Positions 1 to 64,000 of a stretch of 64,000 bases of DNA are shown here, one piece after another. The stretch's first letter is position 1, and each line of letters starts with the position of its first letter. The stretch comes from Pomacea canaliculata (taxonomy: Eukaryota; Mollusca; Gastropoda; Architaenioglossa; Ampullariidae): the NCBI RefSeq assembly GCF_003073045.1, contig NC_037590.1, positions 38,804,751-38,868,750 on the forward strand. The letters run 5' to 3'. The position numbers and the translations under genes are program-made. The notes under the pieces are model-generated. The model was not told the DNA's origin. It searched no databases and saw nothing but the letters and a program-made list of their open reading frames with translations.

Positions 1-2185
1 CTTCAAATGCATCGCCTCTTTGTTTCTGAGATAAAAATTGATTAAGAATTCTCCTGAGTCCTTAACATTTTTACGCGGGTTCTATAGACTTCTTGTTCTT
101 ATTATTATCATATTTATGAGTATAATCATCGTTCATGGACATATATTCAAGCAAATATTTGTCTCTTCTGTTGTCCTCGCTGGATATTACAAATTGAGAC
201 AAGGCCACAAGAAAGAAGGTGTTTTAGACATCAAGTGTGTTTCTTTTTCTCTTCTCTTTTCCCCCTTTATAATGCCTTCCATTCTTAGTGCATTCTTGAG
301 ACATGAGAAACTCCACCGGAGGGGGACCACCCCGGAGGTGAATGTGAGTCTGGAAAGTGCTAGCAGCAGAGCCGCTGCGGGAAAGTTTTTTTTTCAGAGC
401 AAACACAATGTCCGCAATTCTCGTTGCTTGTAGGCGAGAAGGAAGCAAACCTCATTGTCAAGATCCTCCTGGGGCTGCCGCACGAATCAACGATAACTAA
501 CAAGGAAGATTGTCAACAACGAAGAGGTTTGGGAGCGACAAACAGGCCCCCATGCCGCCGCAGGAATGATGCCCCAGTAAAGCAGCTGGAATCGCTTCAA
601 ATTACAGCAACCTAAGTGAGAAGCATTTGTACTTTAAAAGAAAAAAAGTAAGCTCAAAAATTGATTTTGCAGGTGCAAATTACATCCAGTGCTCCTCGTT
701 TCGCTATTCGCACGGTAGTCACATTCGAGGGTCTTAAGGACGGCTTGAGACTTTATATAGCTCTGTCGATCGTTAACAGTCGAAAAAAAAAATCACATTT
801 GTTAAGTGGTTAGAAAGGAGACTCTAAACTGTAAAAGAGTTAAGACCCACCTCTTTCAGCCATTTCATCCGTAGTTGGTGGTCTCCCTTTCTCGCATGCA
901 TTCTCTCCCTTTCCCCTCCTTATGTCACTGTATTGAGAAAATTGTTTCTCGTGCTGCTTTTCGTTTAAGTGCATGTAAGAGAAATGCGCTATATACCTGT
1001 TTTAAATAGTATTATTATTTTATTATGAGGTTATTATATAAAAATTATGAGCTCCTATATAATAGACAATTAGCCAAACCTGGAAACTCATACAACTTGC
1101 ATGGATCTTGGAATAGCTTGCACTAATTTTTCTTTGAGGATGTCCGGCAGTGTAATAGCTAACACACTCGCTGGTTATCTATTTAGTAACAGGCCTTTTG
1201 TTCAGATTTCGTCTCGGGACCCTCTGTATGTGACACCTATTAGTATCTAGGGCTGGTCATCGGGGTTTTTCTCCGAGTATTCCGATTTCCTCTGACTCTT
1301 CCTTCATAATGCGAAATCACTCTAGGCGAAAGCACATTCCTGCTAATCCAACCAACCAATCAAGTTACTGTTTACTTTTAAACACTAATTCCTTTTACAT
1401 TTCTTTAATTCTCGAATGCGCAAATACTCGGGCATGAGAGAATGAGAGGTCTCTTCGCGTAAAGGTAAACCCAGTGATATTGAAATTGAAAGTCCAGGAG
1501 TGAAGTATATAGACACCAACAGCACTGTCAGCACAGAGAAGCTAGGACATATATACCTGTATTTAAAAAGTTAGTAAAAAAAACAGCAACAAATATAGTT
1601 TATAGCGTGGGGTGTTTTTTTTTCGAGTTTGCAAAACAAACTTAACAATACCTGGTCAAAAAAAAAATAAAAATCTCAGAAAAAAGTACGGCAGGCAAGA
1701 CAGACGAGAACTAAGTCATAAGCTTTGCAAAGCTCGGCTCCAGCTTTTGTAATTACTCATCGGAACACCTAATGTCGGTGATAGGAGAGCGCCGTGCGGT
1801 AATAATGCAGGGTTAATGGACTGCTGTAGCGGCGCCACACCATTGCAGTTAACTGTCGTCCCGTCAGCGGCTACCGTCGGCACGGCAACCGCGTTATGGG
1901 CCGTTAAAGGTGTATGTGCCTCACCAAAAGGAGCCTTCGGCTATGAGGCAGAACGCGAGCGACAGGTTCCAACCACTTTACCACACCGCTGATCTTTTGT
2001 ATACAGGCCATTTGCTTCAGAGAAGGATCCGACGGCTTTTCTTTTGACAGCCGGTCGTTAAAAAAGCCGCCAATCTGCTCAACGTGCTTGTAGACAGTTA
2101 TTAATAGCTTAAATGTTACTGCAGAGGTAGATACATCACAGGTGAGCGAAGGCAGGAGGGTTGTTCAGGTTGCTGCCCGTGGGCC

Positions 2186-2205
2186 AAAAAAAAAAAAAAA
2201 AAAAA
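2186..2205 (+). repeat. A20 homopolymer
   Basis: Twenty A in a row after GTGGGCC. No retroposed body is seen upstream. Confidence 0.9.
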
Positions 2206-2457
2206 CTTTGCCGAAAAGTTCGCTGTGAGGTAGGAGAGAGAGAAGGTGGTACTCCTTTTGCACTTTTCGCTCCGTCCTTTGAATCCATGGCAGCTCGCGA
2301 CAAGCAGATATGAACGAGCTTCGCTTGCGAGAGCTTATGTCACCTGGTTGTGCTGTCACCGTGATGTCACCTTCATTTTCTCGCTGCCAAGTCGTCTTGT
2401 CAGTCCCTTTTGTGCAAGTCGCCTTTCCGTATTGTCCCCATGGGTGACAAGTTCATC

Positions 2458-2482
2458 TCTGTGTGTAATTACCCTCGTTTGC
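2458..2482 (+). repeat. 25-bp repeat E, copy 1
   Basis: Identical to 5351-5375; the core is GTGTAATTACCCTCGTTTG. Confidence 0.6.
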
Positions 2483-2942
2483 GAGAACTTTCGTGGCTGC
2501 CCTGTCCCATGATGTCAGATTTGTCCTCTGTTTACCTTTGCTCGTGATAGTCGGCTGGCTGCGCTAGCTGTCGTCATGCCACCATTGACAACCTGTCGTG
2601 ACCCCAGGTCGTTACAGACGTCACGAAGGACGCCACCGCAGGCAGGTCTCTTAATGACGTCACATGCGCTTGGCTGGAGGGTCGTGATGAACGTGACGGC
2701 TCGAGTGGTCCGTGCACATGGCGTAGGACCCGTATCACCCCTATTTTGCCTTTCTGAGATGGACTGTATTGTACACAGCCAAACTGTTGTGTAAGTTGTC
2801 TAAAAATAGGATCTGTTACGTTCAGGTGCGTCACATGGCCAGAACAAAGCATTAGCGACTCCAGTGAAAACCTTACTGTGAAACGACTCACTTAGGTTAC
2901 CATGCCATAGAGGGTAGAGAGATATAACCCCACAGTTCACCC

Positions 2943-3139
2943 CACGAACTAGTATTACTGGACTGATGGCAGACAATTTTTTTCCAGTTAACTACTAAAA
3001 CGAGGCATGAGACTACAAAGCTTCCGGTTTATTCACATTCTTTGTTTAGGCTCGCCGAGACTAACAGTGGAGAACTTTGCAAGAGGCTAAGCGCTGGTCT
3101 TGGCAGACAGACAGCAGTCCACCTATACACGTCCATGGT
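2943..3139. repeat. Dispersed repeat D, copy 1
   Basis: About 197 bp that match 27212-27403 in the same orientation at roughly 85% identity, sharing TTTCCAGTTAACTACTAAAA, CGAGGCATGAGACTACAAAG, TTTGTTTAGGCTCGCCGAGA and CACCTATACAC. No coding capacity or recognisable ends. Confidence 0.8.
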
Positions 3140-3740
3140 TCACCTGGAGGTCTTTTGTTAGACAGGAAGGTCTATAGACTCTAGAAGGTATTCATCACTC
3201 TCCTGTAGGACAAGAAGACTTTAAAGATACAGGCCAGTTTGACCTGACTGTAGGTGAGTAAGCTCAAGCCATTTCTGAGTTAAAATAATCTGAAACTGTC
3301 TCTAGCATGATCTCAAAGCCTCTCTGACATCGTCTTAGAACATCTCAATGTGGTTTCACAGCGCACTCGCGAGTGTGGTCTCGTGGATTACGGGGATTTA
3401 ACACGCAGCAACTCGATCGAGACTACACAACGAGTGTCTGCTCCACGTAGCCGGTCACGTGGGCTGTAAATGTAAAGGATCCTTGCGCGTGTCATTGATC
3501 TGCCGGTGGGATCTGTTTCTCTGGTGTATACACAGGTCGCTGAGGTTAGGGTTTAGACGAGGGAGGAAACCGACCCATACCCCCGCGAGGTGGAGCCACT
3601 GGGAAGAGTTTCTTTTTGGCTCTGTTTTATCATCAGGAGGTTCAACGCTGCGGATCAGTGATCGTATTAATGCTCACAGGCTTGTCGCCACTTGTAGTCT
3701 TTCTGAACTGAATGCCCGCTGCCTGTCATCACCTAGATGT

Positions 3741-3775
3741 CACGCACGTACGCACGCACGCACACACACACAAAC
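3741..3775 (+). repeat. CGCA/CA microsatellite
   Basis: Alternating ACGC and CA units. Confidence 0.8.
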
Positions 3776-4750
3776 ATCTATCTACTGTCTGACAATTCGG
3801 TTAGGAGAAGAGCCAGGATGGCTCGATCTGCGTACACATCTCACACACAAGAGAAGATAACTTGATTGAAAAGGCTTTGGCGGGTTGTGATGGAGGAGAG
3901 AGATAAAGATCGCCTTCAGAACGAAGCACAAGCGGGCCTAGACCACCATACTACTTCCCCTTCTGTACTGGGTTATCGCAGTCGCACGCTGGGAGCTAAA
4001 GAATGTGAGATGAGAAGCAAAATTAGAACAAGGGGAGGGGGTGATGAACAGTCACCTCCTTCCAGCAAGTTTGTCCTGTAAAATGACAGGAATTGGTGTA
4101 TTTTTATCCATCAACTCTTGAGAATGTATCATGTGAAATATGTAGGGTATTTACTTCATGAATACATTCCTCAGAGATTGTTGTTATGACATTAACAGAA
4201 CTTTGATGTGATCGGAAAAAAATCTAAGAATGAAATAAGGAATATTAGGAGCAGATGAAGAAAAGTAACTATTAGAGGCTCACTCCCTCACGGATCGTGC
4301 GAGAGAGACTAATGTACCCGTCAACGAGACACCCAACCCAAGCAGGTTTCTGGTACAGACGAAGCATGCCACTGGCCAGACGGACTAATCAGTCTGCACT
4401 GGGTGCTTATCAAAGGTCACTGTCATCCCGCTAGGGCCAACCTGGGTGAGCACTATAGTGTCTGCTGAACGGCCGCCCACCCCGTTCTTGGTGACTAGGA
4501 GTGTGCTTGACACGAGTTTCAAAAGAGCGATCTCTTCTGTGATTAGGAAGCTTTTTAAGTGATTCTCAAGATGGCAGCCAGCGATATTAGTACCCTTCTA
4601 AAACATAAAGGTCGAAAAAAAACTGTCTTTATCTCCAGTAAGTCTAATGACACGTTGCACAGCAAAGGAATATAACACTGAAAGACTTTTTTGAGTTCAA
4701 TAAGTGTCAACCTCTTACCAGTGAATTCTCTGTGTCAACAAGCTTTGTAT

Positions 4751-4788
4751 TTTGTTTGTTTGTTTGTTTGTTTGTTTGTTTGTTTGTT
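4751..4788 (+). repeat. (TTTG)n microsatellite
   Basis: Nine to ten perfect TTTG units. Confidence 0.95.
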
Positions 4789-5350
4789 GCACTTTCATAA
4801 ATGTTAGTCGTTTTACAATAAAGTAAATAGACAATCACATTAGGAACACTTAGAGCAATATTAACAATGAAGCTTTGCGATACCAGATAAGCTGGAATAT
4901 ATTACTGATGGCTGTAAAAGATTCTCGCTTAGCAGTTACAAAAATAATTGCAGGGTACAGTCATGAAGAAAGAAATGCAGTCTTTGATCTCCTTTACTCG
5001 TTTGCTTCGGAATGTAGCAGGCAGTGCTGTCTACTATAATTACACGGGACAGAAACTTAGTTCCTTTATACTCTAGCCAATAGAAGGACATGGAGGGAGA
5101 GAGAGGTGGGGAGACCCGGTGACAGTTTCTATGCATGTCCATGGTTGTCTCCGTCAAAATGGTCAACGGAGTGTCTGTGTCATATTTGTGTCTGGTTGGT
5201 TGGCTGTCTTCACGCCTTCAGTCACTCTCTTGTCACACATTATCTTTGTCAGTCACATTACCTGTCAGGTAGTCTGCCGGTTACTCGATTTACACACCTA
5301 ACAGGGCAAGGACGATGCTTGCTCCGTCATCTGGATGTACCCAGGGTGGT

Positions 5351-5395
5351 TCTGTGTGTAATTACCCTCGTTTGCCGTGTAATTACCCTCGTTTG
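5351..5395 (+). repeat. 25-bp repeat E, copy 2, plus tandem partial copy
   Basis: 25 bp identical to 2458-2482, followed at once by a second GTGTAATTACCCTCGTTTG at 5377-5395. Probably fragments of one old repeat family. Confidence 0.6.
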
Positions 5396-8300
5396 TAATT
5401 TACATGCATTCACGTAAATTCTCGTAAGAATCAAGTCTACATCGAAGAAAATAATAGGACATGGAACTGGAGGTGGGGCACAACAATTGCCCTACACATG
5501 CACGTGCATGATTTATCAGGACTTGCAGACATGTCTGCAGGTGGTAGAGCTCCACATCTTTATTGCAGAATATTTCGGAATTAATAATGCTTGCTCAGAA
5601 AAACTAAAACTGGGAATATCAAACAGGCCTAAGGAGAACTATATGCATCTGCTGAAAATTCCTCAAACAGTTCAAACACAACTGTTCTCAATTAACAGGC
5701 AAAGTAAATTCTAGCGTATAGATATAAATGGCTCGTTTCATCCATTTAAACATCCCAAAACTTTCATACACTCTCACTATAAAAACATTGATACATTTGT
5801 ACTGTCCAACAGGTAAGGTTCACTTTTATTGATACAAACGATTAGATTAAGACCTGATTAACTTTTACTATTAAAACAAACACTCTGAGCAAGGTGAGAT
5901 ATTGAAACTGCTTGTCCTCTAGAATGGATATATAATTTGCATATCACGTGATACTCAATGTGAAATAGCTCAATACACTACATAGTCGGAGTGGGGTGAC
6001 GGGGGCAACAATAAAGAGAGCAGAGTGGCCTGCCACAGGCGAGGATGGTTACACCTGCGATCTGTATCCGACCGGCAGAAGTCGATGGGGAGGGCAAGGG
6101 TCATCCTAGATGCGGAGCAATAACGCACATCTACATATTGTCTACGTGGGAGGACCACAGCACCACTTCAGGTGGTCACGACGACCGGTCGCTGAGAAAC
6201 ATTTTTTTTTCCTCCCGAGGTCAGCAGATCGAAGAACAACTGTGTTGTTCTCGTCCCGCACTGCACATTGTCTGAGGTTTGTTGGTGAAGGCAGTCTACA
6301 ATGCTCACACCTTCTGTACTTTTATCCGTCCTTACGTCCATCTGCTCGTCGATCTGTCTTGGTTTGGATTGTGCATGGCGCGATGTCTTTCGGTTTCCTT
6401 CCTTCTCTGTCTGTCAACCTCACGCGTACCCACTTTACCCGCAGGTTTTGCATTCGTTCTTTCCTCAATTGCTGTCTTTCTTTCTTTTTTATTTTTTGTC
6501 TTGTATATAAATGAAGACACCCTAAACGTACTCATTCAACCACCCCACTCGCAACACCCAGACGTGTAGACATCTCAACAAATAAGCTCTCACAGCCACT
6601 CCTTGAACACCATTACATATTTTGAGAGATCATGTTCCACAACCTTTCCTTCACCCTTTCCTCTGCACTCCTCACATGCATGCCTACGTAGCCCAGCGCC
6701 AGCCGAGCACGCGCGATCTTGAGTGACATTAATCACATTTATTATGCTGTCAGTGGTCAGGCTTTCTTCATCCGCGGCGCCATTAAGTCGGCTACGCATG
6801 CGCACAGCAAGTTACTCCGCAGCGTTTGTTTGTGTGTTAACTGTTTCGTGTCACGCTATTCAATGCGGCCAGAGGGCGCAACCAACGCCGTGTTTGCGAG
6901 GTGAAAGAGATAAACAGATCTTAAATCACTCGGCAGGGCGGAGGATCACAGGGGCCCCGGGGCCACGCAACCTGCAGCAACCTTTGGGTTGAAACTTCCT
7001 TCTCGTCTTTTGGTGCGTCGACGTCGGTGCACTGAAGATGTGGGTGTTAAAGGTACACCAGACGACTACATTTTCTTTTTAATGACTGAGCTGTGTTCAT
7101 TGCATGATATATATTATTATATACTTCCCAAGTTCTGTTACAAAAAAAATCGTGCTTTTCCTCAGTCTCAACATGTAGCACCTAACCATCATCATACACA
7201 GAAAGAAGTCTGATCACTAACATCTAGTACGCACGTGGAACTCTTTCGTTGTTAAGAAGACAGCCAATGGGAGAGCTGGAACCACGTGTTAATTAGTCGT
7301 CTTCATTGACATTTGTGACTTTAAGAGTATTACTTCTTTTTTATTCATGGTGATTTTTGTAGGCTTGAACCTCGATAGTGAAGAGATAGGGAATTCGCTC
7401 GTGTTTTATTTTAAAATTTGAATTATAAACAAAACTCGCGAACCACCTAAAAATGTCAACACACTTAGGTAATCATAATCGTGAAAAGCAAGCTAGACAC
7501 TTACATCTAATTTTTATTTAGACATCCGAGTGAAAAAAAAATTAGGCTTATATATATGTCAGATAGAAAAGAAAACCCACTAAACATATTTTGTACCATT
7601 TTTTTTTTTTTCCTTTCCAACTTTGACGCTTGGATGCTGAAAGTGTCCTTTCTTATGATCCAATGAATTAAATTAAAAAGAGAACTTCGTGGCTATACGA
7701 TCATATTGACCATTGGGGTTTACTGTCAGCTTTTCTGATAATATAATACCCGGTCTAAAAAAGAGAACACCATATTCCCCACCCGAAAGCTATAGACGCT
7801 AGAGTGCACTGTAAACTGTCAGAACAGGTCCGTCCGCGACTTTAAATGGAGCTCACAGAGAGAGCGAAGAAGAAAGGATTGGAAGGGAGAGAAATAGGGG
7901 GGGGGGGAATCCGCAAACATGTGGAGGTGCTCAAGTTAAAGATGTCATTGTCCAGATCACTCTACGCCCTACCATGGGGGACTCAGGTAACACCCAACAC
8001 TGAGTGGAATTAACTTATTAAAGCTTCCTCACTGCTCCAGAGTTGTCTCAGTCCTGACGTGACCGCCAATCGCAAACTACTGACAGGTAAACATGACCTG
8101 GCGCTGGTATCCTGCTCAAGCTGTAACCTGAGCTGAAATAAATTGAAAAATTACACAAGCACACGAAAAGGAAGAGCATTTCGGCAGGACACATAATAGG
8201 ATTGGATTTTGAGTTTAGCAGCACATTTAACGAAGCCACACTTCTAAAAGCTATTTCGTAATCGTTCATTATATCGACGAGAAAAATAGCGTCCGAATGA

Positions 8301-8474
8301 AAAAAAACATTACGCCTATGTTCATGTATGTCAGACTGAAAAACCCCACAAAACATATTTGGACTTTATATATATACTGAGCATGAGGCAGTTCAAAAAT
8401 CTTAATCTTGAATTATTACCTGACTTTACAGAGAAGCAACCTCCTCTGACAATTGATTAAAAAAAAATAAAGCT

Positions 8475-8546
8475 CTCCCCGGCGGGGAATTGAACCCCGG
8501 TCTCCCGCGTGACAGGCGGGGATACTAACCACTATACTACCGAGGA
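8475..8546 (-). tRNA. tRNA-Asp (anticodon GTC)
   Basis: Read on the minus strand, a 72-nt cloverleaf folds: acceptor TCCTCGG pairs with CCGGGGA (one T-G wobble), the D arm contains TAGTATAGTGGTTAGTA, the anticodon loop is CTGTCAC with anticodon GTC, and the T arm is CCGGG-TTCAATT-CCCGC. The sequence is almost the animal tRNA-Asp consensus. A T-rich pol III terminator follows the 3' end (run of A on the plus strand around 8460-8470). No intron. Confidence 0.96.
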
Positions 8547-11500
8547 GCTGTTGTAGGAGTGCTCTAATCAGCATCTGTAAACATCTTACAGATACATCTT
8601 GAAGCCAAATCCCAGATGCAGCTGAGCGAGGATTTAAAAAAACAAAACAAAACGAACACAGATGTCAATACTTGTAACCTGCAGCTTTTGCAGTCACATC
8701 AGTTAAATATGTCTGTGCGTAATACAAAAATGTAGCCTGTAGCCCTTTCATCTGGTGTTTCTTGTGGTTTCAAACATTTCGAAGTGTGCAGAACCTGTTT
8801 TTGAAACTGAAGAGAACATATATTGTCAGCACTAAATTACATTACACTACATTACATTAGAGAATAGAGGTTTCTCTATAATTTTGATTAGATTCATCTT
8901 CATCATCCTCTTCACCATCATCTATCTTACGAAAGTCAAATGCTACATGAATAGGGTTTTAGTACAGGACCTATCTCGATCACTATCTTCCAAAACAGGT
9001 GTAAGTGGCGGGATTTGTCAGCTACCGTGTATGTCTATCAGTGTATGTACTACCCCCAACGACAGGTACCAATCATGCAAGGGACGACTGAAAGACATAT
9101 GATATATATATATGTGTATATGGACATAATGTAAATTATACACCTTCAATGCCTGCTGGTCTTTTTGGTCAGCAAAATCGATCTCTCTTCGCTCTTCCTC
9201 TGTTTGCTCCCCTTTAACTGTGTTTTATGTTTTACGTTCATTCCCTCCCCAAGTTCTGACGATAGGGGGAGCAGCAAACCTACTGCGGCCCTAGACAAAC
9301 GTACGGTCTCGGGTTGTATACTGCTCTAGCAGTCAATACAAACAGCTCTGTTTGCTCTCGTCTCAAGCAAAAGCCGCAGCAACGGACTTTTACGTGATTT
9401 CTACCCCCTCCCCTGCCAAACACACACACACACAGATCGTCGGGTTTGCAGTTTGCATCAGATGGCAAAGAAAACAAAGTTCAACCTGGTCCACACAGAT
9501 CGACGAAATGAATGGACTACACGAAAGGTTGTCATAAAAGACCGGCCGCTGAAAAGAAATCGTTGTCTGTTATTGTCTGCCCCTCTGGAGGAACCATGTA
9601 GGAGACCCGAGGCTGGAAGTTAGGTCCCTGGAAGATCACATCCTTCTCAGTCTGCATAAAAACAGCTCAGCTGCTTATATCGGAATACAAACACGATACT
9701 CTTCCTCTCGCCTATAATAAAGAAAACAAAAATGTACATCGCCGGGACGGGGATAAAACTTTTACTGGTCACAAACTGCAAATCGCAATGAACATTTAAT
9801 GTTGCAGCCTGGGAGTCTTGACGCCTTGGGCTCGGTTGCATTGGCCTTTGGGAAGCCATCGGTCTGCGTGTGACAGTAAAACAGTTTGATGCTGCTCTCC
9901 TTGCGTGGGCTTCTAACACTCTTCTGACAGCCCTCCATCGATTTCTGTGGCACTGATATGATTGTCTTTCCCCTTCCCTCTTTCCTCTATGCAAACCGAT
10001 AACAGCGCCAGCAACAAGAAGAGGTCCTGCACTCTGCCAAGGATGTTGTATTGGTCTGCAGCATGTGCCGGTGTTATTAGCTCCACTCGGCATCGCCAAC
10101 CGAAACGACCGCAAGAAAGAGAAAGTCGATCGCATTAAAACCCACAAGTCACCCTTGACTCCTGTTCCTAGCAAGTACAAAACCAATTTCAGGTTTATGC
10201 ATTCTTCTCTATTGTTTTCTACAGACTTTTTCTATCTTCTGTCTTGTACATTACTGGGTGCGTATGAAATGTTACAGAGAGGCTTATCTATCTCTACATT
10301 ATCTTGAATATTATTGCGTGCTCCAATTTCTTTAAGAAATATGCATTTTAATTAATCAAATAGCACAGGACTGCATTTTCCTGTATTAAATTCAATAGTT
10401 TCGGATCAGCTGGTACGACTAAATTAAAACTTTTTTTTAACGACCTCAAATACTATAAGGAGGTAAGCTTTCAGTAAGCTTTATTTATATGTCCCACACC
10501 TGACAGCAAACGGCAAGGTCGCTGAGGGGTGTAGGAGGAGGGCTGTAATTATGGAACAAAAGAGGCCTTTATTCACTGTGAGTCGTACGTGGTGACAGTG
10601 TCAGGCAAGAGTTAAGCTCTACCCCGGAGGCCTGTAGACCCATAAAGCCGGAGTTAATAAATAATTTACATGCCAGTGCCCGGCGTCTTTCACAGACAGA
10701 ACAGAATCCTCCGAGCATGCGCAATAAAACACTGTCAGTGGGCACACCGACCGTTACCGTACTCACTCGTAACGAGTCCCTGAGCAATTAATTTGAATAT
10801 TTGTAAACATTATTTGTTGCTAAGTTGGTCAAACACTCACGTATTATAAATCAACAAATTTGTATAAATGTGTACATTTGTGGCTTTAATACCGTCAATC
10901 TCTCCCAGAATTGTTGATGCCACCCTTTCCTATCCTATTCCTAAAATTTCTTGTTGTCGATCACATGGAATTTATACTATTTTACATTCACAGATATAGA
11001 ACTATGCTATTTTTATTAGTACTGAAAATAAATCAAAGCTGCGAAATGTTATACTCAGCCATTACAGTTTATATTTTTGCTGCAGAACACAGGTTTCTGA
11101 ACAGTGTGGTTTTTTTCTTTTTAAACAGTGTATTGAACGCTTCTTAACAAATAGTCGTTGATCTTACTCTCTTACCCACGAGAATATTTTACACAGTATT
11201 CACTCTATAATACACAAGAGGATGTTCGTACACGCTAGCAACCTTATTTCTGACGATTTTTTTCTTGGACAACTTTCCATTTTTTAACACTTCTTTTCAG
11301 ATGAATTTAGTTTGTCTTATCCTTCTAAAGAGGACTGACTTTTGGAGCGTCTCCTTCAACTTAAAATGACCACTAAACATAATAACTGATGCTCATAGAG
11401 GTTGGCTGTTTCCGACACGAATAAAAGCAAAAATCTCTCCATGAGGACGATCTTCGGATATATTAAGCCTGTCTCCCTTTTCTCATCAATATTTCATTTG

Positions 11501-14500
11501 TTGCTGTCTTTCCGCTTGGGCTAACGTATAATGTAATCTTTCATTGTCGATTGCTTACTGATCCTGCGAACCAATCCTTATTGCCGTCGCAATCAGCATC
11601 AGGCAGGGAGTCGATCCCCGCAGGAATAAATTAATTATTGCTGTCTGGATGAAAGCCTTCGAGCAACGACATCCTACACAAGTCATCGATCATCACGAGG
11701 TTATCATTGTAGAATGCACCACGTATCCTGTTCCACGTTGTTCTGGTATCCTGTAGCTAGCAAATGATCCTGGCAAATAAAATGTTCTTTTTCGCCTGTT
11801 GCATCCTGTCGGCGGAGGCGCCATGATTTCTTATGTATCATGAAACCAACAGGTAGTAACTTTATATAGCACAAACAATCAAACAAGAATAAATAAATTA
11901 AAGACAAACACAACAAAAGAAACAAAAATAAATCCACAGCTACAAAGGGAGAACAAAGAAACAAGTGAGCCGAGAGGGATAATAAAGAGAGAACTTCCAT
12001 CTGTCTCCTAGTAACCATGCCACAGAACCATGCTGTGTCACAAATGCTCTACACAGGAAACCAAGGGACTCACCACACAGTTTAAACAACCTTTCTTAAG
12101 TGCTAACAAATGCATGTGCAAAATGTAGAACACAATTAGGCAACTTATAGTAGTAAATGAATATATTCAGCACTTCAAAACGTAAATGAACAACTTCATT
12201 ACCTCTAGAAACAGTGACATAGGAACCAGGGTAGTGGGAGGGCATGGGGGTGGGTGGAAAGGGGGGCATTCCCCCTAAAAAAAAATACCCAGGAGGCAAT
12301 AATGTAAATGTTGTTTGAATATATTTAACACGTCAAGTAGTAATTAAACACCTTCACCACTACCAGTAGTAAATGAACATCTCCAACACGATATCTGTTC
12401 GCCGCTTCCTGTCTCCGCCATCTTTTCCTCGCTCTCCCAATTTATGCTTTATATTTATATTCGAGTAAACATAAACCATAATTTTCTCCAGGCAGGGGGA
12501 ATATACTATAAAAGTGCTTTAATTATTCATTAAAATTCGAAGAAGAGTACACAGCTGATTTAGCAATTCTTAGCAATTCACTCACTGCTTTCTACACACT
12601 ATAAGCCAATAAGGCATCTATGGTTTTTTTCTTCTTGTTTTTACATACTGGAAAACAATCCTACACCTTTATATTGCAATAAACTGAAGGCTGTACATCA
12701 AAATGCCGTTATTTATTTATTTTTTGTTGTTAAATCTTTCTATGCCCACAGCCAGCAACGGCGGTAATGTACGGGAAAGATCTACTGGAAAGAAACAATT
12801 CTTTGTGTACAGCTCAGTGCAAAGATGTTATTTCCCCATATGTTGGTGGATACACCCTTTACCGCTCTCAAGTATCGGGCCAACAAAGATCATCAAGCAC
12901 TGATAGAGGACAATAATACATATATCAAAACAATATATTAATAATGTACGCTTACGTTGTCAAGGCTACAGCCAATGAGAGAAAAGACGAGAGTTTGCCA
13001 TTTCAGCAAGGTGATGTTTGTTACCATTTTTATTTTTTTGAAGACTGAAGGGGATGTTTTTAACCAACATTTTGGGAAATAGTACTTTACACTAGACTTA
13101 GTCAGGTGATTTAAATGTTGCACTGTACGAAACCTTCAAAGTCTTTTCCTTTCTATGGAACATCTATTTTGTTGCCAGTCTAAAGGAAAGGGAAAGTAGC
13201 TAAAAATGCAATATGGATGTATCTGCATCTAGTCTGAGGGCAACCAATAAAGATCTTCCAAGGGTGTGACAGATGAGGCAGTCGAGTCAACACACATTTA
13301 AAATCCATGCATACTGACAAGTTACAGCTGCAGACAATAAAGATTGCACGGTTACATTTCTTATTTTTATTGTATATTCACAGCCTCACATTTGGGCTAG
13401 TCTGCCTTTTCATCCAAGACGCTTTAAGGTTCCTTTTGTTTTCTTCATAACTTGAAAGATTGACCGGCTTCCGTGAAGTGGCGTTGTCAGTTGTTACATC
13501 GTGGAAGTGACCCGAAAATTTCCCGAGGCTTTGGCAGCATCTTTGCGGACGGTCAGCTCTTAATACGTTCAACAAGCCGCCACGTCACACGGCCTCCCAT
13601 TAAGCCATCTATCTCAATAACAGATAGGGAGGCTGGAAGGCTGTATTCATGGAAATGGCTTATATGAACATCTATGGCTTCGTGTGAATGTTTGGGAGGG
13701 GGAGGGTTGTACAGCCTACATGGTGAAATAAATATTGGCTTTTGATCATTCTTGTTTACCAAGTCAACAGACAGGGAATCAATCTCTGCTATTACCTTCT
13801 TCGTCTTTCTTCTCGCATGAAGTATAAAGGAGAATCAGACTGAAAAAGGGTTCTTTTTGAAAATGTTACCGCCAGAGCTGAACAAACCATGAAGACATAT
13901 TTTCCTGTTTTCCCTGACCAGAGCAAATTGGAGTGAATCTCGGATGACCCCAGACAGGCGCCACTGTGCCTCATACAGGCTGATGCACATAGATGCCAGG
14001 GTCTGTAGCTGATTAGGAGTCGCGCCGAGGGATCTGTTAATTATTGCATGGCTATCCCCGCAGAAAGTAGCAGACAGATCGTCTGAACCTAGATGCCCTC
14101 CGGAAGTTGATACCTTTATAATGATGTTCACGCATGACCTTTGTTTCGCCGGCTCGATTGGCATAACGAGCAGCGCTGCGGAGAGTGGCTTTTTATGGAG
14201 TATTCGCTCAGTCGACTGGGGGTGTGGGGGTTTGCAGGCGCACACACACACAAAACCCCATGTACGGACACACGGGCTCAGAGCTAGGCTTAAATGACTA
14301 CGAGGGTAACTCTAAGCAAAGATTATGGGTTTTTTTTACATCTAGCCCTCGATCTAAGGAAAAACTGAAACACTACATTGCTACAAACAAAGGCATTAAA
14401 ATAAAAGAAAATTGAAATATTTACAAATTTCATAATTAGTAATGGATGAGAAGCCTTTGCAAGCGATTAAAGATTTTGATATTTGATATAGATTTCCTAT

Positions 14501-14749
14501 GAGTCCTGAGAGACAATAAAGACATATCTGTCATTGCTTTAAGCACATTGGCTACAAGAGGGTGAAAAAAACTACTCAGAATTGACTATATACCCATATC
14601 TATGCAATTTTCCTCCTCAATTCACCTGTATTCTCACACACTTATGCACAAACAATTATACAGCAAAGACATAGTAGAAAAAGATTATAAGGTTGCACAC
14701 CTATTTGTACACACCTATAATATCATTCACCTCCCTCCTACCACCAGTC
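8547..14749. other. Non-coding, no gene recognised
   Basis: AT-rich intergenic sequence. Open frames, including the 179-codon one on the minus strand at 9647-10186, lack recognisable domains and look like chance. Confidence 0.55.
12147..12392. repeat. Degenerate ~30-bp tandem repeat, interrupted
   Basis: AGTAGTAAATGAA-type motifs recur at about 12150, 12183, 12303, 12337 and 12365, most followed by a TC(A/C)-rich AACAC phrase. The series is split by a G-rich, C-run segment at about 12213-12298. Units are strongly diverged. Confidence 0.4.
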
Positions 14750-14915
14750 AGCGGTCTGGTGGCGCAACGGTTAGCGCCTGTCACCAATACAATGAAGGTT
14801 GGCTGCTCAGAGTTCATTTCTCGTCTTGGGCATGCTGTTCTTTCTCTGCATGTGGCATCTGTTTGCCTTGCCGTAATATAGCCTCAATTGCTGGCACGAC
14901 GTAAAACACCAGTTG
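14750..14915 (+). mobile_element. tRNA-derived SINE, sense copy
   Basis: Same family as 18115-18312: AGCGGTCTGGTGGCGCAACG head, GGTTAGCGCCTGTCACCAAT, GTTGGCTGC, AGTTCATTTCTCGTCT, GTGGCATCTGTTT and ACGACGTAAAACACCAG tail. It lacks part of the 3' region (GGCTGGCTG) present in the other copy. No clear target duplication, so probably older. Confidence 0.85.
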
Positions 14916-16256
14916 TCATCCTCCATCCCCTTTCCAAGTATCTAGCAGATATCATATGCTTCTTATTTTGGAATAAAAAGTATCTGGGAGTTTCAGCAAT
15001 CACAAGCATTTAATCGATTTAATGAGAAAATGTAATCGGGAAACCTGCCTGTCTCTCCATACATCAGCTTGTTTGATGCTTTTACTGAAACATAGATTAT
15101 AGATAGGGGTGGAGGTGGAATGTTGCTTTGGAGAAAAAAATTTGAGAAAAAGGTGCAGATTTAATTTTTTTTAAATTATCCAAATTTGTGATATTGAACA
15201 GTGAAAATTTGGTATGCTTTATCTTTTACTCTGATTACACTGTAATAAAAGAATGAATGAATAAAGACCTCATTAAAGAAAATATTTTTAAAATAATGGT
15301 GCTGAAAGAAATCAAATCTTTTCAGACCTTGATAATTTTGTTTCTCGTACACATGCAAAACGTTTCATCTTACAACGTCTTATAAGATATGTTTGCTGTC
15401 TTTCTCAAGGCTGCATGTAGACAGATATGCTGTGTTACCAACAGCTTTCTCAATGGATAACTCAATTATTTTGCTGGATGTCTATTGTGATACATGTACA
15501 AAATTGATATTCCAGAGCAGAGTAACACCAGCAGAATCCCTATTTTAGCCTAAATCTAAGCATATTTCCTCATTGTTTATGTTTTATCTAAAAACTTTAT
15601 CTGTCATGAGCGTTGTGAAATGGTTCCATAATAGCATGGGCTCTACCCCCAGAAATTATGTTAGAGCATGGAATAAACATAACTTTTTGGTTACAGCTAG
15701 TTGTAGCTTTCCATGTAGGCCTGTGAAGCCATATTATTTAAAAGCTGTAACACATATCTGATAAAACTCACAAAAAGGAATATATCTTACATGATGATGA
15801 TGATGATGTAGTTTTATAGCGCGCTAGTATCCGCATCACAATGATCACAATGTGTGTGTATTATTAGTTCTTTGTAAGCCACCATCCATGTTTTTGGTGG
15901 CTTATCCGATCCACAGCATAACTTAAGATTGGTGTGAATTGCACGTAGAATAACTAGGTAAATAGAAAGTGATACCCTCTAAATTAATGCAAAACCTTGA
16001 TTATTTGTTTCCATAGCAATTAGTTTTTTGGAGAAAAAAGATTTTAAAAAACTTAGCCTCTAAATCGCTACATCTGTAAAAATATGCCATTAAGATATAA
16101 AATTAAAACATTTTAAAATGTATTCAGTTTTTTAACGCCTATCGGGAACTTGGAAAGACAAAAACATTCTTTGATGCAAGTATTCGAAACGAAGGGAGAA
16201 AACCAAGTCTACAAGCGAAAAGGCACTTTCGAATTGTCTGTCCTTGCCAGTTTTAG
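14916..16256. other. Non-coding, upstream of PPP6C
   Basis: AT-rich, with the repeat and hairpin at 15791-15918. The final 200 bp probably include the PPP6C promoter and 5' UTR. No other gene seen. Confidence 0.5.
15791..15918. repeat. GAT microsatellite, 'tatagcgc' repeat fragment and hairpin
   Basis: A short (GAT)n run at about 15792-15809 leads into TTTTATAGCGCGCTAGTATC and then a perfect 10-bp inverted repeat, TAAGCCACCA at 15875-15884 and TGGTGGCTTA at 15895-15904, with a 10-nt loop. Probably part of an old dispersed repeat. Confidence 0.4.
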
Positions 16257-16261
16257 CCAAT
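16257..16261 (+). promoter_or_regulatory. CCAAT box candidate upstream of PPP6C
   Basis: A GCCAAT motif lies about 45 bp before the PPP6C start codon. No TATA box is obvious in the preceding 150 bp. The transcription start is unknown, so the motif could be either promoter or 5' UTR. Confidence 0.25.
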
Positions 16262-16302
16262 CGACATAAAGCTTTTGGCGACGCTTTGGAACTGTGTTCA
16301 AA

Positions 16303-19300
16303 ATGTCGGACATTGACAAGTGGATTGTGCTGGCAAAACAATGCAAATATTTGCCCGAAAATGATCTTAAGGTTTGCACATTTTGAAACCCAATGAACGG
16401 AGACAAAATATGTGATACATTAATGACATTTAAATTGCTTATGCTACGTTCACTACCCTTGAAAAAACTGGAACTCAGAAATGAACTTTTTTTGCTACGG
16501 CACTTAATTTACTCTATAGGGACGAGACATCTTGCCGTCTAGTGTCTTTAGATGGATCAAGCGGTCATGTTTGTTCAATGCATTATAACTTAATAGAAAT
16601 GCCGGTCTTATAAGTTACTTTTTAGTTCATGACAAAGGAGACATCGACTAACACAAACGGTTTTATTAGTATTTTCATGGAGTTTCATAAACGCACACCC
16701 CCACCCCCTACATCCGCATCTCTCTGTCCCCCTAAAGTACTCACGCTTTCGAATTATCACTCAATAGTAGCATATAGATGCCCAGGACCGTGTCCGATGG
16801 CGGGGTGTGGTTGCGGCCCTATGCTCCACTGGGGGCGTATAGGAAAAAAGAAGAAGTAGCATATATATATATGTATTTTTTTATGGATGATCGTTTATCA
16901 GTTTTGAAATGGACAAAATCACGTTTAGACATTAATATGCAAGGATTTGAATGAAAATTAGTGTTTGTTCTTTGCAGTTTATTTTTGTTTTGTTCAGTTA
17001 TGAGATTTTGTAAATGGTGTTCAGCAGTTTATTAAAATGATTGATATAGTTGCACATCTTAATTTTTTGTTGCACAGAAACTCTGTGACATGGTTTGTGA
17101 GCTGCTTTTAGAAGAGTCCAATGTACAACCTGTCAACACACCTGTCACAGTTTGTGGTGATATACATGGGCAGGTAGTTTGATTTAAGTCTTTCTTGCCC
17201 ATGAGCACTCATTGTGTGGTCATGCACATAACATGCCCTCCATATTTTTAATAAATGAGTTTTTATAGTGAAATTAGAATTTTATTTGCCAAGTCACATT
17301 GCACAAGTAACATCCTTTCAGGAACATGCTTGTGTAATGAATTTAACAATTGTAATTCCGGCACATAACTGTATGTAAGCAAGTGTAGAATACTTAACAA
17401 AAAGGCAAATAGTTTAGTAAAGTGCCTTATAACTGCTGAAGGTAATATATTTTTAAAAGATTAATAAATATATACTGCCTAAAAGGCTAAGAATATTTTT
17501 CTTTCTGCGTAGTTTTATGACTTGATGGAGCTGTTCAGGACAGGTGGAGAGATGCCAGATACAAATTACATATTTATGGTGAGTTGCCACCAAGGTCTTT
17601 TTTAAGAACTAATTTCCTATAATACAATTTTAAGAGAAAGTCAAGGCAAAAGTATAGATATAAAAGAAATGTCCCTGTTCTTATCCTGCATACCATCAGG
17701 CCTCTTGAAAAATATTTTCAGATCAAATAAAACTTAATTTTCTGTCCAAGAAAGTCCAAGAGAAATGCTTCTTTTGCTCACAAGCCCATTTTAACATCAG
17801 GTCTGTATTATTCCCAAATAGATGACACCTGTGTATTTTCAATACTTATTAGTTTTCTTTTTGTATCAGTTCGATGATCACTTTTTCTTTGTGACATCTT
17901 TACCTACCTAACATTTGCTTTCCTTTTCCAGGGTGACTTTGTAGATAGAGGTTATTACAGCTTGGAGACTTTTACACTCCTCCTTACTCTTAAAGCCAAG
18001 TAAGTACTATTCATATTTTTTTTAACACAGGAAAGAAGAAACTTTTTCATCCAGCTCTCCCAATCCATTTGCTCCATGGTTTTTACAATTAATAAGGACT
18101 TGTCTTGAAGATGGGGGGGGGGGGGGAATTGGTGTTTTACGCCGTGTCAGCAGCTAAGGCTATATCACGGCAAGCAGCCAGCCCTGTAAACAGATGCCAC
18201 GTGCAGAGAAAGAACAACGTGCCCGAGACGAGAAATGAACTCAGGGCAGCCAACCTTCACTGTATTGGTGACAGGCGCTAACAGCGCTAACCGTTGCGCC
18301 ACCGGACCGCTCTCTTGAAGATGGCATGGCTCAATGGTTGAGTGCAAGCGTGCATAGATATTTTTCAACCCCTTGCTGTCATAATGTTCAACCATTTTTC
18401 AATTATAAACTACCTCACAAAAAACTGTAGATGCAATTACTTATGATGACATTTTTACTTTCTCATAGCAAAATGTTACATAGCATATTTGTTAAAAGAT
18501 ACAATCAAAGATTCATATAATTAAATTTACATATTTTCCAATGTTAAGAATGATAATATATCATCACAAAGAAAATGATAACAAAATATAGTTTTGTGTT
18601 AGCCAAAAAAATTAAATCAGTGTTCATGTTTTTTTATAGGACTTTTGAATGGATTTTATATACAAGGCAGAGATAATGGTTTATGACTAAAGCTTATTTA
18701 ATAATGCTAATACTCTGCATGCATTTTTCAGATGGCCAGACAAAATTGTTCTTCTAAGAGGAAACCATGAAAGTCGACAGATCACACAGATTTATGGCTT
18801 TTACGGTCTGATTGGTTTTTCCTATGTAAACTTTTACACCATCTGTATGCTTGTCAAATATTCTTGTATATTTATGTATGTTTAAACATTGATGTTGAAG
18901 CATGGGTTCATTTGAGGAAAGCAAAATGAGGGGACTTGGGCAAGAAAAACCTGTAAAATTAACTTGTGCAGATGAATGTACTGATGGCTTAGTTTAAATC
19001 ATTTCATGTGATATCCCTTGTTAAATATTTTGCAGATGAATGTCAGACAAAGTATGGCAATGCTAATGCATGGAGATACTGCTGTAGAGTGTTTGATCTT
19101 CTTACCATTGCTGCGGTAATTGTGCACTCTTACTGGATTTGAAAACATTGTTGATATGTGGGTAATTAGGTTATTATGAGTAACTTGAGAAGAATTTACT
19201 GATCTCTCAGTCTTGTTTCTTTTTATTTTTTTGTCAAGGATTTTTTTAACTTTTTTCCCCCTGGATGTGAAGTCTAAATTTGCAATTGTTGCTGTTTGTT

Positions 19301-21763
19301 CTGTGACCATCAGCATGACTAAAAGATGTTTCTGTCTCCAGATTATTGATGAGTGTATTCTGTGTGTCCATGGAGGATTATCACCAGACATCAAGACTAT
19401 CGATCAGATCCGAACCATTGAGCGAAATCAGGAGATACCTCATAAGGGTGCCTTCTGTGGTTAGTGCAGTGGTGCATGTGCCAACACACGCACACACCCC
19501 ATTCATTCTTATAAATATATTTATGCCCCAAAAGGCACGTTTCACAGCAACATACAAAGTAGCTTTGTGTTCATTCAACTGGTAGTCAAAGGACAGTTCA
19601 CATTATTTCTGTGCACTTAGGTTAGAGCATAAGCTCCCTTAAAATTCCCAAGCGACAACAGGTCATCCACAAGGATAAGGCTGATAATTTTATTTGTATC
19701 CTATTGTTCAGTGGTAGCAGCTGCAAAACGGAGGCAGTACTTTGTGGTGGAAGTGTATCCCTGTGCCTTAAGTTCTTATTTTGTTAAGTAAATTATTATT
19801 ATGATGATGAAACTGAAAATCTTTCTTTGTAGATTTAGTTTGGTCTGACCCAGAGGATGTGGACACTTGGGCTATGAGTCCAAGAGGAGCAGGGTGGCTG
19901 TTTGGAGCTAAAGTCACTAGTGAGGTATGACTCCTGATGATTGATTGCATTGAAAATTGCAGAAACCTTGAAGCTATAGTTTTAAAAAAGTATTTTAAAT
20001 TTTATAGAAATAACTTTTCAAAGTATCCTGTTGCTGGTCTGTGATGCTTTCAATAAGTATCCTCCACTCCATTTCATAAAAGTGACGAAGGTATAATAGA
20101 AAACGAAGGCCATTTGGAAATGTGTTTGTACTTCTGTGAACAGAAGTCCTCTGTAGAAATCATTTTTTGATACTCAGGTCACATGTAACATGATTTTGAC
20201 CATAAATTATTATGCCAGTAATACCAAGGTAAATTTGAGATTTAAATTAAACCCGATTGAATAAAAAATATTCAGACATTATTTTTTTTACTTGTGTCTA
20301 TGCCTGCTGTGTCTAGAGAAGTCAATAAATATTTATAGTAAAGTTATTAAGGGGTAGATCTACGAGTTGGACCAGAATGAAAGTTATCAGTTACAAAATC
20401 CAACTTTTTGGATGGCTTTTTTAACAAAAGCTATGTGGTAAGGGAGATAATCCTAATGCTATGGGAACAAAAGATTATGGCAGTGAAAATCTTTGATAAC
20501 GTTGCATCTTAGTTTGAAGTGAATAAATAAAAATGTAATCATCTGTAGTCTTAATTTTCATCAATTTGTGCTGAGTTATTAAACAAATTAGTATCAAAAA
20601 TTAATTTCAAATTTCATGCAACGAGAAGTGGATCTCAGATATGAACATATCTCTTTCAGGAACTGGTTTGTAAGTAGAAAATGAGAGTTGGTGAGAAACT
20701 CATATGCTGTTAAAAAATAACTGCCTAACTTTTTTATTTTATTTTCAGTTTGTAGCCATCAACAACTTGAAACTTATCTGTCGAGCACATCAGCTAGTCC
20801 ATGAGGGTAAAACTCTTCCTTTTTAAGTGTGTGCCTTTATATGGATGCATGCATGTGCATGTGTGTATACAAAAGTTTTTAAAAAGTTAGAGTAGCTTTT
20901 TTTATAGTGCTTATGAAATTTTCACTTCTTCATGGAAATGCAACATGGGTGGCAAATTTTAATAATCATAAGAATACAGTGCATTTATATGGCGCCTTTA
21001 CCCTGCACCAAAGTCAGGCTCAAAGCACTTACATACAGGCGCACAAATATACATAACACAATTTACAGCATACATACACTGGGTGGAGGAAACCAGGTTA
21101 CTCAGAAAAAAGACATGGTCAACCGTGTAAACAGGTTTTACTTTTAAAGAGAAGAATGTTGAAGTTGAAATTGGAACCAATGATGCCTGGTTATCACTGT
21201 TGTGACGGGAGCTTAACCCGTATAGCACAATGAGGCATGACCGTGGCTTTGCCGGGCAAGCATGGGGAAGGCAATTACTTTTATTGCAAAGTTCAAACTT
21301 TCTCTTTCCAAAAAATGTATAGGTTTCTTGGACTAATGTTTACCTGAGAACAGCATTAATAAATAACTAACATCACCTGCTGTCATCTTCACAGTCTTCG
21401 ATTATTAGCCAGTCTTTGTAATACTTATCCTTCTATGCCGTGCTAAGAGGGTTAAGCCACGGCATCACCAAGCAGCTCAGAAAATCCAGAATCTAGTATG
21501 GGTGATCAAATACCTAACAGCTTAAAATTATTAAATTGATGACTACTGAGTTTCTGAAATTTGTGTTTACAGGTTACAAGTTCATGTTTGATGACAAGCT
21601 GGTGACGGTATGGTCAGCACCAAATTACTGCTACCGTTGTGGCAACATTGCAGCTGTGCTGTCCTTTACTGATTCTGATCACCATGAGGCCAAACTTTTC
21701 AAAGCAGTTCCTGACAGTGAAAGAGTTATCCCTCCTCGTACACAGACCCCATACTTCCTTTGA
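16303..21763 (+). CDS. PPP6C: PPP6C: serine/threonine protein phosphatase 6 catalytic subunit, 10 coding exons, complete
   Basis: Metal-dependent PPP-family phosphatase that removes phosphate from Ser/Thr; in animals it works in the cytosol and nucleus with SAPS/ANKRD regulatory subunits (family knowledge). Coding exons read from sequence: 16303-16371, 17078-17173, 17513-17578, 17932-17999, 18732-18805, 19036-19115, 19342-19459, 19833-19924, 20749-20806, 21573-21763. Every intron is GT-AG and the joined frame is 912 nt, 303 residues plus TGA; the human protein is 305. Motifs: GDIHG at residues 50-54, GDFVDRG 78-84 across exons 3-4, RGNHE 109-113, HGG 161-163, RAH 233-235, YCYRCGN near 259-265, and the C-terminal TPYFL whose last Leu is methylated in relatives. 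KYLPENDLK near the N-terminus and [13 protein letters not shown] favour PP6 over PP2A or PP4. The start ATG has A at -3. Introns 1, 4 and 9 carry transposon copies. Confidence 0.97.
16777..16854 (+). mobile_element. 5'-truncated LINE 3' end in PPP6C intron 1
   Basis: 78-bp insertion flanked by a perfect 11-bp duplication AGTAGCATATA (16766-16776 and 16855-16865), ending in an A/G-rich AGGAAAAAAGAAGA tail. GC-rich body (GCGGCCCTATGCTCCACTGG) unlike the AT-rich intron. The tail and variable-length duplication are the signature of target-primed reverse transcription. The LINE clade cannot be told from so short a stub. Confidence 0.7.
18115..18312 (-). mobile_element. tRNA-derived SINE in PPP6C intron 4, with target duplication
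   Basis: On the minus strand it begins AGCGGTCCGGTGGCGCAACG, with an A-box-like GGCGCAACGGTTAGCGC and a degenerate B-box-like GAGTTCATTTC, and ends GCGTAAAACACCAATT plus a run of about 12 C. Flanks are a perfect 12-bp duplication TCTTGAAGATGG (18103-18114 and 18313-18324). It matches the SINE at 14750 along its length but carries an extra CGCTAACAG-type tandem near the A box. Inserted antisense to PPP6C. Confidence 0.88.
20960..21245. repeat. Dispersed repeat in PPP6C intron 9
   Basis: Contains ACAGTGCATTTATATGGCGC, CAGGCTCAAAGCACTTACA and GGTGGAGGAAACCAGGTTAC, phrases that recur in dispersed repeats of molluscs and other marine invertebrates as I remember them. Boundaries and class are uncertain; no protein domain is seen. 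Confidence 0.45.
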
Positions 21764-22770
21764 TCACAGTTCATGACTCTTATAGACTGTATATAAAATG
21801 CTGTCCTTTGATACACAGCAGATTTATGATATTGTAGATCAAATGGTTTAGCAAAGACATTGGCAGTGAGTGAGTTGACTTAAAAAAAATTTATGTGAGG
21901 AAATACCTGTGTATGATTGCCCAATTAGAGTGTTCACCTAATGAAGGTTGAACTGATTTTAAGTTTTTTGTAGCAGCTTCAGGAAATGTATTTTGACAGA
22001 GCAGTACAGTAGGTGATTTATAAATGAATTTTAGGAGATGTTTTCTTGAAAATACTGCATCAAATGATAAAGGTTTTCTTGAAAGAGCATTAGCTCATTA
22101 AAGGTTGATTTTCGTAGTCCTTGTTTTAATATGTGAGCCTTTCATTTTATATGCATCTAATCCTTTCTCAATCACAATAGTTATTAAAGATTTGAGTCAT
22201 TAGCTTTGGTCCACATCATCTTAACAGAAACTAAGACAAATATTTTTTCACCTTAAGTAAGTTAAATTCACCTGCTTATCTAAGAGGTTGCAAAAAATAA
22301 TTTTATATTCGGATATTTTGCCTTAGGGCCCTCTTATCAATAGCCAGACAATTTGATGTCTGTTTCATTTATTTGGAAAAAATCTAAATGTTCTGAACAT
22401 TGATTGTCATGAAAAAGTTTTGATTCGAGTGATTGTATGATGCTGGGAAATTGTTATTATAATGAAAGATTGCTATTTTTTCCTAATATTTATAAAATTG
22501 AATGTCACAAGCTAGTTTTTAAAACTTGATGGGTCCAAGGGATTACAGCAAAAATGCAGTGTGATGAACTCCAATGCAATGCTCAAGTCCAAAGCTTCAT
22601 GTTTGGCTGCAGATTTGATAATCATTGTACTTCCAATCATACCATCTGTTCCTATAGAACAGTCTGAATTCTGTGCTCTTAGCAGTTAACATTTCTGTTG
22701 GTTTATGCTATTCTTACAGAGGTGAATAAATTGTAAATATCTAAAATAAAGATTTTGAAGCTTTCAGATG
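21764..22770 (+). other. PPP6C: Probable PPP6C 3' UTR
   Basis: AT-rich non-coding sequence between the PPP6C stop codon and the paired AATAAA signals. No other gene is seen in it. Confidence 0.55.
22725..22750 (+). promoter_or_regulatory. PPP6C: Poly(A) signals of PPP6C
   Basis: Two AATAAA hexamers lie at 22725-22730 and 22745-22750, followed within 20-30 bp by a GT/T-rich stretch, the usual arrangement for cleavage and polyadenylation. This implies a 3' UTR of about 1 kb after the TGA at 21761-21763. Confidence 0.6.
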
Positions 22771-22957
22771 TGGTTTTTTCCCAAACAAATGACCGTTTAG
22801 GTCAGAAGTATGATAGCAACACTAGGAATGTACTGGGCAGAGTTTAGTCTACTTGAATAATTTTTTATTTGATAAATTCTCCACTGCCAGAGGGTCATGA
22901 TTTATACTCTGCTTGCAGAGATATCGGTTAAAATGTATAACAAAATTTCAAGATATA

Positions 22958-23625
22958 CAGTGATCCCTCATCTATCGCGCGGCCAGGTTACATACCAGAG
23001 ACCCCTGCAATAGGTGAAAATCCTCAAAGGAGTTGCCTTATATTTTTTTTTTTTTTAAACATTTATTTTGTCTCACAAATATATGAAATAAAAAATACAG
23101 TATCTTGCAGTATAATACAAGCATATACACATAAGGTAACAGTCATTCGTTCGTTCCAGAAATTGAAAAGAAATTGCCTGCAGGCAGTCCATTAGTACAA
23201 GTTACACATAGTGATGATGATGAATGAATGATTGATTTACTGGCTGAAGGGCTAGCAAAACAAGTATTTAGATTATAATAAAAGCTTGGAGGACTCACAG
23301 TGCAGACTCAATCATGCTGTTGTGATTGCAAAATTTTTTAACAAAGAACCTCCATCTTCATTGGTTGCATACCACAGACTGCAAAACACTTTCCAGAAAT
23401 GTGCAGTTTATTGCCTTATATTAATTTTGTTATTTATATATATTTTAAGCCCTTCTCATACTCCTATAAACCTTTCCTACTCTGTTGTTATTAATCTCAC
23501 ATTCGCAAACAGTAGTAGCATACTACAATACTGCATTTATATTGTGTACAGTACAGCATTTTTTTTTTTAAGTGATAAGGTGAAGCTGCAAAAAGTGAAC
23601 TGCTATATATAGTGAGTGACGACTA
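22958..23625 (+). mobile_element. pogo/Tigger-like DNA transposon remnant, non-autonomous
   Basis: Left end CAGTGATCCCTCATCTATCG is preceded by TA (22956-22957). The right end TAGTGAGTGACGACTA is a diverged inverted copy followed by TA (23626-23627). The ACATACCAGAGACCCCTGC motif near the left end and the AAGTGAACTGCTATAT motif near the right are the usual subterminal patterns of Tigger-type elements. 668 bp, A/T-rich interior, no recognisable transposase, ends much diverged. It lies 190 bp past the PPP6C poly(A) signals. Confidence 0.65.
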
Positions 23626-24097
23626 TAAACACTTGTATACATGTTCTTGAACTGCACAAATCTTTTATCTTTTTTTTTTTCAAAGTTATTGAAGCCGACA
23701 ATCTTACTAAGATTAAACAAAGCAAGTTTAGACACCAGCAGAAAAAGGAGGGGTCCGGGTACAGCTGTGGTCAGGACAGTATACCCATCTGCTCCATTGT
23801 CCCAGTCAGTAACCAAACATATGTGTGTGTTTGTGCCTGTAAATAGGCCGTTTTGAGACAATTAAATTTTGGTTTAAAAAAAATTAAGTGTATATTAAAA
23901 CCGGCCGACAAATTGAATCTATAAAATTTTTAAGGGGAACTGTATGAAGTAGCATCCATAAAGCTATAACTGTCCCCAGAAAACGGGGACGGATGTACGT
24001 CACCTTATCATGGGTATCGATCGAATCTGTGGCCTCGATATCGATCGGACCAGTGTTTCATATTCGCGTGAAATTAAACGTTATTTGTAAATCAACA

Positions 24098-24262
24098 CAG
24101 GGCTTCTGCTAAGGCTAAATTCTTTGGGCCCCTTCTTCAGATTTTTAAGGGGTCCCTGTTCTTTGCCCAAATTTGAAGGGGACCCCATTGACGAAAATTG
24201 AAGGGGTCCTCCGAACTTTTAATGAGTACTGTACGCAAATTTTTGCGTAAGCAGAAGCCCTG
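24098..24262. mobile_element. MITE with CAGGGCTTCTGCT termini, 165 bp
   Basis: Left end CAGGGCTTCTGCTAAGGC and right end (reverse complement) CAGGGCTTCTGCTTACGC form 18-bp imperfect inverted repeats. The interior repeats GGGGTCC-type motifs (AAGGGGTCC, AAGGGGACC). No clear target duplication. The ends resemble hAT-derived MITEs of invertebrates. It lies in the part of tRNA-Lys segment copy 1 that copy 2 lacks. Confidence 0.75.
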
Positions 24263-24831
24263 CAAGAAAAAGAAACACAAATCACGTAAAGACAATTTCC
24301 CTATCACTCTGATAAAGTAACAATTTGGTGTCGGTAGTTGCAAAACATAAATAAGTTTACATCGGAGCTTCAGCTTAATATTTTTTGCATCTCGATCCTT
24401 ATCTAAGATAGTCCAGAGGGAAAAACGGCATGCATTTGGACAAGCTAATCGATCATTGCTGTTAAACATCTGACATACTTGTTCGAGAAAGATAATTTCT
24501 CCTATTTGCCGATAAAACCTCCAAATAACATTTTTATAGTCTAAAATCCCCATCAATGTTAACTGCATGAGGGCCTATTTATATTTATAAAAAGTCCCCA
24601 AATTACCTGGAAGTCAGAAAATACCCTTGCGTTTACCACTCGGCTATCCGCTTCTCATCCAGTCCAAAGGCATAAGTTAAATCCATAAAATAAACTAAAA
24701 ATGATCTTGCTAGACGAAGTTATGGTGACTGCTAATTACATGTCCAGAGTTGAGTAGTATAAAAAGGACGATTTGGATGAAAAGCAGAACTTAAATACTA
24801 TTAACAGAAATTAACACTACTAGTACCAAGA

Positions 24832-24904
24832 GCCCGGTTAGCTCAGTCGGTAGAGCATCAGACTTTTAATCTGAGGGTCAAGGGTTCAAGTCCCTTATCG
24901 GGCG
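24832..24904 (+). tRNA. tRNA-Lys (anticodon TTT)
   Basis: 73-nt cloverleaf: acceptor GCCCGGT pairs with ATCGGGC, discriminator G; D arm TAGCTCAGTCGGTAGAGCA; anticodon arm CAGACTTTTAATCTG with TTT; T arm AAGGG-TTCAAGT-CCCTT. It is followed by a seven-T pol III terminator at about 24911-24917. It lies in a duplicated segment whose second copy at 27.5 kb is damaged. Confidence 0.96.
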
Positions 24905-25512
24905 GTAAAATTTTTTTCCCTCTCCTTGAACTACGCATTTGAAGGTTGTTACAGATCCAAGGCCTTGTTTTTATACTACAGGTTAATTCATTCTCCTGGG
25001 TAATTATGCAAGGAAATATTTTGATTCTTTCTCTCAGAAATTCGCTAGTCTCTCTGCTTCGACGACTGGCATGGGGAATCATCAAACTCAGTGAACCTTT
25101 CTCTCAGTCATGCACGCTTTTCTCGTAAAGCCCTCTGCCACGCATTTCCAACTAGAAGACATCTAAGGGCGATAATCTATGCTTCCCAACAGACAAAGGT
25201 GACAACACCCCCCCCCCCGTTCCTAACAGTACTATTCTGGCGCTCCTTTGGCTGGCTTGATGATTAGGTTTAATTCTTGTCTCGCAGGAGAGTGCTGGAA
25301 CCTAGAAACTTCTGACTATAGTTTGAGACTGTTAATGTCACAGAGTGATTTCCCTTTAAATCGCACTGTTATTAAAATTAATTTTTGAACTTTGTCTGCT
25401 AAGGAAAGTTACAAACTTAACGTTTACAATGAGAATATACAATATTTATAAACACAGAGTATTTAGATAAATTTGCTTATCAATTTGCAAAATTTTAATA
25501 ATTATTCAGCAT

Positions 25513-25528
25513 TTATTGATACACACCT
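25513..25528 (+). promoter_or_regulatory. Candidate snRNA proximal sequence element (PSE), U5 copy 1
   Basis: TTATTGATACACACCT is identical upstream of both U5 genes at the same distance (about -67 to -52 from the estimated start), where the PSE bound by SNAPc sits in animal snRNA promoters. Flanking bases are less conserved. Assignment rests on position and conservation between the two copies only. Confidence 0.55.
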
Positions 25529-25579
25529 CTAAGAAAACAGTAGCTTTTTTCAGTTGCTCTGACCAACGTGCTTGTTCCA

Positions 25580-25700
25580 GTACTCTGGTTTCTCTTCAAC
25601 TCACGAGAAAATCTTTCGCCTTTTACTAAAGATTTCCGTGGAGAGGAACAACTTAATGAGTCTAATGACTTATTTTTCTCAGCCCTGCTCCTGCAGGGTA
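25580..25700 (+). ncRNA. RNU5: U5 spliceosomal snRNA, copy 1
   Basis: RNA of the U5 snRNP, which holds exon ends at the spliceosome catalytic centre. Recognised from the near-universal 5' segment TACTCTGGTTTCTCTTC, the stem-loop I core CGCCTTTTACTAAAGAT (loop contacts exons), the following TTCCGTGGAGAGGAACAAC, an Sm-like site TTATTTTTC at about 25671-25679, and a terminal hairpin CCCTGC-TCCT-GCAGGG. Length is about 121 nt, against 116 in human. The Sm site ends in C rather than the usual G. The 5' and 3' ends are estimated by alignment to U5 from memory. The short open frame that overlaps it is not a gene. Confidence 0.93.
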
Positions 25701-26039
25701 ACAATCAAAATGTCAAAACATTTGCAAACTTTAAGCAACAAAGGAGATTCACGATTTACAAGTGAATGGTAATCTCTTGCCGCTCATTCATGATAATACG
25801 TATGACTTTAAAAAAATTGTACAGAAAATAGGCAAAAGGCTAGCGTTTTTAAATGTCAGCCGACAATGGAAGGATACATTACAAAATACATTCTCGAAAA
25901 ACTGACCATTGTACTTCTGGTGTAGGGATAGAGTGGATACAGATTCCCTGCTTTCTGTCGATGAAGAATTAGATGTTCTCGACCACTCTTATTTTTCAAA
26001 CGGTAGCATCCACCCGTATATATTATAAGTGATAGAAGA

Positions 26040-26615
26040 CAGCAACGCCACACGAGTACAGAAATGGCTAGAGTGCGCGCCTCTGGCTGGCTCGTTGACT
26101 GGCTAGGTTTTGATCTACTGTGGCAGGAGAGTGCTTCCAAAGTTCCACCCATGGACATATGTAAATTCGTGACTCCACCTAGAAACAATTACTTCGGACT
26201 ATGGTTTGAGACTCTAGAGCAGGGGTGGGCAATTAATTTTCCCAAGGGGCCGCATATGAGAAATTGGGATGGTTTTAGAGGGCCGGACTAATATAGTTAA
26301 CTCAGTTTTACCCAGTACTGTATGTATAGTATATATACTATCCTTCGCCAGCGGGCGGGCCGGTCAGAGACAGGAGGGGGGCCGGATCCGGCACGCGGGC
26401 CGGCCTTTGCCCAGGTCTGCTCTAGAGTCTAAATTACTATACAGGGTAATTCCCCTTTTCACTACGCCTTATAAAAATCAATTTTAATAATTTCCTGCTA
26501 ATTGAATTTAAAATCATTACATTTTAAATGAGAATATATATATATAGTGTTTAGAGAGACTTCAGAAAATTTCCTTATTAATTTAACAATTTTTAAGCAT
26601 TCAGCAAACTGTAGT
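26040..26615 (+). repeat. U5-type upstream region without a U5 gene
   Basis: Homologous to the sequence upstream of U5 copy 1 (25235-25512): GGCTGGCT, CAGGAGAGTGCT, CTATGGTTTGAGACT, TTTTAAATGAGAATATA and ATTCAGCA occur in the same order. The homology stops just before the candidate PSE and no U5 body follows; the tRNA-Lys segment copy 2 is joined on instead. A hAT MITE interrupts it at 26220-26419. Confidence 0.7.
26220..26419. mobile_element. hAT-type MITE, 200 bp, with 8-bp target duplication
   Basis: Terminal inverted repeats CAGGGGTGGGCAA and (reverse complement of the right end) CAGACCTGGGCAA; perfect 8-bp target site duplication CTCTAGAG at 26212-26219 and 26420-26427. GC-rich interior, no transposase. 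CAGGGGTG-type ends and 8-bp duplications are typical of hAT elements. The paralogous sequence at about 25318-25345 has no insertion here, giving an approximate empty site. Confidence 0.9.
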
Positions 26616-27211
26616 AGCGTACAGTACTGTAATTTCATTGTGTACAGTACAGTAATCACACGCTAATGAAATACCTGTACATACTGTGTTTTGTTTCAAT
26701 CTTTTAATATGTTTGAATTAAAATTTTTTTGTATTTTATGTATTTGTACACATATTCTTGAATCGCACGAGTCTTTTTTTTTTTTTTAAAGCCCACTATT
26801 GGTGTAGGTAGTTGGAAAATATTAAATAAGTTTACATCGGAGCTTTTATTTCGTTGTCTAAGGTTTTCTAGGGGGGGAAAATGCATGCATATGGACAAAG
26901 CTGATCGATCATTGCTGTTAAACATCTGAGATACTTGTTCGAGCAAAAATACTAATATTAATAAAAGTACATTACTGCGGATATATGTACCTTTTCTCCT
27001 ATTTGCTGATATGACCTTAAAATAATATTTTTATAATCCAAAATCCCTAACAATTTTTACTGAGGCCCTAAAAAGTCCCCAAATTACCTGTAAGTCAGGA
27101 AATACCTTTGCATTTACCACTGGATCGGATATCCGCTTCTCATCCAGTCCAAAGGCATAAGTTAAATCCATGAAAAAAAAACAACAAAAAAAACAACTGA
27201 GTTTGGTGGAC

Positions 27212-27403
27212 CACAAACTTGTATTACTGAACTGCTGGAAGAAGATTTTTTTTCCAGTTAACTACTAAAACGAGGCATGAGACTACAAAGCTTCCAGTTT
27301 AGTCGCATTCTTTGTTTAGGCTCGCCGAGAATAACAGCAGAGAACTTCACAAGAGAATAAGCATTGGTCTTGGCAGATAGCAATCCACCTATACACATAC
27401 ATG
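27212..27403. repeat. Dispersed repeat D, copy 2, inside the tRNA-Lys duplication
   Basis: Match to 2943-3139. It lies between ATCCATGAAAA and GACGAAGTTATGG, which are close together in tRNA-Lys segment copy 1, so D arrived after the duplication. The class of element is unknown. Confidence 0.8.
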
Positions 27404-27478
27404 GCTGGACGAAGTTATGGTGACTACTAACCAATCTAGAGTTGAGTAGTCTAAAAAGCACGACTGGGATGGAAAATA

Positions 27479-27541
27479 TACCGGTCGCTCGAGCATCAGA
27501 CTTTTAATCTGAGCGTCATGGGTTCAAGTCCCATATCGGGC
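27479..27541 (+). pseudogene. tRNA-Lys(TTT) pseudogene
   Basis: Second copy of the tRNA-Lys at 24832. The anticodon arm (CAGACTTTTAATCTG), T arm and 3' acceptor strand (ATCGGGC) survive. The 5' acceptor strand and D arm are changed and shortened by about 8 bp, so no cloverleaf forms. The T stem has a compensated change (AAGGG/CCCTT to ATGGG/CCCAT), suggesting the copy was under selection before the D-arm deletion. A T-run still follows. Flanks on both sides match those of the intact gene. Confidence 0.85.
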
Positions 27542-28072
27542 TTCTAATTTTTTTTTCCTCTCCTTGAACTACGCAGGTTGTTCCAGATCGAATGCGTTCT
27601 TTTATACCAATTCACATTTACAAAACATTTTCCCGTAAAACGTTTATTAAAACTACAATAATCTAAAAACTTTTTAAAATTATATATTGTTTTTTTAATT
27701 TAATTACTGTACTATGTATTATGGCAGAATTGTGTATCTAAGTTTCCTCATTGAGATTTGGTGTGTTGATTCGCTGTATTTTATGCATTTTTGGAAAATC
27801 GTGATGTATTATCCAGTCTTCTTGCTGCACTGTGTACTACAAGACTGTGAGCGCTGATCAACTAAGTCATCACCTATCTTCTCATGACAAAAAAAGAGTC
27901 TTTAAAGAAACTGAAATTAAAAACTATGACACCGTTATTATCTTCATCTTAGATATAAGAATCCCAGACTATATCAATAACATTCTATCATGATGAATGT
28001 GTGCACCACTTTCAGAAAATTAGGAAACATTCTCTGATGAAACATTCTCATTATTATTTACATTTTGATTGT

Positions 28073-28193
28073 TACCCTGCAGGAGCAGGGCTGAGAAAAA
28101 TAAGTCATTAGACTCATTAAGTTGTTCCTCTCCACGGAAATCTTTAGTAAAAGGCGAAAGATTTTCTCGTGAGTTGAAGAGAAACCAGAGTAA
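28073..28193 (-). ncRNA. RNU5: U5 spliceosomal snRNA, copy 2 (inverted)
   Basis: Reverse complement of copy 1 at 25580-25700, with no difference found over the RNA body or the next 13 bp downstream. The upstream 300 bp are clearly homologous to copy 1 but diverged (roughly three-quarters identical by eye). The RNA start is equally estimated. It presumably makes the same U5 RNA. Identity of the RNA against diverged flanks indicates purifying selection or gene conversion. Confidence 0.92.
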
Positions 28194-28243
28194 GCGATAG
28201 AGGCTGTCATCTGAGCCACTGAAAATTGCTACTTTGTTTTTAA

Positions 28244-28259
28244 AGGTGTGTATCAATAA
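28244..28259 (-). promoter_or_regulatory. Candidate snRNA PSE, U5 copy 2
   Basis: Same 16-bp motif as at 25513-25528, on the minus strand, about -66 to -51 from the estimated start of U5 copy 2. Confidence 0.55.
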
Positions 28260-28765
28260 ATGCTAGAAAATTGTTAGTATCTTGCAAATTACTAAGCAAT
28301 GTCATCTGAATACTCTAAATTTATAAATGTTGTATATTCTCATTGTAAATGTTAAGCTTGTAACATTCATTAACAATTGTTTTAACATGAAATTTTATAA
28401 CAGTGCAATTGAAAGGGAAACTACTCTGTGTATATATAAACCGTCTCGGCTGCTGCCTTGTGTGTACCACGCAGTAAGAGAGGGATTCAAAGCGAGACGC
28501 TTCCCTACGGAACACATTCATTAGCCTAATACGTATGATTTTTAAAATATGTTATAGAAAATAGGCAAAAAGTTCGCGTTACCAGTTAGTTTTTCACCTT
28601 TTTAACTGTCAACAGGCAAAGATACTTTTCAAAATACATCCTCGAAAAAGTTACCATTTACTTCTGTTGTAGGGATAGAACTTCTGTCCAAAAGAAGTTT
28701 TCTCGACCGCTCTTTTTTCAGGCCCATCTTTTTTTAAACGGTAGCATCCACCCTATGTATACGTG

Positions 28766-30025
28766 AGGGAGGGCCTGATGCTGATGTTTTTTTTTTTTGT
28801 CTTTTTTTTTGGTAAAGGTCTCAGTGAAGGGAAAAAGTTTGGGAGCCTTCGGAAGCGTGACTTCAGCGACCTTGACAGTTCCACGCTAAGAGGAACCATC
28901 CGCTTCACTCGAGTGATCATTGATCATTGCCAGCCACGAAACTTGTTCTGGGGCTATTTCAACAACTTAATTTTAAGCACTATGAAGGGCTGCGTAAAGT
29001 TTATTGCGACATTGCAAAATGACTCAAGGCCTAAAACTGATGACAGCTAAAGGTAAAATAAATGAGTGACCAAAACAACCGAGACCATGTTCAACTACAA
29101 GTAGGTTAGATAAGTGAAGATCGCGACGACCGTCTCCGTAGCGTAGTGGTTATCTTGCAAAAGAAAGCAAAAACAGGCCGATTACAATGAACAATTTCAG
29201 TAAGGGAGTAAATATTGATTTCTTCTTTCTTCTTTAAAAGACTTGATTTTATACATATCTTGAGAAAACAATTTTTCAGTGCGGATCAGGTAACAAACAA
29301 AACACTGAACAATGGGAGATAACAAGCGAAACTTTTTATGTGTCTTACGTCCCTTTGATTAGTTTATCCTCTGTCAGTTTGAGTTGTTTAGTGTGAAGTC
29401 TATGCACATAGTCAAAATGTTCAGGTTATTAGCTTGAGTATTATTTTAATAGCTTAACTAAGTAATAAACAACATCTTAATTCAGGTGGACCTTTGAAAA
29501 TGTTATCAAAGAGACTGGTATAAACTTTACACCAAAATTTGTTTGATTGTTTGATGGTTAATTTATGATTATTCGTTTGCGCTCAGCGCATTGAGATCAC
29601 CTCCACACAATGAATGTGTTTTACAAATCTGATTATTAATATTTAAGGAAGAGAAAGACAGAGATAGAAAGATATTTAGAAAAAGTTGCATTTAATTACT
29701 GCTATTTCCAGCAAATTATTGTTATTCTTATTAGTTGAAGATGAACGATTAAGTCTGCATGCCTAAACATTCTTTTGGCTGTCGCTCGGGAGTTGACGTC
29801 TGACGACGAAATCATTTTTATTAGACACAATGTTACAGTTCATGTCTTGGAAAATAAAGGACTTGTGAACCAATCCAATTTCGCTTTTGTTTTCCATTGA
29901 AAGAATATTATTATGCTGTGTGATCCTCATAAAGATTTCAGAGAAACGAAAATCTTTTAACTCGTGGTCTGTCTCCCGTTTCTGTCTATCTATTCTTTCT
30001 GTTTGTGTGCGTGCGTGTGTAGGTA
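28766..30025. other. Non-coding, no gene recognised
   Basis: AT-rich. The open frame at 28763-29050 has no recognisable domain. A GT-rich run at about 30003-30033 ends the stretch. Confidence 0.5.
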
Positions 30026-30440
30026 TGTGTGTATTATAACTAAGAACCTGGGTTGTCGGTAACGGTTATCCCACACACTGTCACTGCTAATCAAATATCA
30101 AAAATGTAAATTATAATTAAAGACATCGTTGTATCTGGTGTAAACGTAACTTCATCTTTCAACAGAAGAGCGTCAGAATGTAAAAGGAAAGACTAGGAGG
30201 AATAAATGAACAGAAAAAGTCAACTTGTGCATGCTTCCTTTGCCAATGTGATTTACTTGTAAACAAAAGTTTCCTCAGGATGCATTTTGATAAAGAAAAC
30301 AGAAATTAAGACAAATTAAAATAAACAGTTTAAAACAGTGAGAGACTAACAATTTTTTCTTCTGTTTTAATATATTTTATTTTTATATCTGTATTTTGGA
30401 ATGACAACATGCCTTAAACGCTGTTCATCTTGCAGGGATA
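30026..30440 (+). repeat. Dispersed repeat R, copy 1
   Basis: Matches 46116-46620 in the same orientation: TGTGTATTA, AAAGACATCRTTGTATCTGG, TGTAAACG, TAAATGAACAGAAAA, TTTTTTCTTCT and, at the end, ATGACAACAT with TCTTGCAGGGAT. About 75-80% identical by eye. No coding capacity seen. Confidence 0.8.
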
Positions 30441-32789
30441 CTAACATGTGTGCTCACAAACAAAAATAAACAAAAGAGTAAAAAGTAAACTAAGCAAACA
30501 AGTGCTAGTGACAAGAGGATTACAAGATAAAGATAATGTTGTGTGTCAGAGATATGCTTTATTTCCCGTGTAAGCGTAGTTCGTGAGTGTGTGTGAGTGT
30601 GTGTACCGCGTGAGAATAAAAGAAAAAAAAAGGTCTAATTCGTACACTGCGTGCAGGAGCATAACTGATGACACGTGACACTAGAGACGACAGTTCACCT
30701 CCACGTTTTTCGCTCAGTGAACAGTGTGTGACATTCCCAATGCAGGCGCCGAGACGGTTGGTCTTACCTGTACAGGTGTAAACACAGACAGGGGAATCTG
30801 TGCTTTTAGTTCCTCTCCCAGTCAAGGTAAACAAATATGTTTTTATATTGTCCTGAATTCTAAATTCTGATTTCACGGCAAAAGTTTTGTTAAATTGTTT
30901 CATGAGAAAAATCTTAACGTTCAATAAGAAATCACGTGATGAGTTTAACTCAGGGAGACTAATAGTAGCAGTGAATCAGTGAATGATAGAGTCTCATTAG
31001 TAATTATGTTACAGGAACTAATGTGGAGGAACAGCTAAGGAGGACCCGCTGAACGGATCCTAACTACAGGAGGGTCTGAGAACCTTCTTCCTACACCGGA
31101 CCCACCCAGGGTGACTGTCAACCGAGGGAGGACTGGGTGGCTCGATTTTATCCGGGTAGCCCTGGAGTTTCTTCCCTTGTGGGTCGTCGAGGAATCGAGC
31201 ATCCTGTCGACGTTTCCACTAATGTCCTGGCCAAAGAGTCTGGAAGCGTCTACCAGCATTGGTGTTTCCACGGAAACATGTGCAGTGGTGTGTTCGTGTA
31301 GTTGCTAGTGTGACAGCTCACCTCACGTGCCTGGCAGTGATAGGGTGGGAGAAGAGCATTCCTGGCGCTGAGGTTCGTGAGAGTATCCTACATCGGGACT
31401 GCAGATGACGGGAATTGTAAGTGTTATCTTCGACTTACTCTAAGTTTTCAATTTTTCACAATATTTTAATTTGACCACTAGTCATCGGACATAGTTCCAT
31501 GACGATATCCCATTCTTCTAATCAGCAAGTAGACAGACGTGAGGACAAATATAAGAAACTTTTCATTTTTGGCGTGGAGCTAAGAATTGCGAGATGGTAA
31601 AGTTAGCTTTGAGTTTTCTCTGTGTGAGAGTTATTTGGTGTTTGACCGTGTATTGGGGCAGAGGATTTGTGTTATTGTGATCTGACCTGAACGAGCTTAA
31701 AAAACATTTGTCATCTTCCATCATCTACCATCATCTGCCATCATCTACCATCATGTGCCATCAGCTATCTGCTAACTTCTATCTGCCATTATCTACCTAC
31801 CATCATCTATCTGCCGTCATCTGTGATTGTCCGTGACAATTGGTGACCCGACGAGATTGCGGGGCTGTCTGTCTTGTAAACAGTTGTTGTGTGGAAGGAT
31901 TGTCCTTTGAGGAGTCACGTGGTCTTTCTGTTGATGTTTATGGTTAATTTTAACATTTTATTCCCCGTCTCCAGCTCCAGAGGTCTACGGGTCTGTTGTT
32001 CTACCCGTAGTAAGGGCATAGCCTCTGTCGCTACTGTATTCTGTCTTTCTTTCCCTGCTACCTTCACCTTACCCCTGAGTGTTGCTTTTATTGGAAGTAG
32101 CTTGGTAGTGTCTGAGCGTGTGATTATCTCCCCTTTAGCTACTCTATTTTATTGTTTTAAGACTGTTCCTCAAACCTATATTGAACTTTAAATCTTGATG
32201 ATTAGTAGTGTTCACATTATTACATGTAAACAATTGGATTGCTCTTTGTTTGCTCGTTAGGATTGCTTGTGTGTTTATTGCATCTCTAGAGAGAAATTGC
32301 CATTGTGGGCTTTATTGTGTTTACTGATATTAGATTTGAGATGTGTGTACACCCACTACTTTGTTTGATGATTGTGTAGCTGTTTCCTGACGAGCCTTGA
32401 TTGAACGAGCGCTTACACCTTGAAGTGTTTACAACTGTAGTTGACTTAGGGATTTTTATTCCTTCTTTCATTTTGCGAATCATTGTGAAGACACATTTTA
32501 ATGCTGTGATTACATTTCTATCCCGACTGTATTTGTGAGATAATTTTAGGTGATTTTATTTTTGTATTATTTGCAATCTTTGTGTGCAACATGGACTCCA
32601 CTAATATTTGATGTGATCTCATGTAAGAAAGAAGGCGAAATGACAGGATTAGAAGGTAAAGCTGTGACTACAAACATAATACAGAGTATCCATCGTTATG
32701 ACAGACATGGGGAAAGTAGAGCAAAGAAACAAGCGGACAGCCGAGACATTGCCAAGAAAGGGGAAGCTGATAGAATTGTTTGAAAATAA
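30441..32789. other. Non-coding, no gene recognised
   Basis: Short unrecognised open frames only. 31705-31825 is an imperfect tandem of ATCTRCCATC-like units. No repeat matched to other parts of the window. Confidence 0.5.
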
Positions 32790-32929
32790 ATGTTGTTAAT
32801 TGTTGTAAGTTGTTCATAGTTGTTGATGATAGCTGTTGATGATAGTTGCTGATAGTTGTTGTTGATGGTTGATGATGATTGTTCTTGATGATTGATGATG
32901 AGGATGATGACGATGATGATGACTGTTGT

Positions 32930-32994
<65 letters not shown>

Positions 32995-33390
32995 GGTGAT
33001 GAGTGATGTTTGTTGTTGAGTGATGTTTGTTGTTGATGGTTGTTGTTGATGATGATGATGATTGTTGTTGAGTGATGTTTGTTGTTGATGCTGTTGATTA
33101 ATGGTGGTTGTGGTTGGTGCTTATTGTTGATGGTTCTTGATGATAAGTGTTAATGCTAATTGTTGTAAGTTGTTAATACTTAATGATGATGATGGTTGAT
33201 GTTGATGATTGTTGTTGATGCTTGATGATGATACTTGATGATGATGATTGCTGATGATTGCTGTTGATAATTGATGATGATTGTTGTTCATGAGTGGTGA
33301 TTATTACTGACGGTTGTTGGTAGTTATTGATATGTGTTGATGGATATTGATAGTTGTTGATCGTTGTTGATGACTGATGATAATTGTGGA
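32790..33390 (+). repeat. TTG/GAT-rich simple sequence with (GAT)n core
   Basis: Degenerate TGTTGATGATGA sequence surrounding a perfect (GAT)n tract at about 32931-32996. It leads directly into the heptamer array. Confidence 0.9.
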
Positions 33391-35449
33391 ACAGCGAACA
33401 GCGAACAGCCAACAGCCAACAGCCAACAGCCAACAGCGAACAGCGAACAGCGAACAGCGAACAGCGAACAGCCAACAGCCAACAGCCAACAGCCAACAGC
33501 CAACAGCGAACAGCGAACAGCGAACAGCGAACAGCGAACAGCGAACAGCGAACAGCGAACAGCCAACAGCCAACAGCCAACAGCCAACAGCCAACAGCCA
33601 ACAGCCAACAGCCAACAGCCAACAGCAACAGCCAACAGCCAACAGCCAACAGCCAACAGCCAACAGCAACAGCCAACAGCCAACAGCCAACAGCCAACAG
33701 CCAACACAGCCAACAGCCAACAGCCAACAGCCAACAGCCAACAGCCAACAGCCAACAGCCCAACAGCCAACAGCCAACAGCCAACAGCCAACAGCCAACA
33801 GCCAACAGCCAACAGCCAACAGCCACAGCCAACAGCCAACAGCCACAGCAACAGCCAACAGCCAGCAACAGCCAACAGCCAACAGCCAACAGCCAACAGC
33901 CAACAGCCAACAGCCAACAGCCAACAGCCAACAGCAACAGCCAACAGCCAACAGCCAACAGCCACAGCCAACAGCCAACAGCCAACAGCCAACAGCCAAC
34001 AGCCAACAGCCAACAGCCAACAGCCAACAGCAACAGCCAACAGCCAACAGCCAACAGCCAACAGCCAACAGCCAACAGCCAACAGCCAACAGCCAACAGC
34101 CAACAGCCACAGCCAACAGCCAAGCAGCAACAGCCAACAGCCACAGCCAACAGCCAACAGCCAACAGCAACAGCCAACAGCCAACAGCCAACAGCCAACA
34201 GCCAACAGCCAACAGCCAACAGCCAACAGCCAACAGCCAACAGCCAACAGCCAACAGCAACAGCCAACAGCCAACAGCCAACAGCCAACAGCCAACAGCC
34301 AACAGCCAACAGCCAACAGCCAACAGCCAACAGCCAACAGCCAACAGCCAACAGCCAACAGCCAACAGCCAACAGCCAACAGCCACAGCCAACAGCCAAC
34401 AGCCAACAGCCAACAGCCAACAGCCAACAGCCAACAGCCAACAGCCAACAGCCAACAGCCAACAGCCAACAGCCAACAGCCAACAGCCAACAGCCAACAG
34501 CCAACAGCCAACAGCCAACAGCCAACAGCCAACAGCCAACAGCCAACAGCCAACAGCCAACAGCCAACAGCCAACAGCCAACAGCCAACAGCCAACAGCC
34601 AACAGCCAACAGCCAACAGCCAACAGCCAACAGCCAACAGCCAACAGCCAACAGCCAACAGCCAACAGCCAACAGCCAACAGCCAACAGCCAACAGCCAA
34701 CAGCCAACAGCCAACAGCCAACAGCCAACAGCCAACAGCCAACAGCCAACAGCCAACAGCCAACAGCCAACAGCCAACAGCCAACAGCCAACAGCCAACA
34801 GCCAACAGCCAACAGCCAACAGCCAACAGCCAACAGCCAACAGCCAACAGCCAACAGCCAACAGCCAACAGCCAACAGCCAACAGCCAACAGCCAACAGC
34901 CAACAGCCAACAGCCAACAGCCAACAGCCAACAGCCAACAGCCAACAGCCAACAGCCAACAGCCAACAGCCAACAGCAACAGCCAACAGCCAACAGCCAA
35001 ACAGCCAACAGCCAACAGCCAACAGCCAACAGCCAACAGCCAACAGCCAACAGCCAACAGCCAACAGCCAACAGCCAACAGCCAACAGCCAACAGCAGGC
35101 CAACAGCCAACAGCCAACAGCCAACAGCCAACAGCAAGCCAGCCAACAGCCAACCAGCCCAACAGCAACAGCAACAGCCAACAGCCAACAGCCAACAGCC
35201 AACAGCAACAGCCAACAGCCACACAGCCAACAGCCAACAGCCAACAGCCACAGCCAACAGCCAACAGCCAACAGCCAACAGCCAACAGCCAACAGCCAAC
35301 AGCCAACAGCCAACAGCCAACAGCCAACAGCCAACAGCCAACAGCCAACAGCCAACAGCCAACAGCCAGCCAACAGCCAACAGCCAACAGCCAAGCAACG
35401 CCACAGCCAACAGCCAACAGCCAACAGCAACAGCCAACAGCCACAGCCA
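33391..35449 (+). repeat. Heptamer satellite (CCAACAG)n, ~290 copies
   Basis: A 7-bp unit repeated for 2.06 kb. The first 175 bp mix CGAACAG with CCAACAG; the rest is nearly pure CCAACAG with scattered single-base losses (CAACAG, CCACAG). Seven is 1 mod 3 and the unit has no stop, so all frames read the same heptapeptide (QQPTANS forward, LLAVGCW reverse). It is followed by the 61-bp array. Confidence 0.97.
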
Positions 35450-35454
35450 AACCC

Positions 35455-38400
35455 CCAACCCACCCACCCCGCCTTGCAGCCGACCTTGCCCAGTGGTGGT
35501 AAGCACTGTGCCACCACCCCCGCCTTGCAGCCGGGGTGGTGCTCTCTGCCCAGTGGTAAAGCTGGTGCCGACCCACCCACACCCGCCTTGCAGCGGGGTG
35601 GTGCTCTGCCCAGTAAGAGCTGGTGCCGACCACCCCCGCCTTGCAGCCGGGGTGGTGCTCCCCTGCCCAGTGAAAGCTGGTGCCGACCCACCCACCCGCC
35701 TTGCAGCCCAGGGTGGTGTTCAGTGGTAAGCTGGTGCCGACCCACCCACCCCGCCTTGCAGCGGGTGGTGCTCTGCCAGTGGTAAAGCTGGTGCGACCCA
35801 CCCACCCCGCCTTGCAGCCGGGGTGGTGCTCTGCCAGTGGTAAAGCTGGTGCCGACCCACCCACCCCGCCTTGCAGCCGGGGTGGTGCTCTGCCCAGTGG
35901 TAAAGCTGGTGCCGACCCACCACACCCGCCTTGCAGCCGGGGTGGTGCTCTTGCCCAGTGGTAAAGCTGGTGCCGACCCACCCACCCCGCCTTGCAGCCG
36001 GGGTGGTGCTCTGCCCAGTGGTAAAGCTGGTGCCGACCCACCCACCCCGCCTTGCAGCCGGGGTGGTGCTCCGCCCAGTGGTAAAGCTGGTGCCGACCCA
36101 CCCACCCCGCCTTGCAGCCGGGTGGTGCTCTTGCCCAGTGGTAAAGCTGGTGCCGACCCACCCACCCCGCCTTGCAGCCGGGGTGGTGCTCCTGCCCAGT
36201 GGTAAAGCTGGTGCCGACCCACCCACCCCGCCTTGCAGCCGGGGTGGTGCTCCTGCCCAGTGGTAAAGCTGGTGCCGACCCACCCACCCCGCCTTGCAGC
36301 CGGGGTGGTGCTCCTGCCCAGTGGTAAAGCTGGTGCCGACCCACCCACCCCGCCTTGCAGCCGGGGTGGTGCTCCTGCCCAGTGGTAAAGCTGGTGCCGA
36401 CCCACCCACCCGCCTTGCAGCCGGGGTGGTGCTCTGCCCAGTGGTAAAGCTGGTGCCGACCCACCCACCCCGCCTTGCAGCCGGGGTGGTGCTCTTGCCC
36501 AGTGGTAAAAGCTGGTGCCGACCCACCCACCCCGCCTTGCAGCCGGGGTGGTGCTCCTGCCCAGTGGTAAAGCTGGTGCCGACCCACCCACCCCGCCTTG
36601 CAGCCGGGGTGGTGCTCTGCCCAGTGGTAAAGCTGGTGCCGACCCACCCACCCCGCCTTGCAGCCGGGGTGGTGCTCTTGCCCAGTGGTAAAGCTGGTGC
36701 CGACCCACCCACCCCGCCTTGCAGCCGGGGTGGTGCTCTGCCCAGTGGTAAAGCTGGTGCCGACCCACCCACCCCGCCTTGCAGCGGGGTGGTGCTCTTG
36801 CCCAGTGGTAAAGCTGGTGCCGACCCACCCACCCCGCCTTGCAGCCGGGGTGGTGCTCTTGCCAGTGGTAAAGCTGGTGCCGACCCACCCACCCCGCCTT
36901 GCAGCCGGGGTGGTGCTCTTGCCCAGTGGTAAAGCTGGTGCCGACCCACCCACCCCGCCTTGCAGCCGGGGTGGTGCTCTTGCCCAGTGGTAAAGCTGGT
37001 GCCGACCCACCCACCCCGCCTTGCAGCCGGGGTGGTGCTCTTGCCCAGTGGTAAAGCTGGTGCCGACCCACCCACCCGCCTTGCAGCCGGGGTGGTGCTC
37101 TTGCCCAGTGGTAAAGCTGGTGCCGACCCACCCACCCCGCCTTGGCAGCCGGGGTGGTGCTCTTGCCCAGTGGTAAAAGCTGGTGCCGACCCACCCACCG
37201 CCTTGCAGCCGGGTGGTGCTCTTGCCCAGTGGTAAAGCTGGTGCCGACCCACCCACCCCGCCTTGCAGCCGGGGTGGTGCTCTTGCCCAGTGGTAAAGCT
37301 GGTGCCGACCCACCCACCCCGCTTGCAGCCGGGGTGGTGCTCCTGCCCAGTGGTAAAGCTGGTGCCGACCCACCCACCCCGCCTTGCAGCCGGGGTGGTG
37401 CTCTTGCCAGTGGTAAAGCTGGTGCCGACCCACCCACCCCGCCTTGCAGCCGGGGTGGTGCTCTTGCCCAGTGGTAAAGCTGGTGCCGACCCACCCACCC
37501 CGCCTTGCAGCCGGGGTGGTGCTCTTGCCCAGTGGTAAAGCTGGTGCCGACCCACCCACCCCGCCTTGCAGCCGGGGTGGTGCTCTTGCCCAGTGGTAAA
37601 GCTGGTGCCGACCCACCCACCCCGCCTTGCAGCCGGGGTGGTGCTCTTGCCCAGTGGTAAAGCTGGTGCGACCCACCCACCCCGCCTTGCAGCCGGGGTG
37701 GTGCTCTTGCCCAGTGGTAAAGCTGGTGCCGACCCACCCACCCCGCCTTGCAGCCGGGGTGGTGCTCTTGCCCAGTGGTAAAGCTGGTGCCGACCCACCC
37801 ACCCCGCCTTGCAGCCGGGGTGGTGCTCTTGCCCAGTGGTAAAGCTGGTGCCGACCCACCCACCCCGCCTTGCAGCCGGGGTGGTGCTCTTGCCCAGTGG
37901 TAAAGCTGGTGCCGACCCACCCACCCCGCCTTTGCAGCCGGGGTGGTGCTCTTGCCCAGTGGTAAAGCTGGTGCCGACCCACCCACCCCGCCTTGCAGCC
38001 GGGGTGGTGCTCTTGCCCAGTGGTAAAGCTGGTGCCGACCCACCCACCCCGCCTTGCAGCCGGGGTGGTGCTCTTGCCAGTGTAAAGCTGGTGCCGACCC
38101 ACCCACCCCGCCTTGCAGCCGGGGTGGTGCTCCTGCCCAGTGGTAAAGCTGGTGCCGACCCACCCACCCCGCCTTGCAGCCGGGGTGGTGCTCCTGCCCA
38201 GTGGTAAAGCTGGTGCCGACCCACCCACCCCGCCTTGCAGCCGGGGTGGTGCTCCTGCCCAGTGGTAAAGCTGGTGCCGACCCACCCACCCCGCCTTGCA
38301 GCCGGGGTGGTGCTCCTGCCCAGTGGTAAAGCTGGTGCCGACCCACCCACCCCGCCTTGCAGCCGGGGTGGTGCTCCTGCCCAGTGGTAAAGCTGGTGCC

Positions 38401-41400
38401 GACCCACCCACCCCGCCTTGCAGCCGGGGTGGTGCTCCTGCCCAGTGGTAAAGCTGGTGCCGACCCACCCACCCCGCCTTGCAGCCGGGGTGGTGCTCCT
38501 GCCCAGTGGTAAAGCTGGTGCCGACCCACCCACCCCGCCTTGCAGCCGGGGTGGTGCTCCTGCCCAGTGGTAAAGCTGGTGCCGACCCACCCACCCCGCC
38601 TTGCAGCCGGGGTGGTGCTCCTGCCCAGTGGTAAAGCTGGTGCCGACCCACCCACCCCGCCTTGCAGCCGGGGTGGTGCTCCTGCCCAGTGGTAAAGCTG
38701 GTGCCGACCCACCCACCCCGCCTTGCAGCCGGGGTGGTGCTCCTGCCCAGTGGTAAAGCTGGTGCGACCCACCCACCCCGCCTTGCAGCCGGGGTGGTGC
38801 TCCTGCCCAGTGGTAAAGCTGGTGCCGACCCACCCACCCCGCCTTGCAGCCGGGGTGGTGCTCCTGCCCAGTGGTAAAGCTGGTGCCGACCCACCCACCC
38901 CGCCTTGCAGCCGGGGTGGTGCTCCTGCCCAGTGGTAAAGCTGGTGCCGACACCCACCCCGCCTTGCAGCCGGGGTGGTGCTCTTGCCCAGTGGTAAAGC
39001 TGGTGCCGACCACCCACCCGCCTTGCAGCCGGGGTGGTGCTCTTGCCCAGTGGTAAAGCTGGTGCCGACCCACCCACCCCGCCTTGCAGCCGGGGTGGTG
39101 CTCTTGCCCAGTGGTAAAGCTGGTGCCGACCCACCCACCCGCCTTGCAGCCGGGGTGGTGCTCTTGCCCAGTGGTAAAGCTGGTGCCGACCCACCCACCC
39201 CGCCTTGCAGCCGGGGTGGTGCTCTTGCCCAGTGGTAAAGCTGGTGCCGACCCACCCACCCCGCCTTGCAGCCGGGGTGGTGCTCTTGCCCAGTGGTAAA
39301 GCTGGTGCCGACCCACCCACCCCGCCTTGCAGCCGGGGTGGTGCTTCTTGCCCAGTGGTAAAGCTGGTGCCGACCCACCCACCCCGCCTTGCAGCCGGGG
39401 TGGTGCTCTTGCCCAGTGGTAAAGCTGGTGCCGACCCACCCACCCCGCCTTGCAGCCGGGTGGTGCTCTTGCCCAGTGGTAAAGCTGGTGCCGACCCACC
39501 CACCCCGCCTTGCAGCCGGGGTGGTGCTCTTGCCCAGTGGTAAAGCTGGTGCCGACCCACCCACCCCGCCTTGCAGCCGGGGTGGTGCTCTTGCCCAGTG
39601 GTAAAAGCTGGTGCCGACCCACCCACCCGCCTTGCAGCCGGGGTGGTGCTCTTGCCCAGTGGTAAAGCTGGTGCCGACCCACCCACCCCGCCTTGCAGCC
39701 GGGTGGTGCTCTTGCCAGTGGTAAAGCTGGTGCCGACCCACCCACCCCGCCTTGCAGCCGGGTGGTGCTCTTGCCCAGTGGTAAAGCTGGTGCCGACCCA
39801 CCCACCCCGCCTTGCAGCCGGGGGTGGTGCTCTTGCCCAGTGGTAAAGCTGGTGCCGACCCACCCACCCCGCCTTGCAGCCGGGGTGGTGCTCTGCCCAG
39901 TGGTAAAGCTGGTGCCGACCCACCCACCCCGCCTTGCAGCCGGGGTGGTGCTCTTGCCCAGTGGTAAAGCTGGTGCCGACCCACCCACCCCGCCTTGCAG
40001 CCGGGTGGTGCTCTTGCCCAGTGGTAAAGCTGGTGCCGACCCACCACCCCGCCTTGCAGCCGGGGTGGTGCTCTTGCCCAGTGGTAAAGCTGGTGCCGAC
40101 CCACCCACCCCGCCTTGCAGCCGGGGTGGTGCTCGTTGCCAGTGGTAAAGCTGGTGCCGACCCACCCACCGCCTTGCAGCCGGGTGGTGCTCTTGCCCAG
40201 TGGTAAAGCTGGTGCCGACCCACCCACCCCGCCTTGCAGCCGGGGGTGGTGCTCCTCCAGTGGTAAAGCTGGTGCCGACCCACCCACCCCGCCTTGCAGC
40301 CGGGGTGGTGCTCTGCCCAGTGGTAAAGCTGGTGCCGACCCACCCACCCCGCCTTGCAGCCGGGGTGGTGCTCCTGCCCAGTGGTAAAGCTGGTGCCGAC
40401 CCACCCACCCCGCCTTGCAGCCGGGGTGGTGCTCCTGCCCAGTGGTAAAGCTGGTGCCGACCCACCCACCCCGCCTTGCAGCCGGGGTGGTGCTCCTGCC
40501 CAGTGGTAAAGCTGGTGCCGACCCACCCACCCCGCCTTGCAGCCGGGGTGGTGCTCCTGCCCAGTGGTAAAGCTGGTGCCGACCCACCCACCCCGCCTTG
40601 CAGCCGGGGTGGTGCTCTTGCCCAGTGGTAAAGCTGGTGCCGACCCACCCACCCGCCTTGCAGCCGGGGTGGTGCTCTTGCCCAGTGGTAAAGCTGGTGC
40701 CGACCCACCCACCCCGCCTTGCAGCCAGGGTGGTGCTCTTGCCCAGTGGTAAGCTGGTGCCGACCCACCCACCCCGCCTTGCAGCCGGGGTGGTGCTCCT
40801 GCCCTGGTAAAGCTGGTGCCGACCCACCCACCCCGCCTTGCAGCCGGGTGGTGCTCTTGCCCCAGTGGTAAAGCTGGTGCCGACCCACCCACCCCGCCTT
40901 GCAGCCGGGGTGGTGCTCTTGCCCAGTGGTAAAGCTGGTGCCGACCCACCCACCCCGCCTTGCAGCGGGTGGTGCTCTTGCCCAGTGGTAAAGCTGGTGC
41001 GACCCACCCACCCCGCCTTGCAGCCGGGGTGGTGCTCTTGCCCAGTGGTAAAGCTGGTGCCGACCCACCCACCCCGCCTTGCAGCCGGGGTGGTGCTCGC
41101 CCAGTGGTAAAGCTGGTGCCGACCCACCCACCCCGCCTTGCAGCCGGGGTGGTGCTCCTGCCCAGTGGTAAAGCTGGTGCCGACCCACCCACCCCGCCTT
41201 GCAGCCGGGGTGGTGCTCCTGCCCCAGTGGTAAAGCTGGTGCCGACCCACCCACCCCGCCTTGCAGCCAGGTAGTGGTAAAGCTGGTGCCGACCCACCCA
41301 CCCCGCCTTGCAGCCGGGGTGGTGCTCCTTGCCAGTGTAAGCTGGTGCCGACCCACCACCCCGCCTTGCAGCCGGCGGTGGTGCTCTTGCCCAGTGGTAA

Positions 41401-44400
41401 AGCTGGTGCCGACCCACCCCCCGCCTTGCAGCCGGGTGGTGGCCCAGTGGTAAAGCTGGTGCCGACCCACCCACCCGCCTTGCAGCCGGGGTGGTGCTCC
41501 TGCCCAGTGGTAAAGCTGGTGCCGACCCACCACCCGCCTTGCAGCCGGGTGGTGCACTGGTGCCGACCCACCCACCCCGCCTTGCAGCCGGCCCAGGCTG
41601 GTGCCGTTGCAAAGTGGTAAAGCTGGTGCCGACCCACCACCCCGCCTGCAGCCGGGGTGGTGCTCCTGCCAGTGGTAAAGCTGGTGCCGACCCACCCACC
41701 CGCCTTGCAGCCGGGGTGGTTCTTGCCCACTGTGCCGACCGCCTTGCAGCCGGAGCTGGTGCCGACCCACCCACCCCGCCTTGCAGCCCTCTTGCCCAGT
41801 GGTAAAGCTGGTGCCGACCCACCCACCCCGCCTTGCAGCCGGGGTGGTGCTCCTGCCCAGTGGTAAAGCTGGTGCCGACCCACCCACCCCGCCTTGCAGC
41901 CGGGGTGGTGCTCCTGCCCAGTGGTTAAAGCTGGTGCCGACCCACCCACCGCCTTGCAGCCGGGGTGGTGCTCTTGCCAGTGGTAAAGCTGGTGCCGACC
42001 CACCCACCCCGCCTTGCAGCCGGGGTGGTGCTCTTGCCAGTGGTTAAAGCTGGTGCCGACCCACCCACCCCGCCTTGCAGCCGGGTGGTGCTCTTGCCCA
42101 GTGGTAAAGCTGTGCCGACCCACCCACCCCGCCTTGCAGCCGGGGTGGTGCTCTTGCCCAGTGGTAAAGCTGGTGCCGACCCACCCACCCCGCCTTGCAG
42201 CCGGGGTGGTGCTCCTGCCCAGTGGTAAAGCTGGTGCCGACCCACCCACCCCGCCTTGCAGCCGGGGTGGTGCTCCTGCCCAGTGGTAAAGCTGGTGCCG
42301 ACCCACCCACCCCGCCTTGCAGCCGGGGTGGTGCTCCTGCCCAGTGGTAAAGCTGGTGCCGACCCACCCACCCCGCCTTGCAGCCGGGGTGGTGCTCCTG
42401 CCCAGTGGTAAAGCTGGTGCCGACCCACCCACCCCGCCTTGCAGCCGGGGTGGTGCTCCTGCCCAGTGGTAAAGCTGGTGCCGACCCACCCACCCCGCCT
42501 TGCAGCCGGGGTGGTGCTCCCCAGTGGTAAAGCTGGTGCCGACCCACCCACCCCGCCTTGCAGCCGGGGTGGTGCTCTTGCCCAGTGGTAAAGCTGGTGC
42601 CGACCCACCCACCCCGCCTTGCAGCCGGTGGTGCTCTTGCCCAGTGGTAAAGCTGGTGCCGACCACCACCCCGCCTTGCAGCGGGGTGGTGCTCCTGCCC
42701 AGTGGTAAAGCTGGTGCCGACCCACCCACCCCGCCTTGCAGCCGGGGTGGTGCTCCTGCCCAGTGGTAAAGCTGGTGCCGACCCACCCACCCCGCCTTGC
42801 AGCCGGGGTGGTGCTCTTGCCCAGTGGTAAAGCTGGTGCCGACCCACCCACCCCGCCTTGCAGCCGGGGTGGTGCTCCTGCCCAGTGGTAAAGCTGGTGC
42901 CGACCCACCCACCCCGCCTTGCAGCCGGGGTGGTGCTCCTGCCCAGTGGTAAAGCTGGTGCCGACCACCCACCCGCCTTGCAGCCGGGGTGGTGCTCTTG
43001 CCCAGTGGTAAGCTGGTGCCGACCACCCACCCCGCCTTGCAGCCGGGGTGGTGCTCTTGCCCAGTGGTAAAGCTGGTGCGACCACCCACCCCGCCTTGCA
43101 GCCGGGGTGGTGCTCTTGCCCAGTGGTAAAGCTGGTGCCGACCCACCCACCCCGCCTTGCAGCCGGGGTGGTGCTCTTGCCCAGTGGTAAAGCTGGTGCC
43201 GACCACCCACCCCGCCTTGCAGCCGGGGTGGTGCTCTTGCCCAGTGGTAAAGCTGGTGCCGACCCACCCACCCCGCCTTGCAGCCGGGGTGGTGCTCTTG
43301 CCCAGTGGTAAAGCTGGTGCCGACCACCCACCCGCCTTGCAGCCGGGGTGGTGCTCTTGCCCAGTGGTAAAGCTGGTGCCGACCCACCCACCCCGCCTTG
43401 CAGCCGGGGTGGTGCTCTTGCCCAGTGGTAAAGCTGGTGCCGACCCACCCACCCCGCCTTTGCAGCCGGGGTGGTGCTCTTGCCCAGTGGTAAAGCTGGT
43501 GCCGACCACCCACCCCGCCTTGCAGCCGGGGGTGGTGCTCTTGCCCAGTGGTAAAGCTGGTGCCGACCCACCCACCCCGCCTTGCAGCCGGGGTGGTGCT
43601 CTTGCCCAGTGGTAAAGCTGGTGCCGACCCACCCACCCGCCTTGCAGCCGGGGTGGTGCTCTTGCCCAGTGGTAAAGCTGGTGCCGACCACCCACCCCGC
43701 CTTGCAGCCGGGGTGGTGCTCTTGCCCAGTGGTAAAGCTGGTGCCGACCCACCCACCCCGCCTTGCAGCCGGGGTGGTGCTCTTGCCCAGTGGTAAAGCT
43801 GGTGCCGACCCACCCACCCCGCCTTGCAGCCGGGGTGGTGCTCTTGCCAGTGGTAAAGCTGGTGCCGACCCACCCACCCCGCCTTGCAGCCGGGGTGGTG
43901 CTCTTGCCCAGTGGTAAAGCTGGTGCCGACCCACCCACCCCGCCTTGCAGCCGGGGTGGTGCTCTTGCCCAGTGGTAAAGCTGGTGCCGACCCACCCACC
44001 CCGCCTTGCAGCCGGGGTGGTGCTCTTGCCCAGTGGTAAAGCTGGTGCCGACCCACCCACCCCGCCTTGCAGCCGGGGTGGTGCTCTTGCCCAGTGGTAA
44101 AGCTGGTGCCGACCCACCCACCCCGCCTTGCAGCCGGGGTGGTGCTCTTGCCCAGTGGTAAAGCTGGTGCCGACCCACCCACCCCGCCTTGCAGCCGGGG
44201 TGGTGCTCTTGCCCAGTGGTAAAGCTGGTGCCGACCCACCCACCCCGCCTTTGCAGCCGGGGTGGTGCTCTTGCCAGTGGTAAAGCTGGTGCCGACCCAC
44301 CCACCCCGCCTTGCAGCCGGGGTGGTGCTCTTGCCCAGTGGTAAAGCTGGTGCCGACCCACCCACCCCGCCTTGCAGCCGGGGTGGTGCTCTTGCCCAGT

Positions 44401-46095
44401 GGTAAAGCTGGTGCCGACCCACCCACCCGCCTTGCAGCCGGGGTGGTGCTCTTGCCCAGTGGTAAAGCTGGTGCCGACCCACCCACCCCGCCTTGCAGCC
44501 GGGGTGGTGCTCTTGCCCAGTGGTAAAGCTGGTGCCGACCCACCCACCCCGCCTTGCAGCCGGGGTGGTGCTCTTGCCCAGTGGTAAGCTGGTGCCGACC
44601 CACCCACCCGCCTTGCAGCCGGGGTGGTGCTCTTGCCCAGTGGTAAAGCTGGTGCCGACCCACCCACCCCGCCTTGCAGCCGGGGTGGTGCTCTTGCCCA
44701 GTGGTAAAGCTGGTGCCGACCCACCCACCCCGCCTTTGCAGCCGGGGTGGTGCTCTTGCCCAGTGGTAAAGCTGGTGCCGACCCACCCACCCCGCCTTGC
44801 AGCCGGGGTGGTGCTCTTGCCCAGTGGTAAAGCTGGTGCCGACCCACCCACCCCGCCTTGCAGCCGGGGTGGTGCTCTTGCCCAGTGGTAAAGCTGGTGC
44901 CGACCCACCCACCCCGCCTTGCAGCCGGGGTGGTGCTCTTGCCCCAGTGGTAAAGCTGGTGCCGACCCACCCACCCCGCCTTGCAGCCGGGGTGGTGCTC
45001 TTGCCCAGTGGTAAAGCTGGTGCCGACCCACCCACCCCGCCTTGCAGCCGGGGTGGTGCTTCTTGCCCAGTGGTAAAGCTGGTGCGACCCACCCACCCCC
45101 CGCCTTGCAGCCGGGGTGGTGCTCTTGCCCAGTGGTAAAGCTGGTGCCGACCCACCCACCCCGCCTTGCAGCCGGGTGGTGCTCTTGCCAGTGGTAAAGC
45201 TGGTGCCGACCCACCCACCCCGCCTTGCAGCCGGGGTGGTGCTCTTGCCCAGTGGTAAAGCTGGTGCCGACCCACCCACCCCGCCTTGCAGCCGGGGTGG
45301 TGCTCTTGCCCAGTGGTAAAGCTGGTGCGACCCACCCACCCCGCCTTGCAGCCGGGGTGGTGCTCTTGCCCAGTGGTAAAGCTGGTGCCGACCCACCCAC
45401 CCGCCTTGCAGCCGGGGTGGTGCTCTTGCCCAGTGGTAAAGCTGGTGCCGACCCACCCACCCCGCCTTGCAGCCCGGGGTGGTGCTCTTGCCAGTGGTAA
45501 AGCTGGTGCCGACCCACCCACCCGCTTGCAGCCGGGTGGTGCTCTTGCCCAGTGGTAAAGCTGGTGCCGACCCACCCACCCCGCCTTGCAGCCGGGGTGG
45601 TGCTCTTGCCCAGTGGTAAAGCTGGTGCCGACCCACCCACCCTGCCTTGCAGCCGGGGTGGTGCTCTTGCCCAGTGGTAAAGCTGGTGCCGACCCACCCA
45701 CCCCGCCTTGCAGCCGGGGTGGTGCTCTGCCCAGTGGTAAAGCTGGTGCCGACCCACCCACCCGCCTTTGCAGCCGGGGGTGGTGCTCTTGCCCAGTGGT
45801 AAAGCTGGTGCCGACCCACCCACCCGCCTTGCAGCCGGGGTGGTGCTCTTGCCCAGTGGTAAAGCTGGTGCCGACCCACCCACCGCCTTGCAGCCGGGGT
45901 GGTGCTCTTTGCCCAGTGGTAAGCTGGTGCGACCCACCCACCCCGCCTTGCAGCGGGGTGGTGCTCTTTGCCCAGCCGAACCCCCCCGCTTGCAGCGCGG
46001 TGCTTTGCAGAGTGGTAAAGCTGGTTTGCAGCATGCTGATTCATGCAGAAAGCTAGGCCGACCCACCACCCGCCTGCAGCCGGGTGCCATTGCAG
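35455..46095 (+). repeat. 61-bp GC-rich minisatellite, type A, ~174 copies
   Basis: Unit marks in order: GTGGTAAAGCTGGTGCCGAC, CCACCCACCCCGCC, TTGCAG, CCGGGGTGGTGCTC, YTGCCCA. Period 61 bp. Common variants are CTCCTG, CTCTTG and CTCTG in one position and 3-4 C or G in the homopolymers. The edges (35.46-36.0 and after 45.9 kb) and an internal stretch at about 41.26-41.80 kb are more degenerate. Each unit holds an 8-bp perfect inverted repeat CCACCCCG / CGGGGTGG with a 9-nt loop. The minus strand of the unit has no stop trinucleotide, which creates the spurious giant open frames here. Confidence 0.97.
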
Positions 46096-46115
46096 CGGTG
46101 TGGCGTGTGCGGCGG

Positions 46116-46620
46116 TTGTGTATTACAACTGAAAACCAGTGTTGGCGGAGAACGGTCTTCCCTTGCACAATCATTGGCTAGTGATCGATTAGATATCGAA
46201 AATAGAAAAAAATTATGAATAAAGACATCATTGTATCTGGTGTAAACGCTACTTCTTCATTCAGTAGAAAAGCTTCAGAATTAAAACGAAACGACTAGAA
46301 GACTAAATGAACAGAAAAGTCATCTCGTCCATTCTTTAACTTTCCTGTGTGATATACTTGTGTAGTAAAAGTTACATCCTGATGCATCTTGTTAAAGATA
46401 ACAAAACAGACACATTAAAAATAATTAATTTAAAAGTAAGAGACTTACAATTTTTTTCTTCTTTTTATAGATTTAATTGTTTACATCTGTATCGAGAAAA
46501 CCTTTGATTGCAGACAACATAACTACCGAAGTCTAGATAGAACTGTGAAGACCATAAACCAAAGACAGCCTGTATTTTCAATGACAACATACTTTAAACG
46601 CTTTTTATCTTGCAGGGATG
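46116..46620 (+). repeat. Dispersed repeat R, copy 2, abutting the 61-bp array
   Basis: Match to 30026-30440 with about 85 extra bases near 46490-46575. Its left edge follows the last recognisable 61-bp unit within about 20 bp. Confidence 0.8.
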
Positions 46621-47443
46621 TTATCAAGTATTCTATAATGAAACTACAATGTATTGCACAGTTTAATAGTTTTTATCACACTGTCTCGTGCGGCCCGCAG
46701 CACCTGGACTACAGTGATTTACACTGTACAACTCCTGTGTGTATTGTTATCGTCACGATGAAGAATCTTCGTCGTACAGGCTCGCCCACTGTCAGGTAGA
46801 ACTCCCTGAGTAGAGGAGATGGAGAGGTGGCACTAGAAAGCTCGGCACAGCAATCAAGTGGTCAGATTGCTTAAAGTTCTATAAAACAAGACCTTCCGCC
46901 ATACACTCCATTACGAATAATGAACCGTTACAGTCCGCTAGTCTTTATCACGTGACAGAGACGCTAGGTGTGGTCTGTAGTAGGGCAAGGGGTAAAAATC
47001 TGCTTAGTGTTGAAAGTAGGAATTTTCACACGCTGGTACGTGTTAATTTGTCATTAAAAAGTTTCTTTTAAAAGCGATTGCATTGTCGCCCTGACTTCCG
47101 TATGACTGCTAACTGTTTTTGGCTGCATGTGTGCTGGGGGAATGTCCGTCCGAGGCAGAGCACGACAAACATGTAATTATGGTAATATGGCCTGCCTGAA
47201 CGTTGTGTGTTTAAATTTCGTTAAAAAGAGACTGAGCTTAACCGTGCAATATTTTTGTTTTATAAATAGTTCACTTTTGAGAAAGGAGAAAGGGGGGCGT
47301 AGTATTCTGTCTGTAGCCAAAAAGGTGCAGGAAACTGATCAGATCACAAAGAATTCAACAATTATTAACACCATGGTAGGGTGCTTAGACTTACCTGATT
47401 TGGAGCACGCCGGGTCGGTTAGAGAACTGACTGTAGTTGCGGC

Positions 47444-47479
<36 letters not shown>

Positions 47480-48459
47480 CCCCCCCCCCCAAAATTTTTT
47501 GTTTTTTTTGTTAAAAAAAAAAAAAAAAAAGGGGGGGGGGTTTTTTTTTTATTTTTGGGGGGGGATAAAAAAAAATTTTTTTTTTGGGGGGTTATTTTTT
47601 TTTTTTTGCTACAAGTATCTCAGAGAGAGAAGCGGCCACATTTGACAATTTGGTCAACGCTCGGTTGGATCGCACTGAAAGATGTTCCATCCTGGGAAAA
47701 ATGTTTCAGAAAAGCCTTCAATTATTTGGGTCAAAACTCCCTTGCCTATAGAGATAACGATAATGAGTTATTTGTACGAGATTAATTATGCGGCAAAGTT
47801 CGCTTCCTCAGACAAGATTTCGGATTGGAATCCCAGAGAGACTAACATCGATGCTCAATGGTTGAATTTTTTTTTTTTTTTAATTTTAGAAGAATTTTGT
47901 GGCCCTATGGACAAATACAAAGATTGTTGAGTTTTTTCTTGTGTCTAACCAGGAACTAACGGCTGTTACTGAAAGGATATTTCTGCAATGAACGCATGTG
48001 GATCCATGAAAAGACACAGTTAAAGGTGGAACACTGAAAAAGGACTTTTAATTGTGAAGTGCAATTTTGATCAGCGAACGATAGCAAAGACGATGAGGTG
48101 CCGGACCATAGTTCGCATGGTCATTTGTAGCAAGACCTCACCACGCACGTCCGCAAAGTTAGCTGAGCGGCGAGATAAGGTAGGAATATTTCTATTTGAA
48201 ATTTTAAAAGCCGTTTTCTTTTTTTTTTTTCCTTTCAAATGGATACTGTATCGGCCGTGGACAGATCTGCCGTTGAAAGCATCACCAACTCGGCCAGTCA
48301 GATTTTTCGGCTTTCATTGTCGGTGACGACACCATCATCGGCACGCGTCCCGCTTTCGCTTCGAAACGTCTGGTCACCTTAATTTAAGAAATCCGTTAGT
48401 TGAATAATAATGAGATGTAGAACTGTAAAAACAAAAGTTCGTAGCAGGGTTAATCAGTA
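46621..48459. other. Non-repetitive stretch between the two arrays, no gene recognised
   Basis: Short open frames only. A low-quality homopolymer block occupies 47445-47607. An open stretch at about 48054-48180 ends in a donor-like AAGGTAGGAA but has no recognisable domain. Confidence 0.5.
47445..47607. other. Homopolymer block, suspected assembly artefact
   Basis: Runs of 33 A, 13 C, then T, A, G, T, G, A and T runs with almost no other sequence. Natural DNA rarely looks like this; mis-called or mis-polished homopolymers are more likely. Confidence 0.7.
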
Positions 48460-48559
48460 NNNNNNNNNNNNNNNNNNNNNNNNNNNNNNNNNNNNNNNNN
48501 NNNNNNNNNNNNNNNNNNNNNNNNNNNNNNNNNNNNNNNNNNNNNNNNNNNNNNNNNNN
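48460..48559. other. Assembly gap (100 N)
   Basis: Exactly 100 N, the conventional placeholder for a gap of unknown size. True distance between flanks is unknown. Confidence 0.99.
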
Positions 48560-48960
48560 AGCCAAGACCAAGAGCCAAGAGCCAAGACCAAGAGCCAAGA
48601 GCCAAGAGCAAGAGCCAAGAGCAAGAGCCAAGAGCAAGAAGCCAAGAGCCAAGAGCCAAGAGCCAGAGCCAAGAGCAAGAGCCAAGAGCCAAGAGCCAAA
48701 GAGCCAAGAGCCAAGAGCCAAGAGCCAAGAGCCAAGAGCCAAGAGCCAAAGAGCCAAAGAGCAGAGCCAAGAGCCAAGAGCCAAGAGCCAAGAGCAAGAG
48801 CCAAAGAGGCCAAGAGCCCAAGAGCCAAGAGCCAAAAGCCCAAGAGCAAGAGCCAGAGCCCAAAGAAGCCAAGAGTCCAAGAGCCAAGAGCCAAGAGCCA
48901 GGCCAAGAGCCAAGAGCCAAGAGCCAAAGAGCCAAGAGCCAAAGAGCCAAGAGCAAGAGC
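48560..48960 (+). repeat. Heptamer satellite (CCAAGAG)n, degenerate
   Basis: A 7-bp unit AGCCAAG (same as CCAAGAG rotated) with many one-base gains and losses, starting at the gap edge, so its left end is missing. It differs from the CCAACAG heptamer at 33.4 kb by one base. It passes straight into the 62-bp array. Confidence 0.93.
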
Positions 48961-51900
48961 CTTAGCAGCGCGGGGTGGTGCTCCTGCCCAGTAAAGAAAG
49001 CTGGTGCCGACCCCCCACCCCGCCTTGCAAGCCGGGGTGGTGCTCCTGCCCAAGTAAAGAAAGCTGGTGCCAGAAGTGACCCACCCACCCCGCCTTGCAG
49101 CCGGGGGTGGTGCTCCTGCCCAGTAAAGAAGCTGGTGCCGACCCAACCCACCCCGCCTTGCAGCCGGGGTGGTGCTCCTGCCCAGTAAAGAAAGCCTGGT
49201 GCCTGTTTGACCCCACTCACCCCCGCCTTTGCCAGCCGGGGTGGTGCTCCCTGCCCCAAGATAAAGAAAGCTGGTCCAGGTGGATCCCACCCACCCGTCC
49301 TTGCAGGCCGGGGTGGGGTGCCTCCTGCCCAGTAAAGAAAGCTGGTGCCGACCCCCACCTCCGCCTGCAAGCCGGGGTGGTGCTCTTGCCAGTAAAGATA
49401 AGCTTGGTGCCTGACCCACCACCCGCCTTGCAGCCGGGGTGGTGCTCCTGCCCAGTTAAAGACAGCTGGTGCCGACCCCACCACCCCGCCTTGCAGCGGG
49501 GTGGTGCTCCTGCCCAGTAAAGAAGCTGGTGCCGACCCATCCCACTCCCGCTATGCAGCCGGGGTGGTGCTCCTTGGCCGGCAGTAAGAAAGCTAAGGTG
49601 CACGACCCAACCCACCCCGCCTTGCAGCCGGGTGGTGCTCCTGCCCAGGATAAAAGGAAAGCTGGTGCCGACCCACCCACCCACCGGCTTGCAGTCCGGG
49701 GGTGGTTGTCTGCACATTCCGACCCAGTAAGAAAGCTGGTGCCTATTTTGGGTGACCGCGACCATTCACCGTGGTGATACCAGCCTTTGCAGCCCGGAGG
49801 CCTGGTGCTCCTGCCCAGTAAAGAAGCTGGTGGCCGACCCAACCCACCCTCCGCCGTGGCAGCCAGGGTGGTGCTACTCTGCCCCCAGTAAAGAAAGCTG
49901 GTGCCGACCCACCCACCTCCTAGGCCTTGGCATGCCGGGGTGGGTGCTTCCTGCCAGTAAAGAAAGCTGGTGCCGACGCCACCCACCCCGCCTTGCAGCC
50001 GGGGTGGTGACTACCTAGCACCAGTATAAGAATAGCCTGGTAGCCGACCCACCCCACCCCGCCTTGCATCGCCGGGGTGGTGCTCCTCCCTCTAAAAAAG
50101 CTGGTGCCGACCACACACGCCCGCCTTGCCAGGCCGGGGTTGGTGCAATCCTGCCCACAGTAAAGAAAGCTGGATGCCCGGACCCACCCACCCCAGCCTG
50201 CAGCCGGGGCTGGTGCTCCTGCCCAGTAAAGAAAGCTGGTGCAGACCCCACCCACCCGCCTTGCAGCCGGGGTGGTGCTCCTGCCCAGTAAAGAAAGCTG
50301 GTGCCCTGACCCACCCACCCGCCTTGCGCCGGGGATGGTGCTCCTGCCCCAGTAAAAGAAAGCTGGTGCGACCCAACCCACCACCGCCTTGCACCGGGGT
50401 GGTGCTCTGCCCAGTAAAGAAGCTGGTGCCGACCCACCCCACTCCCGCCTTGCAGCCGGGGTGGTGCTCCTCCCAGTAAAGAAAGCTGGTGCCGACCCAC
50501 CGCACCCCCGCCTTGCAGCCCGGGGTGGTGCCCTGGCCAGTATAAGAAGCTGGTGCCGACCCCACCCACCCCCGCCTTCAGCCGGGGTGCTCCTGCCAGT
50601 AAAGAAAGCTGGTGCCGACCCACCCACCCCGCCTTGCAGCCGGGTGGTGCTCCGCCCAGTTAAAGAAAGCTGGTGCCACCCACCCACCCCGCCTTGAGCC
50701 GGTGGTGCTCCTGCCCAGTAAAGAAAGCTGGTGCGACCCACCCACCCCGCATTGCGACGGGGTGGTGCTCCTGCCCAGTAAAGAAAGCTGGTGCCGACCC
50801 CCCACCCGCCTTGCAGCCGGGGTGGTGCTCACTGCCAGTAAAGAAAGCGGTGCCCAGACGCCCATCCAACCCCGCCTTGCAGCCGGGGTGGTGCTCCTGC
50901 CCATAAAGAAAGCTGGTGCCGACCCACCACCCCCGCCTTTTGCAGCCGGGTGGTGCTCCTGCCCAGTAAAGTAAAGCTGGTGCCGACCCACCCACCCCGC
51001 CTTGCAGCCGGGTGGGTGGCTCCTGCCATAAGAAAGCCCTGGTGCGACCCACCCACCCCGCCTTGCAGCCGGGGTGGTGCTCCTGCCAGTAAAGAAGCTG
51101 GTTGCCGACCCAACCCACCCCGCCTTGCACCGGGGTGGTGCCCTGCCCACAGTAAAGAAAGCTGGTGCCGACCCACCCACCCGCCTTGCAGCCGGGGGTG
51201 CTCCTGCCCAGTAAAGAAAGCTGGTGCCGACCACCCACCCCGCCTGCAAGCCGGGGTGGTGCTCCTGCCCAGTAAAGAAAGCTGGTGCCGACCCACCCAC
51301 CGCCGCCGGCTTGCAGCCGGGGTGGTGCTCCGCCCAGTAAAGAAGCTGGTGCCGACGCCACCCACCCCGCCTGCTAGCCGGGGTGGTGCTCCTGCCAGTA
51401 AACGAAAGCTGGTGCCGACCACCCACCCCGCCTTGCAGCCGGGGTTGGTGCTCCCTGCCCAGTAAAGAAAGCTGTGCCGACCGCCACCCACCCCGCCTTT
51501 GCAGGCGGGGTGGTGCTCCTGCCCAGTAAAGAAAGCTGGTGCCGACCCACCCACCCCGCTTGCAAGCCGGGGTGGTGCTCCCTGCCCAGTAAAGAAAGCT
51601 GGTGCCGACGCCACCACCCCGCCTTGCACCGGGGTGGTGCTCCTGCCCAGTAAAAGAAAGCTGGTGCCGACCACCGCACCCACCACCGCCCTTTGCAGCC
51701 GGGGTGGTGCTCCTGCCAGTAAAGAAGCTGGTGCCGACCCACCCAACCCCGCCTTGGCAGCCGTGGTGCTCCTGCCCAGTAAAAAGAAAGCTGGTGCCGA
51801 CCCACCCACCCGCCTGCAGGCCGGGGTGGTGCTCCTGCCCAGTAAAGAAAAGCTGGTGCGACCCACCCAACCCGCGCCTGCAGCCGGGTGGTGCTCCTGC

Positions 51901-54900
51901 GCAGTAAAGAAAGCTGGTGCCCGACCACCCACCCCGCCTTGAGCCGGGGTGGTGCTCCTGCCCAGTAAAGAAGCTGGTGCCGACCCACCCACCCCCTTGC
52001 AGCGGGTGGTGCTCCTCCCAAGTAAAGAAGCTGGTGCCGACCCACCCACCCCCTTGCAGCCGGGGTGGTGCTCCTGCCCAGTAAAAGGAAGCTGGTGCGA
52101 CCCACCCACCCCGCCTTGCAGCCGGGGGTGCTCCTGCCCCAGTAAAGAAAGCTGGTGCCGACCGCGCCGCACCCCGCCTTGCAGGCCGGGTGGTGCTCCC
52201 TCCCAGTAAAGAAAGCTGGTGCCGACCCCACCACCGCCTTGCAGCCGGGGTGGTGCTCCTGCCCAGTAAAGAAAGCTGGTGCCGACCCACCCACCCCGCC
52301 TTTGCAGCCGGGTGGTGCTCCTGCCCAGTAAAAGAAAGCTGGTGCCGACCCACCCACCCCGCCTTGCAGCCGGGGTGGTGCTCCTGCCGTAAAGAAAGGG
52401 TGCGCCCACCCACCCCGCTGCAGCCGGGGTGGTTGCTCCTGCCCAGTAAAAGAAAGCTGGTGCCGACCCACACCCCGCCTTGCAGCCGGGTGGTGCTCCC
52501 TGCCCAGTAAAGAAAGCTGGTGCCGACCGCACCCACGCCCGCTTGCAGCCGGGGTGGTGCTCGTGCCCAGTAAAGAAAGCTGTGCCTGACCCACCACCCC
52601 CCGCTTGCAGCCGGGGTGTGCTCTGCCCAGTAAAGAAAAGCTGGTGCCGACCCACCCACCCCGCCTTGCAAAGCCGGGGTGGTGCTTCGCTGCCCAGTAA
52701 AGAAAAAGCTGGTGCCGGACCCACACCACCCCGCCCTTGCAGCCGGGTGGTGCTCCTGCCAGTAAAGAAAGCTGGTGCCGACACCCACCCCGGCCTGCAG
52801 CCGGGGTGGGTGCTCCTGCCCCAAGTAAAAGAAAGCTGGTGCCGACCCACCCACCCCGCCTTGCCAGCCGGGGTGGTGCGCGCGTCCTGCCCCAGTAAAG
52901 AGAAAGCTGGTGCCGACCCCACCCACCCCGCCTTGCAGCGGGGTGGTGCTCCTGCCCCAGTTAAAGAAAGCCTGCTGCCGACCCACCCCCCTCCCGCCTT
53001 GCAGCCGGGGTGGTAGCATCCTGCCGGCAGTAGAAGAAAGCTGGTGCCTTGGACCCACCCACCCGCCTTGCTGCCGGGGTGGGTGCTCCTGCAGTAAATG
53101 ATAAGCTGGTGCCGACTCTGCACCCCACCGGCTGCAGCCGATGCCCAGTAAAGAAAAGCTGGTGCCGAAGAGACCACCCCACCGCGCCGAGCCTTGCCAG
53201 CCAGATGCTCCTGCCCCAGGTAATATGAAAAGCTGGTGCGACCCACCACGACCGCCTCTGCCGGGTGGTTTCCATGCCAAGATATAAAGAAGCTGGTGCC
53301 GACCACCCACCCCGCCTTGCCAGCCGGGGTGGTGCTCCTGCCCCAGTAAAGAAAAGCTGGTGCCGACCCACCCACCCCGCCTTGGCAGCCGGGGTGGTGC
53401 CTCCTGCCCCAGTAAAGAAAGCTGGTGCCGACCCACCCACCCCGCTTGCAGGCCGGGGTGGTGCCCTCCTGCCCGTAAAGAAACTGGTGCCGACCCACCC
53501 ACGCCGCCTGCAGCGGGGTGGTGCTCCTCCCAGTAAAAGCTGGTGCCAAGACCCACCCACCCGCCTTGCAAGCGGGGGGTGCTCCTGCCCAGTAAAGAAA
53601 GCTGGTGCCGACCCACCCACCCCGACTTGCAGCGGGGTGGTGCTCCTGCCCAGTAAAGAAAGCTGGTGCCGACCCAACCCACCCCGCCTTGCAGCCGGGG
53701 TGGTGCTCGCCTTGCCCAGTTAAAGAAAGCTGGTGCCGACCCACCCACCCGCCTTGCACCGGGGTGGTGCTCCTGCCCAGTAAAAGAAAGCTGGTGCCGA
53801 CCCACCCACCCCGCTGCAGCCGGGGTGGTGCTCCTGCCCAAGTAAAGAAAGCCTGGTTGGCGACCCACCCCACCCCGCCTTGCAGCCGGGGTGGTCTCCT
53901 GCCCAGTAAAAAAGCTGGTGCCGACCCACCCACCCCGCCTTGCAGCCGGGGTGGTGCTTCCTGCCCAGTAAAAAAGCTGGGTGCGACCCACCCACCCTTG
54001 CTTGCATAGCCGGGGTGGGCTCCTGCCCGAGCACAGAAAGTCTGTGTGTCCCCGACCACACCCACTCGACCGCCATTGCCAGGCCGGGGTGGTTGCTCCT
54101 GCCTCAGTAAAGGAAAGCGATGCCTGACGCCACCTGGCACCCGGCCCAGCCTTGCGAGCCGGTGAGATTCGGCGCTCCTGCCCCACAGATAGAAGAGAGA
54201 GCTGGGTGCAATGAGAGACCATCACAGCCCGCCTTGCATGCCAGGGTGGTGCTACGCTGCCACAGTTAAGTAGAAATGTGGCTGCCAAGGAGGAGCCACA
54301 CCACACCCGCGTTGCAGCCGTGGCGTCGGTGCCCTGCCCAGTAAAAGAAAGCTGGTGCCGACCCGACACGCACTCCGCGCGTGCAGGGTGGACTGCGGCT
54401 ACACCTGCCGCAGTAAAGAAAGCTGGTGCGAAGCACGCACTAGCACGCTTGCAGCCGGGGTGGAGTGGCTTACCTGCCCAGTCACACCAAGAGCTAGAAA
54501 AGGACCTACACTCTTATCACCGCCCCTTGCAGCCGGGGTGGTGCTGCTGCCCGAGGTAAAAGAAAAGCTGGGTGCCGTCAGACCACACCCACCCGCCTTC
54601 GCAGCGGGGTGGTGGCTCCTGCCCGACAGATAAAAAGAAAGCTGGTGCCGACCCACCCCCCCCGCCTTGGCAGCGGGTGGTGCTCCTGCCAGTAAAGAAA
54701 GCTGGTGCCGACCCACCCACCCCGCCTTGCAGCCGGGGTGGTGCTTCCTGCCAGCAGTAAAGAAAAGCTGGTGCCGACCCACCCACCCCGCTTGCACGCG
54801 CGGGCGTGGTCCCTGCCCAGTGAAAAAAGCTGGCTGTCCGGCCACTCCAGAAATCCCGGGAGGTGGTGCTTCCTGCCCAGTAAAGAAAAGCTGGTGCGAC

Positions 54901-56540
54901 CCACCCACCCCGCCTGCAAGCCGGGGTGGTGCTCCTGCCAAGTAAAGAAAGCTGGTGCCGACCACCATCCCCGCCTTGCAGGCCGGGGTGGTGCTCCTGC
55001 CCAGTTAAAGAAAGCTGGTGCCGACCCACCCACCCCTTGCAGCCGGGGTGGTGCTCACTGCCCAGTAAAGAAAGCTGGTGCCGACGCTCCACCCACCCGC
55101 TTGCAAGCGGGGTGGTGCCTACCTGCCGCAGTAAAAGAAGCTTTGGTGCCGACCACCCACCCCGCCTTGCAGCCGGGGTGGTGCTCCTGCCCCAGTAAAA
55201 AAGTGGTGCCGAACCCGCATCAACCAGCTCCCGGCCTTGCAGCCTCAGGGAGTGGCTGGCCCTAGCCCAAGTAAAGAGAAGCTGTGCCGACCCACCCACC
55301 CCGCCTTGCAGCCGGGGTGGTGCTCGCCTGCCCAGTAAAGAAAGCTGGATGCCGAACCCACACCACCCCGCCTTGCAGGCCGGGTGGTGCTCCTGCCCAG
55401 TAAAGAAAGCTGGTGCCCGACCCACCCACCCCGCCTTGCAGCCGGGGTGGTGCTCCCTGCCAGTAAGAAAGCTGGTGCCGACCCCACCCACCCCGCCTTT
55501 GCAGCCGGGGTGGTGCTCCTGCCCAGTAAGAAAGCTGGTGCCGACCCAACCCACCCGGCCTTGCAGCCGGGGTGGTGCCCCTGCCCAGTAAAGAAAAGCT
55601 GGTCCGACCCACCCACCCCGCCGCCTTGCGCCGGGGTGGTGCTCCTGCCCAAGTAAAGAGCTGGTGCCGACCCACCCACCCACGCCTTGCAGCCGGGGTG
55701 GTGCTCCTGCCCAGTAAAAGAAAGCTGGTGGCCGACCCACCCACCCCCTTGGCAGCCGGGTGGTGCTCCTGCCCAGTAAAGAAAGCTGGTGGCCGACCCC
55801 ACCCACCCCGCCTTGCAGCCGGGGTGGTGCTCCTGCCCAGTAAAGAAGCTGGTGCCGACCCACCCAACCCCGCCTTGCAGCCGGGGTGGAGTGCTCCTGC
55901 CCAGTAAAAAGAAAGCTGGTGCGACCCACCCACCCGCCTTGCAGCCGGGTGTGCTCCTGCCCAGTAAAGAAAGCTGGTGCCGACCCACCCACCCCGCCTT
56001 GCAGCCGGGTGTGCTCCTGCCCAGTAAAGAAAGCTGTGCCGACCCACCCACCCCGCCCTATGCAGCCGGGTGGTGCTCCTGCCCAAGTAAAGAAAGCTGG
56101 TGCCAGACCCACTCCACCCCGCTTGCAAAAGGCCGGGGTGGTGCTCCCTGCCCAGTAAAGAAAGCTGGTGCCGACCCACCCACCCCGCCTTGCAGCCGGG
56201 GTGGTGCTCCCTGCCCAGTAAAGAAGCTGGTGCGACCCACCCACCCCGCCTTTGCAGCCGGGGTGGGTGCTCTCCTGCCAGTAAAAGAAAGCTGGTGCCG
56301 ACCACCCACCCCGCCTTGCCAGCCGGGGTGGGTGCTCCTGCCCAGTAAAGAAAGCTGGTGCCGAACCACCACCCCGCCTTGCAGCCGGGGTGGTGCTCAC
56401 TGCCCCAGTAAAGAAGCTGTGCGACCGCACCCACCCCCGCCTTGCAGCCGGGGTTGGTGCTCCTGCCAGTAAAGAAAGCTGGTGCGACCCACCCACCCCG
56501 CCTTGCAGCCGGGGTGGTGCTCCTGCCCAGTAAGAAAGCT
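48961..56540 (+). repeat. 62-bp minisatellite, type B, noisy, ~120 copies
   Basis: Relative of the type A unit with CAGTAAAGAAAGCTGG in place of CAGTGGTAAAGCTGG; still CCACCCACCCCGCC, TTGCAG, CCGGGGTGGTGCTCCTG. Nominal period 62 bp, but insertions, deletions and substitutions are very frequent, worst at about 53.0-54.6 kb, where some units are hardly recognisable. Confidence 0.93.
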
Positions 56541-59500
56541 TGGTGCCGACCCACCCACCCCGCCTTGCACCGGTGGTGCTTCCTGCCAGTAGAAGCTGGT
56601 GCCCGACCCACCCACACCCGCTTGCAGCCGGGGTGGTGGCTCCTGCCCAGTAGAAAGCTGGTGCCGACCCACCACACCCGCCTTGCAGCCGGGGCGTCGT
56701 GCTCCTGCCCAGTAAGAAAAGCTTTGCGACCCCACCCACACCCGCCTTGCACCGGGTGGTGCTCCTGCCCAGTAAAGACCCACCCACACCCGCCTTGCGC
56801 CGGGGGTTGGGCGCCTGCCCAGTAAGAAAGCTGGTGCCGACCCACCCACACCGCCTTGCAGCCGGGTGTGCTCCTGCCCGTAAGAAAGCTGGTGCCGACC
56901 CACCCACACCCGCCTTGCCAGCCAGGGGTGGTGCTCCTGCCCAGTAAGAAACTGGGCCGACCCACCCACACCCGCCTGCAGCCGGGTGTGCTCCTGCCCA
57001 GCTAAGAAAGCTGGTCCAGACCCACCCACACCCGCCTTCTGGCCGGCGGGGTGGTGCTCTCTGCCCCAGTAAGAAAAGCTGGTGGCCGACCCACCCACCA
57101 CCCGCCTTGCAGCCGGGGTGGGTGCTCCTGCCAGTAAAGAAAGCTGGTGCCACCCACCCAACCCGCCTTTAGCAGCCGAGTGTTGCTCCTCCCAGTAAGA
57201 AGCTTGGTGCCGACCACCCACACCCGCCTTGCAGCCGGGTGGTGCTCCTGCCCAGTGAAGAAAGCTGGTGCCAACCCACCCACACCCGCCTGCAGCCAGG
57301 GGTGGTGCTCCTGGTAAGAAAGCTGGGTCCGACCCACCCACACCGCCTTGCAGCCGGGGTGGGCTCCTGCCCAGTAGAAGCTGGTGCGACCCACCCACCA
57401 CCGCCTTGCAGCACGGGGTGGTGCTCCTGCCCAGTAGAAAGCTGGTGCCGACCCACCGCACACCCGCCTTGCAGCCGGGGGCTGGCCTTGCACCGCGTAA
57501 GAAGCTCGGGTGCCGACCCACCCACACCCGCCTTGCAGCCGGCTCGAGTGGGGCTGCCCAGTAAGAAGCTGCGTTGCCGAACCCGACCCACCCGCCTTGC
57601 AGCCGGGGTGGTGCTCCTGTCCCAGTAAGAAAGCTGGTGCCGACCCACCCACCCCGCCTTGCAGCCGGTGTGCTCCTGCCAGTAAGAAAGCTGGTGCCGA
57701 CCCACACACCCGCCTTGCAGCCGGGGGTGGTGCTCCTGCCCAGTAAGAAGCTGTGCCGACCCACCCACCCCGCCTTGCAGCCCGGGTGGTGCTCCTGGCC
57801 CAGTAAGAAAGCTGGTGCCGAACCCACCCACACCGCCTTGCAGCCGAGGGTGCTCCTGCTCTCCGTAAGAAAGCTGTGCCGACCCACCCACACCCGCTTG
57901 CAGCCGTGGTGCTCCTGCCCAGTAAGAAAGCTTGTGCCGACCCACCACACCCGCCTTGCAGCCGGGGTGGTGCTCCTGCCAGTAAGAAAGCTGGTGCCGA
58001 CCCACCCACACCCGCCTTGCAGCCGGTGGTGCTTTTTTTTCTGCCCAGTAAGAAGCTGGTGCCGACCCACCCACACCCCGCCTTTGCAGCCGGGTGGTGC
58101 TCCTGCCCAGTAAGAAAGCTGGGCCGACCACCCCACCCGCCTTGCAGCCGGGTGGTGCTCCTGCCCAGTAAGAAAGCTGGTGCCCCACCCACCCCACCCG
58201 CCTGAGCCCATGGGTGTCCTGTAGAAAAGCTGCCGACCCACCCACACCCCCTGCCCATAAGAAAGCTGGGCCGACCCACCACACACCCGCCTTGCAGCCG
58301 GGTGGTGCTCCTGCCCAGTAAGAAAGCTGTGCGACCCACCCAACCCGCCTTGCAGCCGGGTGGTGCTCCTGCCAGTAAGAAAGCTGGGTCGACCCACCCC
58401 ACGCCCGCCTTGCAGCCGGGGTGTGCTCCTGCCCAGTAAGAAGCTGGTGCCGACCCACCACACGCCCAGCCCTCCTGCCTGGTGCCGCACCCCACACCGC
58501 CTTGCAGCCGGTGGTGCTCCTGCCCAGTAGCTGGTGCCGACCCACCCACACCCGCCTTGCACCAGTAACCAGACCCCGCCTTGCAAAGTGGTGACCCACC
58601 CACACGCCTTGCAGCCGTAAGAAAGCTGGTGCCACCCACCCACACCCGCTTTCCAGCTCCTGCAAAGAAAGTGCTGCCGAACCCACCCACACCCGCCCAG
58701 CCGTCCAAGTGCCCAGTAAGAAAGCCGACCCACCCACCCCGCCTTGCAGCAGTAAGAAACTGGTCCGACCCACCCACACCCGCCTTGCAGCCGGTGGTGC
58801 TCCTGCCCAGTAAAGAAGCTGGTGCCGACCCACCCACACCCGCCTTGCAGCCGGGTTGCTCCTGCCCAGTAAAGAAAGCTGGTGCCGACCCACCCACACC
58901 CGCCTTGCAGCCGGGGTGTGCGCCTGCCAGTAAGAAAGCTGGTGCCGACCCACCCACACCCGCCTTGCAGCCGGGGTGGTGCTCCTGCCCAGTAAGAAAG
59001 CTGGTGCCGACCACCCACACCCGCCTTGCAGCCGGGGGTGCTCCTGCCCAGTAAGAAAGCTGGTGCCGACCCACCCACACCCGCCTTGCAGCCGGGGTGG
59101 TGCTCCTGCCCAGTAAAGAAAGCTGGTGCCGACCCACCCACACCGCCTTGCAGCCGGGTGGTGCTCCTGCCCAGTAAGAAAGCTGGTGCCGACCCACCCA
59201 CACCCGCCTTGCAGCCGGGGTGGTGCTCCTGCCCAGTAAGAAAGCTGGTGCCGACCACCCACACCCGCCTTGCAGCCGGTGGTGCTCCTGCCCAGTAAGA
59301 AAGCTGGTGCCGACCCACCCACACCCGCCTTGCAGCCGGGGTGTGCTCCTGCCCAGTAAGAAAGCTGGTGCCGACCCACCCACACCCGCCTGCAGCCGGG
59401 GTGGTGCTTCCTGCCCAGTAAGAAAGCTGGTGCCGACCCACCCACACCCGCCTTGCAGCCGGGTGGTGCTCCTGCCCAGTAAGAAAGCTGGTGCCGACCC

Positions 59501-62500
59501 ACCCACACCCGCCTTGCAGCCGGGGTGGTGCTCCTGCCCAGTAAAAAGAAAGCTGGTGCCGACCCACCCACACCCGCCTTGCAGCCGGGGTGGTGCTTCC
59601 TGCCCAGTAAGAAAGCTGGTGCCGACCCACCCACACCCGCCTTGCAGCCGGGGTGGTGCTCCTGCCCAGTAAGAAAGCTGGTGCCGACCCACCCACACCC
59701 GCCTTGCAGCCGGGTGGTGCTCCTGCCCAGTAAGAAAGCTGGTGCCGACCCACCCACACCCGCCTTGCAGCCGGGGTGGTGCTCCTGCCCAGTAAGAAAG
59801 CTGGTGCCGACCCACCCACACCCGCCTTGCAGCCGGGGTGGTGCTCCTGCCCAGTAAGAAAGCTGGTGCCGACCCACCCACACCCGCCTTGCAGCCGGGG
59901 TGGTGCTCCTGCCCAGTAAGAAAGCTGGTGCCGACCACCCACACCCGCCTTGCAGCCGGGTGGTGCTCCTGCCCAGTAAGAAAGCTGGTGCCGACCCACC
60001 CACACCCGCCTTGCAGCCGGGTGGTGCTCCTGCCCAGTAAAGAAAGCTGGTGCCGACCCACCCACACCCGCCTTGCAGCCGGGGTGGTGCTCCTGCCCAG
60101 TAAGAAAGCTGGTGCCGACCCACCCACACCCGCCTTGCAGCCGGGGTGGTGCTCCTGCCCAGTAAGAAAGCTGGTGCCGACCCACCCACACCCGCCTTGC
60201 AGCCGGGGTGGTGCTCCTGCCCAGTAAGAAAGCTGGTGCCGACCCACCCACACCCGCCTTGCAGCCGGGTGGTGCTCCTGCCCAGTAAGAAAGCTGGTGC
60301 CGACCCACCCACACCCGCCTTGCAGCCGGGGTGGTGCTCCTGCCCAGTAAGAAAGCTGGTGCCGACCCACCCACACCCGCCTTGCAGCCGGGGTGGTGCT
60401 CCTGCCCAGTAAGAAAGCTGGTGCCGACCCACCCACACCCGCCTTGCAGCCGGTGGTGCTCCTGCCCAGTAAGAAAGCTGGTGCCGACCCACCCACACCC
60501 GCCTTGCAGCCGGGTGGTGCTCCTGCCCAGTAAGAAAGCTGGTGCCGACCCACCCACACCCGCCTTGCAGCCGGGGTGGTGCTCCTGCCAGTAAGAAAGC
60601 TGGTGCCGACCCACCCACACCCGCCTTGCAGCCGGGGTGGTGCTCCTGCCCAGTAAGAAAGCTGGTGCCGACCCACCCACACCCGCCTTGCAGCCGGGGT
60701 GGTGCTCCTGCCCAGTAAGAAAGCTGGTGCCGACCCACCCACACCCGCCTTGCAGCCGGGTGGTGCTCCTGCCCAGTAAGAAAGCTGGTGCCGACCCACC
60801 CACACCCGCCTTGCAGCCGGGGTGGTGCTCCTGCCCAGTAAGAAAGCTGGTGCCGACCCACCCACACCCGCCTTGCAGCCGGGTGGTGCTCCTGCCCAGT
60901 AAGAAAGCTGTGCCGACCCACCCACACCCGCCTTGCAGCCGGGGTGGTGCTCCTGCCCAGTAAGAAAGCTGGTGCCGACCCACCCACACCCGCCTTGCAG
61001 CCGGGGTGGTGCTCCTGCCCAGTAAGAAAGCTGGTGCCGACCCACCCACACCCGCCTTGCAGCCGGGGTGGTGCTCCTGCCCAGTAAGAAAGCTGGTGCC
61101 GACCCACCCACACCCGCCTTGCAGCCGGGGTGGTGCTCCTGCCCAGTAAGAAAGCTGGTGCCGACCCACCCACACCCGCCTTGCAGCCGGGTGGTGCTCC
61201 TGCCCAGTAAGAAAGCTGGTGCCGACCCACCCACACCCGCCTTGCAGCCGGGGTGGTGCTCCTGCCCAGTAAGAAAGCTGGTGCCGACCCACCCACACCC
61301 GCCTTGCAGCCGGGGTGGTGCTCCTGCCCAGTAAGAAAGCTGGTGCCGACCCACCCACACCCGCCTTGCAGCCGGGGTGGTGCTCCTGCCCAGTAAGAAA
61401 GCTGGTGCCGACCCACCCACACCCGCCTTGCAGCCGGGGTGGTGCTCCTGCCCAGTAAGAAAGCTGGTGCCGACCCACCCACACCCGCCTTGCAGCCGGG
61501 GTGGTGCTCCTGCCCAGTAAGAAAGCTGGTGCCGACCCACCCACACCCGCCTTGCAGCCGGGGTGGTGCTCCTGCCCAGTAAGAAAGCTGGTGCCGACCC
61601 ACCCACACCCGCCTTGCAGCCGGGGTGGTGCTCCTGCCCAGTAAGAAAGCTGGTGCCGACCCACCCACACCCGCCTTGCAGCCGGGGTGGTGCTCCTGCC
61701 CAGTAAGAAAGCTGGTGCCGACCCACCCACACCCGCCTTGCAGCCGGGGTGGTGCTCCTGCCCAGTAAGAAAGCTGGTGCCGACCCACCCACACCCGCCT
61801 TGCAGCCGGGGTGGTGCTCCTGCCCAGTAAGAAAGCTGGTGCCGACCCACCCACACCCGCCTTGCAGCCGGGGTGGTGCTCCTGCCCAGTAAGAAAGCTG
61901 GTGCCGACCCACCCACACCCGCCTTGCAGCCGGGGTGGTGCTCCTGCCCAGTAAGAAAGCTGGTGCCGACCCACCCACACCCGCCTTGCAGCCGGGGTGG
62001 TGCTCCTGCCCAGTAAGAAAGCTGGTGCCGACCCACCCACACCCGCCTTGCAGCCGGGGTGGTGCTCCTGCCCAGTAAGAAAGCTGGTGCCGACCCACCC
62101 ACACCCGCCTTGCAGCCGGGGTGGTGCTCCTGCCCAGTTAAGAAAGCTGGTGCCGACCCACCCACACCCGCCTTGCAGCCGGGGTGGTGCTCCTGCCCAG
62201 TAAAGAAAGCTGGTGCCGACCCACCCACACCCGCCTTGCAGCCGGGGTGGTGCTCCTGCCCAGTAAGAAAGCTGGTGCCGACCCACCCACACCCGCCTTG
62301 CAGCCGGGTGGTGCTCCTGCCCAGTAAGAAAGCTGGTGCCGACCCACCCACACCCGCCTTGCAGCCGGGTGGTGCTCCTGCCCAGTAAGAAAGCTGGTGC
62401 CGACCCACCCACACCGCCTTGCAGCCGGGGTGGTGCTCCTGCCCAGTAAGAAAGCTGGTGCCGACCCACCCACACCCGCCTTGCAGCCGGGGTGGTGCTC

Positions 62501-64000
62501 CTGCCCAGTAAGAAAGCTGGTGCCGACCCACCCACACCCGCCTTGCAGCCGGGTGGTGCTCCTGCCCAGTAAGAAAGCTGGTGCCGACCCACCCACACCC
62601 GCCTTGCAGCCGGGGTGGTGCTCCTGCCCAGTAAGAAAGCTGGTGCCGACCCACCCACACCCGCCTTGCAGCCGGGGTGGTGCTCCTGCCCAGTAAGAAA
62701 GCTGGTGCCGACCCACCCACACCCGCCTTGCAGCCGGGGTGGTGCTCCTGCCCAGTAAGAAAGCTGGTGCCGACCCACCCACACCCGCCTTGCAGCCGGG
62801 TGGTGCTCCTGCCCAGTAAGAAAGCTGGTGCCGACCCACCCACACCCGCCTTGCAGCCGGGGTGGTGCTCCTGCCCAGTAAGAAAGCTGGTGCCGACCCA
62901 CCCACACCCGCCTTGCAGCCGGGTGGTGCTCCTGCCCAGTAAGAAAGCTGGTGCCGACCCACCCACACCCGCCTTGCAGCCGGGGTGGTGCTCCTGCCCA
63001 GTAAGAAAGCTGGTGCCGACCCACCCACACCCGCCTTGCAGCCGGGGTGGTGCTCCTGCCCAGTAAGAAAGCTGGTGCCGACCCACCCACACCCGCCTTG
63101 CAGCCGGGGTGGTGCTCCTGCCCAGTAAGAAAGCTGGTGCCGACCCACCCACACCCGCCTTGCAGCCGGGGTGGTGCTCCTGCCCAGTAAGAAAGCTGGT
63201 GCCGACCCACCCACACCCGCCTTGCAGCCGGGTGGTGCTCCTGCCCAGTAAGAAAGCTGGTGCCGACCCACCCACACCCGCCTTGCAGCCGGGTGGTGCT
63301 CCTGCCCAGTAAGAAAGCTGGTGCCGACCCACCCACACCCGCCTTGCAGCCGGGGTGGTGCTCCTGCCCAGTAAGAAAGCTGGTGCCGACCCACCCACAC
63401 CCGCCTTGCAGCCGGGGTGGTGCTCCTGCCCAGTAAGAAAGCTGGTGCCGACCCACCCACACCCGCCTTGCAGCCGGGGTGGTGCTCCTGCCCAGTAAGA
63501 AAAGCTGGTGCCGACCCACCCACACCCGCCTTGCAGCCGGTGGTGCTCCTGCCCAGTAAGAAAGCTGGTGCCGACCCACCCACACCCGCCTTGCAGCCGG
63601 GGTGGTGCTCCTGCCCAGTAAGAAAGCTGGTGCCGACCCACCCACACCCGCCTTGCAGCCGGGGTGGTGCTCCTGCCCAGTAAGAAAGCTGGTGCCGACC
63701 CACCCACACCCGCCTTGCAGCCGGGGTGGTGCTCCTGCCCAGTAAGAAAGCTGGTGCCGACCCACCCACACCCGCCTTGCAGCCGGGGTGGTGCTCCTGC
63801 CCAGTAAGAAAGCTGGTGCCGACCCACCCACACCCGCCTTGCAGCCGGGGTGGTGCTCCTGCCCAGTAAGAAAGCTGGTGCCGACCCACCCACACCCGCC
63901 TTGCAGCCGGGTGGTGCTCCTGCCCAGTAAGAAAGCTGGTGCCGACCCACCCACACCCGCCTTGCAGCCGGGGTGGTGCTCCTGCCCAGTAAGAAAGCTG
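56541..64000 (+). repeat. 62-bp minisatellite, type C, ~120 copies, running off the window
   Basis: Unit marked by CAGTAAGAAAGCTGG and CCACCCACACCCGCC, with TTGCAGCCGGGGTGGTGCTC as in type B. Period exactly 62 bp. Degenerate at 56.5-58.8 kb (including a scrambled stretch at 58.2-58.8 kb), then nearly identical copies to the edge, varying mostly in GCCGGGG versus GCCGGG. A few units keep the type B GTAAAG. The right end lies outside the window. Confidence 0.96.

What the first reader, a model, noticed from the sequence alone, without database searches (positions are those of the whole stretch)
33391..64000. A composite satellite, heptamer array then 61/62-mer array, occurs twice in the same orientation
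Seen: (CCAACAG)n to a 61-bp array at 33.39-46.1 kb, and (CCAAGAG)n to a 62-bp array at 48.56-64+ kb. The heptamers differ by one base and the long units share most of their sequence. Two unrelated tandem repeats joined in the same order twice is hard to explain by chance. Either the composite was duplicated and the copies then diverged, or heptamer and long unit spread together as parts of one element, or the assembly laid two haplotypes or loci end to end across the gap. I know of no described satellite with this structure, but could not search.
Basis: partly seen in the sequence, partly recalled or inferred. Interest (0 to 1): 0.75.

Follow-up and report, generated by a model that had tools for sequence, protein, structure and literature searches.

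The report
Jumping element carrying ordered satellite arrays
In what appears to be the golden apple snail genome, two unrelated tandem repeats sit side by side because both are cargo inside a large dispersed mobile element that has spread to many chromosomes, which shows how long satellite DNA can be carried to and restarted at new sites.

Summary
In detail: heptamer 33390-35450 then 61-mer to about 46030, and heptamer 48560-48961 then 62-mer to 64211, in the same orientation. The assembly matches published Pomacea canaliculata. Heptamer-to-long-unit junctions occur at eight loci on four chromosomes, all in one order (reverse order, one phase tested: 0). The arrays lie inside a dispersed element: 15 of 40 scored 5'-module loci have a 3' module in the same order and orientation, 6-35 kb away, none otherwise; arrays were directly evidenced at seven of these. 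Seven of the 15 carry a hAT-like right end that occurs 483 times in the genome; the ten such sites I sampled are 217-235-bp MITEs with 7-8 bp target duplications. Two young copies (10.7 and 13.1 kb) have 15-bp inverted repeats at both ends and short flank duplications (6 bp; 6 of 7). A hAT transposase fragment lies beside the right end of one copy. Best reading: a non-autonomous element carrying an ordered chain of arrays, its young subfamily moved by a hAT-type transposase, each array re-homogenised after insertion. How the other copies moved is unresolved. The haplotype/misassembly reading is not supported.

The parts
28775..30023 (+). left extension of the element present in the window copy and in other copies; start approximate
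   Evidence: many matches begin at query 275-316 (window about 28775-28815); C and D copies match from 29150 and 28923
30024..30439 (+). 5' module start (DR5); 30023/30024 is the exact 5' end in four copies (TATGTGTGTATTACAAC)
   Evidence: (four matches start at query 1524/1525)
30440..32815 (+). 5' module body, conserved between dispersed copies (30440-31700: 81-92%, long matches)
31711..31822 (+). 14-mer-like array (TCATCTRCC type) inside the body; also called in copies A and B, not in C or D
32816..33387 (+). irregular TGATGATG/GTTGATG array directly before the heptamer, same place in copies A, B, C and D
33390..35450 (+). left heptamer array; first part alternates blocks of CGAACAG and CCAACAG, then CCAACAG only
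35461..46030 (+). left 61-mer array; unit types CTCTTG and CTCCTG in blocks; degenerate last units to about 46100
46103..48381 (+). 3' module: DR3 (46117-46619, 75% identical to DR5), middle part, region homologous to the hAT fragment of copy A (about 47750-48160, not itself scanned), right end
48368..48381 (+). right terminal inverted repeat GTCTGGTCACCTTA; no left counterpart found in the window copy
48382..48459 (.). 78 bp beyond the right end, shared with copy A (C4:28.85 Mb), up to the contig edge
48460..48559 (.). 100-N scaffold gap
48560..48961 (+). right heptamer array (CCAAGAG), starts at contig edge
48962..64000 (+). right 62-mer array (continues to 64211), two unit types, noisy to about 58.77 kb

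Best explanation
The two composites are two copies of one dispersed, non-autonomous mobile element that carries an ordered chain of tandem arrays as internal cargo: a TGATGATG-like array, a heptamer (largely a decamer in copy B), then a 61/62-mer, between a 5' and a 3' module (a 14-mer-like array also lies in the 5' module of L, A and B). A young subfamily moves by cut-and-paste through terminal inverted repeats (TAAGGTGACCAGACG ... CGTCTGGTCACCTTA), with a hAT-type transposase supplied in trans. After insertion each array expands, contracts and homogenises on its own, so copies differ in unit variant and size while order and orientation stay fixed. Shown: dispersal, fixed order, shared exact ends, inverted repeats and short flank duplications at two copies, copy-specific unit variants. 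Inferred: that a hAT transposase does the moving, and that unequal exchange or slippage homogenises the arrays. Not resolved: how the copies without the hAT-like right end moved (8 of the 15 paired loci). The window's left copy has only the right inverted repeat; the right copy is cut by the contig edge.
For: Junctions of heptamer to long unit at eight loci on C1, C4, C5, C10 in one order; reverse order 0, one phase tested. 15 of 40 body loci have a 3' module within 40 kb on the same strand in the same order, 0 in the other order, 0 on the opposite strand, 0.07 expected under uniform placement. Arrays were directly evidenced at 7 of the 15: L, A, B, C4:29.53, C5:3.21 and C10:20.61 (read or sampled) and C1:41.55 (matched string). 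Four copies start at window 30023/30024; eight copies besides A end at or within 6 bp of one base, with mostly unrelated flanks. Units C10:20607533-20618219 and C4:29525152-29538269 carry both inverted repeats; flanks give CAACCC/CAACCC and TTAAGAC/TTCAGAC. Samples of 251 bases show the triplet array and 61-mer at C10, heptamer and 61-mer at C4. The right end occurs 483 times; ten of ten sampled MITEs have 7-8 bp duplications against 0 of 90 swapped pairs with 5 or more. PF05699 Dimer_Tnp_hAT E 2.6e-5, above its cut-off, beside the right end of copy A. Five copies are 96-99% identical to A over the last 0.8 kb. CGAACAG/CCAACAG block order recurs at L, A, C and, noisily, D.
Against: Only 7 of the 15 paired loci show the hAT-like right part; of 40 3'-module loci 9 reach the end of the query (window 47440), 14 stop at about 47370-47377 and 17 elsewhere. 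So hAT-mediated movement is evidenced for a subfamily, not for the family, which sought that part, scored 40 of 2409 candidates. Copies A and C5:3.21 lack the left inverted repeat; their 6-bp flank matches (TTTGAA, GTCAGG) are 1-3 bp off the 5' end and may be chance. C5:3.22 and C1:41.57 share about 200 bp of right flank, and L and A share 78 bp. One further match, C4:25.25, runs 13 bp past the common end. The joined empty site of C5:3.21 was not found. Duplications of 7 as well as 8 bp are not clean hAT. The hAT domain was seen as a fragment in one copy. Copy B lacks the CGAACAG blocks. The heptamer of the C10:20.61 unit was not sampled.
Confidence: 0.72

Rival explanations
1. The composite spread mainly by segmental duplication of one locus, not by transposition.
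For: L and A share 78 bp beyond the right end, and C5:3.22 and C1:41.57 share about 200 bp; 8 of 15 paired loci show no hAT-like right part; U5 snRNA-like sequence lies near both the window copy and the copy about 380 kb away on the same chromosome.
Against: Body copies on 12 and 3' modules on 13 scaffolds with exact common ends in several copies and mostly unrelated flanks; inverted repeats plus short duplications at two copies.
Confidence: 0.1
2. The family as a whole, or its older part, was spread by another carrier, for instance a rolling-circle (Helitron/Helentron, HINE-type) element as in the Pacific oyster, and a hAT-like end was acquired later.
For: Same layout as Cg_HINE: left flank with microsatellite, then array(s), then right flank, constant orientation, sometimes two arrays in a row (PMC7492417, passages); 14 of 40 3'-module loci stop at another common point, about window 47370-47377; four copies share an exact 5' end that has no inverted repeat.
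Against: Both-end inverted repeats and short duplications at two copies; the hairpin near the right end is matched by 21 of 200 shuffles; PF14214 search gave no match, but its controls also gave none, so that is uninformative. Ends of the copies without the hAT-like part were not read.
Confidence: 0.12
3. An LTR-type element: DR5 and DR3 are diverged long terminal repeats.
For: DR5 (30028-30439) and DR3 (46117-46619) are direct repeats around the arrays.
Against: Within a copy they are 75% (L) and 78% (A) identical over about 380 bp (86% over only 119 bp in B), while between copies DR3 is 83-91% and DR5 about 92-96% (L with A and C, windows); DR3 lies 2 kb inside the right end.
Confidence: 0.02
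4. Assembly artefact: the right composite is the other haplotype or a misplaced copy of the left one.
For: 100-N gap at 48460, contig-end noise to about 58.77 kb; heterozygous genome assembled with smartdenovo and scaffolded with LACHESIS (PMC6129957, passages).
Against: The 3' flanks of the two arrays differ and match different loci; the composite recurs at many other loci. Adjacency itself is untested.
Confidence: 0.04

Closest known systems
Cg_HINE non-autonomous Helentrons of Crassostrea gigas (PMC7492417; passages including abstract seen)
   Same: Dispersed mobile element with a microsatellite in the left flank and internal satellite-like arrays in constant orientation; some carry two arrays in consecutive order.
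   Different: Here two copies have inverted repeats with short flank duplications and a hAT transposase fragment lies beside one right end; the arrays are kb-scale (modules 6-35 kb apart) and three to four different arrays follow one another; the oyster arrays are mostly short (longest 29 monomers in that sample).
Tetris / DAIBAM of Drosophila virilis (PMC4079207; abstract and passages seen)
   Same: Non-autonomous TIR element that shares only its terminal portion with a MITE and carries internal tandem repeats that grow into kb-size arrays.
   Different: Tetris repeats lie inside its inverted repeats, it has 8-10 bp duplications and its authors suggest Mutator; here the arrays are not part of the inverted repeats, are several kinds in fixed order, and the young subfamily looks hAT-like.
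miDNA4 (Tc1/mariner MITE with satellite, Xenopus; described in PMC12628747, passages, and PMC9659126, passages)
   Same: TIR element with an internal tandem repeat whose copy number varies; arrays proposed to be captured and then expanded.
   Different: One satellite, a MITE-sized carrier, different superfamily.
DNA/hAT-Charlie burst in Pomacea canaliculata (PMC6129957; passages including abstract)
   Same: Reported recent hAT expansion in the genome that this assembly matches; the MITE/composite end here is a recent hAT-like family.
   Different: The passages I saw do not describe satellite cargo; identity of the two families is not tested.

Membership tests
hAT superfamily (TIR DNA transposon) | short terminal inverted repeats at both ends | tested here: met
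   for two composites and the MITEs only: at least 15 bp TAAGGTGACCAGACG / CGTCTGGTCACCTTA at both ends of the C10 and C4 units and of ten of ten sampled MITEs; left repeat absent at A, C5:3.21 and the window copy; copies without the hAT-like right end not examined
hAT superfamily (TIR DNA transposon) | 8-bp target site duplication (recalled) | tested here: inconclusive
   MITEs: 8 bp in 4 of 10, 7 bp in 6 of 10; composites 6 bp exact and 6 of 7
hAT superfamily (TIR DNA transposon) | transposase with C-terminal hAT dimerisation region | tested here: inconclusive
   fragment with PF05699 above cut-off in copy A; no catalytic core sought genome-wide; the homologous region of the window copy was not scanned
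Helitron / Helentron (HINE) | no inverted repeats at the very ends and no target duplication | tested here: not met
   searches show both at two copies; the older copies were not tested
Helitron / Helentron (HINE) | RepHel protein of an autonomous partner in the genome | tested here: inconclusive
   PF14214: 0 matches, but controls also 0
LTR retrotransposon | two terminal direct repeats identical at insertion, hence no more diverged within than between copies | tested here: not met
   DR5/DR3 75-78% within L and A; DR3 83-91% and DR5 92-96% between copies
satellite DNA | long homogenised head-to-tail arrays | tested here: met
   units nearly free of substitutions in the clean parts of both arrays
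satellite DNA | location in heterochromatin/centromere | not testable with these tools
   no cytology or chromatin data

The most novel reading that the evidence does not exclude
A transposon acts as a vehicle for a whole ordered satellite 'cassette': three to four unrelated arrays, with an internal block order (CGAACAG then CCAACAG, repeated) that is shared by diverged lineages of the element, are re-seeded at each insertion and each re-homogenised into private variants. The array chain would then be a maintained part of the element, for instance a template that starts long arrays at new sites or shields the element, and not a passenger. (Lowered from 0.3 on recheck: copy B lacks the block order and the 14-mer-like array was called in three of five copies.)
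Probability: 0.25. Interest if true: 0.75.

Novelty: new variant of a known kind. Interest (0 to 1): 0.55.

Why it matters
How satellite arrays arise at new places, and how one array becomes uniform, are long-standing questions. Here a dispersed element family with a young subfamily gives many insertions of the same starting arrays at known sites on most chromosomes, with sizes that differ (6-35 kb between modules) and unit variants that differ between the copies read. That is a natural replicate experiment for the rate and unit of array homogenisation, and it explains a pairing of repeats that looks impossible by chance. It also warns that contig breaks and noisy stretches in this assembly fall inside such elements.

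Tried and rejected
Systematic long-read miscalling as the cause of the heptamer and unit differences: considered because telomeric repeats are often miscalled in nanopore data (PMC9414165, search listing with start of abstract). Set aside because the matching published assembly used PacBio reads with Illumina correction and because unit differences recur as distinct sets at other loci; they follow flank relationships only partly (L with A, R with C; but C10:20.61 and C5:3.21 differ in units while 98% alike to A at the right end).

Ten ORFs of 113-194 aa from the window gave nothing in Pfam above cut-off. A scan of viral contigs for the long-unit core found nothing. The opposite-orientation control (one of two arrangements, one phase) gave one hit whose matched text is itself a long-unit variant, not heptamer. 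The PF14214 search was uninformative. I first read the right terminus as a Helitron-type end with a hairpin; the fold was weak and the inverted repeats at two copies went against it.

Limits of the counts: searches scored only 40 of 261, 188, 515 and 2409 candidates, so copy numbers are lower bounds. One search used all 53 matches and the first 40 of the 66 rows (by position the other 26 are pieces of the same loci). Pairwise BLAST dropped array matches and pieces under 80 bp; one search masked the arrays. The ten sampled right ends are eight plus-strand sites on C1 and a facing pair on C2, picked from the first 100 of 483 listed. Of the eight junction loci, L, A, B, C and D were read, C4:29.53 was sampled on both sides, and C10:23.70 and C1:41.55 were seen only as matched strings; the C10:23.70 string holds just one AGCCAA. 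At the 8 paired loci other than the seven named, arrays are inferred from spacing alone. Literature searches for this structure; none listed a description of it in Pomacea (titles and abstract starts seen).
Full report
WHAT IS IN THE WINDOW. Tandem Repeats Finder and direct reading of the junction regions confirm both composites: heptamer 33390-35450 then 61-mer to about 46030, and, after a 100-N gap at 48460-48559, heptamer 48560-48961 then 62-mer to 64211, just past the window. A cyclic alignment of the units shows that most of the left array and the last part of the right array are almost free of substitutions, apart from indels, mostly at G or C runs, and the block-wise CTCTTG/CTCCTG difference in the left array. 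The right array is insertion-rich from its start to about 58.77 kb, as a low-coverage contig end would be. Unit types differ between the arrays at a few fixed sites, and the right array changes type near 56.5 kb, inside its noisy part.

WHERE IT COMES FROM. The window is C1:38804751-38868750 of an assembly of 440,159,624 bases in 24 contigs, C1 being 45,418,568 long. The published Pomacea canaliculata assembly is 440.1 Mb with the longest of 14 scaffolds 45.4 Mb, from PacBio reads averaging 10.1 kb, smartdenovo, Pilon and LACHESIS (PMC6129957, passages). I take this as the species; it is an inference.

THE JUNCTION IS NOT LOCAL. The pattern AGCCAA, 0-30 bases, CCGCCTTGCAGCC has 7 hits at five loci on C1, C4 and C5. 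A second phase of the long unit gives 7 hits at six loci, adding C1:41.55, C4:29.53 and C10:23.70. Both have 0 hits in the read-backwards control. The reverse order (long unit, then heptamer; one phase) has 0 hits. One opposite-orientation arrangement has one hit, whose text is a long-unit variant. That makes eight loci, all in one order; the C10:23.70 one rests on a matched string alone.

THE WHOLE NEIGHBOURHOOD RECURS. Four of these loci (A, B, C, D) were read over 30-40 kb. Each shows a TGATGATG-like array, then a heptamer (mostly a decamer CCAACAACAG in B, C4:9.21), then the 61/62-mer (D is noisy and interleaved). A 14-mer-like array also precedes it in A and B, as in the window, but was not called in C or D. 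Non-array sequence is shared too: window 30024-32808 with A (C4:28.85) at 86%, and window 46093-47440 with A at 91%. Genome-wide, the 3' module gives 53 matches with 40 of 261 candidates scored, and the 5' body 66 matches with 40 of 188 scored. Pairing them by position, 15 loci have both modules on the same strand in the same order, 6.2 to 35.1 kb apart, against 0.07 expected under uniform placement; 0 pairs are in the other order and 0 on opposite strands. Arrays were directly evidenced at seven of the 15 (L, A, B, C4:29.53, C5:3.21, C10:20.61, C1:41.55); at the other eight they are inferred from the spacing.

INTERNAL ORDER. The heptamer array does not start uniformly. At L it begins with alternating blocks of CGAACAG and CCAACAG and then turns to CCAACAG only; A and C show the same alternation, and D a CGAAGAG block before noisy CCAAGAG. 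B has no such block, and R is cut by the contig edge. The samples of C4:29.53 and C5:3.21 also hold CGAACAG. Unit types differ between copies: CTCTTG with GTGGTAAAG in L, A and C4:29.53; CTCCATCCC in B; GTGGGAAAG and GTAAGAAAG with CACACCC in C; GCTAGCCCGACC at C10:20.61; a distinct set at C5:3.21. R resembles C in part of its units and in the flank after the array (88% over 277 bp).

THE ENDS. Four copies begin at the same base, window 30023/30024. On the other side eight copies besides A end at or within 6 bp of the same base; one further match runs 13 bp past it and the window copy 78 bp past it to its contig edge. Nine right ends read from other loci gave ...CGTCTGGTCACCTTA (one with a single change) followed by different flanks, except that C5:3.22 and C1:41.57 share a flank; the window's own right end at 48381 shares 78 bp of flank with A. 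The 21-bp end occurs 483 times in the genome. Ten sampled sites are MITEs of 217-235 bp with TAAGGTGACCAGACG at the other end and duplications of 7 or 8 bp; left and right flanks taken from different copies never match by 5 or more (0 of 90).

TWO COMPLETE UNITS. At C10:20607533-20618219 (10,687 bp) and C4:29525152-29538269 (13,118 bp) a MITE-like left end with the inverted repeat abuts the 5' module and the right inverted repeat closes the unit. Flanks read CAACCC and CAACCC at C10, in a CCCTAA-like context, and TTAAGAC and TTCAGAC at C4. Samples of 251 bases inside the units show the start of the triplet array and the 61-mer at C10, and the heptamer and 61-mer at C4. These two copies look like single cut-and-paste units with the satellites inside. 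A and C5:3.21 begin at the 5' module without the left inverted repeat; their 6-bp flank matches are suggestive only.

WHAT MOVES IT. An open frame beside the right end of A matches the hAT C-terminal dimerisation domain PF05699 (E 2.6e-5, 24.4 bits, cut-off 21.4). [quoted passage not shown] A hAT-type transposase in trans is therefore the likeliest engine for the young subfamily, five of whose copies are 96-99% identical to A over the last 0.8 kb. This is inference: the mixed 7/8-bp duplications are not textbook hAT (recalled), and no complete transposase was sought.

WHAT SPEAKS AGAINST A SIMPLE hAT STORY. Only 7 of the 15 paired loci show the hAT-like right part. Of the 40 3'-module loci, 9 reach window 47440, 14 stop at about 47370-47377 and 17 stop elsewhere. 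The composite is thus probably older than its present hAT-like right end, or the right part was lost or missed in other copies (one search scored 40 of 2409 candidates). DR5 and DR3 are direct repeats of 75-78% identity within L and A, but DR3 is 83-91% and DR5 about 92-96% between copies. This suggests that two related older elements flank the arrays. That part of the history is not resolved.

HOW THE ARRAYS BEHAVE. The order and orientation are inherited with the element; length and unit variant differ from copy to copy. The likely process is unequal exchange or replication slippage inside each inserted array (inference).

THE GAP. The left contig stops 78 bp past the right end of the left element, and the right contig starts inside the heptamer of another copy. 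The flanks after the two arrays differ, so I read them as two copies and not two alleles. Whether they are neighbours depends on Hi-C scaffolding.

COMPARISON. Satellite-carrying transposons are known: oyster HINE Helentrons, some with two arrays in a row (PMC7492417, passages); Tetris, which shares its ends with a MITE (PMC4079207, abstract and passages); Xenopus miDNA4 (via PMC12628747, passages). This case works like them but differs in superfamily signs, in kb-scale arrays, and in carrying an ordered chain of three to four unlike arrays. I call it a new variant of a known kind. Searches listed no description of it in Pomacea.

Noticed in passing
window 25580-25699 (+) and 28074-28193 (-): Two U5 snRNA genes in inverted orientation; similar sequence recurs in a 1.2-kb tandem duplication near copy C (C1:38.45 Mb), so U5-like sequence lies near two copies of the element.
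   Followed up: partly
window 24325-24976 and 26799-27607: Diverged direct duplication holding tRNA-Lys(TTT) at 24832-24904 and a degenerate copy at 27481-27540.
   Followed up: no
window 47445-47610: Smeared homopolymer runs (A, C, T, G blocks) that interrupt the 3' module and are absent from copy A; looks like a sequencing or polishing artefact.
   Followed up: partly
C10:23702361 to about 23742018: A junction hit, a further 61-mer hit and a 3' module on one strand suggest another composite of roughly 40 kb.
   Followed up: no
C5:9.685-9.712 Mb (copy D): Very noisy copy with CCAAGAG heptamer and 61-mer text interleaved, and its own 100-N gap; hard to tell assembly error from real mixing.
   Followed up: partly
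C1:41567789-41568069: A second right end (last 82 bp of the element) lies about 280 bp after the first; about 200 bp between them also follow the C5:3.22 copy.
   Followed up: partly
genome-wide: A MITE family (ten sampled copies of 217-235 bp, 7-8 bp target duplications) shares about 80 terminal bp with the composite element; its 21-bp end occurs 483 times, composites included.
   Followed up: partly
about window 47370-47377 and its matches: Fourteen of 40 3'-module loci stop at this point: a second, common right boundary of the family whose neighbouring sequence I did not read.
   Followed up: no
window 14770-14914 and 18127-18282: Inverted repeat arms 85-93% alike, 3.2-3.3 kb apart; weaker matches near copies C and D suggest another dispersed repeat.
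   Followed up: no
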